From: Actinoallomurus purpureus
Lineage (GTDB): Bacteria > Actinomycetota > Actinomycetes > Streptosporangiales > Streptosporangiaceae
DNA: 64,000 nucleotides
Assembly: GCF_024055795.1 (NCBI RefSeq)
Contig: NZ_JAMXMY010000008.1
Coordinates: 186,001 to 250,000 of the forward strand
Direction of reading: 5' to 3'
Shown: in pieces, positions 1 through 64,000 of the stretch
Layout of the letters: the number at the start of each line of letters is the position of its first letter
Position numbering within the stretch: position 1 is the first letter of the stretch
Made by a program: the position numbers and the translations under genes
The notes under the pieces: generated by a model
Seen by the model: only the letters and a program-made list of their open reading frames with translations
The model's database searches: none
What the model was told of the DNA's origin: nothing

Positions 1-1207
1 ACGCGAGCAGTCCGCGCATCTTCACGCCGTAGATCTGCGCGACGCCCTTGTGGAGGCCTAGGCTCGCGACGGACCCGGCATATGCGTGCTTGTAGGGCTC
101 GAGCTGCTTGCCGCGGAGTGAGGCGACCACGTTGTCTCCCAGGGTCTTCGCCTGCCGAACCGCGTGCTGCGCGTTCGGCGCGGTGAAGTTGCCCGGGTTC
201 GCCAGGTCGGGGACGGCAGCGGTGTCACCCGCGGTGAATGCGTCGGCCACACCCTCCACCGTCAACTCGGCGGTCGCCTTGACCCGGCTCTTCTCATCGA
301 TGGGAAGGTCGGTCTGCTTGACGACGGGATTGGGCTTCACGCCGGCCGTCCAAACGAGCGTTCCCGCGTCGAATTCCTCACCGTCGCTGAGCACGATGTG
401 GTGCCCTTCAGCGGATTTCAGGAGCGTCTGCAGCTTGACCGCGATGCCGCGCTGGCGTAGCGCTTCGACCGTCCATCGGCCCATGTCCAAGCCGACTTCC
501 GGCAGGATGTGATCGCTGGCCTCGATGAGATTCCAGCGCATGTCGGACGGCTCGATGTTGGGGTAGTACTCGCAGGCGTCCCGGGCCATGTCCTCCAGCT
601 CGGCCAGCGCCTCGACACCCGCGAAGCCGCCACCGACGAAGACGAATGTCAGCGCACGCTTGCGTTTCTGCTCATCGGCGGTCGAGGCCGCGATGTCGAG
701 CTGCGCGAGTACGTGGTTGCGCAGGTAGATGGCCTCTCCCACCGTCTTGAAACCGATGCCACACTCGGCCAGACCGGGGATCGGCAGAGTCCGAGAGATC
801 GACCCCGGACAGAAGACGAGGACGTCGTAGGACAGCACGCGCGTCTCCGCTGTCCGGCCGGACTGTCCGCCGCCCACTCCCTCCGCGGAGGCGCCTCCCA
901 CCACCTCGACCCACGCCTGGCGATTCGCGTGCTCGATCCGGGTGATGCGGCCATTGAGGATCGTGGCCCGCGGGAGCACGCGCCGCAACGGCACGACGAC
1001 GTGTCGTGGCTCGAGGTTGCCGGCTGCCGCCTCCGGCAGGAACGGCTGATAGGTCATGTACGACTGCGGATCCACGACCGTGATCTGGAGTTCGCCGCGC
1101 TTGAGCTCGCGGCGCAGCTTCTTGTGCAGACGGAGCGCGGTGTACATGCCGACGTAGCCGCCACCGACGATGAGCACGTGCTTTGCCATACGGGTTTCGG
1201 TACCCAT
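1..1207 (-). CDS. ndh: Type II NADH dehydrogenase (NDH-2-like FAD oxidoreductase), 3' end cut by window
   Basis: This is a membrane-associated flavoprotein that would pass electrons from NADH to quinone without pumping protons. My translation gives an N-terminal dinucleotide motif VLIVGGGYVGMY (about residues 11-22) for FAD and a second one, FVFVGGGFAGVEA (about 188-200), for NADH. A late AGDTAAVPDL segment matches the usual flavin-contact AGD motif. About 402 residues are visible and the reading frame runs off the left edge, so the C-terminal membrane-anchoring part is missing here. The ATG at 1207 is preceded by GGGAGG at a good distance; a second in-frame ATG lies at 1189. A Rex-type operator lies just upstream, which fits redox control of respiration. 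Confidence 0.85.
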   Translation of the reverse strand, partial: MGTETRMAKHVLIVGGGYVGMYTALRLHKKLRRELKRGELQITVVDPQSYMTYQPFLPEAAAGNLEPRHVVVPLRRVLPRATILNGRITRIEHANRQAWVEVVGGASAEGVGGGQSGRTAETRVLSYDVLVFCPGSISRTLPIPGLAECGIGFKTVGEAIYLRNHVLAQLDIAASTADEQKRKRALTFVFVGGGFAGVEALAELEDMARDACEYYPNIEPSDMRWNLIEASDHILPEVGLDMGRWTVEALRQRGIAVKLQTLLKSAEGHHIVLSDGEEFDAGTLVWTAGVKPNPVVKQTDLPIDEKSRVKATAELTVEGVADAFTAGDTAAVPDLANPGNFTAPNAQHAVRQAKTLGDNVVASLRGKQLEPYKHAYAGSVASLGLHKGVAQIYGVKMRGLLA

Positions 1208-1234
1208 GGGATCCTCCCGAAACTGGCGGTGAGA

Positions 1235-1252
1235 TTGTGAAAGTTTTCACAA
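1235..1252. promoter_or_regulatory. Rex-type redox operator upstream of ndh
   Basis: The site reads TTGTGAA-AGTT-TTCACAA and lies within a 24-bp inverted repeat at 1232-1255 with perfect 11-bp arms. It matches the actinomycete Rex operator consensus TTGTGAA-N4-TTCACAA at every defined position. Rex is the NADH/NAD+-sensing repressor that controls respiratory genes such as cyd, nuo and ndh in Streptomyces. The site is 28 bp upstream of the ndh start, suited to blocking transcription. No rex gene is in the window. Confidence 0.8.
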
Positions 1253-1255
1253 TCT

Positions 1256-1681
1256 GCGCTTTTACGGTACTCCCCCGTGCCGACTGGCGGCAGGCCCCGT
1301 CTTGTGAATCGCGTCACGTACGAACCAGTCCGCGGGCAGCCGCGTCAAACAGGGAGAAAGAACCGTCCGGAGTGACGGGCGGGGCTACGGGGGCTGTCCA
1401 GTGGAAGCGGGGGCTCCACTGGACACCGCTCCGCTCGTCACCCGCCCGGTCCCTGTGCCGCGCCGCACCGCCGCCCCAGGGCTACCCTCCGACCCGGGCC
1501 GTACTCAGTCCTCGCCGACCGCGATGCCGGCCTGGCCCTCCCTCGATCTGCCGGGGCCGTCCAGCGCGCCCGACGCTCGATCAGCCCGCCGTTCGTCCCT
1601 CGCCACGGCCGTTCCGCACTCGGCGGATCACCCTCGTACGGTCAGGGCCCGCCGACCGCACGGTCGAGCCGGTTCCTGGGC
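1256..1681. other. Intergenic region between ndh promoter and udg
   Basis: This 426-nt stretch has no convincing gene; the open frames across it lack good ribosome sites and recognisable protein content. Its one clear structure is the hairpin at 1395-1425. The ndh promoter presumably occupies the part nearest 1256. Confidence 0.5.
1395..1425 (-). terminator. Hairpin downstream of udg
   Basis: Perfect 11-bp arms (TGTCCAGTGGA at 1395-1405 and its complement at 1415-1425) enclose a 9-nt loop. It lies between the end of udg and the ndh promoter, where a terminator for the ppx-udg transcript is expected. No U-tract follows, as is common in high-GC actinomycetes. Confidence 0.5.
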
Positions 1682-2494
1682 TCAGCCGGGCAGGCCCGCG
1701 TACTCGCGCGCCCTCGTGAACACCGCATCGAGCATGCTCTCTGTCACTCGGCCGGTGAAAGTGTTCTGCTGGCTCGGGTGGTAGCAGCCGAGCAGCAACG
1801 TCGAGCCACCGTCCGGTGCGGTCAGCGCGACTTCGGCTCCATGACCGAACGCCGGACGCGGACTGGGCAGGACGTACCCGGCCTCCTTCAAGGCCGGCCA
1901 CAACGCCTGCCAGCCGTACCCGCCCAGCACGACGATCGTCCGGACCGTACCGGCGACGAACCGCAGTTCCCGCGTTAGCCACGGGAAGCACGCGGAGCGT
2001 TCGGCCGGGGTGGGCTTGTTGGCGGGCGGGGCACAGCGCACCGAGGCGACGACGCGGGCGCCGAGCAGCCGCTGGCCGTCTCCGGCGTGCGTGCTGGTGG
2101 GGAGCACGGCCAGTCCGGTCCGATGCAGTGACGCGAAGAGCCAGTCTCCACTGCGGTCACCGGTGAAGATGCGTCCGGTACGGTTACCGCCGTGCGCCGC
2201 CGGTGCGAGACCGACGATGAGCACTCGCGGTTCGAGGTCGCCCCAGCCCGGTACCGGCCGCCCCCAGTACTCCTCCTCCGCGTACGCCCGGCGGCGTTCG
2301 ACGGCGACCTGTTCGCGCCACGCGACGAGGCGGGGGCAGGCACGGCAGACCGACTGCCGGGCGACGAGTTCACCGAGTTTCGGGGCGGTGGCCGCGAGGA
2401 CGCGCACGTCTTCGGGAGTCCGCGCGACGGGCGTGTCCGGGGTCGCGGGGTCTTCCGGGTGGCCGGCCCCCGGGGGGACGAACGGGGCGTTCAT
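1682..2494 (-). CDS. Uracil-DNA glycosylase, family 5 (UDGb-like, Fe-S)
   Basis: The protein removes uracil, and in this family also other deaminated bases, from DNA as the first step of base-excision repair. Cys50 and Cys53 (SVCRACPRL) together with two later cysteines (RCAPP, SACFPW) fit the iron-sulfur cluster of thermophile-type UDGs. The active-site segment [14 protein letters not shown] (about 95-108) and the C-terminal [12 protein letters not shown] match family 5, where an Ala/His pattern replaces the usual catalytic residues. It is about 270 aa. I place the start at ATG 2494, 4 nt after the ppx stop codon; an upstream frame extension would overlap ppx. It is probably co-transcribed with ppx. 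Confidence 0.85.
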
Positions 2495-2498
2495 GCCG

Positions 2499-3566
2499 TC
2501 AGACCAGTGACCACGCGATGCCGTCGAGGATGTCCCGCTCACTCACGATGAGGTCGGCGAAGGCGTACTCCCGCATGATGCGGTCGAGGATGAGCGCCCC
2601 GGCGCCGATGACATCGACCCGTCCGGGGTGCATCACGCCGATCGAGCTGCGCTCGTCGTGCGTCGAGCGCAGCAGCGTCCGCGTCACGTCGTGTACCTGC
2701 CGTGCCTTGATCCGCGAGAGGTGAATGCTCTCCGGGTCGTAGGCCGACAGGCCCAGGGCGATGCCCGCCACGGTGGTCACCGAGCCGGCCAGCCCGACGA
2801 GGGTCCGCGCCTCGGAGACGGGAACGGCCGGGAGACCCTCGGCCGGGCGTGCCGGCGTGTCCTCGGCCGCACCGTGGACGATCGCCGCGGGATCGGCGCC
2901 CACCGGGCCGCGTCCGGGAGGTCCCGCGAGGCCCGCCGCCTGCGGTGCGGCCTCACCGTCACGCACACTGGCGAGCGCCGCGTCGATGTCCGCGACCGCG
3001 GCGGCCACCTGCTCCGGTGAGGGCGGGTCGGAGCGCAGGTGACGCTCGGTCAGCCGGACGCAGCCGATGTCGACCGAACGCGCCGCTTCGACCTCGGTGG
3101 TACCGAAGACGAACTCGGTGGAGCCGCCACCGATGTCGACGACGAGGTACGGACGCATGGGCCGTAGTGCCGCCAGGTCCTTCGTCGCGCCGATGAACGA
3201 AAGGCGGGCTTCTTCGTCGCCCGAGATCACTTCGGGCTCCACTCCGAAGATGTCGATGACGCCCCGAACGAAGTCATCACGGTTGGTCGCGTCGCGGGTG
3301 GCACTCGTGGCCACCACCCTCGTCTTGATCGGGCTGCCGGTGACGTCGTGCGCGGCGATCAGCTTCGCGTAGCCGCGCATGGCGGCGAACGTACGGTCGA
3401 GTGCCTCGGGAGCCAGGCGACCGGTCTCGTCGACGCCCTGCCCGAGACGCACGATCTCCATCCGGCGTTCGAGATCGGTCAACCGGCCGTCGACGATGTC
3501 GGCGATGAGCAGACGAACCGAGTTCGTACCGCAGTCGACCGCCGCGACACGCGTCGCTGTACTCAC
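2499..3566 (-). CDS. ppx: Ppx/GppA family exopolyphosphatase
   Basis: It hydrolyses polyphosphate from chain ends and/or pppGpp in the cytoplasm. The ASKHA-fold phosphate-binding motifs are visible: [18 protein letters not shown] near the N-terminus, [14 protein letters not shown] around residue 90, and [14 protein letters not shown] around 145. A second glycine motif, [17 protein letters not shown], lies in the C-terminal half. Between them, at about residues 200-255, is a Gly/Pro/Ala-rich insert that looks like a flexible linker and is probably lineage-specific. The GTG start at 3566 has GGGAGG 10 nt upstream. It is followed immediately by udg on the same strand. Confidence 0.9.
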
Positions 3567-3687
3567 GATTCGTTCGCCTCCCGGCGCACCTCGTCGGCGC
3601 GGTGTTCCCGCGCCCCTCCACCTCCGACCGCGCCCAAGGGGCCCGGCTCACGCATGCCGCACATTCCGGCCACCGACTCAACGATGA

Positions 3688-4245
3688 TCATGACAGGTCC
3701 TGACGGCCGCTGTCACCGATTACCGACGACTGTTCGACTTCGGGAACACACGCCGTCGCACACGCGCCGGCGCGCCACCAGTCCGCCAGCCGGGCCAAGG
3801 CCTCCCGGCCGAAGGGGTTGGCCCCCGGCACCGCGAGTTCGTGAGCGACCAGCGCGTGCAGGCACTTGACCCGAGTCGGCATGCCACCCGCGCTCTGCAT
3901 ATCCTCGGGCAGCCGTTCAAGGCCCTCTTCTTCTGCGGCGGCGTCGCGCCGGTCCAGGTAGTCCCGGTGCGCGGCCTCGTACGCTGCGGCCAACTGTGGA
4001 TCGGTGGCCAGCCGGGCGGTCATCTCGCGCATCACCCCACTCGCCTCCAGTGTGCCGATCGCCGCCGCCGCCTTGGGGCAGGTCAGGTAGAACAACGTCG
4101 GAAACGGCGTGCCGTCGGGCAGCCGGGGTGCCGTCTCCACGACGTCGGGGAGCCCGCAGGGGCAGCGATGGGCGACCCCGCGCAGTCCACGCGGCTCACG
4201 ACCCAGTTGTGCGGCCACCGCCGCGACGTCGCGTTCCTCGATCAC
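3688..4245 (-). CDS. DUF501 family protein
   Basis: This is a conserved actinobacterial protein of unknown function, always found near eno, ftsB and ppx. The diagnostic core is present: LGREPRGLRGVAHRCPCGLP, then a TPFPTLFYLTCPKAAAAIGT segment, and a C-terminal GGMPTRVKCLHALVAHELA stretch. Conserved cysteines (RCPCG, TCP, KCLH) could bind a metal, but that is only a guess. The GTG at 4245 is chosen because GGAGGG lies 8 nt upstream and the result, about 185 aa, matches the usual family length. The open frame extends far upstream, but that part is a shadow of ftsB. Confidence 0.8.
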   Translation of the reverse strand: MIEERDVAAVAAQLGREPRGLRGVAHRCPCGLPDVVETAPRLPDGTPFPTLFYLTCPKAAAAIGTLEASGVMREMTARLATDPQLAAAYEAAHRDYLDRRDAAAEEEGLERLPEDMQSAGGMPTRVKCLHALVAHELAVPGANPFGREALARLADWWRAGACATACVPEVEQSSVIGDSGRQDLS

Positions 4246-4348
4246 CGGTAAGCCCTCCGGAGTCACCGGCAGACCCGCCTGCCGACCTGTGTCCGCATCA
4301 CCGAATCCGATCGCGGATACGCGCCGAATCCGGATGCCGGCTGAAAGG

Positions 4349-4429
4349 GTATGCGGTCGACAAGGACGATTCGCCGGGCCCACCGTATGCGGTCGACCAG
4401 GCCCATCCGCCAGGCCACCGTATGCGGTC
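4349..4429. repeat. Three spaced direct repeats with ~35-bp period
   Basis: The word GTATGCGGTC occurs at 4349, 4385 and 4420. Longer similarity (CCACCGTATGCGGTCGACCA-like) surrounds it, and the spacing is 36 and 35 bp. The array fills most of the gap between the DUF501 gene and ftsB and reaches the ftsB stop codon. It is too short and its spacers too similar to be a CRISPR array. Confidence 0.6.
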
Positions 4430-4850
4430 AACGACGACGGTTGGCCGCGTCCACCGACCGCCACAGCGTGACATACCAGGGCGGAGTCGGCGGTCGGCGC
4501 TGGTGGGCGGCGTCCTGGCCTCCGCTCTGCCCTTCGCCCAGCACCACATAGCACTTCGCGCCCGGATCGCACATGTGCAGCCGACGGCGTGCCTCGCGTT
4601 TGATGTAGGACTCGTCGCCGAGCCGCTGCTTCTGCTGGGACAGCTGCTCGACCTGAGCCTGCGCCACTCGCTGCTGCACGCGTAGCTGGGCGATCTCCCG
4701 ACGCTGGGCGATGTACTCCCGGACGGGGTAGGCGAGGCTCAGGGCGATGGCGCATGCGACGACCGCCAGGATCGCGGCGCGGCTCGTCAGATGAGCCCGC
4801 CGCATCTCCTTGGCGTTCCGCTCAGGCGGTCGCCGCTTCTCCTCGGCCAT
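4428..4850 (-). CDS. ftsB: FtsB/DivIC-family septum formation initiator
   Basis: A bitopic cell-division protein that links FtsL/FtsQ-type partners at the septum. The 140-aa product has a short basic cytoplasmic N-terminus and one membrane helix (about residues 24-43, AAILAVVACAIALSLAY). A coiled coil follows (REIAQLRVQQRVAQAQVEQL, about 51-70). The conserved extracytoplasmic DESYIKREARRRLHM then precedes a CDPGAKCYVVLG segment. The Pro/Arg-rich tail after about residue 108 is variable. It starts 12 nt downstream of the enolase stop codon and so is probably co-transcribed with eno, the usual actinobacterial arrangement. Confidence 0.88.
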   Translation of the reverse strand: MAEEKRRPPERNAKEMRRAHLTSRAAILAVVACAIALSLAYPVREYIAQRREIAQLRVQQRVAQAQVEQLSQQKQRLGDESYIKREARRRLHMCDPGAKCYVVLGEGQSGGQDAAHQRRPPTPPWYVTLWRSVDAANRRR

Positions 4851-4862
4851 CGGAGCGTTGTC

Positions 4863-6514
<1,652 letters not shown>

Positions 6515-7552
6515 ATGCAACCGCGGTTCGCTGCCTTCGGCCTTGCCATCCTCGCCGGCACCGGGCTGCTCACCGCGTGTGGCAGCGACAAGGGCAACGC
6601 ATCCTCAAGCGACGACACCGTCGTCAGACTCGGCTTCTTCCCGAACATCACGCACGCCACGGCGCTCGTCGGCGTGCAAAAAGGGATCTTCGCCAAGCAC
6701 CTCGGCAAGGCACCGAAGACACTCACCTTCAACGCCGGTCCGGCCGCCACCGAGGCGGTCTTCTCCGGGGCGGTGGACGCGACGTACGTCGGACCCAACC
6801 CGGCGATCAACGCCTTCGTGAAATCACACGGCCAGGCCATAAAGATCATTTCCGGAGCGGCCAGCGGCGGTGCCGCCCTGATCGTCAAGCCGTCCATCAA
6901 GTCCGCCGCCGATCTGCGCGGCAAGAAGATCGCAACGCCGCAGCTCGGCAACACCCAGGACGTGGCCCTGCGCTACTGGCTCAAACAGCAGGGCCTCAAG
7001 ACGGACAAGGCCGGCGGCGGCGACGTCCATGTCGTCCCCCAGGACAACTCCCAGACTCTGCAGGCGTTCGCTCAGGGCCAGATCGACGGCGCGTGGGTGC
7101 CGGAGCCGTACGCCTCCCGGCTCGTCCTGGAGAGCAAGGGCAAGAAGCTGGTCGACGAGGCGTCGCTGTGGCCCGGCGGCAAGTTCGTGATCACCAACCT
7201 GATCGTTCGTACCGAGTTCCTGAAGAAGCACCCCGCCCTGGTGAAGAAGCTGCTCGAGGCACAGGTCGAGGCGACCGACTACATCAACTCCGACAAGGCC
7301 GGCGCGGAGCAGGCCGCCAACACCGAACTGGGCTCCCTGACCGGCAAGCCGCTCAAGCAGGCCGCCCTGGACGCGACGTTCAAGAATGTGACCTTCACCA
7401 GCGACCCCATCGCATCGTCGCTGAAGGCCAGCGCCCAGCACGCCGAGGCGGTCGGGCTCCTCGATCATGTCGATCTGAAGGGCATCTACGATCTCGGCCC
7501 GCTGAACGAGGTTCTGAAGGCCAAGGGCCGACCGGCGGTGAGCGAATCCTGA
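6515..7552 (+). CDS. ssuA: SsuA/TauA-type ABC transporter substrate-binding lipoprotein
   Basis: This is the extracytoplasmic receptor of a sulfonate/nitrate/taurine-type importer. The N-terminal signal ends in a lipobox, LLTACGS, so the mature protein is anchored at Cys through lipid. The body shows the family pattern LGFFPNITHATALVGVQKGI, then VDATYVGPNPAINAFVKS and GKKIATPQLGNTQDVALRYW. I choose ATG 6515 because GGGAG lies 5 nt upstream; a GTG 12 nt earlier is less likely. It is followed by ATPase and permease genes on the same strand. Alkanesulfonate or taurine is the likely ligand class, but the exact substrate cannot be read from sequence. Confidence 0.85.
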   Translation: MQPRFAAFGLAILAGTGLLTACGSDKGNASSSDDTVVRLGFFPNITHATALVGVQKGIFAKHLGKAPKTLTFNAGPAATEAVFSGAVDATYVGPNPAINAFVKSHGQAIKIISGAASGGAALIVKPSIKSAADLRGKKIATPQLGNTQDVALRYWLKQQGLKTDKAGGGDVHVVPQDNSQTLQAFAQGQIDGAWVPEPYASRLVLESKGKKLVDEASLWPGGKFVITNLIVRTEFLKKHPALVKKLLEAQVEATDYINSDKAGAEQAANTELGSLTGKPLKQAALDATFKNVTFTSDPIASSLKASAQHAEAVGLLDHVDLKGIYDLGPLNEVLKAKGRPAVSES

Positions 7553-7578
7553 CGGCACGCTCGTCTGAGGGAGAAGAC

Positions 7579-8358
7579 ATGGCTGTGACGACAAGGGATC
7601 CACAGCGTACGACCGCTCCTTCGGTGCGGATCGACGGTGTATCGAAGGCGTACGGCACCGGCGACGGCGCACTCCTGGCGCTCGACAAGGTGTCGCTGTC
7701 GGTGGCTCCGAAGGAGTTCGTCTGCATCCTGGGCGCGTCGGGGTGCGGTAAGAGCACGCTGCTGTCGGTGGTCGCCGGGCTGGATCGGCCGACGCTGGGC
7801 ACGGTCGACGTCGGCGGTGCGCGGGTGGGCCTGATGTTCCAGGAGCCCGCCCTGTTCCCCTGGCTGACCGCCGCCGGCAACGTCGAGCTGGCCCTGCGCA
7901 CACGGGGCGTGCCGAAGGCCGAACGCCGTCGGCGCGCGGCCGAACTGCTGGAGGCCGTGCACCTCGGGGACTTCGGCCGGAAACGGCCGCACGAGCTGTC
8001 CGGTGGCATGCGCCAGAGGGTGGCCATCGCCCGGGCGCTCGCCCAGGACAGTGACGTGCTTCTGATGGACGAGCCGTTCGGCGCGCTCGACGCGATGACG
8101 CGTGACCTGCTCCACGACGAGCTCGAACGCATCTGCTCCGAGCGCGCCCTGACCGTGCTGTTCGTGACGCACAACGTGCGCGAGGCGGTGCGTCTCGGCG
8201 ATCGGGTCGTCCTGCTGTCCAGCCGTCCCGGCCGGGTCGTCGAGGAGTTCCCCGTGCTGCTGGACCGCCCGCGGCGAATCGATTCCGGGGACGTCGCGAC
8301 GCTGGCCGGACAGATCACCGATCGGCTCCGTGAGGAGGTCGGCCGTCATGGATCGTGA
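7579..8358 (+). CDS. ssuB: SsuB/TauB-type ABC transporter ATPase
   Basis: The ATPase energises sulfonate-type import at the cytoplasmic face. Walker A is GASGCGKST (about residues 51-59), the Q-loop lies in LMFQEPALFPWLT, the signature is LSGGMRQRVAIARAL, Walker B is VLLMDEPFGALDAM and the switch histidine is in VLFVTHNV. Length (259 aa) is typical. ATG 7579 follows AGGGAGAAGAC. A much longer frame reading through from about 6202 is a false extension, because it runs through ssuA in another frame. The 3' end overlaps ssuC by 11 bp, which indicates translational coupling. Confidence 0.92.
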   Translation: MAVTTRDPQRTTAPSVRIDGVSKAYGTGDGALLALDKVSLSVAPKEFVCILGASGCGKSTLLSVVAGLDRPTLGTVDVGGARVGLMFQEPALFPWLTAAGNVELALRTRGVPKAERRRRAAELLEAVHLGDFGRKRPHELSGGMRQRVAIARALAQDSDVLLMDEPFGALDAMTRDLLHDELERICSERALTVLFVTHNVREAVRLGDRVVLLSSRPGRVVEEFPVLLDRPRRIDSGDVATLAGQITDRLREEVGRHGS

Positions 8359-9259
8359 CATCGCCAACATCGTCGGATCGGTGGTGCCGGGTTCACCGCC
8401 CTCGGCCGTGACGAACGTGCTCGACCGTCAGATCGCGGGCCTGGACGCGCTGGAGATGGCGGCGCGCTCCCGGCCGGGCCCTCTGCGGCGGATATGGGCA
8501 TCGGCGTGGCCGGTGCTCGCCGCGATCGCCATCGCGATCGGCGTCTGGGAGATCGTCGTGCTCAGCGGTTGGAAACCGACGTACGTCCTCCCGGGCCCGG
8601 CGCAGGTCTTCCCGCAGCTGGGCAAGGATCTGAGCGAGCCGGCCTTCTGGTCGGGGCTGGGCCTGACGATGCGCCGGGCCGTGATCGGCTTCGCGCTCGC
8701 GATCGTCGTCGGGGCGGCGATCGGCGCCGTGGTGTCGCGGGTGCGGTTCCTGCGGGTGGCGTTCGGATCGCTGATCACGGGGTTGCAGACGATGCCCTCG
8801 ATCGCCTGGTTCCCGCTCGCCATCCTGCTCTTCCAGCTCAGCGAGAGCGCGATCATGTTCGTCATCGTGCTGGGCGCGGCGCCGTCGATCGCCAACGGGC
8901 TGATCGCCGGCGTCGACTACACCCCGCCGATCCTGCTGCGCGCGGGGAAGATCCTCGGGCTGCGCGGTTTCGCGCTGTACCGGCACCTGATCCTGCCCGC
9001 GTCGCTTCCGGCGTTCGTGACGGGACTCAAGCAGGGCTGGGCGTTCGCCTGGCGCAGCCTGATGGCGGGCGAGCTCCTTGTGATCATCGGCCACCACAGT
9101 TCGCTCGGCGTCCGCCTGGAGTACGCCCGGGAGAACATCGACGCCCCCGACATGATCGCAATCATGATCGTGATCCTGGTGATCGGGATCGTGATCGACC
9201 GGCTCTTCTCCGCCGCCGACCGCGCCCTGCGCGCCCGGCGCGGCCTTGACCCATCCTGA
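8348..9259 (+). CDS. ssuC: SsuC/TauC-type ABC transporter permease
   Basis: The integral-membrane subunit of the importer. After a polar N-terminus of about 50 residues there are about six hydrophobic segments, starting with AWPVLAAIAIAIGVWEIVVL. The cytoplasmic coupling region with the BPD_transp_1 (EAA-type) pattern lies around RAGKILGLRGFALYRHLILP. GAGGAGG precedes ATG 8348, which overlaps the end of ssuB. The Ala/Ser-rich N-terminal extension is longer than in enteric SsuC. Confidence 0.9.
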   Translation: MDRDIANIVGSVVPGSPPSAVTNVLDRQIAGLDALEMAARSRPGPLRRIWASAWPVLAAIAIAIGVWEIVVLSGWKPTYVLPGPAQVFPQLGKDLSEPAFWSGLGLTMRRAVIGFALAIVVGAAIGAVVSRVRFLRVAFGSLITGLQTMPSIAWFPLAILLFQLSESAIMFVIVLGAAPSIANGLIAGVDYTPPILLRAGKILGLRGFALYRHLILPASLPAFVTGLKQGWAFAWRSLMAGELLVIIGHHSSLGVRLEYARENIDAPDMIAIMIVILVIGIVIDRLFSAADRALRARRGLDPS

Positions 9260-9455
9260 ACCGTCCGAGTCCCGAGTCCGCACCCGTACCGAGCCGTCGG
9301 CGCGCGCAAGCAGAGGAAACGCCATAAACGACTGAACCGGCACCCGGCCTGTACCGGCCAAGTACCGGCAATGCACCGATCACTTATTCCGTAGCGGCCG
9401 TATTCGTGACATCGTCCACGCCGTAACCTCGAAGTTGATCAGAGGAGGCACGCCC

Positions 9456-11189
9456 GTGCGGGCTCGTGTCATCGGCGTGGTCGGCCTGATGCTGCTGGCG
9501 GGGACCGGAACGGCGGCCGCCGATGACGCGCATCCGTCACTGCGGTTCGCCGTGTCGTTTCCCTCGTCCCTCCGGCAGGCCGCCACGGACGGTCGCGTGT
9601 ACGTCGTCGTCTCCCGCAAGGAGACCCCGGAGCCGCGTGAGCAGATCGACATCACCGGCGGCGTGCCCTTCTGGGGCCGGGACGTCGACGGCCTGCGGCC
9701 CGGCAGCACCGCGTACGTGGACGGGCGGGCCTACGGCTATCCGCTGGAACGGCTGCGCGACCTGCCGGCGGGGCGCTACACGGTGCAGGCGTTCTTCAAC
9801 GTCTACACGACGTTCCGCCGCTCGGACGGCTCGACCGTGAAACTCCACATGCCGTGCGGCGACGGCCAGGACCTGTTCAACTCGCCCGGCAACATGTACG
9901 GCACGCCGAAGACGATCGACGTCGAGCCGAGGCGCTCGGGAACGATCCGGCTGGACCTGGACCACGTGATCGCACCGGCCCAGCCGGTGCCGGCCGGCGG
10001 CACCTGCCAGCAGGGCAACCCCGCGGACACGCCGCAGGTCAAACACGTCAAGATCCTCAGCCCGCGGCTGTCGAAGTTCTGGGGGCAGCCGATGTACGTC
10101 GGCGCGAACGTGCTGCTCCCCGCCGGCTACGACGCCTCCGGCGACACGCGTTACCCGGTCGAGTTCCACTTCGCGCACTTCACGACGAACGCACCGCACG
10201 GCTTCCGTGAGGACCAGGGCAACGCCTTCTCCAAGTGGTGGATGTCCGGCGCCGCACCGCGGTTCATCAGCGTGGAGGTACGCGAGGAGAACCCCTTCTA
10301 CGACTCCTCGTACGTGGTGAACTCCGCGAACCTCGGCCCGTACGGCGACGCGACGACCAAGGAGCTGATCCCCGCCATCGATGCCCGTTTCCGCACGATC
10401 GCGGCACCGTGGGCGCGGATCACCGCGGGCGGTTCGACGGGCGGCTGGGAGGCGCTCGCGAGTCAGGTCTTCTACCCGGACGTTTACGGCGGAACGTTCG
10501 CCGGGTATCCGGATCCCGTCGACTTCCACCGCCACCAGATCGTCAACGTGTACGGCGACGCGAACGCCTACGACACGATTCGCGACTGGGACCACACGCC
10601 GCGCCCGGACAGCCGGAACGTCGCCGGGGACACCGATTACGTGATGGCGCAGGAGAACCTCTGGGAGCTGGCGCGCGGCGACCGCGACCGGTCCGGAGGC
10701 GCCTGGGCGATCTGGGAGGCGGTGTACGGCCCGCGTGGCGCGGACGGCTATCCGGCGCTCGCCTGGAACAAGCGGACGGGAGCGATCGATCCCACCGTCA
10801 CCGCGCGGTGGAGGCCGATGGACCTGAGCGCCAAGCTCGCCGCCGAGTGGCCGGTGCTGGGGCCGAGGCTCCAGGGCAGGATCTACGTCTACGTCGGCGA
10901 CACCGACACCTACTTCCTCAACGACGCCGTGCAGTTGCTGCAGCAGACCCTCGACGCGCGCACGGGGCCCACCGCGGACGCGACGTTCGTGTACGGCCGG
11001 GCGAAGCAGCACGGCTGGTCGCCCTACACCGCGCAGGAGTGGTTCACGGTGTACGCCGACTACATCGCCCGCCACGCCCCGCCCGGCACCGACCTCGGCG
11101 GCTGGCGCGGCCCGGCGGCCAAGGCCCGCCTGAACCCGTCGGGCGGCGTCATCGTGCCTCCGGAGAAGTCGGTCGGCCTCCCCCGCTGA
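9456..11189 (+). CDS. Secreted alpha/beta-hydrolase (putative esterase)
   Basis: A predicted exported protein of 577 aa. The N-terminal signal (RARVIGVVGLMLLAGTGTAAA, ending AAA-DDA) is followed by a beta-rich N-terminal region and then an esterase-like domain. The nucleophile elbow is GGSTGGWE at about residue 324, and KQHGWSPY near residue 518 could supply the catalytic histidine. This resembles bacterial esterase-D-like hydrolases fused to an N-terminal accessory domain, but the substrate is unknown. I use GTG 9456 because AGAGGAGG lies 7 nt upstream; TTG 9435 in the same frame has no such site. It is convergent with the MFS gene. Confidence 0.7.
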   Translation: MRARVIGVVGLMLLAGTGTAAADDAHPSLRFAVSFPSSLRQAATDGRVYVVVSRKETPEPREQIDITGGVPFWGRDVDGLRPGSTAYVDGRAYGYPLERLRDLPAGRYTVQAFFNVYTTFRRSDGSTVKLHMPCGDGQDLFNSPGNMYGTPKTIDVEPRRSGTIRLDLDHVIAPAQPVPAGGTCQQGNPADTPQVKHVKILSPRLSKFWGQPMYVGANVLLPAGYDASGDTRYPVEFHFAHFTTNAPHGFREDQGNAFSKWWMSGAAPRFISVEVREENPFYDSSYVVNSANLGPYGDATTKELIPAIDARFRTIAAPWARITAGGSTGGWEALASQVFYPDVYGGTFAGYPDPVDFHRHQIVNVYGDANAYDTIRDWDHTPRPDSRNVAGDTDYVMAQENLWELARGDRDRSGGAWAIWEAVYGPRGADGYPALAWNKRTGAIDPTVTARWRPMDLSAKLAAEWPVLGPRLQGRIYVYVGDTDTYFLNDAVQLLQQTLDARTGPTADATFVYGRAKQHGWSPYTAQEWFTVYADYIARHAPPGTDLGGWRGPAAKARLNPSGGVIVPPEKSVGLPR

Positions 11190-11226
11190 CCGCGCTGACC
11201 CCGCTGACCGCATCTCACGACCCGCG

Positions 11227-11266
11227 GTCCGGTCCCGCGCCGGAGTCCTCCGGTGCGGGACCGGAC
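11227..11266. terminator. Bidirectional terminator-like hairpin
   Basis: Arms 11227-11245 (GTCCGGTCCCGCGCCGGAG) and 11248-11266 are complementary over 19 bp with one mismatch. The hairpin lies between two convergent genes, the secreted esterase and the MFS transporter, and can serve both. Confidence 0.7.
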
Positions 11267-11270
11267 GCCG

Positions 11271-12791
11271 TCAGATCGCCGGGGCGGCCCCGGCGCCGGG
11301 CTCCAGGTCGTCCAGCTGCTCGGCGAGCTTTTCGGGTGCGTTGCGGATCGAGCTGAGCGGGGCGGCGATGTCCTCCAGGGAGGCGCCCTCGCACCGTACG
11401 CCGCAGATCGCCGCGACGACTCCCGCGACGGCCATGACGCCCGCCGCGATCAGGTAGGCGATGAACAGCTTGCCCCGGTCCGGGTGGTCCTGGTCCCCGA
11501 TCAGGGCGCCGAAGATCACCGGTCCGAGCGCCCCGAAGAGCTGGGCGATGGCGAAGAACAGCGCGATCGCCTGGGACCGCAGCTCCATCGGGAAGATCTC
11601 GCTCACGGTGAGGTAGCCCGAACTGGCCGCCGCCGAGGCGATGAAGAAGATCACCGTCCAGAGCGCCGTCTGGGTGAACGCCGTCAGCGATCCGATCTTG
11701 AACAGGTAGCCGCTGACCGCCAGGAGCGCTCCGGACACGAGGTACGTCCCGGCGATCATCTGCTTGCGGCCGACCGTGTCGAACAGCCGTCCCATGAGCA
11801 GCGGGCCGAGGAGGTTACCGGCGGCGAACGCGAAGAAGTACTTCGCGACGGCGTGGTCGGAGACCCCGTAGAAGTGCTTGAGCACCAGACCGTACGTGAA
11901 GAAGATCGCGTTGTAGAGGAACGACTGGCTGATCATCAGCGTGGCCCCGAGCAGCGACCGCGACGGGTACTCCCGGAACAGCGTCCGCGCGACCTGGGTG
12001 AACGAGACCGGCTCCTGCGGGCGCACCTCGATGTACCGGTCCGGGTCGACCGGCTCGAGAGTGCGGCCTGAGGCCTCGATCTCGCGTTCGATCAGCGCGA
12101 CGGTCTTCTCGGCCTCTTCCGCCTGCCCGTGGGCGAGCTGCCAGCGTGGGCTCTCGGGGAGGGTGCGCCGCAGGCCCCAGATCGCCAGCCCGAGCACCGG
12201 GCCGATGAAGAAGCCGACCCGCCAGCCGATGTTGTCGGGGAACAGACCGTGGTCGAGAAGGATGTACTCGCTCAGCGACCCGACGATCGCGCCGAACCAG
12301 TAGGTCCCGCTGACCGCCAGGTCGACCCGGCCGCGATAGCGCGCGGGGATCAGTTCGTCGATCGCGGAGTGGATCGCCGCGTACTCACCGCCGATGCCCA
12401 TTCCGGCGATGAAGCGGAACCCGAGGAAGATCGCGTAGTTGAACGAGAAGGCGGTCAGCCCGTTGGCGACCAGGTAGAGCCCGAGGGTGGCGATGAACAG
12501 CCGGCGGCGTCCGAGCCGGTCGGACAGCCGGCCGAACACCAGCGCGCCGACCACCTCGCCGATCAGGTAGATGGTCGCCGAGAACCCGACCTCCTGGGAG
12601 CTGAGGTGCAGGGTACCGGCGTGTTGCAGCACCGGTCCGACGATGCTGGCGATCTGGATCTCCAGCCCGTCGAGCACCCAGGCCACGCCGAGGGCGGCAA
12701 TCATGCGGGTGTGGAATCGGGACCAGGGCAGCCGATCGATCCGAGCGGGCACGAGGCTTCGCACGGTGGGCTGTAGCGGGGAAGCGCCCAC
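11271..12791 (-). CDS. MFS transporter (sugar porter / metabolite:H+ symporter type)
   Basis: A 506-aa inner-membrane carrier with about 12 hydrophobic helices. The loop 2-3 signature GRLSDRLGRRR and its second-half equivalent GRLFDTVGRKQ are both present, as is the RFIAGMGIGGEYAAIHSAIDE segment typical of the metabolite:proton symporter group. A polar loop of about 50 residues (QAEEAEKTVALIEREIEAS) separates the two halves. The GTG start at 12791 has AAGGAG 5 nt upstream. The substrate cannot be assigned. Confidence 0.85.
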   Translation of the reverse strand: MGASPLQPTVRSLVPARIDRLPWSRFHTRMIAALGVAWVLDGLEIQIASIVGPVLQHAGTLHLSSQEVGFSATIYLIGEVVGALVFGRLSDRLGRRRLFIATLGLYLVANGLTAFSFNYAIFLGFRFIAGMGIGGEYAAIHSAIDELIPARYRGRVDLAVSGTYWFGAIVGSLSEYILLDHGLFPDNIGWRVGFFIGPVLGLAIWGLRRTLPESPRWQLAHGQAEEAEKTVALIEREIEASGRTLEPVDPDRYIEVRPQEPVSFTQVARTLFREYPSRSLLGATLMISQSFLYNAIFFTYGLVLKHFYGVSDHAVAKYFFAFAAGNLLGPLLMGRLFDTVGRKQMIAGTYLVSGALLAVSGYLFKIGSLTAFTQTALWTVIFFIASAAASSGYLTVSEIFPMELRSQAIALFFAIAQLFGALGPVIFGALIGDQDHPDRGKLFIAYLIAAGVMAVAGVVAAICGVRCEGASLEDIAAPLSSIRNAPEKLAEQLDDLEPGAGAAPAI

Positions 12792-13043
12792 GTCGTCTCC
12801 TTTGCCGTGTGGTTGCGTAGAGTCAGGAGTCGATCACGATAGAAAGCCGCCGCTGCGCCGTGAAGGGATTGCGGGGAGATCTGAGGTTCCCGAAGTGGTT
12901 CCTCGCTCTCTGGCCGCCCGACCCACCGGAAGCGGCATAACGCGCCGACTGCGAATAATGCAGCCAAGAAAAGCCACAAGCCCGGTATGTCCCTATGCGC
13001 TCACGGCGTCGCGGAATGCGCCCACCGCGGGACCCGCGGGGAA

Positions 13044-15443
13044 TCAGACGTGGTCGGGAACCCGGCCCACGGGAGGAAGACCTGGAGGCGACGTCCCGCC
13101 GGTCGGGGGCGTCGGTTCCTGTCCTCCGGGCGGCGGCAGGTCGATCGGAGGCTTCGGTCCCTGCTTCGCGCCCTTGCTGACGTAGATGGTCACCGTGGTG
13201 CCCGGTTCCACCGAGGCGCCGGCGCCGGGTGACGTGCGCGCGACGGTGCCCTTGGCGTAGGTGTCGGAGGCGACGCGCGGGCCGAAGCTCACGTCGAAGC
13301 CCGCCGTGGTCAGCTGCGAGGCGGCCGCCGACGGGGTGAGCCCGAGGACGTCGGGGACGTGGACGCGGTCCTCCCCGGAGCCCTCGCTGTAGTAGTCGTC
13401 CGGCGGGCGGTGGAAGTCGTGCTCGGGCACGTCCTCCAGCGCGCCCAGCATCGTCTCCCGCCAGATGGGAGCGGGGATGTCCGCACCGAACACCTCGCCG
13501 AAGCAGCGGCCGCCCAGGCAGAGGTTGCGCAGCGGGTGGGCGTAGCCGCCGCGCGGGTCGCCGACCCACACCGCGCTCGCCAGGTCGGGGGTGTAACCGG
13601 CGAACCACGCGGAGGAGAAGCCGTCGACGGTGCCCGTCTTGCCCGCGGCGGGGCGGCCGATGCCCATGCCGGCGGCCGTACCGCGGGTCAGCACCCCGCG
13701 CAGCACGTGGTTGACCCCGTCGGCGACGCCCTTGTCGATCGCCTGATGGCAGTCGGCGCCCGGGACCTTGAGCTGGTGCCCGGCCATGTCGGTGACCTTC
13801 GTGAGGACGACCGGCTTGCAGTACTCGCCGCGCGCGGCGAACGCCGCGTACGCCGCCGCGAGGCGCACCGGCGAGACCGTGTTGAAGCCGAGTGTGAAGG
13901 AGGGGTACTGCTGCAGTGCCGACCCGTCGGCGCGGCGCATGCCGAGCTTCTCGGCCATCTTGACCGTGTCGCACAGGCCGACCTGCTTCTCCAACCGGAG
14001 GAAGAAGGTGTTGACCGAGTGCCAGGTGCCGGTGACGAGGCTGAACGTCCGGCCGCCCTCGCCGTCGGCGGCGTTGCCCAGCGACTCCGTGGAGCTCACC
14101 GGCTTGCCGTCGCAGTCGCGGAACCCGGTCGGCGTGTAGTGGTCGGGGGCCAACAGGCGGTGGCCGAAGGGCATGCCCTGGTCCAGGGCGGCCGCCAGCG
14201 TGAAGATCTTGAACGTGGAGCCGGCCTGCATGCCGATGCTGGTGCCGTGGTCGGAGTCGGCGGCGAAGTTGACCCAGGTCTTGCCCCGCTTCTCGGCGGG
14301 TCCCAGGTCACGGTCGACGACCATGGCCTTCACCTCGCCGGTGCCCGGCTCCACGAGCGCCTCGGCGGCCGCCTTGTGGCTGGAGTTCTTCGGCGGCACG
14401 TAATGGTCGACCGCGTGCTGCGCCGCCCGCTGCATACGGGGGTCCAGGGTCGTATGGATGGTCAGCCCGCCACGCTGGAGCAGTTGCCGTCGCGCCTTCA
14501 CGGTGGCCCCGAAGACCGGGTCTCCCAGGATCTCCCGCTCCACGTAGTCGCAGAAGAACGGCGCCGAACTCTCCACGCAGCCGTTCGGCGTGGACGTGAC
14601 GTCCAGGTCCAGGGCCGCTCGCTGGGCGGTCGACGCGGTCTCGGCCGGTATCCAGCCGAGCTCGTCCATGCGCTGCAGCACGGTGTTGCGCCGCTGCGTG
14701 GCCAGCTTCGGGTTGACGATCGGGTCGTAGGCGTACGGGTAGCGGACGATGCCGGCCAGGAGTGCCGCCTGGGGAAGGGACAGCCGGGCGGCGGGCTTGC
14801 CGAAGTAGTGCCGGGCCGCGGCCTCCACGCCGTACGCCCCGTCGCCGAAGTAGGCGATGTTGAGGTAACGCTCGAGGATCTGGTCCTTGGTCAGCTGCTT
14901 CTCGATCGCCACGGCGTACCGCAGTTCGCGGAGCTTGCGCGCGGGCGTCGTCTCCCGGGCCGATCGCCGTTCCGCGTCACTGTCGGCCGTCTCGACGAGG
15001 AGGTTCTTGATGTACTGCTGGGTGATGCCCGACCCGCCCTGCGTGACCTCACCGGAGGCGAGGTTGCTCGCCAGCGCGCGGACCGTGCCCTTGAAGTCCA
15101 GCCCGCCGTGCTGGTAGAAGCGGCTGTCCTCGATGGCGAGGATCGCCTTGCGCATGATCGGCGCCACTTTGGTCAGGGGCACGTCCAGGCGGTTCTCGTA
15201 GTAGAACGTCGCCAGCTTCGACCCGTCGGCGGCGAGGATCACGGAACGCTGCGCCACCGGCGGCGTCCGCAGATCGCCCGGGATGGCCTCGAACCAGTTG
15301 GCGCCGTTGCGCGCGCCGACGCCGGCCATTCCGACTGTGGAAAAGGCGATGAGCGCCGCCAGCACCCCGGCGACGACCCCGGTGCCCGCGAGACGCCCGA
15401 TGATGTTCAGGGCGTTGCGTTGTGGGCTGACCCCAGATGACAC
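13044..15443 (-). CDS. Class A penicillin-binding protein with PASTA domain (PBP A)
   Basis: A bifunctional peptidoglycan glycosyltransferase/transpeptidase, 799 aa. One membrane anchor (about residues 15-41) precedes the GT51 domain, with catalytic EDSRFYQHGG (105-114) and GGSGITQQYIKN. The transpeptidase motifs are STFK (Ser near 408), SVN in TWHSVNTFF, and KTG in GKTGTVDG (near 601). A single PASTA-like repeat (VPDVLGLTPSAAASQLTTAGF) occupies about residues 690-755, before a Pro/Gly-rich tail. The GTG start at 15443 has only a weak ribosome site. A close paralogue lies immediately upstream on the same strand. Confidence 0.92.
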   Translation of the reverse strand: MSSGVSPQRNALNIIGRLAGTGVVAGVLAALIAFSTVGMAGVGARNGANWFEAIPGDLRTPPVAQRSVILAADGSKLATFYYENRLDVPLTKVAPIMRKAILAIEDSRFYQHGGLDFKGTVRALASNLASGEVTQGGSGITQQYIKNLLVETADSDAERRSARETTPARKLRELRYAVAIEKQLTKDQILERYLNIAYFGDGAYGVEAAARHYFGKPAARLSLPQAALLAGIVRYPYAYDPIVNPKLATQRRNTVLQRMDELGWIPAETASTAQRAALDLDVTSTPNGCVESSAPFFCDYVEREILGDPVFGATVKARRQLLQRGGLTIHTTLDPRMQRAAQHAVDHYVPPKNSSHKAAAEALVEPGTGEVKAMVVDRDLGPAEKRGKTWVNFAADSDHGTSIGMQAGSTFKIFTLAAALDQGMPFGHRLLAPDHYTPTGFRDCDGKPVSSTESLGNAADGEGGRTFSLVTGTWHSVNTFFLRLEKQVGLCDTVKMAEKLGMRRADGSALQQYPSFTLGFNTVSPVRLAAAYAAFAARGEYCKPVVLTKVTDMAGHQLKVPGADCHQAIDKGVADGVNHVLRGVLTRGTAAGMGIGRPAAGKTGTVDGFSSAWFAGYTPDLASAVWVGDPRGGYAHPLRNLCLGGRCFGEVFGADIPAPIWRETMLGALEDVPEHDFHRPPDDYYSEGSGEDRVHVPDVLGLTPSAAASQLTTAGFDVSFGPRVASDTYAKGTVARTSPGAGASVEPGTTVTIYVSKGAKQGPKPPIDLPPPGGQEPTPPTGGTSPPGLPPVGRVPDHV

Positions 15444-15548
15444 TGGGTCAGCGTACGACGAACCGGCCTCGGACGGATCTCACTGGCCTAACAAAAAGCC
15501 GCCGAGCCCACCATTTAGGGCGAAGAAACCAGATTCCAGGACCGATCC

Positions 15549-15632
15549 GCCCGCTGAACCGCCCGCTGAACCGCCCGCTGAACCGCCCGCTGAACCGCCC
15601 GCTGAACCGCCCGCTGAACCGCCCGCTGAACC
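15549..15632. repeat. Seven perfect 12-bp tandem repeats
   Basis: The unit GCCCGCTGAACC is repeated seven times without interruption (84 bp) between the two penicillin-binding protein genes. Read in frame it would encode a GGSA or RPLN repeat. None of these frames has a ribosome site or continues into a recognisable protein, so I treat it as non-coding. The copy number is probably variable between strains. Confidence 0.85.
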
Positions 15633-15652
15633 GGCGGCCTCCGGACGCCGTG

Positions 15653-17860
15653 TCAGTAGCCTCTCCACGGCCAGGCGAACGGCAGGTCGGTGATCCAGCG
15701 TTGCGATCTGCGACCATCAGGCTCGCGGGACTCCTTCTGATCGTCGCCCTTCTCTTTGTCCTTGTCCTTGTTTTTGTCCTTGTCCTTGTCCTCCTCCTCG
15801 CCGTCGCCCTCCCGGAAGTACTCGCCGGACGGGCCGTGGAAGTCGTGCTCCGGGACTCCCTTGAGCGCCGCCTCCATCGTCTCCCGCCAGATCGGCGCCG
15901 GCACGTCCGCGCCGTACACCTGGCCGTAACACCCCTCTCCCAGGCACACGTCGCGCAGCGGATGCTTGTATCCACCGCGTGGATCGCCGACCCAGACGGC
16001 GCTCGCCATGTCCGGGGTGTACCCGGCGAACCAGGCGGCCGAGAAGTTGTCGACCGTGCCGGTCTTGCCCGCCGCCGGACGCCCGATGTCGTTGCCCTTG
16101 GCGGTTCCCTTGGTCAGCACCCCCCGCAGCACATGGCTGACCGCGTCGGCGACGTCCTTGTCGATGGCCTGGTGGCACTTGGCGCGCGGTACCGGCAGGG
16201 ACCCGGTCGGCCCCTCGATGCTCGTGATCGCGATCGGCCGGCAGTAGCGGCCACGCGCCGCGAACGCCGCGTACGCCGCCGCGAGTCGCAGCGGCGAGAC
16301 GGTGTTGAACCCCAGGGTGAACGACGGATACTGCTCGAGCTTCTGCCCGGTGGCACGGCGCATGCCCAGGCGGGTGGCCATCTTGTACGTCGCGCACAGG
16401 CCGACCTTGCGCTCCAGCTCGAGGAAGAACGTGTTCACCGAGTGCCACGTGCCGGTCACCAGCGAGAACTTCTTTCCGCCCTCACCATCGCCCGCGTTGC
16501 CGAGGGAGACGCTCGGGTCGCCGACCCGCCGCCCGGCGCAGTCCCGGAAACCCGTCGGAACGAACGACTTCGGCGCGTCGAGCTGGTGACCGAACGCCAT
16601 GCCCTTCTGCAGTGCCGCCGCCAGCGTGAACACCTTGAACGTCGAGCCGGCCTGCATGCCCAGACTGGATCCGTGGTCGGAGTCGGCGGCGAGGTTCACC
16701 CACAGGGTGCCGCGCCTCGTGCTGTCGCCCATCCTGCGGTCGATGGCCATCGCCGTGATCTCGCCCGTCCCCGGCCGTACGAGGACCTCGGCGGCGGCCT
16801 TACCCGACTTGTTGTCGGGCGGCACATAGCGGTTCAGGACGCGCTGCGCGGCCTTCTGCATCCGAGGTTGGAGCGTGGTATGGATCCGCAGGCCGCCTCG
16901 CTGCAGCAGGAACCGGCGTTCCTGGGCCGTCTTCCCGAAGGCCCGGTTGGCGAGGATCTCCCGCTGGACGTAGTCGCAGAAGAAGGGCGCCGAGCTCTCC
17001 ACGCAGCCGTTCGGCGTGCCGGTGATCCGCAGCCCGAGCGGCCGGGCCCTGGCGTCGGCGGCCTGCGCCGGCGTGATCACTTTCAGCTCCGCCATGCGCT
17101 CGAGGACCGTGTCGCGGCGCTCCCGGCCCCGCATCGGGTGCAGGTTCGGATCGTACGTCTGCGGCGCCCGCACGATCCCCGCGAGCGTCGCGGCCTGTTC
17201 GAGGGACAGGTCGGCGGCGTGCACCCGGAAGTAGTGGCGGGCCGCCTCCTCCACGCCGTACGCGCCGTCGCCGAAGTAGGCGATGTTGAGATAGCGCTCC
17301 AGGATCTGGTCCTTGGTGAAACGCTTCTCCAGCCCGATGGCGAACCGCAGCTCACGGAGTTTGCGGGCCGCGGTGGGTTCGAGCGCCTCACGGCGTCCCG
17401 CGGCGGTGGTCGCCGTCTCGGCGAGGGCGTTCTTGACGTACTGCTGGCTGAGCGTGGACCCGCCCTGAATGACGGTCCCGGCGCTGAGGTTGGCGACCAG
17501 CGCCCGCACGATGCCCTTGGCGTCGAGCGCGCCGTGCTGGTAGAAGCGGCTGTCCTCGATCGCGATGATCGCCTGACGCATGATCGGAGCCACATTGGCG
17601 AGCGGCACCTCGACCCGGTTCTCGTAGTAGAACGTCGCGAGCTTCGACCCGTCGGCGGCCAGGATGACCGAACGCTGCGGAAGCACCGGCGCGACCAGCG
17701 CGCCGGGCAGCGTCTCGAAGGAGTGCTTGGCGGCTTTGACGCCGAGGCCGGCGGGCAGCACGACCGGCAGCGTGAGACAGGCCGACAGCACTCCCGCGGC
17801 GACCCCGGCGAGCACCAGGTCCGTCAGCCTCGCCGAACGCCTCCCTGATTCCTTCCCCAC
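15653..17860 (-). CDS. Class A penicillin-binding protein without PASTA, charged C-terminal tail (PBP B)
   Basis: A 735-aa bifunctional peptidoglycan synthase, very similar to its downstream neighbour through both catalytic domains. It has a membrane anchor (about 15-37), the glycosyltransferase motif EDSRFYQHGALD, and transpeptidase motifs STFK (near 409), TWHSVNTFF and GKTGTVDN (near 600). The C-terminus differs: in place of PASTA there is an Asp/Lys-rich run (EEEDKDKDKNKDKDKEK, about residues 683-699) ending in ITDLPFAWPWRGY. The start is GTG 17860 with a weak ribosome site. The pair looks like a tandem duplication followed by divergence of the tails. Confidence 0.92.
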   Translation of the reverse strand: MGKESGRRSARLTDLVLAGVAAGVLSACLTLPVVLPAGLGVKAAKHSFETLPGALVAPVLPQRSVILAADGSKLATFYYENRVEVPLANVAPIMRQAIIAIEDSRFYQHGALDAKGIVRALVANLSAGTVIQGGSTLSQQYVKNALAETATTAAGRREALEPTAARKLRELRFAIGLEKRFTKDQILERYLNIAYFGDGAYGVEEAARHYFRVHAADLSLEQAATLAGIVRAPQTYDPNLHPMRGRERRDTVLERMAELKVITPAQAADARARPLGLRITGTPNGCVESSAPFFCDYVQREILANRAFGKTAQERRFLLQRGGLRIHTTLQPRMQKAAQRVLNRYVPPDNKSGKAAAEVLVRPGTGEITAMAIDRRMGDSTRRGTLWVNLAADSDHGSSLGMQAGSTFKVFTLAAALQKGMAFGHQLDAPKSFVPTGFRDCAGRRVGDPSVSLGNAGDGEGGKKFSLVTGTWHSVNTFFLELERKVGLCATYKMATRLGMRRATGQKLEQYPSFTLGFNTVSPLRLAAAYAAFAARGRYCRPIAITSIEGPTGSLPVPRAKCHQAIDKDVADAVSHVLRGVLTKGTAKGNDIGRPAAGKTGTVDNFSAAWFAGYTPDMASAVWVGDPRGGYKHPLRDVCLGEGCYGQVYGADVPAPIWRETMEAALKGVPEHDFHGPSGEYFREGDGEEEDKDKDKNKDKDKEKGDDQKESREPDGRRSQRWITDLPFAWPWRGY

Positions 17861-17941
17861 AATTCGCGGTCATCCCCATACAGACGGTGATCGGAAACCT
17901 GGGAAGAGCATGTCACAGGTGGGAGCGGCGGTCCGGCTTCG

Positions 17942-18871
17942 TCACGGAGAGTCTTCTCGTTCCTGGACGCGGTCGCGGAAACGGCGGGCGGCGGCGCGGA
18001 GCTCGGCCTCGGGGTCGCGGCCCTCCTCGCGGAGTCGGCGGACGAGCGCGAACAGGTCCGCGCCGACCTCCTCGTCGGCGAAAAGCTCCTCCGGCACACC
18101 GGCCTTGGCGGCGCGCCGCTGCAGCTGGTCGGCGAGTGAGAGCGCGGGCTGGGCCATCGGGACGCCGTGGAAGATCGACGCGTCCTCGCCGCGCTCGGCG
18201 GCCTTGATCTTGTCCCAGTTGGCGTTGACCTCGTCGGCGTCCGCGACCGTGACGTCGCCGAACACGTGGGGATGCCGGCGGACGAGCTTCTCGACGATGC
18301 CCTCGGCCACGTCGTCCACGGAGAAGTCCTGCGACACCTCCGCGTGGAACACCACCTGCATCAAGACGTCGCCGAGCTCCTCCCGCAGCGCTTCCAGGTC
18401 GCCGCCCTCGATCGTGTCGACGACCTCGTACGCCTCCTCGAGCAGGTACGGCGCGAGGGAGGCGTGCGTCTGCTTACGGTCCCAGGGGCACTCCCGGCGC
18501 AGCGTCTCCATGACGGCGACGAGGTCGAGGAACCGCGCGCCGGGCAGGTCGTACGCGCCCTGGACGACCTCGATCTGCGGCGGCTCGTCCAGCCCGATGA
18601 GGAGGGACCCGACCTGGCGCATCAGCGCCTCGTCACCGTCGGGGTCGGCCAGCCACACCACCGTGCCGGACGACGCCTCGCGGACCAGGGTGGCGGCGTC
18701 CGGTTCGACGACCTCCACCGTCACGCCGGCCTGGCGGGCGTACGGCAGCTGTGGATGCTCGGCCGAGCCGGCGAGCACCCGGTCGGCCGAGCGCAACGTC
18801 TCCCATGCGGACCAGGTCAGCTGTCCCGGCGCGACCCGCGGCGAGGAGGCGAGGAAGGTCAGCCCTGGCAC
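17942..18871 (-). CDS. mazG: Nucleoside triphosphate pyrophosphohydrolase MazG
   Basis: It hydrolyses (d)NTPs to NMP and PPi as a house-cleaning enzyme. The MazG fold is seen in ECPWDRKQTHASLAPYLLEE (starting near residue 131), with the metal-binding EEAYEVVD and EELGDVLMQVVFHAE motifs, then HPHVFGD. About 110 N-terminal residues form an extension seen in actinobacterial MazG. GTG 18871 is chosen because GGAG lies 4 nt upstream. It overlaps the SurA-like gene by 13 bp, which suggests coupled translation. Confidence 0.88.
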   Translation of the reverse strand: MPGLTFLASSPRVAPGQLTWSAWETLRSADRVLAGSAEHPQLPYARQAGVTVEVVEPDAATLVREASSGTVVWLADPDGDEALMRQVGSLLIGLDEPPQIEVVQGAYDLPGARFLDLVAVMETLRRECPWDRKQTHASLAPYLLEEAYEVVDTIEGGDLEALREELGDVLMQVVFHAEVSQDFSVDDVAEGIVEKLVRRHPHVFGDVTVADADEVNANWDKIKAAERGEDASIFHGVPMAQPALSLADQLQRRAAKAGVPEELFADEEVGADLFALVRRLREEGRDPEAELRAAARRFRDRVQEREDSP

Positions 18872-19557
18872 GAGACTCCGCCGCTCGTGGTGGGCGTGCC
18901 GGAGTCCGGCTTGGACAGGGTGGGGCAGACCGGGCCGAGGGCCATGTGCTGGAAGTCGAAGGAGCCGTACCGCGGGTTGACATCGAGCTTGAGACGGCGC
19001 CCCGCCTGCTGGTAACTGCCGGCGACCTGCTGCAGCGCCCGCTGCTGCGACTGCTGGTCGGTCGCGGTGGAGACGCCGTACCGCTTCATGAGCTCCTGGC
19101 GGAGCAGGACCGACTTGGCGTAGTCGCGGCTGTACTTGGTCGGCAGGCCCTGGGCGAGCACGTTGGCGTCGAGGGTGGCCATCCCGCCGTTCTGCGCGAT
19201 GAGCGCGTCCACCTGACCGCCGCCGGCGTTCACGCCGTCGTTGCGGGCGACCTCCTCCCAGACCTTGATGTCGACGAGCTGGTAGAGGGCGCTGCGCTGC
19301 GGCGAGGACGGGTCGAAGGGCACCTGCTGCCCCTGGGCCTGCGCCTGCTGGGCGATCTGCTGCGCGGCGGGGTACTTCGGCAGCTCCTTGGACCACTCGT
19401 CGACCGTCGCGTTGAGCTTCGCGATCGTGATGCGGTCGTTCCCGACCAGGGCCGCCGCTCCCGTCTTGATGGGACCGCAGGCGGTCAGCGCGGCACCGGC
19501 GAGCACCACGCCGATGGTGATCTTGAACGGCTTACGGAACACAGGCGTCCTTCTCAT
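18859..19557 (-). CDS. SurA_N-like (peptidyl-prolyl isomerase-related) lipoprotein
   Basis: A predicted envelope lipoprotein of 232 aa with signal and lipobox AGAALTACGP. The body has the chaperone-like SurA N-terminal arrangement (VGNDRITIAKLNATVDEWSK) and is rich in Gln/Ala (QQIAQQAQAQGQQVP). No parvulin catalytic domain is present, so it is probably a chaperone rather than an isomerase. In actinomycetes it is found between mfd and mazG, exactly as here. Confidence 0.8.
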   Translation of the reverse strand: MRRTPVFRKPFKITIGVVLAGAALTACGPIKTGAAALVGNDRITIAKLNATVDEWSKELPKYPAAQQIAQQAQAQGQQVPFDPSSPQRSALYQLVDIKVWEEVARNDGVNAGGGQVDALIAQNGGMATLDANVLAQGLPTKYSRDYAKSVLLRQELMKRYGVSTATDQQSQQRALQQVAGSYQQAGRRLKLDVNPRYGSFDFQHMALGPVCPTLSKPDSGTPTTSGGVSCQG

Positions 19558-19621
19558 TCGTTGCCCACGGCTCGTCGGTCGCGGGCACCTCCGGCACCGG
19601 GGGTGGTCTCGCCCCGGCTCG

Positions 19622-23209
<3,588 letters not shown>

Positions 23210-23237
23210 GGGCTCATCAAGGGTGAGGCAGCGTGAA

Positions 23238-23266
23238 GACCCCGAGAGTGATCTCACCCCGGGGTC
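23238..23266. other. Hairpin in the mfd leader
   Basis: GACCCCG (23238-23244) pairs with CGGGGTC (23260-23266), with inner GAG/CTC pairing. The structure sits 29 nt upstream of the mfd start and would form in the mfd leader. Its role, attenuation or just chance, is unknown. Confidence 0.35.
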
Positions 23267-23445
23267 CCCAGCCTACGCGTCGCGCCTACCACACGCCGCA
23301 GTGCCCCGGTGGAGCGGGGAGACGGGATGCGCCTTACGGAGCGGCCGGGCCGCACCTGCGTCGACCGCGGGCCACCGGCCGACACGCACCACGCACAATG
23401 GCGAATGCGAGCACGCGGCGCGACCGGGCGGCTACGCTCCGGGGC

Positions 23446-24150
23446 GTGACCGAGCTGCGAACGCCGCCGACCTACGACGGTGACCTCTTCCACGAACGCG
23501 TTCGCGAGTACGCCGACGAGAGGCCCTTCGAGCGACTACGCGTCCTCGACGCCGGGTGCGGCCGGAACGCCCCGCTCGACCTGGACGCCGCCGACTGCCA
23601 CGTCACCGGGGTCGACGTCGACCTGCCCGACGTCCGCGCGGGCGTCCGTGTCCGCCGCGACCTCGACGCCTGGCATCTGGGCGACCTGCGTACGGTGCCG
23701 ATGCCGCCGCGCGTCTACGACGTCGTGCACGCCCCGTACCTGATCGAGCGGATCCCGCACGCGGAGCTGGTCCTCGACCGGTTCGTCGCCGCGCTGAGGC
23801 CGGGCGGGCTGATGCTCGTGCGGTTCCGTGACCGCGACAGCGCGTTCGGCCGCCTCGACCGGGTCGCTCCGCGGTGGCTGCGGGCCATCCTGTGGCAGCG
23901 CGCCACGCCGCCGCAGGCGGTGTACGAACGGGTGACGTCACTGGCCGGGATGCGGGCGTACTGCCTGATGCGGGGCCTGGTCATCACCGAGGAGCACACG
24001 TCCGCCGAGACGGTGACCCGGTCGGGGCCGCTCGCGCGGATGCTGTGCCGGGCGGTGTCCACCTTGTCCCAGAATCGGCTGACCTCGTCGTACAGCGAGG
24101 TCTCCATGGTGATCCGCAAGCCGGAGAATCGCTACGCCCGCATCATCTGA
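23446..24150 (+). CDS. Class I SAM-dependent methyltransferase
   Basis: A 234-aa cytoplasmic enzyme of unknown substrate. Motif I is VLDAGCGRN (about residues 35-43), motif II includes VTGVDVD, and the later segments are VYDVVHAPYLIERIP and ALRPGGLMLVRF (motif post-III). I use the GTG at 23446; the long upstream frame has no conserved content. It ends just before the APS kinase fusion gene, and the two may form one transcript. Confidence 0.7.
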   Translation: MTELRTPPTYDGDLFHERVREYADERPFERLRVLDAGCGRNAPLDLDAADCHVTGVDVDLPDVRAGVRVRRDLDAWHLGDLRTVPMPPRVYDVVHAPYLIERIPHAELVLDRFVAALRPGGLMLVRFRDRDSAFGRLDRVAPRWLRAILWQRATPPQAVYERVTSLAGMRAYCLMRGLVITEEHTSAETVTRSGPLARMLCRAVSTLSQNRLTSSYSEVSMVIRKPENRYARII

Positions 24151-24211
24151 GGTGAGGCCGACAGAGCGTAGAGTTCAATGGTCAACGGTCGAGACACGAT
24201 CGGAGCCTGCG

Positions 24212-25768
24212 TTGACGACGGAAGCCGGCGACCTACGCGACCTGCCGAGCCTGACGCCCGGCCCGGCCGAGCTTGCCGATCTCGAACTGCTGCTGAACGG
24301 CGCGTTCCATCCGCTGACCGGTTTCCTCGGTGCGGTGGACGCGGCGACCGTGACCGCCGCCGGGCGGCTGGCCGACGGCACGCCGTGGCCGGCGCCGGTG
24401 ACGCTCGCCGTGCCGGAGGACCTCACCAAGGAGGAACGGCTGATCCTGGCCGACCCGGAGGGGGTGCCGCTGGCGGTCCTGCACGTCAGCGAGACGTGGC
24501 GGGACAACACGTCTCCGCCCGGGTTCCCCGAGGGCGACCCGCTCCGGGCGTCGGCGACGACGTCGTGGCGGGCGGCCGGCCGGGTCGAGGCGCTGGGCGC
24601 TCCGGAGCACGGGCCGTTCCGGCGGCTTCGCCGCTCGCCGGGCGAGGTGCGCGCGGAGCTGGGCGGGGCGACGACGCTGGCGATCGCGACCCGCACCCCG
24701 CTGCACCGGCGGCACCTGGGCCAGTTGCGTCAGCTCGCCGAGAAGCTCGACGCGCGGCTGCTGCTGCTCCCGTTGATCGGTGAGGGGCACGACGACGCGC
24801 TCGTCCGCGCTCTGCTGGCCGTACGCCGCGAGCTGCCCGTCGGCTCGCTGGTCGTTCCGGTGCCGCTGATCGAGCGGCCGGGCCGCGACCTGGCCCTCGC
24901 GACCCACGTCGCCACCGCCTACGGCGCCACCCACTTCTTCGTTGAGGCCGCGGCCGGCGTCGACGAGGCCTCACGTGCCGGTGCTCCCCTGCTTCCGGTC
25001 ACGACCGGGGACCTGCGGATCGAGCCGGTCACGCCGGAGCCGTGGGCGTTCGACGAGAGCGTCGAGGTGTGGCGTCCGGTCTCCAAGATCGAGGCCGACC
25101 ACATCCGGCCAGAGCCGACCGAGGCCGAGCTCGCCGCGATCCTGGATCGCGGTGAGGAGATCCCGGAGTGGTTCACACCGCCGGCGGTGGCGGAGGAGTT
25201 GCGCCGCGCCAATCCGCCACGCCATGGGCGGGGTCTCACCGTGTTCTTCACCGGCCTGTCGGGTTCGGGCAAGTCGACGATCGCGCGCGGGCTGGCCGAC
25301 GCGCTCGTCGAGCGGGGCGGCCGGACGGTCACCCTCCTCGACGGTGACGTCGTGCGCCGGCTGCTGTCGGCCGGCCTGACGTTCTCCAGGGACGACCGCG
25401 ACCTGAACATCCGCCGCATCGGGTACGTCGCCGCCGAGATCACCCGGCACGGCGGGGTGGCGATCTGCGCGCCGATCGCGCCGTACGCCGCGACGCGCGC
25501 GGAGGTGCGCCGCATGGTGAACGCCGCGGGCGATTTCATCCTCGTCCACGTGGCCACGCCGTTGGAGGAGTGCGAGCGCCGCGACCGCAAGGGCCTGTAC
25601 GCCAAGGCGCGGGCCGGTCTCATCCCCGAGTTCACCGGGATCTCCGATCCGTACGAAGCGCCCGGCGACGCCGAGCTGACCGTCGACACCTCGGAGCTGA
25701 CCCCCGAGGCCGCGGTGGACCGGGTCCTCGACCTGCTCGTCACCGGCGGCTGGGTGCGCTCCGAGTAA
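24212..25768 (+). CDS. cysC: APS kinase fused to a degenerate ATP-sulfurylase domain
   Basis: The C-terminal ~180 residues are a complete adenylylsulfate kinase that makes PAPS from APS: P-loop GLSGSGKSTIARGL, FSRDDRDLNIRRIGYVAAEI, and GLYAKARAG..FTGISDPYEAP. The N-terminal ~320 residues have the ATP-sulfurylase fold (LNGAFHPLTGFLG). However, the catalytic QxRNPxHxxH motif is changed to ATRTPLHRRH, and GRDHAG is replaced by EAAAG after THFFV, so sulfurylase activity is doubtful. Sulfurylase could instead come from CysDN elsewhere in the window. I choose TTG 24212 because GGAG lies 6 nt upstream; a GTG at 24152 is an alternative. Confidence 0.85.
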   Translation: MTTEAGDLRDLPSLTPGPAELADLELLLNGAFHPLTGFLGAVDAATVTAAGRLADGTPWPAPVTLAVPEDLTKEERLILADPEGVPLAVLHVSETWRDNTSPPGFPEGDPLRASATTSWRAAGRVEALGAPEHGPFRRLRRSPGEVRAELGGATTLAIATRTPLHRRHLGQLRQLAEKLDARLLLLPLIGEGHDDALVRALLAVRRELPVGSLVVPVPLIERPGRDLALATHVATAYGATHFFVEAAAGVDEASRAGAPLLPVTTGDLRIEPVTPEPWAFDESVEVWRPVSKIEADHIRPEPTEAELAAILDRGEEIPEWFTPPAVAEELRRANPPRHGRGLTVFFTGLSGSGKSTIARGLADALVERGGRTVTLLDGDVVRRLLSAGLTFSRDDRDLNIRRIGYVAAEITRHGGVAICAPIAPYAATRAEVRRMVNAAGDFILVHVATPLEECERRDRKGLYAKARAGLIPEFTGISDPYEAPGDAELTVDTSELTPEAAVDRVLDLLVTGGWVRSE

Positions 25769-25872
25769 GGGTCGCGTCACCGAGCGCACACGGGGACCTG
25801 TCTGGCGAATCCCTGGCGTCACCACATAATCTGAGTGTCCGACTTTCCCGATTTAACGGGTAGGGCATACGG

Positions 25873-26868
25873 ATGCACTTCGATTACCAGATGGCCACGG
25901 GATCGTTCCTGGTGGCGATCGTCGTGGGCCTCACGGGTATGGGCGGCGGCGCCCTGATGACACCGATGTTGACCGTGTTCTTCGGAGTTCCGCCGCTCAC
26001 GGCGGTCTCGAGCGACCTCGTCGCCGCGGCCGTCATGAAGCCGGTGGGCAGCCTCGTGCACCTGCGCCGCGGGACCATCAACCTGCGTCTCGTCGCCTGG
26101 TTGTGCGCGGGCTCGGTGCCGACCGCCTTCTGCGGCGTGCTCCTCGCGCGGGCCCTCGGACGCGGCAACAACGTGCAGAACGTCATCGAGATCGGCCTCG
26201 GCGTGGCCCTGCTCATCGCCGCCGCCGGCCTCACCGTGCGCAGCTACCTCACGATGGCCGACCGCGCCCCTCGCCGGGCGGCCCGTCGCCCCTCCCCCGA
26301 CGAGCACCCCGCGGAGGGAACGCCGCGGATCTCCGTGCGCCCGATCCCGACCATCATGGTCGGAGCGGTGGGCGGACTCGTGGTCGGGATGACCTCGGTC
26401 GGCTCCGGGTCGCTGATCATCGTCGCCCTGCTCGCGCTCTATCCGGCGCTCACCGCGAACCGGCTCGTCGGCACCGACCTGCTCCAGGCCGTGCCGCTGG
26501 TGTGGGCGGCGGCGCTCGGTCACATCCTGTTCGGCGACTTCAGGCTGGAGGTCACCCTCGCGCTGCTGGCCGGCTCGATCCCCGGTGTCCTCCTCGGCTC
26601 CCTGGCGTCGTCTCGCGCGCCTGGTGGCCTCATCCGATGGGCGCTGGCCTTCGTCCTGCTGGCGTCTGCGCTGAAGATGTTCGGGGTCGGAACCACGCCG
26701 ATGGCCTGGGCACTGATCGCCGTGGTGGTCGGCGGCACGGCGGTCTGGGCGCTGCTGCGCGCCTGGAACGGACTGCGGCCGCTGCCGCTCCCCCGTGACG
26801 GCGCGCCGCCCGCACGGACCGTCCCGGCCGATCGCCGCGAACCGGACACGTCCGTCGTCACCCGGTGA
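25873..26868 (+). CDS. TauE/SafE family permease (sulfite/sulfur-anion exporter type)
   Basis: A 331-aa polytopic membrane protein with two repeats of about four helices. Each repeat begins with the family's glycine-rich motif: VVGLTGMGGGALMTPML at the N-terminus and VVGMTSVGSGSLIIVAL near residue 176. A basic cytoplasmic loop (RRAARRPSPDEHPAEGTPR) separates them. TauE/SafE members move sulfite, sulfoacetate, sulfate or other small anions. The position directly after the APS kinase gene supports a sulfur-related role. The weak ribosome site and the 104-nt gap suggest its own promoter. Confidence 0.85.
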   Translation: MHFDYQMATGSFLVAIVVGLTGMGGGALMTPMLTVFFGVPPLTAVSSDLVAAAVMKPVGSLVHLRRGTINLRLVAWLCAGSVPTAFCGVLLARALGRGNNVQNVIEIGLGVALLIAAAGLTVRSYLTMADRAPRRAARRPSPDEHPAEGTPRISVRPIPTIMVGAVGGLVVGMTSVGSGSLIIVALLALYPALTANRLVGTDLLQAVPLVWAAALGHILFGDFRLEVTLALLAGSIPGVLLGSLASSRAPGGLIRWALAFVLLASALKMFGVGTTPMAWALIAVVVGGTAVWALLRAWNGLRPLPLPRDGAPPARTVPADRREPDTSVVTR

Positions 26869-27083
26869 CGCCCTCCGGCCGCGGGGCGAGGCGACCGGAA
26901 CCGGCCACGGCCAGGGTCACGACCCGCCACCCCGGCGCCGGCCGGTGCCCGCCGTCCTGACGCCCATCAGCGACGCCGTCGACGGGCCCGGCCCGCGGGC
27001 GGTGGCCCCTCCCCTCACCGCCTGTCCGCCCGCCGGCGCGCCGGGCCGACGCCCTCGCGGTTGATCGTCCGTACGGTGGGGGC

Positions 27084-28295
27084 GTGAACCTGTCGCAGGC
27101 GCGCCGCCGGCTCGCCGCCGTTCCGCCGTGGACGAGGGACCTGTCCCTGTGCGCGGCCGCCGCGGCGGCGACCGCCTACCGCATCGACACGGCGACGCTG
27201 GACGCCGGTGACCGGAGTCCCGACGCGGGGGCGTACGGCCTCGGGTTCGCGATGGCGGTGACGCTGCTGATCCGTCGGCGCCGGCCGGCCGTGGCGCTCG
27301 GCGTCATCTCCCTGCTGTGGCTGATCTACCACGTCGCCGACTACCCGGGCGGCGCACCGGCCGTGCCGGTCTGGATCGCGCTCTACGCCGCGGCCGCCGC
27401 CCCGCGCCGATGGGCGGGGCTCTTCTTCGCGGGCTGGCTGATCGTGTCCGACGCGCTGGCCCGCACGAAGCACACCGGAGCCGGTCTGTTCGACGCCGCG
27501 CTCGACGGGTCGACGGTCGTGTTCGTCGCCGCGCTGCTCCTGGGCGACGCCGTGCGCAGCCGCCGCGCCCGGCGGGCCGAGTTCGAGGCCCGGCTGGCGC
27601 TTCTCGCCGCGCACCGGGACCAGGTCGCCGCCCAGCGCCTCACCGAGGAGCGGATCCGCATCGCCCGCGAGCTCCACGACGTGTCCGCTCACACGATCGC
27701 CGTGATCAACGTGCAGGCGAGCGTGGCCGCCGAACTGCTGACCGAGGCCCCCGACCAGGCCAGGGAGGCGCTCGAGGCCGTCCGGCGTGCCGGCGGCGAG
27801 GCGTTGGCCGAGATGCGGGCGACCGTCGGCGTCCTGCGGGGCCATGACGACCGGGAAGGCGACGTGGCGCCCCCCGCTCCCGGCATCGACCGGATCGAGG
27901 ACCTGGCGCGGGCGTGTTCCGCGGGCGGCCCGCGCGTCGACGTGCGGATCGAGGGCGAGCGCCGCCCGCTGTCCAGGCTGGTGGAGTTCACGGCCTACCG
28001 GATCGCGCAGGAGTCGCTCACGAACGCGTTGCGCCATTCCGATGCCGATCTGGTGGAGATCCTGGTGCGCTACGACGAGGAGGGTCTCACCGTGCGGATC
28101 CGCGACGACGGCGGCGGGGGCCACGACCGCGCCGACGGTCCCCGGCGGATGGAGCAGGGCAACGGCCTGCGGGGCATGGCCGAACGGGCCGCCGGTCTGG
28201 GCGGCCGGTTCACCGCCGGCCCGTTCGAGTGGCCGGGCGACGGAGGACGGGGGTTCCAGGTGCGCGCCTGGCTGCCGGGCGAGGAGACGACGTGA
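27084..28295 (+). CDS. NarL/DesK-type sensor histidine kinase
   Basis: A membrane sensor kinase of 403 aa. The N-terminal half carries about four or five hydrophobic helices, one containing LGVISLLWLIYHVADYPG. The HisKA_3 dimerisation domain follows, with the phospho-acceptor in IARELHDVSAHT (His near residue 198). The HATPase domain has the N-box YRIAQESLTNALRH and glycine boxes IRDDGGGG and GNGLRGMAERAAGLGG. The signal sensed is unknown. GTG 27084 follows a G-rich ribosome site. The stop codon overlaps the response-regulator start (GTGA). Confidence 0.9.
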   Translation: MNLSQARRRLAAVPPWTRDLSLCAAAAAATAYRIDTATLDAGDRSPDAGAYGLGFAMAVTLLIRRRRPAVALGVISLLWLIYHVADYPGGAPAVPVWIALYAAAAAPRRWAGLFFAGWLIVSDALARTKHTGAGLFDAALDGSTVVFVAALLLGDAVRSRRARRAEFEARLALLAAHRDQVAAQRLTEERIRIARELHDVSAHTIAVINVQASVAAELLTEAPDQAREALEAVRRAGGEALAEMRATVGVLRGHDDREGDVAPPAPGIDRIEDLARACSAGGPRVDVRIEGERRPLSRLVEFTAYRIAQESLTNALRHSDADLVEILVRYDEEGLTVRIRDDGGGGHDRADGPRRMEQGNGLRGMAERAAGLGGRFTAGPFEWPGDGGRGFQVRAWLPGEETT

Positions 28296-28975
28296 CGATC
28301 CGCGTGCTGTTGGCCGACGACCAGACGCTGGTCCGGGCGGGGTTCCACGTTCTCCTGGAGCGCGCGGAGGACATCGAGGTGGTCGGGGAGGCCGCCGACG
28401 GCGAGGAGGCGGTGGCGCTGACCCGGGCGCGCCGCCCCGACGTCGTCCTCATGGACGTGCGGATGCCCGGCACCGACGGACTGACCGCGACCAGGAGGAT
28501 CCTGGCCGACGAGCGGATGGCGGAGGTGAAGGTCATCGTCCTGACCACCTTCGACCTGGACCAGTACGTCTTCGCCGCGCTGCACGCGGGTGCCAGCGGA
28601 TTCCTCCTCAAGGACATCGAGCCCGACACGCTGCGGCAGGCGGTGCGCACCGTGTTCGCCGGTGACGCCCTGCTCGCGCCGCAGGTGACCCGCCGGTTGA
28701 TCTCGGCGTTCGTGGGACGGCCGGGACAGCCGGCGTTCGACCCGGACCTGCCTGGCGCCCTCACCGACCGGGAACGCCAGGTGGTGTCGCTCGTGGCCGA
28801 GGGCCTGTCCAACCAGGAGATCGGCCGGCGGCTGGCGATGAGCCCCGCGACCGCCAAGACCCACGTCAACCGGGCCATGACGAAGGTGGGCGCGCGCGAT
28901 CGGGCCCAGCTCGTGGTTTTCGCCTACCGGTCGGGGCTGGCGGGCGCACCACCCGGTGTACCTCCCCAGAGGTAG
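28292..28975 (+). CDS. NarL/LuxR-type response regulator
   Basis: The cognate DNA-binding regulator, 227 aa. The receiver domain has the acidic pair in LLADDQTLVRAG, the phospho-acceptor Asp in VVLMDVRMPG (near 54), and the Lys in FLLKDIE. The C-terminal LuxR-type helix-turn-helix is LTDRERQVVSLVAEGLSNQE..AMSPATAKTHVNR. It overlaps the kinase gene by 4 bp, with GAGGAG upstream, so the two are translated together. Possible targets are the membrane protein and small secreted proteins immediately downstream. Confidence 0.92.
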   Translation: MTIRVLLADDQTLVRAGFHVLLERAEDIEVVGEAADGEEAVALTRARRPDVVLMDVRMPGTDGLTATRRILADERMAEVKVIVLTTFDLDQYVFAALHAGASGFLLKDIEPDTLRQAVRTVFAGDALLAPQVTRRLISAFVGRPGQPAFDPDLPGALTDRERQVVSLVAEGLSNQEIGRRLAMSPATAKTHVNRAMTKVGARDRAQLVVFAYRSGLAGAPPGVPPQR

Positions 28976-29180
28976 TCCCCGTACGACGACGGCCGTATCG
29001 GATCGCGCCACGGAGCCGATGGAATTCCCGGCGCCGCTCCCTAACGTTTCCTTCGCGGTCATCGATATTCGAGACCGGACCGCGATATCCCGCGCAACGG
29101 GCGTGCGGCGCCATGCGTGAAACCCCGGTGTTTCCGAGGTCTTGCGGGTCGCCGTCCGAGCGCCAGGTAACGGAGGAACA

Positions 29181-29765
29181 ATGCACGCGGTTCACAGGAC
29201 GGTCGCCGGTGCCTGTCTCATCATGGGCCCGGCGATCCAGGGGCTCTCCACCTTTTACTGGAGCGACCGGCACCAGGGCATCACGGCCGGAGCGCTCATC
29301 GTCGTCGCGACCATCTGCTGGATCGTCGGGCTGGTCGCGGTCTACCGTCTCATCGAGCAGCGGGTGCCGCGTTACGCGGCGCTCGCGCTGCCCGTGGCGG
29401 TCTACGGATGTGTCGGCGGAGCGTCGTTCGGCCTGCAGGGCATGCACGAAGAGCTGTTCAACGTCTCGCACGCCCAGGCCGTGCGCCTGCTCCACGAGCA
29501 TCCGGCGGCGGCCTATGTGGCGTTCTGGTTCGCCGGCACCGCCTTCCCGATCAGCGTTTTCGTCCTCGGCGTCGTACTCACGTGGATCCGGGCCGTTCCG
29601 GTGCCGATCAGCGTTCTGATCGCCGTCAGCGCGATCGCCTTTCCACTCAGTCGAATACCTCGCGAGATCGCGATAGCCCATATCGCGGACCTCGCCCTTC
29701 TCGTACCCTTCGCTTATCTCGGGGCCCGGATGGCAATGGGGGGGCTTCGTCCGATTGGCCGGTGA
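29181..29765 (+). CDS. Integral membrane protein of unknown function
   Basis: A 194-aa protein with about six hydrophobic helices (for example GALIVVATICWIVGLVAVY and AFPISVFVLGVVLTWI). I do not recognise the family. ATG 29181 is supported by GGAGG 5 nt upstream. It lies 205 nt after the two-component system on the same strand, which would fit a regulated target or an accessory sensor component. Confidence 0.7.
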   Translation: MHAVHRTVAGACLIMGPAIQGLSTFYWSDRHQGITAGALIVVATICWIVGLVAVYRLIEQRVPRYAALALPVAVYGCVGGASFGLQGMHEELFNVSHAQAVRLLHEHPAAAYVAFWFAGTAFPISVFVLGVVLTWIRAVPVPISVLIAVSAIAFPLSRIPREIAIAHIADLALLVPFAYLGARMAMGGLRPIGR

Positions 29766-29894
29766 ACCAGCGACAATGAGCGCGTAATGATTCACCCGCC
29801 CGTCCTCCGCGGCGTGATCGGAATGGCGATTCAGGGTAGGCCCGCCGAACGGACTGTTCATGTCTGGAATCACCGACTCATCAAAGGTGGGAGA

Positions 29895-30437
29895 ATGACC
29901 CGACAGGGCATCCCGGGCGTACCGACCGCCGAAAAGGCCGCGATCTACCTGAAGGCCGGCGCCTGCGCCTCGGTGGCCGGCGTGCTCGGCCTCATCTGGC
30001 TCCCCTCCGACGCCGAGGCCGCGCGGACGCCCAGAGGCGCGTGGTCACGTCTGGTCGCCGACCACAACCACGACGGGAACGGCCACCACAACGCCACCGC
30101 CCTATCGGTGCGAAGCCCTGTCCGCAACCGCGGCTACCAGCACACGACCAACCGGAACGCAGGCGGGGTGAACGACGCCCAGAACGCGTTGTGCCGCAAC
30201 GTCCGGGTCTGCAACGTGACGCAGAAGGTCACGGTGGTCTCCCCCGAGAGGACCACCACGTCGGCGGCGGACGCCACCGCACCGCCGCACACCCCCGTCG
30301 CGCCCTCTGGTCCCCTGGTGTACATGGGCCCGTACGGGCTGATGCTGGCCGGTGGCGACCCGGCCGGCCCGGCCTCCTGCGGAGGCACGCGGGGGCAGTC
30401 GGAGTGGTTCGAATGTCCGGCCAACTTCTTGTCGTGA
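29895..30437 (+). CDS. Small secreted protein with DHN-GNG / CX5C domain (paralogue 1)
   Basis: A 180-aa predicted exported protein. A hydrophobic stretch at about residues 19-36 (GACASVAGVLGLIWLP) ends in the cleavage-like DAEAA. The following ~60 residues (DHNHDGNGHHN ... NALCRNVRVCNVTQK) are clearly homologous to the next gene, with two cysteines in a CX5C arrangement. A Pro/Thr-rich tail then carries two more cysteines (PASCGG, WFECPANF), possibly a second disulfide. ATG 29895 follows AAAGGTGGGAGA. I do not recognise the family; a cell-surface role is only a guess. Confidence 0.6.
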   Translation: MTRQGIPGVPTAEKAAIYLKAGACASVAGVLGLIWLPSDAEAARTPRGAWSRLVADHNHDGNGHHNATALSVRSPVRNRGYQHTTNRNAGGVNDAQNALCRNVRVCNVTQKVTVVSPERTTTSAADATAPPHTPVAPSGPLVYMGPYGLMLAGGDPAGPASCGGTRGQSEWFECPANFLS

Positions 30438-30634
30438 TTCCTCCAGCACCGGCTCGTGCGATCGACGGCCCGGCAAACCGGGGTAATCATCCGGGCCGGG
30501 AACCCCTGGAACCACTATCTGCGGACGCCCCTCGGGTAGGGATGTCGACACACCGGACGCCTCGGGGCGCAGAGCGTCTCCCGTGGCTGTTCGGACCGTG
30601 TACGGCGATGGCTCGCCCGTGAAAGGAAGCTCTG

Positions 30635-30955
30635 ATGAGAGGAATCACCGGCGGTCGCCTCGTGGCTGTCTCCGGTCTCGCGCTCGCTGCCGCCCTCGGC
30701 ACGTCCATGAACCTCGACGCACAGGCAGCGGCGCTTCCCCAGCGGGCACTGGCAACACCGGCCGGTGATCACAACAGCACCGGGAACGGCCGCGGCAACG
30801 CCAACTCGGTCTCGGTCCGCGATATCACCACCCTCAAGGGGATCCAGCACGTCGCCGACGGGAACGCCGTCGCGCTGGTCAACACGAACAACGCCCTGTG
30901 CAAGAAGCGCCGGTACTGCCGGATCCGCCAGCGGGCCATCAATATCGTGCGCTGA
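30635..30955 (+). CDS. Small secreted protein with DHN-GNG / CX5C domain (paralogue 2)
   Basis: A 106-aa predicted exported protein. The signal peptide (LVAVSGLALAAALGTSMNL, cleavage near AQAAA) is followed by a short spacer and the same ~60-residue domain as the preceding gene: DHNSTGNGRGNANSVSVR, GIQH, and NALCKKRRYCRIRQR. By hand count about 23 of 60 aligned positions are identical between the two. It ends right after the domain, which defines the minimal unit. ATG 30635 has GGAAG upstream. Function is unknown. Confidence 0.6.
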   Translation: MRGITGGRLVAVSGLALAAALGTSMNLDAQAAALPQRALATPAGDHNSTGNGRGNANSVSVRDITTLKGIQHVADGNAVALVNTNNALCKKRRYCRIRQRAINIVR

Positions 30956-30994
30956 ACAGCGGGATCGCGGAAGGGTTCTCCGGCCGGTCTCCGG

Positions 30995-31861
30995 TCAGGA
31001 AGCCGATCCGTGGTCGGCGGCGATCTGGTCGAGCAGGTCCGGGATCTGGGGATTCGCGGACACGTCGATCTTGCGGGCGAAGAACGCGTCGCTGTCCCGG
31101 AGCTCGTCCAGGTGGGCGGCGGTGATCACTTCCGGATGGCTCGCACCGGCGCCCCACCGGATGAAACGCCTGCTGTCGTTGGCGACGGAGCGGGCCGGGC
31201 GCGCGTTGAGGGCCATGGAGCAGACGAAGGTCTCATCGGGGATCGGCGCGTACCGCAGATAGCGCAGCAGGCGGTCGGCCAGCGGGTCGGCCAGCATGCC
31301 GTGGACGGTCGCGGCGGAGAGGTTGAACCACATGTCGCCGACGTACAGGCCCACGCCGTCCCGGTAGGGGTGCCTCCGCGCGAACGGCAACGGCACCGAT
31401 CGATGGGTGCCGGGCAGCCGCCGCTTGCGCACGTAGCGTCTGCGGGTGACCGCCTGCCAGGGATCGGTGTCCGCCCCCGGATCGGAGGTCACGGCGAAGT
31501 GCCGAAGATACGCGTCGTACGGCGAGGCGGCGAGTTCCTGCTCGATCGCGGTGATGGGCCGGATCGGATAGTCCTGGCCGGAGATCAGGAGGGCCCAGGA
31601 GAACTCGGGGATGTTGGCCGCCACCCAGCGCAGCGACCGCCACTGCGCCTCGACGAGGGAGAGCCGTCCCCACTGGCAGGGCCGGGCGTCGGGGATCAGG
31701 GCGACATCTGAGGCGGGGCGCAGCGTCAGCGGCTCGCCGCTCGGGTCGTGGTGCACGACCGCGACCGTGTCGGCTCCGGAGCGGATCCGGTTCACGAGGC
31801 GGGTGACCTGCCCGGGGTGCCGGTGCGACAGCACGATCACGACCAGCGGTCCGCCGCCCAT
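30995..31861 (-). CDS. Core-2/I-branching (GT14-like) glycosyltransferase
   Basis: A predicted glycosyltransferase of 288 aa related to the beta-1,6-N-acetylglucosaminyltransferase fold. It has an N-terminal LVVIVLSHRHPGQVTRLVNR, and the GT14-like core SWALLISGQDYPIRPI, followed by YVGDMWFNLS and PIPDETFVCSMAL (likely catalytic Glu). It has no membrane anchor. It opens the exopolysaccharide region but is transcribed away from the kinase/ALG14/ALG13 operon. I take ATG 31861; GTG codons upstream in frame are possible starts. The ribosome site is poor in either case. Confidence 0.75.
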   Translation of the reverse strand: MGGGPLVVIVLSHRHPGQVTRLVNRIRSGADTVAVVHHDPSGEPLTLRPASDVALIPDARPCQWGRLSLVEAQWRSLRWVAANIPEFSWALLISGQDYPIRPITAIEQELAASPYDAYLRHFAVTSDPGADTDPWQAVTRRRYVRKRRLPGTHRSVPLPFARRHPYRDGVGLYVGDMWFNLSAATVHGMLADPLADRLLRYLRYAPIPDETFVCSMALNARPARSVANDSRRFIRWGAGASHPEVITAAHLDELRDSDAFFARKIDVSANPQIPDLLDQIAADHGSAS

Positions 31862-32036
31862 GGTATCCCGCGCCCTTCGCCGTGAATTCCGCTGCCGTTC
31901 CGTGACAGAGGGTACTGCCGTTCCGGAAATGCAGTGACGCGTCCCTTGATGAAACACCGATTACGGTAAAGTGCCGAGAAAGTTGAGGTCGGCTACCGGG
32001 ACAGATCCGGGCTGATCAAGGGCACCAGGGGGCGCA

Positions 32037-33260
32037 GTGCTCCGCGCACTTGTCGAACGGCTGTGGCTGCCCGAGCCGGAGTCCTCCGGGTGGCCGGTCC
32101 GTGTCACGTCGGGCGACGTCCCGCCGGGTCATCGCGTGGTCGAGCGTTACGCCGTCGTCCCGTCACCGGAGCGGCCGCGTTTCCTCGTACCGCTCGACGG
32201 CCGGGCCGTGGCGGCCGGCAGCCTGACCCGCTACAACGGGCTCCGCTGGGCCCGCCTGCGCGTCCCCCGGACCGTGCTGGGCGCCGGTTTCCGTACCGGG
32301 ATCGCCCCGCTCCTGCTGCGGCACCGGCTGCTCGTGTGCGTGCCCGAGGATCTCCCGCCCGCCGAGCTCGGCGACTACCTGCTGAGCGCCCACCTGCGGG
32401 GGGTGCTCGGCCTGCCGCGACTGGCCCTGGGCGTCGGCGTCCGGCCGCCCGATCCCAACCTGAAGCCGACGCTCCAGCTCTTCGGCCCGGACGGCGCGCC
32501 GGTGGGGTACGCCAAGGTCGGCTGGAACCCCGCCACCCGGGAGATGACGCGCCGGGAGGCGGCCGCCATCGCCGCGGTCACCGAAGAGGCCGCGCCGGCG
32601 GCCGGCCGCATCCGCGTGCCGCGGTTGCTGCACCACGGCTCCTGGCGCGACTACGACCTCACCGTCACGGCGCCGCTGCCGCCGAAGATCCGCCGCTACC
32701 GCGAGACGGAGCGGCCGCCCGCCGTCTCATGCGACGACGGTCCCTTCGCCGCCCGGACGACGAAGCTGGCCGACACGGGCTTCTGGCGGGCGCTGCGGAC
32801 GGAGGCAGCCGTGCTGTCCGCCGACGACGAGGAACGACGGCTCGCGGCGCTGATCACCGCCCACTGCGACGAGCTCGAACGCGAGCACGGTGGCACTCCC
32901 CTGCGCGTCGGCCGGTGGCACGGCGACTGGGTGCCCTGGAACATGGGCCGGTACGCCGGTGACCTGTACGTCTGGGACTGGGAGCACAGCGCCGAGGAGA
33001 CCCCGGTCGGCTTCGACCTGCTGCACTGGAGGTTCCAGGACGCCCTCGTGCTGCGCGGTCGGCCGTTGACCGAGGCGGTCGCCGCCGTACGGGCCGCCGC
33101 CGACGACGAGCTCACCGCGCTTCCCCCCGACCACCGCCGGCTGCTCGGACGGCTCTACCTGCTGGAGATGTTCATGCGGACCTACCACCTCAAGCGGCTG
33201 GGCGGCGGCTGGAACCCCGCCCTCCATCCGGCCATGCTCGAGGTCCTGGAGGAGCGATGA
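32037..33260 (+). CDS. Aminoglycoside-phosphotransferase-like kinase in EPS operon
   Basis: A 407-aa cytoplasmic protein whose C-terminal half has the APH/choline-kinase catalytic pattern: RWHGDWVPWNMGR (HGDxxxxN catalytic loop) and LYVWDWEH (metal-binding Asp). The N-terminal lobe includes YAKVGWN (possible ATP-contacting Lys). The N-terminal ~100 residues are unassigned. The stop codon overlaps the ALG14-like start (ATGA), so it belongs to the three-gene glycan operon. It may phosphorylate a sugar or glycan rather than a drug, but the substrate is unknown. Confidence 0.65.
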   Translation: MLRALVERLWLPEPESSGWPVRVTSGDVPPGHRVVERYAVVPSPERPRFLVPLDGRAVAAGSLTRYNGLRWARLRVPRTVLGAGFRTGIAPLLLRHRLLVCVPEDLPPAELGDYLLSAHLRGVLGLPRLALGVGVRPPDPNLKPTLQLFGPDGAPVGYAKVGWNPATREMTRREAAAIAAVTEEAAPAAGRIRVPRLLHHGSWRDYDLTVTAPLPPKIRRYRETERPPAVSCDDGPFAARTTKLADTGFWRALRTEAAVLSADDEERRLAALITAHCDELEREHGGTPLRVGRWHGDWVPWNMGRYAGDLYVWDWEHSAEETPVGFDLLHWRFQDALVLRGRPLTEAVAAVRAAADDELTALPPDHRRLLGRLYLLEMFMRTYHLKRLGGGWNPALHPAMLEVLEER

Positions 33261-33706
33261 GAGTCCTCCTGGTCTGCTCGACCGGCGGCCACCTGACCCA
33301 GCTCTACCGGCTGCGGCCCTGGTGGTCCGAGCACGAGCGGATGTGGGTGACGTTCGAGAAGGCCGACGCCAGTTCCCTCCTCGCGGACGAGCAGGTGACC
33401 TGGGCCTATCATCCGACGACGCGGAACGTCCCCAACCTGCTGCGCAACCTGTGGCTCGCCCTCCGGCTGGTCCCGCGCTACCGGCCCGACGTGATCGTGA
33501 GCTCCGGGGCGGGCGTCGCCGTGCCCTTCTTCGTCCTGGGCCGGCTGCTGCGCAGGCGCACCGTCTACCTCGAGGTGTACGACCGCATCGACTCCGGCAC
33601 GCTCACCGGCCGTCTCTGCTACCCGATCGCCGACCTGTTCCTGCTGCAGTGGGAGGAGCAGCGGGCACGTTATCCGAAGGGGACCGTCGTGGGGCAGCTG
33701 CTGTGA
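33257..33706 (+). CDS. ALG14-like glycosyltransferase membrane subunit (EPS)
   Basis: The 149-aa partner that tethers an ALG13-type catalytic subunit to the membrane. It matches the PssD/Cps14F group: N-terminal LLVCSTGGHLTQLYRL, central YRPDVIVSSGAGVAVPFFVLGRLLRRR, and YLEVYDRIDSGTLTGR near the C-terminus. It overlaps its neighbours by 4 bp on each side (ATGA and GTGA). With the next gene it would add the second sugar to a lipid-linked glycan, as in pneumococcal capsule assembly. Confidence 0.88.
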   Translation: MRVLLVCSTGGHLTQLYRLRPWWSEHERMWVTFEKADASSLLADEQVTWAYHPTTRNVPNLLRNLWLALRLVPRYRPDVIVSSGAGVAVPFFVLGRLLRRRTVYLEVYDRIDSGTLTGRLCYPIADLFLLQWEEQRARYPKGTVVGQLL

Positions 33707-34242
33707 CCGGCTGGGACAAGCCGCTGGTCTTCGTGACCGTGGGCACCGACCATCACCGGTTCGACCGGTTGATGGGCTGGATGGAGCAGTGGCTCTCCGC
33801 CAACGGCCACGCCCGCTGCGTGGTGCAGCACGGCCCGGCCGACCCTCCGGCGGGCGCCGAGTGCCACGCGTTCCTGCCTCACGCCGACGTGCAGGCGCTG
33901 TTCCGGGAGGCGACCGTCGTCGTCTGTCAGGGCGGCCCCGGCTCGATCACGGAGAGCCGGCAGGCGGGCAGGCTGCCGGTCGTCGTGCCTCGGATCGCGC
34001 GGCTGGACGAGGTCGTCGACGACCACCAGGTGCGGTTCTCCCGGCATGTGGCGGCCTTCGGCAAGGTGGCCCTGGCCGAGACCGCCGAGAGCCTGCACGC
34101 CCACCTGGACCGCGCCCTGGCCGACCCCGACGAGTACGCCGTGCAGGATGAGGCCGACGAGACCGCGCCCGCCGTCGCGCGGTTCGGCCGGCTGGTGGAC
34201 GAGCTCGTCGCCACACCCCGGCGCCGCCGACGGCGGACTTAG
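33703..34242 (+). CDS. ALG13-like glycosyltransferase catalytic subunit (EPS)
   Basis: A 179-aa GT28 C-terminal-domain protein that binds the nucleotide sugar. The family core is VFVTVGTDHHRFDRLM, then FLPHADVQALFREATVVVCQGGPGSITE (sugar-nucleotide binding) and GRLPVVVPRIARLDEVVDDHQ. GTG 33703 overlaps the ALG14-like stop codon. The gene ends at the edge of the dispersed hairpin repeat, which probably terminates the operon. Confidence 0.88.
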   Translation: MTGWDKPLVFVTVGTDHHRFDRLMGWMEQWLSANGHARCVVQHGPADPPAGAECHAFLPHADVQALFREATVVVCQGGPGSITESRQAGRLPVVVPRIARLDEVVDDHQVRFSRHVAAFGKVALAETAESLHAHLDRALADPDEYAVQDEADETAPAVARFGRLVDELVATPRRRRRRT

Positions 34243-34295
34243 AGCCCACGCGAAATGGACTGCCGGGCTCACGGCGCCCATTCCGCGCGGGCTCT
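34241..34295. repeat. Dispersed ~54-bp hairpin repeat, copy A
   Basis: A 55-bp imperfect palindrome: AGAGCCCACGCGAAATGGAC pairs with its complement at the other end over 20 bp with three transition-type differences. The end is CGCCCATTCCGC-GCGGGCTCT. A homologous copy lies at 52371-52424. It overlaps the stop codon of the ALG13-like gene and could act as that operon's terminator. Confidence 0.75.
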
Positions 34296-34296
34296 C

Positions 34297-34525
34297 AGGG
34301 CCTGTCTCAAAGTCCCCGTCCGTAGCGAGCGGTGTCCAGGTGGTGCCTCGTAAGGCGGAGGAGGGAGTCAGCCTGGTGTTGGCTGGCGACTCCTCCCGGG
34401 GCCCCCGCGGAAACGCGCCGGGTCGGCGAAGCCGTCCCTCGCGTCTTCGTGGGGTGGGGCGACAACGCGGCGAGGCGCCGCCTGGGCGCCGCGCAGTAGG
34501 ACAGTGGGGCTTTGAGACAGGCCCT
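34297..34525. mobile_element. MITE-like palindromic element, 229 bp, no transposase
   Basis: Perfect 16-bp terminal inverted repeats, AGGGCCTGTCTCAAAG at 34297-34312 and its complement at 34510-34525, bound the element. Inner arm segments 34330-34350 and 34471-34491 are also complementary, differing only by transitions, and at matching distances (33 and 34 bp) from the ends. The centre has a further GGAGTC/GACTCC hairpin. There is no plausible gene inside. No clear target duplication is visible. This looks like a non-autonomous transposable element adjacent to hairpin repeat A. Confidence 0.7.
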
Positions 34526-35627
34526 AGCCGCCGGACGGGTTGAGGTAGGAGTCCCGGCCCGCCGCGGCGTACGAGGTGAGCATGCCCGGGCCGTTGTCGA
34601 CCTTGAGGTTGCAGCCCGGTCCCGCGTCGAAGCGGATCAGCCCGGCGATGTTGGGGTACTTGCTCCGCAGCACGCCGGGGATCTCTCGGTACCACTGAAG
34701 GGAGCGCTTCGGGTCGGCCGGGTCGTACTGCGTGCCGTACTCCGGGAGGATGAACGGCTTCTTGGCGAACCCGTTCTTTTGCAGGAAGCGGTACGTCTGC
34801 CCGACCTTCTCGTCGAACGAGTGCCACTGCGTACCGTGGCACTTGTAGAAGTTGTACGGGTCCCAGCCCACCCAGTCGACGTACGCGTCGCCGGGATAGG
34901 AGTTGAGCATTCGCTGCGGGTTCTCGTTGCTCATCGTCCCGGTGGTGGTCCAGACCCAGACGACGTTCGTGGCGCCGGCCTTCGCGAAGACGTCGTGGAC
35001 GTGCCGGGCGGCGGCGACGTACTCCGCCTCGGTGCCCTTGAGCTCGCCCTTGGTGATGTGCCGGTCCATCTCCGGGTCGAAGGACATGAAGACCTTCTGC
35101 CCGTAGGCGCGGATCCGGCGGGCGACGGGCTGGATGACGGACCGGTCGTAGGCGCCCGCGGCGATGTCACGCCACTTGTAGCTCTGTTGCCCCGCGTAGA
35201 GCTTGCTCTCCCAGGCGAAGAACAGCAGCCGGGAACGGCCGAGCGCGCGCTCGGCGGCGTCCGGGAAGACGCCCGGACCCGGCTTGTTCGAGAAGTCATG
35301 GAAGCGCAGGACGATGTCGAAACGCCGGCCGACCTTGCCTTCGATGTCGGTGACGGCCGAGGTGAGCGACGCGCCCTGCACGGAGTAGATGCCCCAGTAG
35401 GCGCCGCACTTCGGCATCAGCTTGGCGTCGGCCCCGCAGCGCCCCCTCGCGTCCCGGGACCTGCCCATCGTGAGGGTGGCGGATCCCTTGCCGGACCCCT
35501 TACCGGATCCGCCGCCGGAACCGTCGTTGCCCGACGCGGAGCCGCAGGCCGACAGGACGGTGCCCGCTCCGATCAGCGTCACCGCCGACAGCGCGGCGAC
35601 GCGCCCGCGTCCTCTGGCGATCCTCAT
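34524..35627 (-). CDS. GH26-like glycoside hydrolase lipoprotein
   Basis: A predicted extracellular lipoprotein of 367 aa. The signal ends in the lipobox GTVLSACGS, followed by a Gly/Ser/Lys linker (GSGGGSGKGSGKGS). The domain resembles glycosyl hydrolase family 26/mannanase-type TIM barrels: FDIVLRFHDFSNKPG, KVFMSFDPEMDRH (possible acid/base context) and KKPFILPEYGTQYD (likely nucleophile Glu). It may trim or process the exopolysaccharide. Its last codons lie within the MITE terminal repeat (34524-34525), so the stop and final residues could derive from that insertion. ATG 35627 is the start. Confidence 0.65.
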   Translation of the reverse strand: MRIARGRGRVAALSAVTLIGAGTVLSACGSASGNDGSGGGSGKGSGKGSATLTMGRSRDARGRCGADAKLMPKCGAYWGIYSVQGASLTSAVTDIEGKVGRRFDIVLRFHDFSNKPGPGVFPDAAERALGRSRLLFFAWESKLYAGQQSYKWRDIAAGAYDRSVIQPVARRIRAYGQKVFMSFDPEMDRHITKGELKGTEAEYVAAARHVHDVFAKAGATNVVWVWTTTGTMSNENPQRMLNSYPGDAYVDWVGWDPYNFYKCHGTQWHSFDEKVGQTYRFLQKNGFAKKPFILPEYGTQYDPADPKRSLQWYREIPGVLRSKYPNIAGLIRFDAGPGCNLKVDNGPGMLTSYAAAGRDSYLNPSGG

Positions 35628-35662
35628 ACGTCCAAGCCTCCCGTTCCGGCCGGCCCCTGGGT

Positions 35663-35701
35663 GTGATCAGGGAATCACCCGATGGGTGATTCCCTGATCA
35701 C
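35663..35701. terminator. Perfect 18-bp stem hairpin
   Basis: GTGATCAGGGAATCACCC at 35663-35680 pairs perfectly with 35684-35701 across a 3-nt gap. It lies between two leftward genes, downstream of the fibrinogen-like/propeller gene. It is most likely that gene's terminator. It is also 36 bp upstream of the glycosidase gene, so an operator role is an alternative. Confidence 0.7.
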
Positions 35702-35738
35702 GACGCGGAAGCGACCGAGCCCGGCCCGAATGATCGGG

Positions 35739-37799
35739 TCAGGGGCAGAATCGGCCGAACCCGCCGAGCCACTGGTAGGCGGAGCCGGTCCAGGAGCCGC
35801 TCTTCAGGTCACCGCCGGCCCACATGCACCCATTGTTGTCCTTCACGAGCGCCCAGACGCCGTTTCCGGCCCGCGACGCGAAGACGGGGTTCCAGTTGGG
35901 CAGGTACTTGCCGCTCTGGGCGTTCCAGGCGCCGACCATGTTGAGGCGGTGCACGTTGGAGTAGCCGCCAGTCTTCGGGTCCGGATACGTCCAGCCGTCG
36001 GTGTAGTCGAAGTCGAAGCCGTGCGACCCGGCGTACAGGACACCGTTGATCTCGACGGACGTCTGGAAGTCACCGCCCGAGCGGGCGAGGTTCCCACTGA
36101 TCTTGTTCTGGAAGTCCCGGTCGTAGACCTGCAGGTCGTGCTCTGACCCGCCCATCCAGACGCGGTCCCCGACCTCGAGGATCGTGTTGCGGTAGGGCTT
36201 CTCCGGGTCGGAGGTGCTGGGGATCCACTTCGTGTCGCCGAGCCCGGAGATATGGCCGCCGGGCGCCGCCGCGCTGACGATGGCGAAGTCGTTGACCGAC
36301 GTCTCCTTCTGCTTGCCCATGTGCTTCATGCGGCCGCCGAAGTAGACGCGGTCCCCCTTCGAGCTGGCGTCGAGCGAGTACACACCCGCGTCGAAGAACG
36401 GGTTCCAGGTGGTGTCCGGGGTGCCGTCCGTCACCTTGACACGCGCCGCGCCGCCGACCCAGAACGGCGACTTGGCGATGGTCGTGCCGCCCTTGACGTG
36501 GTCGAACGTGCCGCCGACGTAGAGCCAGCCGTCCTGGATGTCCATGGCCCGACCGCGCGGCGCTCCGCCGCTCCGGATCAGGCTGGCCTTCCAGGTGGAC
36601 ACCGGCGCACCGGTCTTGAGGTCGAGGGCGGCGACGCCCGCGGTGTTGGCGACGCCGTTCACGTTGGTGAAGTCGCCGGAGACGAACACCTTGTCGCCGG
36701 AACCCTTGATCGCCCAGACCTCACCGTCGAGCTTGGGCCGGAACCCGGACTTCCACTCGCCGGTGGCGGTGTCGAACGCCGCGAGGTAGGACTGCTCGAC
36801 CTTCTGGCCGGCCGCCGGGCTGGCGCCCTTCTGCACGTACTGGAACTTGCCCCCGACGTACAGGGTGCTGCCGACGACGCCGAGGGCGTGCACCTCGATG
36901 TTGTTCTCGCCGGTGCCGCCGCCGACGACACCCGTGACGCCCCAGGAGCTGGACGAGGTCTTGCCGCTGAGCAGCTTCGGCGTGGCCGGGGCCGCTCCGC
37001 CCTCCGCGGTCGTGATCTTGGGCCGCACCCAGACCTGTGTGAACGGGATGGGCAGGCCGTCGGAGGTGGCCTTGTACAGGTAGCTGCTCGCGCTGGTCGA
37101 CGCCCCGCGGACGTTGGGGCCGTACGCGAAGCCCTTCTTGTACGCGTTGTTCTTGTCCTTGACGGTGGACAGGTAGTTGTACGGGTGCAGCATGCTGTCG
37201 TACGCCGTGATGGTGTCGGTGTACCCGCCGCTGTAGGCCGCGCCGTCGAAGGAGACCGAGGTCAGCGGGAGCCCGCCGTCGAAGGTCCAGGACCAGTCCG
37301 CCAGGTCCTTGTACTTCAGCTGCACGTCCTGCCAGGCGGTGCCGCCGGTGTTCTCGGCGCGCCGCAGCCGGACCCCGTCGATGGAGCCGCCGTTGAACAG
37401 GCCGTTGATGGTGTCGCCGGGGACCGTGGCGGGCGCGAAGGCGGCGGTGCCGGTGGGCGTGTTGCGCACGTTCGACGTGCTGCTCTGGCCGGCGTAGTGG
37501 TAGTTCCAGCTCTCGCGGCCGCGGCCGACGAGGACCCAGCCTCCGCCGTCGGTGGTCATGTCGCAGTAGAACTGCTGGGCGCTGCCCATTCGGGGCGTCT
37601 TCAGCCAGTACAGGCCGGTCGCGCTCTTCGGGTAGGACTGCTTGATCGCCCAGCAGGACAGGGCGGCGGCGCTCGAGGACTTGCCGTCCGGCGGGCCCGC
37701 GCTGGCCCAGTCGGGAACGATCGCCACGCCGGCGGCCGCGACGAGGGCGGCGGCGCCGGCGAACAGGGACGCCTTGCGCGCAGGCAGACGAAATGCCAT
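35739..37799 (-). CDS. Secreted fibrinogen-like YCDxxxxGGGW domain / beta-propeller protein
   Basis: A predicted exported protein of 686 aa. The signal peptide (LFAGAAALVAAAGVAIVPDWASA) is followed by a fibrinogen-related domain with YCDMTTDGGGWVLVGRGRESW. The rest is a propeller-like region of repeated VGGKF, VSGDFTNVNG, VGGTFDHVKG, FGGRMKHMG and AGGDLKSG strands, each about 45-60 residues apart. Both parts suggest carbohydrate or surface binding. ATG 37799 has GGGAGA 5 nt upstream. A clear vegetative-type promoter lies about 90 bp upstream and a strong hairpin follows the gene, so it is probably monocistronic. Confidence 0.8.
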   Translation of the reverse strand: MAFRLPARKASLFAGAAALVAAAGVAIVPDWASAGPPDGKSSSAAALSCWAIKQSYPKSATGLYWLKTPRMGSAQQFYCDMTTDGGGWVLVGRGRESWNYHYAGQSSTSNVRNTPTGTAAFAPATVPGDTINGLFNGGSIDGVRLRRAENTGGTAWQDVQLKYKDLADWSWTFDGGLPLTSVSFDGAAYSGGYTDTITAYDSMLHPYNYLSTVKDKNNAYKKGFAYGPNVRGASTSASSYLYKATSDGLPIPFTQVWVRPKITTAEGGAAPATPKLLSGKTSSSSWGVTGVVGGGTGENNIEVHALGVVGSTLYVGGKFQYVQKGASPAAGQKVEQSYLAAFDTATGEWKSGFRPKLDGEVWAIKGSGDKVFVSGDFTNVNGVANTAGVAALDLKTGAPVSTWKASLIRSGGAPRGRAMDIQDGWLYVGGTFDHVKGGTTIAKSPFWVGGAARVKVTDGTPDTTWNPFFDAGVYSLDASSKGDRVYFGGRMKHMGKQKETSVNDFAIVSAAAPGGHISGLGDTKWIPSTSDPEKPYRNTILEVGDRVWMGGSEHDLQVYDRDFQNKISGNLARSGGDFQTSVEINGVLYAGSHGFDFDYTDGWTYPDPKTGGYSNVHRLNMVGAWNAQSGKYLPNWNPVFASRAGNGVWALVKDNNGCMWAGGDLKSGSWTGSAYQWLGGFGRFCP

Positions 37800-37888
37800 G
37801 GAATCTCCCGCGGTGTATGCGGCGAGCAGAAGGGCTCGGGGGATAACTAATCTGCAGCACAGAGGGGAGCTGGCGCAGGAACGTGGCA

Positions 37889-37917
37889 AAATTAGTGCAA
37901 GACGCACCCGCTGTCAA
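37889..37917 (-). promoter_or_regulatory. Vegetative-type promoter of the fibrinogen-like/propeller gene
   Basis: On the minus strand TTGACA (37917-37912) and TAATTT (37894-37889) are separated by exactly 17 bp. The surrounding 37880-37960 stretch is strongly AT-rich for this genome and contains inverted AATTA/TAATT motifs, possibly regulator sites. The predicted leader is about 80 nt. Confidence 0.7.
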
Positions 37918-38022
37918 CGAGCGTAATCAATTAGCTATTACCAGTAATTAGCCTGAGAAAGCTGGTACGACCGGTAAACCGGGGGCGGTGGACGAGCGTC
38001 CCTCCACCGCCCCATGGCCGCG

Positions 38023-38925
38023 TCAGGCCGGCCAGGAATACTCCTCACCGAGCAGGTCGTAGAGGGCCCGGTTGTGCGGGCGGTAGAAATCCGTGAGCCG
38101 CTCCTTGGTAACCGGATTCATCGGTGGCGCCGGCAGGTGGTTGTGCCTCTTGGCGATCTTCAGCGGATGTGGAGGAAATCCGAGGAATTCGGTGACCCGG
38201 TCCACGGCCGCCTGCTCGTTCCCGTACAGGTCCTCCGCCGGCAGGATGAGGAACTGCTCGCGCGGGAAGATTGAGAACCAGTTCTCCAGCTGCGGCCGGT
38301 AGATCCCGCGGTCGCGGTAGCTGTAGAAGTCGTGCGCCCGGCTGTAGTACATCGGGTCGGCCGCCATCTTCTCCCGCTCGCCGCGCAGCCGCTCCGCCTC
38401 GGCCTCCAGGGCCTCTTCGAAGCTCAGGTCCTCGACGCCGTCGCCGACCCGCTCCCAGTAGTGCGAGTAGGCGCGCCTCACCGGATCGCGCAACGTCACG
38501 ATGATCTTCGCGTCCGGCGTGCGGGCGCGCACCCGCTCGGGAACCGGCGGATAGTACATGTAGTAGGGGCAGGCCTCTCCGGTGACGGGCCGGGGCCCGC
38601 CGAGGCGCTCCTGAACCCGGTCGAGCTCCCGCTCGGTGGCGAAGTGCGAGCGGTACCAGGCGTCGCCCCTACCGTAGTTGACGTAGTAGTAGCCGGGGCT
38701 CTTCACCCCGCGCGACGCCGGGTACATCGGCATGACCAGCGGATGCTGGATGAGGTAGTTCCACAGCGAGGTCGTGCCGCCGCGCTTGGTGCCGATGATG
38801 AGGAAGTCCGGCAGGTGACGCCGGTCTGCGGTCCGCACGGCGTACGCCCGCGTCGTGGCGTTGGCCGTGTCCTTCATCCAGCGTGGTGAGCGGTCCTTCG
38901 CCCATCCGGCGAGCCCGGTCGGCAC
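38023..38925 (-). CDS. PAPS-dependent sulfotransferase, heparan-type
   Basis: It is predicted to move a sulfuryl group from PAPS to a glycan. The 5'-phosphosulfate-binding loop IIGTKRGGTTSLWNYL (about residues 43-58) and the 3'-phosphate-binding segment LRDPVRRAYSHYWERV (about 144-159) are both intact. Their form resembles heparan sulfate N-/3-O-sulfotransferases. The 300-aa length is that of a single soluble domain with no membrane anchor. GTG 38925 has AAGGAGGAGG 7 nt upstream and lies 1 nt after the flippase stop codon. It is therefore in one operon with the EPS polymerase and flippase. Confidence 0.85.
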   Translation of the reverse strand: MPTGLAGWAKDRSPRWMKDTANATTRAYAVRTADRRHLPDFLIIGTKRGGTTSLWNYLIQHPLVMPMYPASRGVKSPGYYYVNYGRGDAWYRSHFATERELDRVQERLGGPRPVTGEACPYYMYYPPVPERVRARTPDAKIIVTLRDPVRRAYSHYWERVGDGVEDLSFEEALEAEAERLRGEREKMAADPMYYSRAHDFYSYRDRGIYRPQLENWFSIFPREQFLILPAEDLYGNEQAAVDRVTEFLGFPPHPLKIAKRHNHLPAPPMNPVTKERLTDFYRPHNRALYDLLGEEYSWPA

Positions 38926-38926
38926 G

Positions 38927-40648
38927 TCAGCCCTCCTCCTTCTCGTCGGCGCGCCCGCGCGACCGCAGGGCCTCGAACATCACATCGGCGTGCAGCACGT
39001 GCCGCAGCCGCCACAGCACGGCCCCGTAGCCGCAGGTGGCCAGGACGACGTACGCGGCGAACACGGGCAGGCCGGTTCCGAGGAGGGCCCGCAGCGCGAC
39101 GCCGAGGGCGCCGAACCACACCAGGGCCCAGGCCCCGACGGGGGCGAGCGTCCGCGTCCGGAGCCGCAGGCCCATGAGGTAGCGGACCTGCACCACGGCC
39201 AGCAGGTTGTCCACGAGCATCGAGACCCCCCAGGCGACGGCGGCGCCGATGATGCCGAAGGGCGGCACGAGCAGCAGGTGGAGGACCACCATCACGACCA
39301 CGACGACGGCCTTGTCGAGCAGGTTCCACGAGCTCTTGCCGCCCATGAGCAGCACCGTCTGCACGTTTCCGGTCGCCAGCACCAGCGCCATGGCCGAGGC
39401 GAGGATCGCCATCGCCCCGGCGCCCCCGCGGAAGTCGGTGCCGAAGAGCGTGAGGACGAACGGCCCGAACACCGCCAGGGCGAGGTAGAGGGGCCAGGAG
39501 GCGGCGACGATCCAGCCGGTCGCGACGGCGTTGAGGTCCTCGGCCTGCCGGGTCTCCCCCCGGGCGAGCAGACCGGCGATCTGCGGTGCCACGGCGAGCC
39601 GCGTGGCCGCCAGCACGAGGGTTCCGGTGGTGATGAACCGTCCGGCGGTGGCGTAGATGCCCGCGTCGTGGCTGGACACCATCGCGCTGACCAGAGGCAC
39701 CCCGAGCCAGACCACGACGATCTCCAGCATCGCCGCCACGCCGCGCAGGCCCGAGAAGGTCCAGAACTCCCGCACCGCCGACGGGTCCTCCGGGCCCGGG
39801 AGAACGGGCACCCCGCCCGTGGCCCCCGGCTCGGCGGGAGACACCGGCGCGCGGGTCTCCGCTCCCGCCGCCCGCGACGCGTCGAGACCTGCCGGCGCGC
39901 GGGTCTCGTCGCCCGAGGCCCGCGACGCGGCGGAGCGTACCGGCGCCGCCGCGTACTCCTCCGCCTCCGTCCGGCGGACGAGGCGCCAGAGGATCACGAC
40001 CGCCGCCACGAAGGTGAGCGCGATCGGCAGGGACCACGCGACCATGACCCCGCCGGCGCCGTAGCCGAGGGCGGCGACGGTGATGACCAGCACCGGCCGG
40101 CTGAGCGGAGTGATCACATTCGCCTGGACGGTGAAGGCGGCGAGGCTGCCCATGCCGCGGGTGCCCGACAGGGCGACGTTGCGGGCGGCCGACACGGCCA
40201 GCACGGGTCCGCAGACCCGCAGCAGGAACACCGCGTCGTCGCGGTGGGCGGCGTCGACGAGGAGCCCGGCCAGCCAGGGAGCCAGCGCGAACACCGCCAG
40301 CCCCGTGACGGTGCCGACGGCCAGGACCGGAACGAGCGCCGCGACGACCACCCGGCGGAGGTCGCCGACCCGGCCGAGCGCGCGCAGCCGCGCCGTGCTG
40401 CGCACCAGGCCGGTGTCGGCGCCCAGCTCGGTGATCTCCGTAAGGATCATGAACAGCGCGACCACCGTGAAGAACACGCCCGTCTGCGCCGGGCCGAGCA
40501 CCCGCGCGACGACGACGGTCAGCAGGAAGCCCGCCAGGGCCGCCACGGCGGAGCCGACCAGCCCGATGGCCCCGCCGCGCGCGAGTTCGCGGAAGTGCGA
40601 GCGCCGGGTCCGGTCGGCCCGCTCGGCCTCCTCGGTCTGTGCGGTCAC
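38927..40648 (-). CDS. Polysaccharide flippase (Wzx/MATE-like)
   Basis: A 573-aa membrane protein that would export lipid-linked EPS repeat units. It has about 12-14 hydrophobic helices, beginning with GGAIGLVGSAVAALAGFLLT and VVVARVLGPAQTGVFF, the usual start of the polysaccharide-transport family. A hydrophilic cytoplasmic loop of about 55 residues in the middle (RSAASRASGDETRAPAGLD) is rich in Ala/Arg. The GTG at 40648 overlaps the polymerase stop codon (GTGA) and has GAGGAGGAC upstream. The longer open frame is a false extension through the polymerase gene. Confidence 0.85.
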   Translation of the reverse strand: MTAQTEEAERADRTRRSHFRELARGGAIGLVGSAVAALAGFLLTVVVARVLGPAQTGVFFTVVALFMILTEITELGADTGLVRSTARLRALGRVGDLRRVVVAALVPVLAVGTVTGLAVFALAPWLAGLLVDAAHRDDAVFLLRVCGPVLAVSAARNVALSGTRGMGSLAAFTVQANVITPLSRPVLVITVAALGYGAGGVMVAWSLPIALTFVAAVVILWRLVRRTEAEEYAAAPVRSAASRASGDETRAPAGLDASRAAGAETRAPVSPAEPGATGGVPVLPGPEDPSAVREFWTFSGLRGVAAMLEIVVVWLGVPLVSAMVSSHDAGIYATAGRFITTGTLVLAATRLAVAPQIAGLLARGETRQAEDLNAVATGWIVAASWPLYLALAVFGPFVLTLFGTDFRGGAGAMAILASAMALVLATGNVQTVLLMGGKSSWNLLDKAVVVVVMVVLHLLLVPPFGIIGAAVAWGVSMLVDNLLAVVQVRYLMGLRLRTRTLAPVGAWALVWFGALGVALRALLGTGLPVFAAYVVLATCGYGAVLWRLRHVLHADVMFEALRSRGRADEKEEG

Positions 40649-42078
40649 TCGTCCTCCTCCCCCTGGCTCCACGTCGGCCCCGGCGCGTATCGGACCCAGC
40701 CCGACAGGCCGCGGGCGTCCGGCCGGCCCGGGGCCGAGCCGGTCCGGGCGAGGCCGGTGGTGCGCGACCGGCCGGGCGGAGCGGGCGGTGGCGCCTCCGG
40801 ACCTGCCGCCGCCTCGCGGAGCACGAGTGCCGCGGCCACGAAGATCACTACGAGCTGGGAGCCGTCCAGCCCGTAGTAGAAGATCATGAAGGAGGCCATG
40901 ACGGTGACGACGTGCAGCCACAGCAGCGCGCCCGGCGCGGCACGCGTGCGCAGGGGCAGCGACCACAGCCAGCCGCAGAACAGGATCAGCGCCACGAAGC
41001 CGAACGAGAACATGATGTTCCAGATCTGGCCCTGGGTGCCGACCGAGATGTTGAGGACGCGGGAAGGGCGCGGCGCGCCGAAACCGATGAACGGCGACTC
41101 CAGCGTGCGCTCGAACGCCTCGCGATAGATCGTCTCCCGGCCGGCGTTCGTGGAGCTGTACTGGGTGCGGCTGCCGATGCTCTGCCCCACCCCGAGGGCC
41201 GAGGCCGTCGCCAGGCCGATGCCCAGCAGGACGAGTACGGCCGCGAGCCACTTGACCTGGCCGCGGAAACCGAACCGGACGGCCGCGTACACGACGCCGA
41301 CGCCGACCGCGAGGAACATGCCGCGGTTCAGAGTGCTGAAGGCCGGGACGAGCGACACGACGAGCAGGATGGTGACGGCCTGCCGCCGCCACCGGACCGC
41401 CGCCGTGCGCATGTACAGGATCGCGAACGGGACCAGCAGCGCGAAGTGGCTGCCCCACGTGTTGGTGTACGCGAACGGGGCGCTCGGCCGCACGTACGCC
41501 CGCGGCGCTCCCCACGGCCGCTGGACCTCGGCGAACTTCGGGTGGACCAGCTCCTTCACGTAGTCGTTGCCGACGATCGACCCGGGCAGCAGGCTCTGCA
41601 TGGGCGTGCTGATCGACCTGTTGGGCAGCAGCACGCCGAGGTAGCCGCCGGCCACGACCCAGATCCAGAAGAGGACCATCAGCCCGATGACCCGGGAGAG
41701 CGGCAGCGCGCGGCGCGAGGAGTTGTAGACGTAGACGAAGAAGATGGTGGCCGCGGCGTAGTTCATGAACCGGAAGACGAATCCGATCATGCGGCCGGCG
41801 GTGTCCAGCTGGGTGGCCGAGAACGTCATCCAGAGGAGGAAGAGCAGCCACAGCCCGAACCCCGGCGGGACACGGAGGCCGCGCCGCAGCAGCAGGAGGC
41901 CGAGCATCGGCAGCGCCGCCAGGCTGGCGGCGAACCCGCCGAGCCCCAGCACCCACAGCACCGGGTAGCCCGCGAAGAAGAAGGTGAGCGGCCAGCCGGG
42001 CAGCACCTGTCCCCACGCCGGCTCGTCGATGGGCGGAGGCGCGTCGGAGCCGCGCCGGGACGCCGGCCGCGCGCTCAT
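40645..42078 (-). CDS. O-antigen ligase/polymerase-like membrane protein (Wzy-type)
   Basis: A 477-aa polytopic protein with about ten or more helices and a long extracytoplasmic loop between TM segments (TPMQSLLPGSIVGNDYVKELV through VRPSAPFAYTNTWGS). The pattern GRETIYREAFERTLESPFIGFG is typical of the Wzy/WaaL superfamily catalytic region. It would polymerise EPS repeat units at the outer face of the membrane. I take ATG 42078; GTG 42096 in the same frame is an alternative and neither has a strong ribosome site. The flippase and sulfotransferase genes follow in the same operon. Confidence 0.8.
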   Translation of the reverse strand: MSARPASRRGSDAPPPIDEPAWGQVLPGWPLTFFFAGYPVLWVLGLGGFAASLAALPMLGLLLLRRGLRVPPGFGLWLLFLLWMTFSATQLDTAGRMIGFVFRFMNYAAATIFFVYVYNSSRRALPLSRVIGLMVLFWIWVVAGGYLGVLLPNRSISTPMQSLLPGSIVGNDYVKELVHPKFAEVQRPWGAPRAYVRPSAPFAYTNTWGSHFALLVPFAILYMRTAAVRWRRQAVTILLVVSLVPAFSTLNRGMFLAVGVGVVYAAVRFGFRGQVKWLAAVLVLLGIGLATASALGVGQSIGSRTQYSSTNAGRETIYREAFERTLESPFIGFGAPRPSRVLNISVGTQGQIWNIMFSFGFVALILFCGWLWSLPLRTRAAPGALLWLHVVTVMASFMIFYYGLDGSQLVVIFVAAALVLREAAAGPEAPPPAPPGRSRTTGLARTGSAPGRPDARGLSGWVRYAPGPTWSQGEEDE

Positions 42079-42290
42079 GAGGCTGAAGGCGGCCACGAGA
42101 CGATCAGACCCGCCGGCCGGGAGGCGCGATCGGCGGAACCTGATTGATCACCGGAACCGCCCCTTCGTACCCGTTCGCCACCGACAGCTCCCTAGACTGC
42201 TTCTCCCGCCGCCACGCCGGCAGGAGTTTACCGGGGACGGCCCCGGGCCTTACCTTCTCAGAGACTCAGTGGGGAGATCCGGGGATCAGC

Positions 42291-43364
42291 ATGCCCATCC
42301 GCCTGTATCGCGCGCCGTCGGCGGTGCTGGCCGCGCTCTGCGCCTTCTGGCCGACCGCCGCCACCGCCCGCGTGGGCGGGGATCCGGGGCCGATCGACGC
42401 GCAGGTCGTCGACGTCGTCACCGACCCGCGCATCACCCAGGCGAGCGGGCTGGCGGCCGGTGAGAACGGCCGGATCCTCTACAGCCATGAGGACTCGGGC
42501 CGCTCCACGGACGTGTACGCGCTCGGCGCCAAGGGAAAAGTTCAGTTCACGGTGCGGCTGCCCGCCGGTTCCAACCAGGACTGGGAGGACATGGCCGCGG
42601 TCCGGCTCCGGGGCGGCAGGAGAGCGATCTATCTGGGGGACATCGGGGACGCCCTGGTCGCCCGGAAGACGTCGCACAAGTCCGGGCGACGCGAGTTTCG
42701 GGTGCTGAAGTTCGCCGAGCCGGCCACCGACTCGACCGGCGAGGTCACCCCGACCGGCCTGGAGACCTACCGTCTGCGGTACGCCGACGGCGCCGTCGGA
42801 CGCAACGCCGAAACGCTGCTGGTCCAGCCCGGCACCGGCCGCGTCTTCGTGGTGAACAAGACCGAGAACGCCCAGCAGCGCGCCTCGCTGTGGGAGGCGC
42901 CGTCGAGCCTGAACCCGCAGGGCGTGAACCTCCTGCGCAACGCTTTCCCGGACCTGCCGGTCACCCGGGCGTCCGGTGGGGCGTTCTCGCCCACCGGCGA
43001 CCGCGTCGTGATCCGCGACGACGACACCGCGTACGTCTGGTGGATCAACGACAACGACGTGGCCAAGTCCCTCGCCGAGAAACCGGAGGAGGTGCTCCTC
43101 CCCCAGCAGAAACAGGGCGAAGGGGTGACCTTCACGCCGGACGGCCACGCCCTGCTGGTCAACTCCGAGGGCTCCGGGCAGCCCATCTGGCGCGTGCCGC
43201 TGCCCAGCTCGGTCAATGCCGTTCGCACACCCCTCCCCGCTCGGCAGAGCACGGGCGGCACCGGAAACGGCCAGGACACCACCCTCATCGCGCTGGCCGT
43301 CGGCGGGGTCGCCGTGCTCCTCGCGGCCGGGCTCATCGGTTACCACGTACGCCGGCGCTCATAG
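42291..43364 (+). CDS. Exported propeller-like protein with C-terminal membrane anchor
   Basis: A 357-aa protein with an N-terminal signal (SAVLAALCAFWPTAATARVG) and a C-terminal helix followed by basic residues (LIALAVGGVAVLLAAGLIGYHVRRRS). It would be anchored with the body outside. Between them are repeats suggestive of a beta-propeller: ILYSHEDSG, IYLGDIGDALVARK, VFVVNKTENAQ, GGAFSPTGDRVVIRDDDTAYVW, GEGVTFTPDGHALLVNSEG. I do not recognise the exact family. It diverges from the polymerase gene and precedes the chain-length protein. ATG 42291 follows GGGGAGATCCGGGGATCAGC. Confidence 0.65.
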   Translation: MPIRLYRAPSAVLAALCAFWPTAATARVGGDPGPIDAQVVDVVTDPRITQASGLAAGENGRILYSHEDSGRSTDVYALGAKGKVQFTVRLPAGSNQDWEDMAAVRLRGGRRAIYLGDIGDALVARKTSHKSGRREFRVLKFAEPATDSTGEVTPTGLETYRLRYADGAVGRNAETLLVQPGTGRVFVVNKTENAQQRASLWEAPSSLNPQGVNLLRNAFPDLPVTRASGGAFSPTGDRVVIRDDDTAYVWWINDNDVAKSLAEKPEEVLLPQQKQGEGVTFTPDGHALLVNSEGSGQPIWRVPLPSSVNAVRTPLPARQSTGGTGNGQDTTLIALAVGGVAVLLAAGLIGYHVRRRS

Positions 43365-43468
43365 TCGCTCACGGCCTGTGGTTCCGTGCGAGCACACGGA
43401 TCGGCCAAGCCCGGCAAGGTATGTTATGGCGGTCTCATAGACCTTCGGCGAAGGGGCCACGCAGTCAG

Positions 43469-45409
43469 ATGGACGCCACGGCCACGGGGGGCTCACGAGA
43501 GCTCGCGGATTATCTGGCAATGCTCAAACGCCGCTGGTGGGTGGTCGTCGCCGCGGCGGCGCTCGGCGTCGCGCTGGCGGCGTTGCTCGTCGTGGTCATG
43601 CCCAAGACGTACTCCGCGTTCACGGTCGTGAACGTCACGGCCACGAAGCTGGACAGCAGCACCCAGTCCGGCAAGCAGCAGGACATCAACCTGCAGACCG
43701 AGGCGCAGCGCGTCCGCTCGTACGACGTGGCCGAGCGGGTGGCCAGGGACCTGCACACCAAGGACACCCCCACCGCGCTGAGCGCGTCGGTGTCGGTGAA
43801 CGTCCCGAACGACTCGACCGTCATCTACATCACCGTGGACGCGTCGAACGCCGAGGCCTCCCGCAGCCGTGCGCACGCCTTCGCCCAGGCCTACCTCGAC
43901 GACCGCCGCGACAGCGCCACCAGCGTCCTGATGACCCAGATGGCGGCCCTGGAACGGCAGATCAACTCGCTGTCGAAGCAACTGCGGACGATGACCGACA
44001 AGGTGCAGAAGAACCTGGTCGTCGCCCAGATGCAGGCCCTGAACAACAAGACCTCCGACCTGCGGGTGCTCGCGGCCAACGTCAGCCCCGGTGAGATCAT
44101 CACCGACGCGCGGCTGCCCACGTCGCCGTCCGACCCCAGCCTGATGAGGTACCTGCCGAGCGGGCTCGTCGGCGGCCTGCTGCTCGGCGTGGTCCTGGCC
44201 ATCCTCCTGGACCGCACGGACAAGCGGGTGCGCACCGCCCAAGACATCGAGCGGGTCCTCGACCTGCCGGTCCTCGTGGACATTCCGGCCAAGCGCGGGC
44301 GAGAGGGGCTGGGCCTGCTACCGGCCCGCAGCCGCACCGGTCAGAGCTTCCACGAGCTGTCCCACGTCCTCACCGCCACGCTGGGCCACGGCAACCACGT
44401 CCTCCTGGTCACCGGTGCCGCACCGGGCCGCGGCGGCAGTCTCGTCGCCGCCAACCTCGCCGCGGCGCTCGCCCGTACCGGCTCCGACGTGCTCCTGGTC
44501 TGCGCGGACCTGGGTTCCTCGATGGCCGGTGAGCTCCTCGGCCTCCCGGAGGGGCCGGGGCTGTCGGAGGTGCTGCTCGGCTGGGCCGAGCCGCGCGAGG
44601 TGATCCGCAAGAACCACGGAGCGCCGACGCTGAGCGCCATCACGGTCGGTGCGAACAGCGAGCTGGCCGCCGAACTGCTGCAGCGCGAGCAGATGACCCG
44701 GCTGATCGGCTCGCTGCGTGAGAAGTACCGGTTCACGGTCATCGAGGCCCCGTCCACCGAGCTGGGCGCGGACGCCCAGGCGCTCGCGGACCTGGCCGAC
44801 GCGGCGCTCATGGTGGTCGAGATCCCCCTCGCGCGCTACGCCCAGGTCCGTGACGGTATCCGCCGCATCGACCGGATGGGCGCCGCCGTGATGGGCGCGG
44901 TCGTGCTGCCCATCCAGGACGACAAGGTGCCGGCGGCGCCGCCCCGGCCCTCGCTTCCGGCGCGGACGGCGCCCCCGCTGCGCGAGCGCCCGGCCGGTCC
45001 CCCGGAGACACCGAACAAGTACAAGGCCATCGAGGACGCTCCGACCGTCCTCGACATGGTTGCCGTGTCCGACGAGGACGGCCCTCCCCGGAAGGGCCGG
45101 CGCCACCGTCCCGAACCGATCCCGCCCGCGTCCGGCGAGGACTCCGTCCGGACCTCCGAATCCCTCCTGCCGGACGCCCCGGCCCTGTCCCAACGGCAAG
45201 GCCGGGCCCCTGGACAGGGTCACCCCGGACAGAGCCGGTCCGCCGGTCAGCCCCGGTCCGCCGAAGCGGCACGGCCCGCGGAGACGGCCCAGCACACCGA
45301 GACCGCCCGCCGTACCGACGCCGCCCTGCCTGCCGACGCGGCGCGGAAGGCACCGGCCGACAACAGCGCGGACGAGACCGCCGCACACCCCAACGTCACC
45401 TGGACCTGA
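43469..45409 (+). CDS. Wzz/BY-kinase-like EPS chain-length protein with degenerate P-loop
   Basis: A 646-aa protein with the Wzz-type N-terminal arrangement: LADYLAMLKRRWWVVV with TM1 (about 25-45), an extracytoplasmic coiled region (MAALERQINSLSKQLRTMTD), and TM2 (about 229-249). The cytoplasmic domain resembles bacterial tyrosine kinases. However, Walker A reads TGAAPGRGGSLVAANL (Lys replaced by Gly), Walker A' reads VCADLGSS, and the Walker B region is VIEAPST. There is no C-terminal tyrosine cluster; the ~190-residue tail is Pro/Ala/Arg-rich. It is probably a structural co-polymerase, not an active kinase. The ATG at 43469 starts the conserved region. Confidence 0.8.
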   Translation: MDATATGGSRELADYLAMLKRRWWVVVAAAALGVALAALLVVVMPKTYSAFTVVNVTATKLDSSTQSGKQQDINLQTEAQRVRSYDVAERVARDLHTKDTPTALSASVSVNVPNDSTVIYITVDASNAEASRSRAHAFAQAYLDDRRDSATSVLMTQMAALERQINSLSKQLRTMTDKVQKNLVVAQMQALNNKTSDLRVLAANVSPGEIITDARLPTSPSDPSLMRYLPSGLVGGLLLGVVLAILLDRTDKRVRTAQDIERVLDLPVLVDIPAKRGREGLGLLPARSRTGQSFHELSHVLTATLGHGNHVLLVTGAAPGRGGSLVAANLAAALARTGSDVLLVCADLGSSMAGELLGLPEGPGLSEVLLGWAEPREVIRKNHGAPTLSAITVGANSELAAELLQREQMTRLIGSLREKYRFTVIEAPSTELGADAQALADLADAALMVVEIPLARYAQVRDGIRRIDRMGAAVMGAVVLPIQDDKVPAAPPRPSLPARTAPPLRERPAGPPETPNKYKAIEDAPTVLDMVAVSDEDGPPRKGRRHRPEPIPPASGEDSVRTSESLLPDAPALSQRQGRAPGQGHPGQSRSAGQPRSAEAARPAETAQHTETARRTDAALPADAARKAPADNSADETAAHPNVTWT

Positions 45410-45456
45410 GCACCGCTCGACGCGACGGTGCCAAGGGTCGTCGGCGGCGCCGAGGG

Positions 45457-46353
45457 TCAGATGCCCCGGCCGCGGGCGTGCAGCGTCAGCAGGACCCGCT
45501 TGCCCGAGACCACGCCGGAGGCCACCGCGAGCGCGAACGGCACCCGCCGCTCCTTCCAGTTGGCCCGCATCGCCCGTCCCGCCCAGCGAACGGCCTCCCG
45601 GCGCTCGCCGACGGTGGCGTAGCCGAAGGCGATCTGGCCGTACACGCGCCCGGCGGCGGCCGGGGACCGGCCGATCTCCGGATACCGCTCGAGGAACCAC
45701 CGCAGCGCCTCGACCTTCGTCTCCCAGGCCTGCGCGTAGTAGGAGGTCTGGCCGAACAGCACCCGGACGTACGGGTGGTCGACGTTGACGATCGGATGCC
45801 GCCGGGCGGCGCGCAGCGCAAGGTCCCAGTCCTCGCCCTGACCGCCGGGGATGGTCTCGTCGACCATGCCGATGTCGATCAGCGCCTCGCGCCGCGCCAC
45901 GTACGTCGAGGAGTGGACGCTCACGACGCGGTCGCCGACGAGGTCGTCGAAGCGGACCCGGTCGGTGCCGGCCAGCCGGGGAACCTCCCGGCCGTTGAAG
46001 TCGATGAGGATGCCGCAGCTGGCGAGGACCGCGTCGGGTTCGGCCCGCAGCGCGGCGACCTGGGCCGCCAGCTTGCCGGGCAGCCAGATGTCGTCGTCGT
46101 CGCAGGAGGCCACGAGGTCGGTGTCGAGCGCGAGGATGCCGGTGTTGCGGCTGCCGGGGAGCCCGGGCGTGCGGGTGCCGGCCAGCACCTCGACCCGGTC
46201 GCCCGCCAGGCTCCGGTCGGGCTCGGCCCGGTCGTACACCACGACGACGCGGAGCCGTCCGTCGTACTCCTGGGCCAGCACCGACTCGAGCGCTCTGCGC
46301 AGCAGCTTCGGGCGGTTGTGAGTGGGGATGACCACTCCGACGGAGGGCAGCAC
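45457..46353 (-). CDS. Family 2 glycosyltransferase
   Basis: A 298-aa inverting glycosyltransferase with a GT-A fold: SVGVVIPTHNRPKLLRRALES at the start, LPGSRNTGILALDTDLVASCDDDDIW (nucleotide-sugar and metal-binding DxD region), and GGQGEDWDLALRAAR (catalytic ED motif). It has no membrane segment. It is convergent with the chain-length gene and divergent from the flavin oxidoreductase gene. GTG 46353 is the likely start, although the ribosome site is poor. It presumably adds a sugar to the EPS repeat unit. Confidence 0.82.
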   Translation of the reverse strand: MLPSVGVVIPTHNRPKLLRRALESVLAQEYDGRLRVVVVYDRAEPDRSLAGDRVEVLAGTRTPGLPGSRNTGILALDTDLVASCDDDDIWLPGKLAAQVAALRAEPDAVLASCGILIDFNGREVPRLAGTDRVRFDDLVGDRVVSVHSSTYVARREALIDIGMVDETIPGGQGEDWDLALRAARRHPIVNVDHPYVRVLFGQTSYYAQAWETKVEALRWFLERYPEIGRSPAAAGRVYGQIAFGYATVGERREAVRWAGRAMRANWKERRVPFALAVASGVVSGKRVLLTLHARGRGI

Positions 46354-46405
46354 CCGGCACAGTTTAGGCTGCTGCCGGAAACGATGGTCGGGAAAGGTGG
46401 TTGGT

Positions 46406-46870
46406 GTGGCTCCGAGAATCGCGACCGCCGATCGGGTGGCCCGTGACGAGTTGCTGGAGTTCCTGCGGCCCCGGCACCACGGGTTGCTCGCCACCGTACG
46501 GTCGAGCGGCCGCCCCCAGCTGTCGCCCGTGACGTGCGGCGTGGACGCCGAGGGCCGGATCGTGATCTCCACGTATCCCGAGCGGGCCAAGGCCCGTAAC
46601 CTGCGCAGGGAAGAACGGGTGTCGATCTGCGTGCTGTCCGACGACTGGGACGGCCCGTACGTCCAGGTCGACGGGCGCGCCGAGGTGCTCGACATGCCCG
46701 AGGCGCTGGAGGGGCTGGTGGACTACTACCGCTGCATCGCCGGTGAGCATCCCGACTGGGACGAGTACCGCGAGGCGATGCGGCGGCAGGACAAGTCGCT
46801 CATCCGCGTCCACATCGAGGAGTGGGGGCCGATCGCGACCGGCGGATTCCCGCCGGGGCACCAGGCCTGA
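46406..46870 (+). CDS. PPOX-class (F420-dependent-like) oxidoreductase
   Basis: A 154-aa split-barrel flavin/F420-binding protein. The family pattern is HHGLLATVRSSGRPQLSPVTCGVDAEGRIVIST, then RAKARNLRREERVSICVL and YVQVDGRAEVLD. Actinomycetes have many F420-dependent members of this type, and the substrate cannot be predicted. GTG 46406 follows AAAGGTGG. It sits between the EPS and sulfate-activation genes, and I see no reason to assign it to either pathway. Confidence 0.8.
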   Translation: MAPRIATADRVARDELLEFLRPRHHGLLATVRSSGRPQLSPVTCGVDAEGRIVISTYPERAKARNLRREERVSICVLSDDWDGPYVQVDGRAEVLDMPEALEGLVDYYRCIAGEHPDWDEYREAMRRQDKSLIRVHIEEWGPIATGGFPPGHQA

Positions 46871-46875
46871 GCGTA

Positions 46876-46905
46876 CGGACCCGGCTCCCCGAGGAGCCGG
46901 GTCCG
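46876..46905. terminator. Bidirectional terminator hairpin
   Basis: CGGACCCGGCTCC (46876-46888) pairs perfectly over 13 bp with 46893-46905 across a CCGA loop. It lies between the convergent PPOX gene and cysN. Confidence 0.85.
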
Positions 46906-46912
46906 CATGCTT

Positions 46913-48181
46913 CTAGCGGTTCTCCATGATCATGCCGGCGGCGACGGTGGAGTTCGTGGCCTCGTCGATGAGGATGAACCCGCCGGTGGCACGGTTGCGC
47001 GCGTAGTCGTCGGCGAACAGCGGCTGGGTGACGCGCAGGCTGACGCGCCCGATCTCGTTGAGCTCCAGGCGCTCGGCGTCCTCGTGCCGGTGCAGCGTGT
47101 TGACGTCGAGCCGGTAGTGCAGCTCCTTGATCATCGCCTTGGCCGTGCGCGTGGTGTGCTTGATGACCAGCTTGCCGCGCGGCACGAGCGGGCGCTCGTC
47201 GGACATCCAGCAGACCATCGCGTCGACGTCCTGGGTGACCTGTGGCCGGTTGTGCGGCCGGCAGATCATGTCGCCGCGCGAGATGTCGATGTCGTCCTCC
47301 AGCAGGAGCGTCACCGACATCGGCGGGAACGCCTCGTCCGCCGGGCCTTCGGCGGTGTCGATGCGCTTGATCCGCGTCGTCAGCCCGGACGGCAGGTGCA
47401 TGACCTCGTCGCCCGGCTTCAGCACGCCGCCCGCGACCTGTCCGGCGTAGCCCCGGTAGTCGTGCAGCTCCGGGTCGGTGGACTTGTGCGGCCGGATGAC
47501 GTACTGCACCGGGAACCGCACGTCGATGAGGTTCCGGTCGGAGGCGATGTGGACGTTCTCCAGATGGTGCAGCAGCGACGGGCCGTCGTACCACGCCATG
47601 TTGGCCGACCGCTCGACGACGTTGTCGCCGTGCAGGGCCGAGAGCGGGATGAAGGTGAGGTCGCCGACGGACAGCTTGGCGGCGAACGAGGTGAACTCGT
47701 CCTTGATCCGTTCGAACGTGGCCTCGTCATAGTCGACGAGGTCCATCTTGTTGACCGCCAGCACGAGGTGCGGCACCCGCAGCAGCGTCGTGAGGAACGC
47801 GTGCCGGCGCGACTGCTCCAGGATGCCCTTGCGCGCGTCGATCAGGACGATCGCCAGGTCCGCGGTGGAGGCTCCGGTCACCATGTTCCGGGTGTACTGG
47901 ATGTGCCCGGGAGTGTCGGCGATGATGAACTTCCGCCGGGGCGTGGCGAAGTAGCGGTAGGCCACGTCGATCGTGATGCCCTGCTCGCGCTCGGCGCGCA
48001 GGCCGTCGGTCAGCAGGGCGAGGTTGGTGTAGTCCTCGCCCCGGTCGCGGCTGGTGCGCTCGACGGCCTCGAGCTGGTCCTCGAAGATCGACTTGGAGTC
48101 GAACAACAGGCGTCCGATGAGGGTGGACTTGCCGTCGTCGACCGAACCGGCGGTGGCGAGCCGCAGGATGTCCATGCTCAT
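46913..48181 (-). CDS. cysN: Sulfate adenylyltransferase large subunit (GTPase) CysN
   Basis: With CysD it makes APS from sulfate and ATP, driven by GTP hydrolysis. The EF-Tu-like G domain is complete: AGSVDDGKSTLIGRLL (P-loop), REQGITIDVAYRYF (switch I), ADTPGHIQYTRNM (switch II) and VNKMDLVD (NKxD). Beta-barrel domains II and III follow. At 422 aa it lacks the fused APS kinase domain found in mycobacterial CysNC, so APS kinase must come from elsewhere, probably the gene at 24212. ATG 48181 is the start; a second in-frame ATG is at 48175. Confidence 0.95.
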   Translation of the reverse strand: MSMDILRLATAGSVDDGKSTLIGRLLFDSKSIFEDQLEAVERTSRDRGEDYTNLALLTDGLRAEREQGITIDVAYRYFATPRRKFIIADTPGHIQYTRNMVTGASTADLAIVLIDARKGILEQSRRHAFLTTLLRVPHLVLAVNKMDLVDYDEATFERIKDEFTSFAAKLSVGDLTFIPLSALHGDNVVERSANMAWYDGPSLLHHLENVHIASDRNLIDVRFPVQYVIRPHKSTDPELHDYRGYAGQVAGGVLKPGDEVMHLPSGLTTRIKRIDTAEGPADEAFPPMSVTLLLEDDIDISRGDMICRPHNRPQVTQDVDAMVCWMSDERPLVPRGKLVIKHTTRTAKAMIKELHYRLDVNTLHRHEDAERLELNEIGRVSLRVTQPLFADDYARNRATGGFILIDEATNSTVAAGMIMENR

Positions 48182-48272
48182 GAGTCGCTCACCACTCCTC
48201 GTTCCCTCCGCGTCCGGCCTGCTGCGCGGCGCCGGGCACTCCGCTCACTGCGGCGGGTTCCCTCCGGGCTCA

Positions 48273-49202
48273 TCAGAAGTACCCCTCCCGCTTGCGATCC
48301 TCCATGGCGGCCTCACTGGTGCGGTCGTCGGCGCGGGTCTGGCCGCGCTCGGTGACCCGCGTGGCCGCGATCTCGGTGATGACATCGCCCAGCGTGACCG
48401 CCGTCGACTCGACGGCGCCCGTGCAGCTCATGTCGCCGACCGTGCGGTAGCGGACCATCGCCTCGAAGGCCGGCTCGTCGTCACCCCGGTTGGAGTACGG
48501 GCTGTCGGCGAGCAGCATGCCGTCGCGTTCGAAGACCGTGCGGGTGTGCGCGAAGTAGATGGTGGGGATCTCCAGGCCTTCGGTCTGGAGGTAGTCCCAG
48601 ATGTCGAGCTCGGTCCAGTTCGACAGCGGGAAGACCCGGATGTGCTCACCCTGCCGGAGCCGGGTGTTGTAGAGGTTCCACAGCTCCGGCCGCTGGTTCT
48701 TGGGGTCCCACTGGCCGAAGTCGTCGCGGAAGGAGAAGACGCGCTCCTTCGCGCGGGCCTTCTCCTCGTCGCGACGGGCCCCGCCGAACGCCGCATCGAA
48801 GCGGTGCTCCTCGATGGCGTCCAGCAACGTGGTGGTCTGCAGGCGGTTCCGGCTGGCCCGCCGGCCGGTCTCCTCGACCACACGTCCGTTGTCGATGGAC
48901 TCCTGGACGGAGGCGACCACCAGGCGGACGCCGAGCTCGGCGACGCGCCGGTCGCGGAACTCGATGACCTCCGCGAAGTTGTGCCCCGTGTCGACGTGCA
49001 TGACGGGGAAGGGGATCGGCGCCGGCCAGAAGGCCTTCTCGGCGAGGCGCAGCATGACGATGCTGTCCTTGCCGCCGGAGAAGAGCAGGACGGGCCGTTC
49101 GAACTCGGCCGCGACCTCCCGGATGATGTGGATCGATTCGGATTCCAGGACGTCCAGCTGGGACGTCCGGTAATCACGGGTGTCAGCGGTAGTGCGCTGC
49201 AT
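48273..49202 (-). CDS. cysD: Sulfate adenylyltransferase small subunit CysD
   Basis: The catalytic subunit of heteromeric ATP sulfurylase, 309 aa, of the PP-loop (PAPS reductase-like) family. It shows LLFSGGKDSIVMLRLAEKAF (PP-loop), FPVMHVDTGHNFAEVIEFRD, AFGGARRDEEKARAKERVFSF, and WTELDIWDYLQTEGLEIPTIYFAH. ATG 49202 has GGGAGCGG upstream and is 22 nt from the cysQ stop codon. cysQ, cysD and cysN run in that order on one strand, although a 91-nt gap separates cysD from cysN. Confidence 0.96.
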   Translation of the reverse strand: MQRTTADTRDYRTSQLDVLESESIHIIREVAAEFERPVLLFSGGKDSIVMLRLAEKAFWPAPIPFPVMHVDTGHNFAEVIEFRDRRVAELGVRLVVASVQESIDNGRVVEETGRRASRNRLQTTTLLDAIEEHRFDAAFGGARRDEEKARAKERVFSFRDDFGQWDPKNQRPELWNLYNTRLRQGEHIRVFPLSNWTELDIWDYLQTEGLEIPTIYFAHTRTVFERDGMLLADSPYSNRGDDEPAFEAMVRYRTVGDMSCTGAVESTAVTLGDVITEIAATRVTERGQTRADDRTSEAAMEDRKREGYF

Positions 49203-49224
49203 GTGAAGCCGCTCCCGGGTTCGC

Positions 49225-49995
49225 TTACGAGACCGCCCGGATACCGGCGAGCAGCGTCGGCGCCAGATCCGGGTGGCAGACCAGGATATCCGGGAGAAGG
49301 GTGTCCTCATTGTTGTAGGTCAGCGGTGTCCCGTCGATACGGGACGCGTGGGCGCCCGCGGCGAGGGCGACGGCCACCGGCGCGGCGGAGTCCCATTCGT
49401 ACTGGCCGCCCGCGTGGACGTACGCGTCGACGTCGCCCAGGATCACCGCGGCGACCTTCGCACCGGCCGATCCGATCGGGACGAGCCGGACGTTCGCGTC
49501 GAGGTCGTCGACGAGCCGATCGAGGAACGCCGGTGGGCGGCTGCGGCTCGCGGTGACGCGGATGTGCGACGGATCATGTAGCGGGCGCAGCGACGGCGGC
49601 TCCGCGGTGGAGAGGGTCCGCCCCTGGGCGGGCAGGGCGACGGCGCCGGCGCTGAGCCGCCTGGTGCCGTCCGCGGTCCGCTCCCAGAGGGCGACGTGGA
49701 CGGCCCAGTCGGCCCGCCCCTCCTCGCCGTACTCGCGGGTGCCGTCGAGCGGGTCGACGATCCACAGGCGGTCCGCGTCGAGGCGGGCGAGGTCGTCCTT
49801 GCCCTCCTCGCTGAGAACCGCGTCGCCGGGACGCTGCCGGGCGAGCGCCTCGGTCAGGTACAGGTGCGCCTCGCGGTCACCGGTGTCCCGCAGTGTGCGG
49901 ATGTCGGCGAAGCCGGATTCGGCGCGCAGGCGGAGGAGGAGCGCTCCCGCCTCGGTGGCCAGATCCCGGGCGAGTGCGTGGTCGTCGTGGGTCAC
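49225..49995 (-). CDS. cysQ: 3'(2'),5'-bisphosphate nucleotidase CysQ
   Basis: It dephosphorylates PAP to AMP, removing the toxic by-product of PAPS use by sulfotransferases or PAPS reductase. The 256-aa protein belongs to the inositol-monophosphatase-like family: VLSEEGKDD (metal Glu), LWIVDPLDGTREYGE (metal-binding DPxDGT) and GGQYEWDSAAPVAVALAAG (second WDxA motif) are intact. GTG 49995 is the likely start. It heads the cysQ-cysD-cysN run inside the EPS region. Confidence 0.92.
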   Translation of the reverse strand: MTHDDHALARDLATEAGALLLRLRAESGFADIRTLRDTGDREAHLYLTEALARQRPGDAVLSEEGKDDLARLDADRLWIVDPLDGTREYGEEGRADWAVHVALWERTADGTRRLSAGAVALPAQGRTLSTAEPPSLRPLHDPSHIRVTASRSRPPAFLDRLVDDLDANVRLVPIGSAGAKVAAVILGDVDAYVHAGGQYEWDSAAPVAVALAAGAHASRIDGTPLTYNNEDTLLPDILVCHPDLAPTLLAGIRAVS

Positions 49996-50012
49996 GTACT
50001 TCTCTCTACACG

Positions 50013-51494
50013 TCAGTAGGCGCCGGAGCCGTGGAGCACGGCGGCCCAGGTCTTCCACAGGATCTGCAAGTCGAGGGTCAAGGACCAGTTCTCGACGTAA
50101 CGCAGATCGAGGCGTACGGATTCCTCCCAGGTCAGATCGGCCCGGCCGCTCACCTGCCACAGGCCGGTCATGCCCGGCCGTACGACGAGGCGGCGGCGCA
50201 CGTCGTCACCGTACTGCGCGACCTCTTCGGGGAGCGGCGGGCGAGGGCCGACCAGCGACATGTCGCCCCACACCACGTTGAACAGCTGAGGCAGCTCGTC
50301 GAGGGAGTACCGGCGCAGCCAGGCACCGATCCGGGTGACCCGCGGATCATTCTTGATCTTGAAAAGGACGCCGTCGTGGTCGTTGAACCTCAGCAGCTCG
50401 GCCTTGCGCCGCTCGGCGTCGACGACCATCGTGCGGAACTTCAGCACCGTGAACTCGCGGCCGTCGCGGCCGACCCGGACCTGACGGAACAGCGCCGGGC
50501 CATGGCTCTCCAGCCGGATGGCGATCGCGATGGCGGCCAGCAGCGGCCACAGGACGATCAGTGCCGCGACGCCGACGGTGCGGTCGAACGCACTCTTGAT
50601 GAGCCTGCGGACGCCGGTCAGCTCCGGGTGTTCGACGTGCAGGAGCGGCAGCCCGGCGACGGGACGGATGGAGGTGCGCGGGCCGGCGACCTCCATGAGC
50701 GCGGGGGCGACGACGAGGTCGACGTCGTCCTTCTCCAGTTGCCAGGCCAGGCGGCGCAGGGCCACGCCGTCCAGCTCGGGACAGGCGAGGACGGCGACGG
50801 TGTCGGCGTGCACCGCCTCGACGGTGCCGGCGATCCCGGCGAAGTCACCGGCGACTCGTACGCCCTCGATCTCGCGGACCGCGTCGTCTCCGGAGGCGAG
50901 CATCGGCGGGACGCAGGCGGCGACGATCTCCATGCCGTGGTGGGTCTCGCGGCGCAGCTGCCGCACCAGGTCGGCCACTGCCGCCCGGTGACCGGCCGCC
51001 ACGACGCGGCGCATGCACGCGCCGGCCTTCCGCCGGTGGTGCAGCCTCTTGCGCAGCTGGTAGCGCCCGGCCAGCCCGAGCGTCGTCGTGAGGGGCAGCG
51101 CCGCGACGACGTATCCGCGGGCGACGTCCACCTTGGTGGCGTACGCGGCGATCGCCACGGTGGCGGTCAGCGAGAACCCGGCCTGGATGACGCGGCGGAA
51201 CTCCTCCGAGCCGACGCCGAAGAGCCGCTGCTCGTACGCGCGCGCCATGCCGAGCACGCCGGTCCACACGAACGGGAGGCAGAGGCTGAGGCCGATGTAG
51301 GGAGTGCTCCACGGGTCCCCGAACGAGGGGTAACGGAACCGCGCGACGAAGGCGACCAGACCCGCGAGCAGCGCGACGAGGAAATCGACGCAGAAGGCCT
51401 GACGGGCATAACCGGAGGCCCATGCCTCGGCCTGCGAACGGCTGCTGCTGTGGGCGGCCTGGGCTTCGGGCCACGCCTTTCCGACGACCGCCAT
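50013..51494 (-). CDS. Polyprenyl glycosylphosphotransferase (EPS-initiating sugar transferase)
   Basis: A WbaP/CpsE-type membrane enzyme of 493 aa that loads the first sugar-1-phosphate onto undecaprenyl phosphate. About four or five N-terminal helices are followed by a cytoplasmic nucleotide-binding-like domain. The C-terminal bacterial sugar-transferase domain holds RQVRVGRDGREFTVLKFRTM, RRYSLDELPQLFNVVWGDMSLVGPRP and RPGMTGLWQVSGR. ATG 51494 has GAGGGG upstream. Its stop codon lies 17 nt before the cysQ start, so sulfate activation may be transcribed together with EPS initiation. Confidence 0.92.
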   Translation of the reverse strand: MAVVGKAWPEAQAAHSSSRSQAEAWASGYARQAFCVDFLVALLAGLVAFVARFRYPSFGDPWSTPYIGLSLCLPFVWTGVLGMARAYEQRLFGVGSEEFRRVIQAGFSLTATVAIAAYATKVDVARGYVVAALPLTTTLGLAGRYQLRKRLHHRRKAGACMRRVVAAGHRAAVADLVRQLRRETHHGMEIVAACVPPMLASGDDAVREIEGVRVAGDFAGIAGTVEAVHADTVAVLACPELDGVALRRLAWQLEKDDVDLVVAPALMEVAGPRTSIRPVAGLPLLHVEHPELTGVRRLIKSAFDRTVGVAALIVLWPLLAAIAIAIRLESHGPALFRQVRVGRDGREFTVLKFRTMVVDAERRKAELLRFNDHDGVLFKIKNDPRVTRIGAWLRRYSLDELPQLFNVVWGDMSLVGPRPPLPEEVAQYGDDVRRRLVVRPGMTGLWQVSGRADLTWEESVRLDLRYVENWSLTLDLQILWKTWAAVLHGSGAY

Positions 51495-51586
51495 CTCACC
51501 CCTCGCCGAGGTAACACAGGACTCTGCTGGAGCAGGACGCCCAATGACCACCCAAGGTTCACACGTTTCGGCGTTTAACGCCCTTC

Positions 51587-51604
51587 GCGTCACAACGGTG
51601 ACGC
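51587..51604. promoter_or_regulatory. Inverted repeat in the promoter region of the glycosylphosphotransferase gene
   Basis: GCGTCAC-AACG-GTGACGC is an 18-bp perfect palindrome with a 4-nt centre, about 93 bp upstream of the EPS-initiating gene. I do not recognise the regulator. Confidence 0.35.
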
Positions 51605-51759
51605 TGCGTGCCGAAATATGATCTTTCAGGCGACAACCGCCGGGGAGAACGCCGCCTTGCCCGGATGCGAACACCTGGCACGATAGAGACCCAGAGCGAA
51701 CAGAGGGGCGGAAAACACGTAATCACCCGCCACTGTCGGCCGTGAGGTAACGAAGTCTT

Positions 51760-52350
51760 CTAAGCGGTGTGAAATACGTTCTGCGCGCGCTCGAGGCCGT
51801 CGGTGATGAGCGTCTCCGTGGCGTCGGCGGCACGCTCGGCGTTCAGGTCGAGCTCCTTGCGCTCGGCCGCGGAGAAGTCGCGCAGCACGAACATGGCGGC
51901 GTCCATGCGGCCGGGCGGCCGGCCGATGCCGAACCTGACCCGCGGGTAGTCGCGCCCGCCGAGCGCCTTGGTGATGGAACGCAGTCCGTTGTGCCCGTTG
52001 TCGCCCCCGCCGCGCTTCAGGCGGAGCGTGCCGTACGGGATGTCGAGTTCGTCGTGGACGACGATCACACGTTCGAGCGGCACCTTGTAGAAGTCGCGCA
52101 GGGCCTTCACGGGGCCGCCGGACTCGTTCATGTACGACCGGGGCTTGGCGAGGACCACCCGAACCCCGGCGAGACGGCCCTCGACGACGTCGGCGCGTGC
52201 CTTGTGCGCCTTGAACCGGCCGCCCATCCTCGCGGCCAGCACGTCCAGGACCATGAAGCCGGCGTTGTGCCGGTTGCCGGCGTACTCGGGGCCCGGGTTG
52301 CCGAGCCCCACGACGAGCCAGGGAGCGTCCCCGCTCACGTCCGCCATCAC
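51760..52350 (-). CDS. pth: Peptidyl-tRNA hydrolase
   Basis: It releases peptides from prematurely dissociated peptidyl-tRNA. The 196-aa protein has [22 protein letters not shown] (catalytic Asn and His), [43 protein letters not shown] (catalytic Asp and GHNGLRS motif) and [12 protein letters not shown] 52350 lies 6 nt after GGAGGG, and ATG 52347 is an alternative. The order pth, rplY is conserved in many bacteria. Confidence 0.95.
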
Positions 52351-52370
52351 CGACCACCCTCCGGCACATC

Positions 52371-52424
52371 AGAGCCCGCGCGGGGACCGCCGGGCCTGTC
52401 CGACGCCCATTCCGCACGGGCTCT
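52371..52424. repeat. Dispersed ~54-bp hairpin repeat, copy B
   Basis: This second copy of the palindrome at 34241-34295 shares AGAGCCC, GCCGGGC, CGCCCATTCCGC and CGGGCTCT. Its ends, AGAGCCCGCGCGG and CCGCACGGGCTCT, pair over 13 bp with one mismatch. It lies between pth and rplY, next to a second hairpin. Confidence 0.75.
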
Positions 52425-52426
52425 CC

Positions 52427-52446
52427 GCGCCCCCGTCCGGGGGCGC
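52427..52446 (-). terminator. GC-rich hairpin between rplY and pth
   Basis: GCGCCCCCG (52427-52435) pairs perfectly with CGGGGGCGC (52438-52446). It lies downstream of rplY and probably terminates or attenuates read-through into pth. Confidence 0.5.
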
Positions 52447-52550
52447 TCACACTCTCAGGAACGACGGGGCACCGAGCGGCCGACGCCGCACCAGGACCCC
52501 GAGCAGGCGGCCGGACGTCGCAGAGCGAGTCCAGCGCCTGGACGGCGCTG

Positions 52551-53177
52551 TTACTCCTCGCCGCCCTGCTCCGCAGGCTCGGCCTCGGCGGCGGGCGCCT
52601 CGACCTCACCGGTGGTCGCCGCCTCGATCTGCTCGGCCGTCGGGGCCGCCACCACGTGCAGCACCAGCGCGTCCTCGTCGGCGCCGAGGGTGGAGCCCTC
52701 CGGCAGCTTGAGGTCCTTGGCGAGGATCTGAGTGCCGACCTGCAGGCCCTCGACGTCGACCTCGACCGCCTCGGGGAGGTGGGTGGCCTCGGCCTCGAGG
52801 GCCACCTGCACGAGCTGCTGGTCGAGCATGCCGCCCGGCGCCACCTCGCCCTTGACCTGCACCGGGACCTCAACGGTGACCTTCTCGCCGCTCTTGACGA
52901 CGAGCAGGTCGACGTGCTCGAGGAAGCCCTTGAGCGGGTCGCGCTGGACGTCCTTCGGCAGCGCGAGCTCGGCGCCGCCCTCGAGACCCTCCACGCGCAG
53001 CAGCACGTTGGCGGTCTTCAGGGCGAGCATCAGCTCATGGCCGGGCAGGGTGATGTGCTTCGGGTCGGTGCCGTGACCGTACAGAACGGCGGGCACCTGG
53101 CCGGCCCTGCGAGCGCGCCGTGCGGGGCCCTTACCGAATTCGGTGCGGGGCTCGGCGGCAATGCGTACCTCGGACAC
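52551..53177 (-). CDS. rplY: 50S ribosomal protein L25/general stress protein Ctc
   Basis: This 208-aa protein binds 5S rRNA in the large subunit. The N-terminal L25 domain (RIAAEPRTEFGKGPARRARRAGQVPAVLYGHG) is followed by the CTC beta domain (VPVQVKGEVAPGGMLDQQLVQVALEAEATHLPEAVEVDVEGL). An acidic Ala/Glu-rich tail (EAPAAEAEPAEQGGEE) is typical of actinobacteria. GTG 53177 lies 8 nt after GAGGAG. Confidence 0.95.
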   Translation of the reverse strand: MSEVRIAAEPRTEFGKGPARRARRAGQVPAVLYGHGTDPKHITLPGHELMLALKTANVLLRVEGLEGGAELALPKDVQRDPLKGFLEHVDLLVVKSGEKVTVEVPVQVKGEVAPGGMLDQQLVQVALEAEATHLPEAVEVDVEGLQVGTQILAKDLKLPEGSTLGADEDALVLHVVAAPTAEQIEAATTGEVEAPAAEAEPAEQGGEE

Positions 53178-53359
53178 GGCGAAAACTCCTCGCTGAAATG
53201 AAGCTTGTCAGTACAAAGTCGACGCGCGTGACGCCGAAGATCATCGGTGCTCGTCGCGGCCGGGCTCAGAGTGAGCGAGCCCTATGGCGCAGCGTCGGAC
53301 GCACACGGTCTCCCAAGTTTAGCCGATCGGCGTTCCGGTTCGTGCCGAGGGTCGGAATC

Positions 53360-54340
53360 TCAGCTGTGACCGCCGAAGAGGCTGGTCACGGAGCCGTCGC
53401 TGAACACCTCACTGATGGCGCGGGCCAGCAGCGGAGCGATCGACAGCACGGTCAGCTTGTCGAACCGCTTGTTGTCCGGGATCGGCAAGGTGCTCGTGAG
53501 GACGACCTCGGAGATCCGGGAGTTCTTCAGCCGGTCGACGGCGGGCCCGGAGAGCACGCCGTGCGTCGCGGCCACCACGACGCGTTCGGCACCCTCCTCG
53601 AACAGCGCCTCGGACGCCTTCACGATCGTGCCACCGGTGTCGATCATGTCGTCGACGACGACACAGGTGCGGCCGGCGACCTCGCCGACGACGTCGAAGA
53701 CCTTCACCTCGTTCGCGACCTCGGGGTCGCGCCGCTTGTGAATGATCGCCATCGGGCAGCCGCCGAGCTCGTCGCTCCAGCGCTCCGCGACGCGCACGCG
53801 TCCGGCGTCCGGGGCGACCACCGTCACCTGCGCGGTGTCGAGCTTGGACCGGATGTGCTCCGTGAGCAGCGGCAGGGCGAACAAGTGGTCCACCGGACCG
53901 TTGAAGAAGCCCTGGATCTGCGCGGTGTGCAGGTCGACCACCATGAGCCGGTCCGCCCCGGCGGTCTTGAACAGATCCGCCATCAGGCGGGCGGAGATCG
54001 GCTCACGGCCGCGGTGCTTCTTGTCCTGCCGCGCGTATCCGAAGAACGGCGCGACCACGGTGATCCGCTTGGCCGACGCGCGCTTGAGCGCGTCGACCAT
54101 GATCAGCTGCTCCATGATCCACTGGTTGATCGGCGCGGTGTGGCTCTGCAGCACGAACGCGTCAGAACCGCGCACCGACTCGTTGAACCGCACGAACGTC
54201 TCACCGTTCGCGAAGTCGTACGCCGACGTGGGCGTCGGCTCGACGCCGAGAGCGTCGGCCACCTCTTCGGCCAGCTCGGGGTATGCCCGGCCGGAGAAGA
54301 GCATCAGCTTCTTCTCGCCCGTCGCCTTGATCCCTGTCAC
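53360..54340 (-). CDS. prs: Ribose-phosphate pyrophosphokinase (PRPP synthase)
   Basis: It makes PRPP from ribose 5-phosphate and ATP for nucleotide, His and Trp synthesis. The 326-aa protein shows LMLFSGRAYPELAEEVA, the FANGETFVRFNESVRG segment, PFFGYARQDKKHRGREPISARL (ATP/R5P binding) and CVVVDDMIDTGGTIVKA (PRPP-binding loop). GTG 54340 follows AGGGGGA. The glmU stop codon is 13 nt upstream, so glmU and prs form an operon. Confidence 0.96.
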   Translation of the reverse strand: MTGIKATGEKKLMLFSGRAYPELAEEVADALGVEPTPTSAYDFANGETFVRFNESVRGSDAFVLQSHTAPINQWIMEQLIMVDALKRASAKRITVVAPFFGYARQDKKHRGREPISARLMADLFKTAGADRLMVVDLHTAQIQGFFNGPVDHLFALPLLTEHIRSKLDTAQVTVVAPDAGRVRVAERWSDELGGCPMAIIHKRRDPEVANEVKVFDVVGEVAGRTCVVVDDMIDTGGTIVKASEALFEEGAERVVVAATHGVLSGPAVDRLKNSRISEVVLTSTLPIPDNKRFDKLTVLSIAPLLARAISEVFSDGSVTSLFGGHS

Positions 54341-54353
54341 CCGTACAGTCCCC

Positions 54354-55802
54354 CTACTCGCTGTCCTGGCCGTCCCGCTCGCGGGCGCGCCGGGCCGCCT
54401 CCGCCGAGGGGGTGCCTTCGCGCTTGCGCTCGACCCACCCCTCGACGTTGCGCTGCCGGGCGCGGGCGACCGCCATGGCACCGGGCGGCACGTCATCCGT
54501 GATCACCGAACCGGCCGCGGTGTACGCGCCATCGCCGATCGTGACGGGAGCGACGATCATGTTGTCGCTCCCGACCTTGACGTGGTCGCCGACGACGCTG
54601 CGGCTCTTGGTCACGCCGTCGTAGTTGACGAAGACGCACGCGGCGCCGATGTTGGAGCCCGCACCGATCTCCGCGTCGCCGACGTAGGTCAGGTGCGGAA
54701 CCTTGCTGCCCGCGCCGACGACGGCGTTCTTCGTCTCCACGTACGTGCCGATCTTGGCCTTGCGGCCCAGCCTCGTGCCCGGCCGCAGGTAGGCGAAGGG
54801 ACCGACGTTCACCTCCGGCCCGATCTCGGCGGAGACGCACACGGCGTTGACGACGACGGCGTCCTCCCCGACCGAGGTGTCGGTCAGCGTGGAGTTCGGG
54901 CCGATCCGCGCGCCCGCCGCCACGTGGGTGGCGCCGCGCAGCTGGGTGTTGGGCTCGATGATCACGTCGGGCTCGAGCGTCACCTGCACGTCGATCCACG
55001 TGGACACCGGGTCGACGATCGTGACGCCGGCGCGCATGTGCTCCTCGAGCACGCGGTCGTTCAGCTGCCGCCGCGCCTGGGCGAGCTGGACCCGGTCGTT
55101 GACGCCCTGGGTCTCGATCCAGTCGGCCGCCTTGTACGCGCCGGCCCGGTGACCGTCTCCCCGGAGGATCGCGACGACATCGGTGAGGTACTCCTCGCCG
55201 CTGGCGTTGTCGGTGGTCACCCGGCCCAGCGCGTCCGTCAGGAGCTTGCCGTCGAAGGCGTACATGCCGACGTTGATCTCATGGATGGCGCGCTGGTCCG
55301 GTCCCGCGTCCTTGTGCTCGACGATCGCGGCGACCTCGCCGCCGGGACCGCGCACGATCCGGCCGTACCCGGTCGGGTCGGGGATGTCGGTGCTCAGGAC
55401 GGTGACGGCGTTGCCCTCGGCGTCATGCGTGCGGACGAGCTCGGCCAGCGTCTCGCCCCGCAGGAGCGGGTGGTCGCCGTTGGTGACGATGACGGTGCCG
55501 GTCAGCGCACCGACCGCCTCGAGGACGACCCGCACCGCGTGGCCGGTGCCGTTCTGCTCTTCCTGGGTCACGGCGACCGCGTCCGGGGCGACCTCCGCGA
55601 GGTGCTCGACGACCTTGTCCCGGCCGTGCCCGACGACGACCACGACGCGCTCGGGCCGCAGGTCGCGGGCGGCGGCGAGGACGTGCCCCACCAGGCTGCG
55701 CCCGCCCAGCTCGTGCAGGACCTTCGGGGTGCTGCGGGATTTCATCCGGGTGCCCTCGCCCGCGGCGAGGACGATGACGGCTGCGGGGCGGCTCATGGTC
55801 AC
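54354..55802 (-). CDS. glmU: Bifunctional GlmU (GlcN-1-P acetyltransferase / GlcNAc-1-P uridyltransferase)
   Basis: It makes UDP-GlcNAc, the precursor of peptidoglycan and of many EPS units. The N-terminal pyrophosphorylase has VIVLAAGEGTRMKS, EEQNGTGHAV and IVTNGDHPLL. The C-terminal left-handed beta-helix shows hexapeptide repeats (GARIGPNSTLTD, IGPEVNVGPFAYLRPGT) and GAACVFVNYDGVTKSRSVVGD. A basic C-terminal tail (WVERKREGTPSAEAARRARER) is actinobacterial in style. GTG 55802 sits 4 nt after GAGGTGG; ATG 55796 is the alternative. Confidence 0.96.
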   Translation of the reverse strand: MTMSRPAAVIVLAAGEGTRMKSRSTPKVLHELGGRSLVGHVLAAARDLRPERVVVVVGHGRDKVVEHLAEVAPDAVAVTQEEQNGTGHAVRVVLEAVGALTGTVIVTNGDHPLLRGETLAELVRTHDAEGNAVTVLSTDIPDPTGYGRIVRGPGGEVAAIVEHKDAGPDQRAIHEINVGMYAFDGKLLTDALGRVTTDNASGEEYLTDVVAILRGDGHRAGAYKAADWIETQGVNDRVQLAQARRQLNDRVLEEHMRAGVTIVDPVSTWIDVQVTLEPDVIIEPNTQLRGATHVAAGARIGPNSTLTDTSVGEDAVVVNAVCVSAEIGPEVNVGPFAYLRPGTRLGRKAKIGTYVETKNAVVGAGSKVPHLTYVGDAEIGAGSNIGAACVFVNYDGVTKSRSVVGDHVKVGSDNMIVAPVTIGDGAYTAAGSVITDDVPPGAMAVARARQRNVEGWVERKREGTPSAEAARRARERDGQDSE

Positions 55803-56016
55803 GCGACCACCTCACCGGACGGCTCGGTGGTGCGGGTGTGACATGGCATCGCCCGATGGCTCGCTCCGCTCACTGGAGGAGGCTCCTCGGCGTCGCTGAC
55901 AGGTTCGAGCCGGGCCGCGGACGTCTGGGAGGACCTCCGGCGAGGGTGCCGACCTGCGAAGAGATGGGGTCGCAAGCCCGTAACCCGCCCGACACCCGAA
56001 GGATACCGCCCGCATC

Positions 56017-56045
56017 GCGGCCCCGCGTGCCCCGGTCGGGGCCGC
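56017..56045 (-). terminator. Hairpin downstream of tRNA-Gln
   Basis: GCGGCCCCG (56017-56025) pairs perfectly with CGGGGCCGC (56037-56045) around an 11-nt loop. It lies about 60 nt past the tRNA 3' end in the direction of transcription. Confidence 0.5.
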
Positions 56046-56106
56046 GGGCCGGTGGACCCGAGGTCACCGCGCCCGTTCGGGACGGTGGAACGCCCGGGGA
56101 ATTGGG

Positions 56107-56178
56107 CTCCGGCGTCTGGACTCGAACCAGAAATAAAGGGACCAAAACCCTCCGTGATGCCGATTTCACCACGCCGGA
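56107..56178 (-). tRNA. tRNA-Gln (anticodon UUG)
   Basis: Read on the minus strand, the 72-nt sequence folds into a cloverleaf. The acceptor arms are TCCGGCG and CGCCGGA with discriminator G. The D arm is GTGA..TCAC, the anticodon stem is GAGGG/CCCTT with loop TTTTGGT (anticodon TTG), and the T arm is TCTGG-TTCGAGT-CCAGA. The CCA end is not encoded. No other tRNA is adjacent. Confidence 0.92.
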
Positions 56179-56384
56179 TAGCGACGGCGGCACCCGCCGC
56201 CGATCACCCCTAACGATAGCGGCTGCCCCGTCGGGTGGCGCGCCGGTTTTGATCGCCCCGCGGAGGCGGCGCCGCGCGATCGAGATCTCTACGTCGCGGG
56301 CGAGGAGCCGAGTGGCGACCTGCCACCCGGCGGCCCCCATGTGACCGACACCACATGTTCGCGGGAATCCTGCCGGGTATCTTC

Positions 56385-56423
56385 TAACCTACGCCGCCGT
56401 AGGTTACGGTTGCGTAGCCGTAA
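56385..56423. promoter_or_regulatory. Two overlapping palindromes at the desaturase promoter, probable TetR operators
   Basis: TAACCTACG-CCGC-CGTAGGTTA (56385-56406) is a perfect 9+4+9 palindrome. It overlaps TTACGG-N8-CCGTAA (56404-56423). They lie just after a TATCTT -10-like element (56378-56383) and 24 bp before the desaturase start, a position suited to repression. The TetR-family gene two positions downstream is the obvious candidate ligand-sensing repressor. Confidence 0.6.
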
Positions 56424-56446
56424 GTTTCCTGGACAGGAGGACCCCT

Positions 56447-57388
56447 ATGACCGTAGCCCCGTCCGCGCCACCTCGACCGGAGGTCCGGCCCGATCTCGAA
56501 GCGGAGCCCAAGGGCAATTTCGAACGTGTCCTGCTGGCCGTCTTCATCGCGGTCCCGCTCCTCGCCGTCGTCGCGGCCGTGCCGTTCGTCTGGGGCTGGG
56601 GTCTCGGCTGGTCCGATGTGGCGATCACCGTCCTCATGTACACGATCTCGGGAATGGGGGTGACCGTCGGCTACCACCGGCACTTCACCCACAGTTCCTT
56701 CAAGGCCAAGCGTCCGCTGCGCATCGCGCTGGCCCTCGCCGGCAGCCTCTCGATCGAGATGAGCCCGATCGACTGGGTGGCCACGCACCGCCGCCACCAC
56801 AAATACTCCGACAAGGAGGGCGACCCGCACTCGCCGTGGCGCTTCGGCAGTGACTGGAAGGCGCTCACCAAGGGCCTGATCTGGGCGCACATGGGCTGGC
56901 TGTTCGACGCGGGCCGCACCTCGCCGGCGAAGTTCTGCCCCGACCTGGTGGCCGACAAGGACATCCGCCGCATCAGCAGGTTCTTCCTCCCCCTCGTCGC
57001 GTTCTCCCTGCTGTTCCCGGCGCTGCTCGGCGGGCTGCTCACCATGTCGTGGTGGGGCGCGCTGACCGCCTTCTTCTGGGGCTCGCTGGTCCGCATCTCG
57101 CTGCTGCACCACGTCACCTGGTCCATCAACTCGATCTGCCACGCGATGGGCGACGAGGTCTTCGAGTCGCGGGACAAGTCCCGCAACGTGTGGTGGCTGG
57201 CGATCCCGTCCTTCGGCGAGTCCTGGCACAACCTGCACCACGCCGACCCGACCTGCGCCCGGCACGGTGTGCTGAAAGGCCAGATCGACATCAGCGCACG
57301 GGCCATCTGGCTGTTCGAGAAGCTGGGCTGGGTGTCCAACGTTCGCTGGCCGAACGCGCAACGCCTGGACGCAAAACGGATATCGTAA
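56447..57388 (+). CDS. Membrane acyl-CoA/fatty-acid desaturase
   Basis: A 313-aa integral di-iron enzyme that inserts a cis double bond (Delta-9 type) into acyl chains. All three histidine boxes are intact: YHRHFTH, HRRHHKYSD and SWHNLHHADPTC. There are about four membrane helices, including LAVFIAVPLLAVVAAVPFVW at the start. ATG 56447 has AGGAGG upstream. The TetR gene follows on the same strand, and palindromes cover the promoter, which suggests control of membrane fluidity by fatty-acid supply. Confidence 0.92.
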   Translation: MTVAPSAPPRPEVRPDLEAEPKGNFERVLLAVFIAVPLLAVVAAVPFVWGWGLGWSDVAITVLMYTISGMGVTVGYHRHFTHSSFKAKRPLRIALALAGSLSIEMSPIDWVATHRRHHKYSDKEGDPHSPWRFGSDWKALTKGLIWAHMGWLFDAGRTSPAKFCPDLVADKDIRRISRFFLPLVAFSLLFPALLGGLLTMSWWGALTAFFWGSLVRISLLHHVTWSINSICHAMGDEVFESRDKSRNVWWLAIPSFGESWHNLHHADPTCARHGVLKGQIDISARAIWLFEKLGWVSNVRWPNAQRLDAKRIS

Positions 57389-57457
57389 GCGAAACTAACA
57401 GTCTCACACGGCGCCGCCTGCGGTCGGGAGTCCAGGGCCGCCAGGGAAGAGCAGGTA

Positions 57458-58237
57458 GTGAGCGTAGCCAACGATTCGGCCGCTATCGCAACAATTGAGG
57501 ACGTGAACGAACCCCCACGGTCACGCCGGAAGCGCATGACCGGAAAAGAAAGACGCGAGCAGCTGCTCGACATCGGCCGGACACTCTTCGCCGAACGCGG
57601 ATTCGACGGCACCTCCATCGAGGAGATCGCCAGCGTGGCGGGAGTGTCCAAGCCGGTGGTCTACGAGCACTTCGGTGGCAAGGAAGGGCTGTACGCGGTC
57701 GTCGTCGACCGCGAGATGGCGCGGCTGCTCGACCTGGTCACCAGGGCCCTGGGCGGCGGGCATCCGCGCCAGCAGATCGAACGCGCGGCCCTCGCTCTCC
57801 TCGAGTACATCGAGGACAGCAGCGAGGGCTTCCGCATCCTGGTCCGCGACTCGCACGCCGCCTCGGCCACGGGAACCTTCGCCAGCCTGCTCAGCGACAT
57901 CGCGGGCCAGGTCGAGCACATCCTCGGGGACGAGTTCAAGGAGAAGGGCTTCGACCCCAAGTCGGCTCCCCTCTACGCCCAGGCGCTCATCGGGATGGTC
58001 GCCATGACCGGCACCTACTGGCTGGACGTGCGCAAGCCCAAGCGCGAGGAGGTCGCCGCCCACCTGGTGAACCTCGCGTGGAACGGCCTGTCCGGGCTGG
58101 AGCCGAAGCCGTACCTGACGACGGACCACAAGGCCCGCCAGAAGGACCTGAAGGCGAAGGCGAAGGAAGCGGCCAAGGAGGCCAAGGAGCAGGCCCGCGC
58201 GGCCCGCCGCAACGGTGCCGACCCGGCATCACTCTGA
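57458..58237 (+). CDS. TetR-family regulator with charged C-terminal tail
   Basis: A 259-aa repressor. The N-terminal helix-turn-helix is in REQLLDIGRTLFAERGFDGTSIEEIASVAGVSKPVVYEHFGGKE. The ligand-binding domain follows, and the last ~40 residues form a Lys/Ala/Glu-rich helix (KDLKAKAKEAAKEAKEQARA) that is unusual for TetR proteins and may be a coiled or DNA-affinity tail. Its position right after the desaturase gene suggests it binds the palindromes there and senses an acyl-CoA. GTG 57458 is the likely start. Confidence 0.88.
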   Translation: MSVANDSAAIATIEDVNEPPRSRRKRMTGKERREQLLDIGRTLFAERGFDGTSIEEIASVAGVSKPVVYEHFGGKEGLYAVVVDREMARLLDLVTRALGGGHPRQQIERAALALLEYIEDSSEGFRILVRDSHAASATGTFASLLSDIAGQVEHILGDEFKEKGFDPKSAPLYAQALIGMVAMTGTYWLDVRKPKREEVAAHLVNLAWNGLSGLEPKPYLTTDHKARQKDLKAKAKEAAKEAKEQARAARRNGADPASL

Positions 58238-58372
58238 CCCTCCGTAGCCGTTCTGTCACACCCGGCCCCTACCGTCGTACGCGACAAGCGACGATGACGG
58301 GCTCTCACCCGGCGCGGGTCCGAGTCCCCGCCGGGCGATGATCTGCCGTCGGGCGGATCCAGGAGGTGGGCA

Positions 58373-58681
58373 GTGCGATACCGATCCGGCGACTCCGACC
58401 AGGGGCGCATCGGCCGACGGCTTTCGAGCGGAGAGAGGGAGCGCGCCGACGTTCCGCGGCGAGCGCGCCGCACGGCCGACACGCGGGGCGATGCCTGCGC
58501 GACGCGGCTCACCGAGAGCCTCGATGACGCCGTCCTGGCGCTCGACGCCCAGCCGGCCGGTTTCGAGGACGCGGCCCGCAAGGCGGAGCACGTCGAGGAG
58601 CTGCGGCGGATCCTCGGCATCCTGCTCGACGTACTGGCCGACTGGGAGATGCTCGCCGACCGGGAGGCGCGCGGCCCGTGA
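58373..58681 (+). CDS. Small hypothetical protein with strong ribosome site
   Basis: A 102-aa product of unknown function. The N-terminal half is Arg-rich and disordered-looking; the C-terminal half (DAARKAEHVEELRRILGILLDVLADWEML) is probably a long amphipathic helix. GTG 58373 is preceded by AGGAGGTGG at ideal spacing, which is the main evidence that it is real. I recognise no family. Confidence 0.5.
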   Translation: MRYRSGDSDQGRIGRRLSSGERERADVPRRARRTADTRGDACATRLTESLDDAVLALDAQPAGFEDAARKAEHVEELRRILGILLDVLADWEMLADREARGP

Positions 58682-58707
58682 CACCGGCTCCCCGGCGATG
58701 ACGCGGC

Positions 58708-58723
58708 CCTCGCCGCGGCGAGG
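58708..58723. terminator. Short palindrome between convergent genes
   Basis: CCTCGCCGCGGCGAGG is a perfect 16-nt palindrome between the small hypothetical gene and the VOC gene. Its position would suit a bidirectional terminator, but the loop is minimal. Confidence 0.3.
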
Positions 58724-58742
58724 CCCCGGCAGACGGCAGAGT

Positions 58743-59117
58743 TCAGACCGTCTCCACCGGCTGAAGGAATTCCAGGCGGTTCCCGGCGGGGTCATCGACG
58801 TAGAAGCGCCGGTATCCGGGCAGCAGGTCGTCGGGCAGCACCCGATGCCCGGCCGCCCGGAGCCGGCCGGCGAGCGCGTCCAGGTCCCGAACGAGGATTC
58901 CCGGGTGGGCCTTTCTCGCGGGCCGGAAGCCGTCCTCGGCACCGATGTGGATCTCGACACCCGGTGCCCGGAACCACACTCCCCCGCGCGCGGCCAGGGC
59001 CGCCGGCTTGGGCACCTCGGCGAGGCCGAGTGCGCCGGCGTAGAAGTCCCGCATCACGGGCTCCGCGCCGGGGGGCGCGGCGAGCTGCACGTGGTGCACT
59101 CCGATCAGGAGGCACAT
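58743..59117 (-). CDS. VOC-superfamily (glyoxalase-like) protein
   Basis: A 124-aa metal-dependent-type fold: IGVHHVQLAAPPGAEPVMRDFYAGALGL at the start and RRFYVDDPAGNRLEFLQP at the end, with paired beta-alpha-beta units between. His8 or His9 and the C-terminal Glu (RLEF) are the likely metal ligands. Substrate unknown; members include dioxygenases, glyoxalases and antibiotic-binding proteins. It diverges from a MarR gene with operators between them, so it is probably that regulator's target. Confidence 0.82.
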   Translation of the reverse strand: MCLLIGVHHVQLAAPPGAEPVMRDFYAGALGLAEVPKPAALAARGGVWFRAPGVEIHIGAEDGFRPARKAHPGILVRDLDALAGRLRAAGHRVLPDDLLPGYRRFYVDDPAGNRLEFLQPVETV

Positions 59118-59171
59118 GACTCGCTCCCTCCCGCTGCGGGACCGGGGCGGCGACGCCCGGGTCCCCTGTTT

Positions 59172-59218
59172 CTTGACATCAAGACGGATGGTCCCGGCGT
59201 GGATATCTCGATGTCAAG
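59172..59218. promoter_or_regulatory. Two MarR-type operators between the VOC and marR genes
   Basis: CTTGACATCAAG (59172-59183) and CTCGATGTCAAG (59207-59218) are inverted copies differing at one base, with centres 35 bp apart. The half-site pattern CTTGA-N2-TCAAG is a common MarR-family form. They lie in the divergent promoter region, suiting autoregulation and control of the VOC gene. Confidence 0.6.
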
Positions 59219-59237
59219 ACAGGTAAGGTGATCGATT

Positions 59238-59738
59238 GTGGAGGACGAGGTAGACCGGCTGGTCGAGGCCTGGCACGCGGAGCGCCCGGACCTCGACGTC
59301 GAGCCCCTGCACGTCCTCAGCCGGGTGTCCCGGCTCGCCCGGCACCTCGACCGCGCCCGGCGGGCGGTGTTCGTCGCGCACGGCATGGAGTCCTGGGAGT
59401 TCGACGTGCTGACCGCGCTGCGGCGCGCCGGCCCGCCGTACGAACTGAGTCCCGGCCGGCTGCTCCGCGCCACCCTCGTCACCTCCGGCACGATGACCAA
59501 CCGGATCGACCGGCTCGAGTCGACCGGCCTCGTCCGCCGGAGCCCCGACCCGCAGGACAAGCGCGGCGTCCTGGTCCGGCTGACCGACGCGGGCCGCACC
59601 CGGGTCGACGCGGCCTTCGCCGACCTCGTCGACCGCGAACGCGAGCTGCTGGGCTCCCTGAGCCCCGGGGACCGTCGCACGCTGGCGAGCCTCCTGCGCT
59701 CCCTGCTGGTCCCCTTCGACACCGACCCGGCCGCCTGA
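59238..59738 (+). CDS. MarR-family transcriptional regulator
   Basis: A 166-aa dimeric winged-helix repressor. The core is ESWEFDVLTALRRAG, LLRATLVTSGTMTNRIDRLESTGLVRR (recognition helix) and DPQDKRGVLVRLTDAGR (wing with the typical DxRxxxVxLT pattern). GTG 59238 follows the operator region. It probably controls itself and the divergent VOC gene in response to a small phenolic or oxidant ligand, which is family knowledge and not visible here. Confidence 0.9.
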   Translation: MEDEVDRLVEAWHAERPDLDVEPLHVLSRVSRLARHLDRARRAVFVAHGMESWEFDVLTALRRAGPPYELSPGRLLRATLVTSGTMTNRIDRLESTGLVRRSPDPQDKRGVLVRLTDAGRTRVDAAFADLVDRERELLGSLSPGDRRTLASLLRSLLVPFDTDPAA

Positions 59739-59787
59739 CCGACCACGCCGCTCCCTCTTCGCCTCGCCGCACCTGCGGCCGCAGTCC

Positions 59788-59827
59788 ACGGGTCCGCTCC
59801 GCAGGCTACGGGTCCGCTCCGCAGGTC
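59788..59827. repeat. 20-bp tandem duplication near the TnpB element
   Basis: ACGGGTCCGCTCCGCAGGCT is followed directly by a copy differing in its last two bases. It lies in the 190-nt gap between marR and tnpB, which also holds a small TGCCG-TTC-CGGCA hairpin (59854-59866) that may belong to the element's left end. Confidence 0.65.
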
Positions 59828-59928
59828 ACGCCCGGCTCAGAGGACCCGGCTCTTGCCGTTCCGGCAGGCCATCGCCTCACAGCCCACCAGGCGCAACATC
59901 ACGTAAAGCAATGCAATAATCACTGGCC

Positions 59929-61095
59929 GTGAAGATTGTGGTGCAGGTCAAGCTCACCCCAGATGCCGTGCAGGCATCGGCGCTTGACCGCACGCTGCCC
60001 GCGATCAACGAGGCCGCCACCCGGGTGTCGGCCGTCGCTTTCGAGCACTTCGGTCTGCGGGCGTCCGTTCGTGAGCTGCGGAAGCCGTGTTACGGGGAGC
60101 TGAAGGCCCAAGGGTTCGGGGCCCAAGCCGCGCAGCACATCATCAAGCGGGTGGTGGACTCCTACACCGCGCTGCGGGCCAACATCCGGGCCGGGAACCT
60201 GGGCGGCCCTGACTCCACGCGGCGTCGTAAGGCCACCTCCAAGCCGATCGTCTTCCGCCCTGATGCCGCGCACACCTATGACGACCGGAACCTGTCGTGG
60301 AACTACGACGCCCAGACCGTCTCGATCTGGACCCTGGACGGCAGGATCAAGAACATCCGCTTCGTCTGCTCCCCAGGCGCGCTCAAGCAGCTGATCGAGC
60401 ACCGCAAGGGCGAATCGGACCTGGTTCACCGGGACGGCAAGTGGTTTCTGGTCGCCACCCTCGATGTTGTCGAGCCGGAGGTGTTCGCACCAAGAGACTG
60501 GATCGGGGTGGACCGGGGCATCGTCAACCTGGCCACCACCAGCGACGGAGACAACCACCAAGGCCGCCGCCTGACCCGGTACCGGCGCTGGCAGGCCCGC
60601 AAACGCGCCGAAATCCAGGCCAAACGCACCCGCTCGGCAAAACAGCTCCTCAAGAAACGCGCCCGCCGCGAAGCCCGGCACGCCGCTCATGTGAACCACA
60701 CGATCGCCAAACAAGTCGTTGCTGTCGCCGCACGCACCGAACGCGGTATCGCCATCGAAGAACTCGGCGGCATCCGCGAGCGGGTCACGGTTTCCCGCGA
60801 CCAGCGAGCACGACTATCGTCCTGGCCCTTCCACCAACTCGGCTCCTTCCTGGAGTACAAGGCGCGCCGTGCCGGTGTGCCGTTCATCGAGGTGGATCCG
60901 GCCTACACGTCCCAAAGATGCCCCGTACCGTGGTGCGGGCATACCGAGAGGGCCAACCGGCCTGATCGGGATCGGTTCTGTTGTCGCCGGTGCGGCTTCG
61001 CTGGGCCCGCCGACGTCGTCGCCGGGATCAACGTGCGCCAACGCGCACGCTCGGCGTGGGTATTCGTCAACATGCCCAACCCCGCGCCCACATAG
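59929..61095 (+). CDS. tnpB: TnpB RNA-guided endonuclease-type protein
   Basis: A 388-aa OrfB/TnpB protein. The RuvC-like active site appears complete: Asp in DWIGVDRGIVNLAT (near 195), Glu in RGIAIEELGGIRER (near 276), and Asp in GPADVVAGINV (near 361). The zinc-ribbon cysteines are CPVPWC and CCRRC between them. A basic helical stretch (RRWQARKRAEIQAKRTRSAK) fits nucleic-acid binding. TnpB proteins cut DNA under the guidance of an omega-RNA made from the element's 3' end, the family from which Cas12 arose. GTG 59929 is the likely start. Confidence 0.9.
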   Translation: MKIVVQVKLTPDAVQASALDRTLPAINEAATRVSAVAFEHFGLRASVRELRKPCYGELKAQGFGAQAAQHIIKRVVDSYTALRANIRAGNLGGPDSTRRRKATSKPIVFRPDAAHTYDDRNLSWNYDAQTVSIWTLDGRIKNIRFVCSPGALKQLIEHRKGESDLVHRDGKWFLVATLDVVEPEVFAPRDWIGVDRGIVNLATTSDGDNHQGRRLTRYRRWQARKRAEIQAKRTRSAKQLLKKRARREARHAAHVNHTIAKQVVAVAARTERGIAIEELGGIRERVTVSRDQRARLSSWPFHQLGSFLEYKARRAGVPFIEVDPAYTSQRCPVPWCGHTERANRPDRDRFCCRRCGFAGPADVVAGINVRQRARSAWVFVNMPNPAPT

Positions 61096-61206
61096 GGGCG
61101 GGCAGATGTGACCCCGGACACGACAGCCAGCCGCGCACGGGGAGCATGAACAACGCCCTCACGGACCGAGCCAGCAAGCTCGGTCCTTTCAGGACCGCGT
61201 AGTTGA
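61096..61206 (+). ncRNA. Predicted omega-RNA (reRNA) scaffold of the TnpB element
   Basis: The region after tnpB holds a perfect hairpin GGACCGAGC-CAGCAA-GCTCGGTCC (61163-61186) and an alternative GGTCCT-TTC-AGGACC (61182-61196), then GTAGTTGAC. In TnpB systems the guide RNA scaffold starts in the tnpB 3' end and runs to the element's right end, with the adjoining host sequence as guide. Here that guide would begin ATGAGCGGTTCCTGG. The RNA 5' end is unknown and may lie inside tnpB. Confidence 0.5.
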
Positions 61207-61734
61207 CATGAGCGGTTCCTGGCCGCCGTCGTAGACGAGGAGCCCGTCGTCACGGACGCGGGCGCCCGGTGCCGGAGTGTGCGGCACGAGCCGTCCCTCG
61301 TGCATGAGGTGATCCACCGGCACGCCCCTGACCAGCACGAGGTAGTCGGCGATCAACCGCCGATGGCAGCGCCACCACAGGCTCTCACTGCACATCACGA
61401 CCTGGCGGCGGTCCTCCCGCAAAAGCTCGTCGACGGCCGCGCCGAACTCCGCGGTGCGCATGTGGGCGGCGTACCCGCGGAACATCTCCTCCCGCCAGAA
61501 GACGTCGGGCGAGTCGGCGGGCGGCCGCCGGAAGCCACCGAGACGTTTGTCCCACCGGTACGCGACCCCGCGCTCGGGCAGCCATCGCTCCAGCTCGTGC
61601 CGCGCGACATGCGGATTGCGGCGGCTTCCGGGCGCCGTACGCACGTCGACCAGCAACGCGACGCCCGCGCTCCCCAACAGCTCGGCGATCCGGTCCTGCG
61701 ACGCGGTGCCGTGCCCGAAAGTGAGGACGGCCAT
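61189..61734 (-). CDS. DUF488 family protein, 3' end altered by TnpB element
   Basis: A 181-aa protein of unknown function. The family motifs are TFGHGTASQDRIAELL, VDVRTAPGSRRNPH, YRWDKRLGG and VVMCSESLWWRCHRRLIADYLVL. The last codons (STTRS and stop) read through the right end of the TnpB element, so the original C-terminus has probably been replaced by a few element-encoded residues; the conserved domain is intact. ATG 61734 overlaps the amidase stop codon (ATGA), so the two are translated together. Confidence 0.85.
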   Translation of the reverse strand: MAVLTFGHGTASQDRIAELLGSAGVALLVDVRTAPGSRRNPHVARHELERWLPERGVAYRWDKRLGGFRRPPADSPDVFWREEMFRGYAAHMRTAEFGAAVDELLREDRRQVVMCSESLWWRCHRRLIADYLVLVRGVPVDHLMHEGRLVPHTPAPGARVRDDGLLVYDGGQEPLMSTTRS

Positions 61735-62849
61735 CAGCGCAGGGCCGCCTCGATCACCGCGCCGACGGCCAGCAGCCGCTCCTCGCCCCCCATCGGCCCG
61801 ACGAGTTGCAGCGACGCGGGCGGCTCCGCGCCGCCGACCGGCACGGGCAGCGCCAGCGCCGGGTGGCCGGACAGATTGAACGGCAGGGTCAGCTCGGTGA
61901 GGTCGACCGCGCGCTCGGCACCGATCAGGGGCGGCGGCTGCGAGATGGTGGGCAGCGCGAGCACGGCGTGGCGTTCGAGGAACTTGTCGAGAAGATCGCG
62001 CGTCGCCGCCCGGGTCGCGTACGCCTCGTCGAGCATCCCGTCGGTGACCCGCTCACCGCGCTCGATGCGCCGCCGGATGCGGGCGCTCATGCGATCCGGG
62101 TAGGCCAGCAGGCGGCGATGCGCGCGGTAGCCCTCGCCGAGGATCAGCGTGTTTCCGGCGGACAGGGCCGCTCCCCAGCCGTCGAAGGGCTCGTCGACGA
62201 ACGCCAGGCCGGCCGCGCCCAGCGCCGCGTCGACCGCGGCGTCAAAGGCCGGATCGACGGCCACGCCGACCGGACGCAGCCGCCCGACGACGCCACCGGC
62301 CCCGTACGAATCCGGCGTGAAACCGGGCTCGATCAGCCGCATGCCCAGCGCGACCGCCGCGACGTCACGGCCGAGCGGCCCCACGGTGTCCAGCGACGGT
62401 GCGAACGGGAAGACGCCCTCCAGCGGCACCCGGCCGTGGGTCGTCTTCAGGCCGGCGACTCCGCAGCAGGCCGCCGGGATGCGGACCGATCCGCCCGTGT
62501 CGGTGCCGAGCGCGACATCGGCCTCGCCCGTCGCCACGGCCACCGCGGAGCCACCCGACGAACCGCCCGGCACCCGCCGCGGATCCAGCGGGTTCACCGG
62601 GACGCCCGTCCAGGGGTTGATGCCGTCGGCGGCCCGGCACAGCTCGGTGAGGTTCGTCTTGCCGACGATGCGGGCCCCCTGCGCGCGGGCGGCGGCGACG
62701 CACGCGGCGTCCGCCTCGGCCGGTGCGGCCCGGTCCCCGATGACGGGGCAGCCCGCCGTCGTCGGCAGTCCCGCCACGTCGATGGCGTCCTTGACGGCGA
62801 GCCGCGGCCCGTCTCCGGGCGCCTCGATCCGGAGCAGCCACGTCGTCAC
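61734..62849 (-). CDS. Amidase-signature family hydrolase
   Basis: A 371-aa enzyme that hydrolyses an amide bond. The Ser-cisSer-Lys triad is visible: Lys in RLAVKDAIDVAG, Ser in the Gly/Ser-rich VPGGSSGGSAVAVATG, and Ser in TDTGGSVRIPAACCG. Many actinobacterial members are of unknown substrate. GTG 62849 is the likely start though the ribosome site is weak; the upstream frame extension (MGTARWS...) is an alternative. It is coupled to DUF488. Confidence 0.88.
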   Translation of the reverse strand: MTTWLLRIEAPGDGPRLAVKDAIDVAGLPTTAGCPVIGDRAAPAEADAACVAAARAQGARIVGKTNLTELCRAADGINPWTGVPVNPLDPRRVPGGSSGGSAVAVATGEADVALGTDTGGSVRIPAACCGVAGLKTTHGRVPLEGVFPFAPSLDTVGPLGRDVAAVALGMRLIEPGFTPDSYGAGGVVGRLRPVGVAVDPAFDAAVDAALGAAGLAFVDEPFDGWGAALSAGNTLILGEGYRAHRRLLAYPDRMSARIRRRIERGERVTDGMLDEAYATRAATRDLLDKFLERHAVLALPTISQPPPLIGAERAVDLTELTLPFNLSGHPALALPVPVGGAEPPASLQLVGPMGGEERLLAVGAVIEAALR

Positions 62850-62996
62850 CGCAGGTCCCGCCCGCTCGCCATCGTCACAGGACCATCTTGCCGTCCCCAC
62901 CGCCGATCTGACAGTCCCGTGCGGGGCCGCCTCAGGCCAGTGCGGCGGCGCCTCCGGGCGGTTCCTCGCCTCCGGCGGGCCGCGTACGGTCCGCGC

Positions 62997-64000
62997 CTAC
63001 GCCTCGTCCGCGAGGACGAGCCACTGCTCCTCGATCTCCTCGCGCTCGGCGCGCACCGCCTTCAACTCCGCGTCGAGTTCGAGCAGCTTCTCGTGGTCGG
63101 TGGCGTGCGTGGCCATCAGCTCGTGCACGTCCGCCTCACGGTCGCCGAGCTTCTCGATCCGGCGTTCCAGCCGGTCGAGCTCCTTCTTGGCCTGCCAGGA
63201 GTTCTTGGCCGGCTTCGGCTCCGCGGCCCGTACGGGCTGTGGTTCCGGCGTCGAACGCCGCCGGCGGTCGAGGTACTCGTCGACTCCTCCGGGCAGCAGC
63301 AACAGACGGCCGTCACCCACCAGGGCCAGGACGCGGTCGCTGACCCGCTCCAGGAAGTACCGGTCGTGGCTGACCAGTACCAGTGAACCCGGCCATCCGT
63401 CGAGCAGGTCCTCCAGCTCGGTCAGCATCTCGATGTCGAGGTCGTTGGTCGGCTCGTCGAGGAAGAGGACGTTCGGCTCTGCCATCAACAGCCGCAGCAG
63501 CTGCAGGCGCCGTCGCTCGCCACCGGACAGGTCGCCCACCGGGGTCCACTGGGCGTCACCACGGAACCCGAACCGCTCCAGCATCTGGCTGGCCGAGAAC
63601 TCACGCTTCCCGATGCTGATGCGGCGTTTGATCTCCTCGACCGACTCGAGGACGCGACGAGCCGGGTCGAGCTCGCCCAGCTCCTGCGACAGGTGCGCGA
63701 GCTGCACGGTCTTGCCTCGGATCACCCGCCCGGCGGACGGCGCGACGGTGCCCTCCAGGAGGCGCAGCAGGGTGGACTTCCCACTGCCGTTGACGCCGAC
63801 GAGGCCGACCCGGTCACCGGGACCGAGCTGCCACGTCAGGTGCTCGAAGAGCGTACGGTCACCGACCCGGACGGTGACGTCCTCGACGTCGTACACGGTC
63901 TTGCCGAGTCGCGAGGTCGCGAACCGGACCAGCTCCACGGCGTCACGGGCCGGCGGCTCGTCGGCGATCAGCGCGTTCGCCGCGTCGACGCGGAACTTCG
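62997..64000 (-). CDS. ABC-F family ATPase (Uup/EttA-like), N-terminal half cut by window
   Basis: Soluble ribosome-associated ATPases with two ATPase domains. The visible part is the second domain with a linker before it: Walker A VGLVGVNGSGKSTLL, signature DLSGGERRRLQLLRLL, Walker B NVLFLDEPTNDLD and the switch His in LVSHDRYFL. The tail has a long charged coiled coil (ELDRLERRIEKLGDREADVHEL), the Uup-like C-terminal extension. The reading frame continues past the right edge, so the start is not in the window. Confidence 0.9.
   Translation of the reverse strand, partial: KFRVDAANALIADEPPARDAVELVRFATSRLGKTVYDVEDVTVRVGDRTLFEHLTWQLGPGDRVGLVGVNGSGKSTLLRLLEGTVAPSAGRVIRGKTVQLAHLSQELGELDPARRVLESVEEIKRRISIGKREFSASQMLERFGFRGDAQWTPVGDLSGGERRRLQLLRLLMAEPNVLFLDEPTNDLDIEMLTELEDLLDGWPGSLVLVSHDRYFLERVSDRVLALVGDGRLLLLPGGVDEYLDRRRRSTPEPQPVRAAEPKPAKNSWQAKKELDRLERRIEKLGDREADVHELMATHATDHEKLLELDAELKAVRAEREEIEEQWLVLADEA

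Follow-up and report, generated by a model that had tools for sequence, protein, structure and literature searches.

A predicted sulfated-exopolysaccharide locus of the Wzx/Wzy type, bordered by sulfate-activation genes, in Actinoallomurus purpureus

The stretch of DNA analysed here, referred to as the window, comprises 64,000 nucleotides of Actinoallomurus purpureus, a soil actinomycete. It carries an exopolysaccharide (EPS) gene set at 30995-51674, within and beside which lie genes of sulfate activation. The genes are given below with window coordinates, strand, product and the supporting profile matches.

24152-25768, plus: SatK, a degenerate ATP-sulfurylase half joined to an APS kinase (APS_kinase, 5e-57)
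25873-26868, plus: TauE/SafE-type transporter (PF01925, 5e-41)
30995-31957, minus: GT14-type branching glycosyltransferase with Branch domain (PF02485, 3.4e-13)
32037-33260, plus: WpsI-like protein with the look of an aminoglycoside-phosphotransferase fold (HGD..P.N...DWE motif, by eye)
33257-33706, plus: PssD/ALG14-like glycosyltransferase subunit (Alg14; NF041549 over cut-off)
33703-34242, plus: PssE/ALG13-like glycosyltransferase subunit (Glyco_tran_28_C; NF041548 and NF046028 below cut-off)
34524-35627, minus: GH26-like lipoprotein (Glyco_hydro_26, partial, 24.5 bits, over cut-off)
35739-37907, minus: exported fibrinogen-like (GGGWT) protein (NF040941 over cut-off)
38023-38925, minus: heparan-sulfate-type PAPS sulfotransferase, ST (PF13469 and PF00685 over cut-off)
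38927-40648, minus: Wzx flippase (Polysacc_synt PF01943, 2.6e-7, over cut-off)
40645-42096, minus: Wzy polymerase-like protein (PF04932, Wzy_C/O-antigen ligase, 30.7 bits, cut-off 31.7)
42144-43364, plus: exported propeller-like protein (NHL, by eye) with C-terminal TM, maximal ORF (no Pfam family over cut-off)
43481-45409, plus: Wzz chain-length protein with a C-terminal ParA/tyrosine-kinase-like part (Wzz 3.5e-9, over cut-off; CbiA/AAA_31 below)
45457-46695, minus: GT2 glycosyltransferase (Glycos_transf_2, 3.7e-18)
46913-48181, minus: cysN, ATP sulfurylase large subunit (TIGR02034, 574.8 bits, cut-off 336.1)
48273-49202, minus: cysD, ATP sulfurylase small subunit (TIGR02039, 457.9 bits, cut-off 396.6)
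49225-49995, minus: cysQ, PAP phosphatase-like (Inositol_P 7e-30, over cut-off; TIGR01331 8e-23, below equivalog cut-off)
50013-51674, minus: initiating polyprenyl-phosphate glycosylphosphotransferase, PGT (Bac_transf 2.9e-69, CoA_binding_3; EPS_sugtrans and TIGR03025 over cut-off); maximal ORF, the true start probably being more internal

PGT, Wzx, Wzy and Wzz, the proteins that define a Wzx/Wzy-dependent EPS cluster, are all present by Pfam and NCBIfam profiles, with Wzy missing its Pfam threshold by one bit. A preliminary description of this DNA had listed the PGT, the ALG14/ALG13-like, GT14 and GT2 transferases, the flippase, the polymerase and the chain-length protein, and profile matches recovered every one of them. 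The strand of the chain-length gene required correction, as it lies on the plus strand like its neighbour at 42144-43364 and opposite to wzy, wzx and the ST gene. The gene at 32037-33260, comparable to WpsI, was absent from that earlier gene list; its product has no Pfam match, and its homologs sit between the ST gene and wzy in many related loci. Because wzx overlaps wzy by 4 nt and is separated from the ST gene by a single base, the arrangement of the three genes fits co-transcription.

The earlier designation of the ST as heparan-type is borne out by profile matches to 3-OST-3 (2.3e-34) and NDST (4.3e-28), and by the AF2 model (pLDDT 92.5), which has its highest Z scores to 3-OST-3 (26.9) and NDST1 (26), whereas no score to another of the ST families listed exceeds 14.5. 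Residues R146, P148, V149, R151, S154 and Glu117 are invariant across 38 aligned ST homologs, and in the alignment Glu117 pairs with the Glu of EKTPSY in 3-OST-3. The predicted fold and the PAPS-binding blocks are those of the heparan-sulfate-type (3-OST/NDST) sulfotransferases.

The genes for sulfate activation begin immediately behind the PGT gene, as had been described: cysQ starts at 49995, 17 nt past the PGT stop, and is followed by cysD and cysN, both over their family cut-offs. The cysQ product scores above the Inositol_P family cut-off and below those of the CysQ models. This CysN is the single one over the family cut-off in the whole genome; the next best match reaches 110 bits, and the lower CysN-like matches are other GTPases and were rejected as a second cysDN. 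A second cysDN cluster, combined with ST-free relatives, had been named as evidence that would speak against a sulfated EPS, and with one CysN over the cut-off this combination does not arise. The APS kinase reported at 24 kb is indeed a kinase, and the one APS kinase match in the genome, but it belongs to a two-domain protein whose sulfurylase half is degenerate. Active ATP sulfurylases carry the motifs QxRN and GRDH, both visible in 2gks aligned to SatK. None of 46 homologous SatK ORFs has either motif and 45 have the P-loop (the window is counted, and some loci overlap). Because these motifs are lost from its N-terminal half, SatK was rejected as a second ATP sulfurylase. Its gene lies about 5 kb past the GT14 gene and is adjoined by the TauE/SafE-type transporter gene in many relatives. 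The window thus holds an ST gene together with APS and PAPS synthesis genes in one polysaccharide locus, and the complete activation and transfer set that had been claimed (CysDN, APS kinase, CysQ and ST) is present as genes with predicted activities.

CysDN, the sole ATP sulfurylase found, must also feed cysteine synthesis. The genome encodes a CysH on contig C13, beside a sulfite/nitrite-reductase-like gene, and one further, weak PAPS_reduct match on C5. CysH contains the CC and CxxC cysteines of its best PDB match, 7lhr, which are missing from the aligned PAPS reductase 7rge and are the cluster ligands of assimilatory APS reductases; among NCBIfam models, NF002537 (phosphoadenylyl-sulfate reductase) is over its cut-off and TIGR02055 (APS reductase) under. 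Sulfate assimilation probably needs no PAPS here, and the cysteine pattern of CysH suggests that PAPS is probably made for sulfotransferases.

We surveyed 200 genomes of the family Streptosporangiaceae, with the window genome included here and in the subsets of 150 and 93 below. A CysN match occurs in 194 of them, and 150 have a listed CysN match (one row per genome, ST matches being listed down to about 4e-42). An ST lies within 60 kb of CysN in 93 of these 150 genomes, downstream in all 93 and on the opposite strand in 88. The rest comprise 19 genomes with an ST only elsewhere, in some of which CysN adjoins a contig start (e.g. G148, G017, G068), and 38 without an ST among the matches listed; fetching 20 of these 38 revealed an ST in G051, G056 and, at a contig end, G195. 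For 19 of the 200 genomes, each with two or three CysN matches, the match taken into this count is possibly not the one that matters. The presence of PGT and ST matches is associated across the 200 genomes (both 160, PGT only 16, ST only 7, neither 17; odds ratio 24 and p 1e-10 without correction for kinship, the table being completed by elimination from lists of positive genomes), and the counts are 146, 12, 5 and 15 once 22 genomes less than 90 percent complete are removed. The congener G176 (87 percent complete) has no match to any of the three queries.

The co-inheritance of cysQDN and ST in relatives, put forward earlier as a check, stands in part: linkage is found in 93 of 150 genomes, but several relatives have cysQDN in place and no ST match anywhere in the genome (e.g. 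G016, G086, G103, G111, G131, G174, G183). In G016, G049, G086 and G111, cysQDN and SatK are at the locus and neither PGT nor ST is matched in the genome. Relatives that retain cysQDN at this place but lack ST or EPS genes show that cysQDN cannot serve EPS alone. In two ST-free loci (G131 and G048), the 17 ORFs checked by Pfam (7 and 10, respectively) include EPS genes and no member of another ST family.

The strongest alternative is a housekeeping role for cysQDN and SatK, as sulfate genes whose fixed place happens to border an EPS locus by inherited order; the ST could then sulfate the EPS or not. The near-universal and, in the window genome, single-copy CysN is consistent with this, as is a tblastn map of 60 fetched loci, in which cysQDN stands behind pth in all 60, whatever stands beyond; in G016 the order is pth-cysQDN-TauE-SatK-mfd, with no EPS marker between. 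Outside the family, ST-CysN linkage was found in 1 of 23 genomes with a CysN match, a count limited by draft contigs; it adds to the same side, and linkage as a general actinomycete rule was rejected on this count. Against it, an APS-reductase pathway needs neither CysQ nor APS kinase, and a PGT gene lies between pth and cysQ in 51 of the 60 loci. Furthermore, where cysQDN-PGT stands beside an ST in Kineosporia, Arthrobacter and Actinocatenispora, the Arthrobacter genome has a second, divergent CysN elsewhere in addition to the EPS-linked cysQDN, and Actinomadura barringtoniae carries, on one contig, both pth-PGT-cysQDN-ST and a further cysDN. We regard the housekeeping explanation as a serious but improbable account of the locus.

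The block wzx-ST-wpsI-wzy-wzz faces cysN in 23 of the 60 loci. In the ST tree, the side containing the window ST is separated from the usual side at 100/99. Most relatives' loci carry the usual clade, and the window, two congeners and a few others have, at the same chromosomal place, a cassette with the different ST clade. Elsewhere in the window genome there is no ST of the usual clade: the further ST gene on contig C1 is 28-34 percent identical to both clades, and those on C3 and C6 have no match at 1e-3. Among the members of the usual clade are STs from Micromonosporaceae clusters that match wps-1 of Actinoplanes missouriensis by its description. The window ST lies outside the WpsH-type clade, with WpsH judged through four Micromonosporaceae stand-ins (L281, L292, L293, L296); L288 and L291 are not of the wps-1 type. 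The order SatK-Wzz-Wzy-WpsI-ST-Wzx is found in Paractinoplanes, Spirilliplanes and Nucisporomicrobium genomes, the Couchioplanes and Actinoplanes RD1 stretches stop after WpsI and Wzz, and there is no such block around the SatK of Micromonospora lupini.

It is rather unlikely that the ST acts on a target other than EPS, such as a lipid, a wall glycan or a small molecule. The acceptor of an ST is not readable from its sequence, and the three further ST genes are potential PAPS users, so that PAPS may have several uses. However, the ST gene is one base from wzx, itself overlapping wzy, the ST-wzx adjacency recurs in both ST clades, and the modelled fold is nearest to the glycan-modifying 3-OST and NDST enzymes. 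In Actinoplanes missouriensis, according to the available text of the report, mutants of wpsH (a heparan-sulfate ST) and of AMIS_7390 (a Sat/APS kinase) form abnormal sporangia, and loss of wpsH has effects like those seen in wzx, wzy and wzz mutants (PMC13390465). That the ST or the whole locus is inactive or silent is very improbable: the window has the less common form of cassette for this position, but the ST is intact, 90-91 percent identical in two congeners and confidently modelled.

We therefore consider it likely, on gene content and comparison, that the window contains a Wzx/Wzy EPS locus and that a heparan-sulfate-type ST acts in the cytoplasm to O- or N-sulfate its product, and the comparative evidence supports the earlier reading of a sulfated EPS. 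In the mechanism that we propose, CysDN would supply APS for conversion to PAPS by the kinase half of SatK, and the ST would sulfate the lipid-linked repeat unit; CysQ would clear PAP, and Wzx, Wzy and Wzz would export and polymerise the product, a putatively sulfated polymer with a possible role at the surface or in the spore matrix. The window has one form of a family-wide locus behind pth, with cysQDN on one side and TauE-SatK (with mfd) on the other, between which EPS cassette and ST would be exchangeable. Many relatives have this neighbourhood, with polymer genes that can be exchanged, so that sulfated capsules or spore matrices are probably a product of these bacteria. More tentatively, the pth-mfd locus of Streptosporangiaceae could be a capsule-type locus at a fixed place in the chromosome, with a permanent frame of sulfate-activation genes into which whole EPS cassettes, each bringing an ST clade of its own, are swapped between species. 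The outcome would be a family of bacterial heparinoid-like polymers (a PssD/E-type glucuronosyl step plus a 3-OST/NDST-type ST) acting in the matrix of spores or sporangia, and a WpsH starved of PAPS would account for the AMIS_7390 phenotype. The cysQDN/APS-kinase frame, the cassette exchange and this possible reason for a previously unexplained sporangium defect are new. A prediction of sulfated polysaccharide made for a single actinomycete species is widened to much of a family, a likely sulfate donor pathway (CysDN, two-domain APS kinase and CysQ) is named, and many named strains become candidates for bacterial glycosaminoglycan-like sulfation and, if this is true, a source of glycan sulfotransferases related to the heparin-making ones.

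Among known systems, the closest solved relative of SatK is 3cr8, which we take to be the two-domain APS kinase of Thiobacillus denitrificans; the two-domain layout is common to both, and the motif losses differ. The title of the 3cr8 reference states that ATP sulfurylase activity is absent. Synechan of Synechocystis is the sulfated EPS of a cyanobacterium and, set beside the window by description, resembles the predicted product as a bacterial sulfated EPS and differs in its cyanobacterial origin. It is named in the A. missouriensis report of June 2026, which had already predicted a sulfated EPS for wps-1 (PMC13390465); among the literature matches listed, judged by titles and abstract openings, nothing beyond this paper concerned the locus. 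The wps-1 cluster shares with the window an HS-type ST (WpsH), Wzx, Wzy, Wzz, WpsI, GH26, GT2 and an adjacent Sat/APS-kinase, but has a second ST (WpsB), whose mutant forms normal-looking sporangia with fewer spores, and a GT26, and cysD and cysN are unmentioned in the available text (PMC13390465). The window also departs from the order wzx-ST-wpsI-wzy-wzz, with its Wzz and WpsI-like genes on the plus strand, and the tree places its ST opposite the side that stands for wps-1, which is known here by description. ST, cysD and cysN within a polysaccharide cluster, as in the window, are described for two capsules found to be sulfated by structure analysis, those of Cobetia marina KMM 1449 (ST with cysD, cysN(C) and cysQ; PMC11766843) and Vibrio sp. 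KMM 8419 (ST with cysD and cysN(C); PMC11641403). According to the available text of these reports, both are ABC-transporter (Kps) capsules of marine Proteobacteria, whereas the window is of the Wzx/Wzy type, and the Vibrio cysNDC genes are second copies (PMC11641403), whereas the window carries the only CysDN of its genome.

The 9.25-Mb genome of Actinoallomurus purpureus carries genes predicted to function in sulfate activation, glycan assembly and sulfate transfer side by side, in the following order:

51760-52350, pth, the start of a minus-strand run comprising the initiating phosphoglycosyltransferase (PGT), cysQ, cysD, cysN and GT2
plus strand, a Wzz protein, then an exported propeller-like protein (42144-43364)
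minus strand, wzy, wzx, a heparan sulfate-type PAPS sulfotransferase (ST), an exported fibrinogen-like protein (35739-37907) and a GH26-like lipoprotein
plus strand, a WpsI-like protein, PssD and PssE
minus strand, GT14
beyond GT14, TauE, SatK (24152-25768, plus strand; an ATP-sulfurylase-like half followed by an APS kinase half), a methyltransferase and mfd

The cysQ start lies 17 nt after the PGT stop, ST and wzx are one base apart, and wzx and wzy overlap by 4 nt. The genome encodes one CysN above the family's cut-off and one APS kinase. The preliminary description, which proposed a sulfated exopolysaccharide (EPS) locus, was right at its core.

The sulfotransferase resembles the heparan sulfate enzymes in sequence profile and predicted fold. 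A profile of 38 ST sequences matched 3rnl (3.8e-44), 3-OST-3 (2.3e-34) and NDST (4.3e-28), and the AF2 model (pLDDT 92.5) superposed on 3rnl and 3-OST-3 over 227-228 residues (Z 26.9, rmsd 1.9) and on NDST1 over 239 residues (Z 26.0, rmsd 2.4), a likeness that speaks to fold and not to acceptor; among the matches listed, the next sulfotransferase families reached Z 14.5 at most. PAPS is strongly indicated as the donor. Elsewhere in the genome, a PF13469 sulfotransferase gene (L023, contig C6, 7662-8585) lies amid genes that by eye resemble nucleotide-sugar and glycan genes, possibly a second sulfated glycan cluster, and a third gene (L021, contig C1, 8490-9449; PF13469/PF00685) stands at 28-34 percent to both ST clades.

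SatK appears to supply only the second activation step. Its sulfurylase half has ATRTPLHRRH in place of the QTRNPMHRVH of 2gks and lacks GRDH; neither QxRN nor GRDH occurs in any of 46 SatK-homologous ORFs (window included, some loci overlapping), 26 of which have at least 500 aa. Its best solved match is 3cr8, and the Thiobacillus two-domain enzyme is described in a reference title as being without ATP sulfurylase activity. The sulfurylase half is thus probably dead, and the evidence points strongly to SatK making PAPS but not APS, and to CysDN making APS. The CysH of this genome is encoded at another place, beside a sulfite/nitrite-reductase-like gene. Its CC and CxxC cysteines also occur in 7lhr, its best match, but not in the PAPS reductase 7rge; a work cited in PMC1266029 states in its title that an iron-sulfur cluster sets APS users apart from PAPS users. 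In NCBIfam, however, CysH scores above the cut-off of the phosphoadenylyl-sulfate reductase model and below that of the APS-reductase model. When the cysteines are weighed against this naming, the PAPS made here probably serves sulfotransferases. EPS cannot be the sole purpose of CysDN.

From the observed genes, their order, copy number, homology and conservation, we propose that ST would sulfate the lipid-linked repeat unit, that the exported polymer would carry sulfate and, by analogy with Actinoplanes, that it may serve in a spore or surface matrix. PssD scores above its cut-off and the WelK model below, and both a glucuronic acid step in polymer assembly and any likeness of the polymer to heparin are uncertain.

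Across the family, the sulfate genes form a constant frame and the EPS genes a variable filling. Sixty stretches of up to 20 kb were mapped by tblastn, 40 picked for an ST near cysN and 20 for no visible ST match. All 60 contain pth-cysQ-cysD-cysN, and in 51 of them (38/40 and 13/20, respectively) a PGT separates pth from cysQ. ST was found in 39 of the 40 (that of the exception, G135, maps just past the stretch end) and in three of the 20. A wzx-ST-wpsI-wzy-wzz block faces cysN in 23/60 and, where the stretch is long enough, GH26-like, TauE, SatK, methyltransferase or mfd genes lie further along. G016, with three CysN matches in its genome, has a compact, 'empty' form (L155; rplY-pth-cysQDN-TauE-SatK-methyltransferase-mfd), in which tblastn with the marker set found no EPS markers between these genes. 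Relatives with cysQDN here but no ST match genome-wide also include G049, G086, G103, G111, G131, G174 and G183. In 200 family genomes, G000 included, CysN was matched in 194, PGT in 176 and ST in 167. PGT and ST occur together in 160, PGT alone in 16, ST alone in seven and neither in 17 (odds ratio 24, p 1e-10, genomes counted as independent and kinship not corrected). ST lies within 60 kb of CysN in 93 of 150 CysN-bearing genomes among the matches listed (G000 included), always downstream of cysN and in 88 on the opposite strand; in the other five (the window, two congeners, G098, G075) both genes share a strand.

The filling itself appears exchangeable inside this fixed frame, which extends the preliminary description. 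In the ST tree of 80 rows, a 100/99 split parts a window side from a usual side; the latter contains 37 of 41 sampled cysN-linked STs together with four STs of Micromonosporaceae loci. Window-side STs lie by cysN in the window, two congeners, G098, G075 and Actinomadura darangshiensis, with a more distant subclade by cysN in Actinomadura barringtoniae. Four congeners (G052, G115, G135, G152) have an ST of 42-43 percent at the cysN locus on the opposite strand; G052 (L117), the only one in the tree, falls on the usual side. Phylogeny and synteny suggest that the EPS/ST cassette has been exchanged within one genus, always at the cysN place. Six further genomes (G095, G044, G004, G133, G070, G062) have a window-type ST elsewhere and a different one (34-39 percent) by cysN. 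The exported fibrinogen-like and propeller-like proteins accompany the window-type cassette in several genera.

In a class-wide sample of 246 genomes (ST at E 1e-45 or better), ST occurs in 46, of which 24 lie outside the family. CysN was matched in 23 of these 24, with ST about 12 kb away in one (G242), a count limited by draft contigs; the coupling is therefore common within the family but only sporadic beyond it. PGT-cysQDN lies near ST in Kineosporia, Arthrobacter Soil763 (with a second, divergent CysN, plus a CysD, at another place) and Actinocatenispora, and cysN and cysQ near ST on one MAG contig. A. barringtoniae has two cysDN copies about 217 kb apart on one contig (L288, L289), one in a pth-PGT-cysQDN-ST block. 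ST relatives beyond the phylum occur in Chloroflexota MAGs (L239, L247).

This kind of locus was predicted this year, before the present analysis. The wps-1 cluster of Actinoplanes missouriensis (PMC13390465, June 2026) encodes Wzx, a heparan sulfate-type ST (WpsH), WpsI, Wzy and Wzz along with GT2, a second ST (WpsB), GT26, a DUF4262 protein, GH26 and a methyltransferase; AMIS_7390, of the Sat/APS kinase family, is adjacent, and its authors predict a sulfated EPS. Mutants of wpsH and AMIS_7390 formed abnormal sporangia and released fewer spores, a result the authors considered unexpected for AMIS_7390, and the sporangia of a wpsB mutant looked normal. Paractinoplanes, Spirilliplanes and Nucisporomicrobium have SatK-Wzz-Wzy-WpsI-ST-Wzx with GH26-like genes, fitting both wps-1 and the usual family block, and Couchioplanes has the first four before its stretch ends; around SatK of Micromonospora lupini this block was not found. 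With the wps-1 prediction, these blocks make the kind of locus already known. The window locus contains cysD and cysN, of which the available text of the wps-1 paper makes no mention. Among marine bacteria, Cobetia and Vibrio have sulfated capsules of characterised structure, accompanied by gene clusters that combine ST with cysND.
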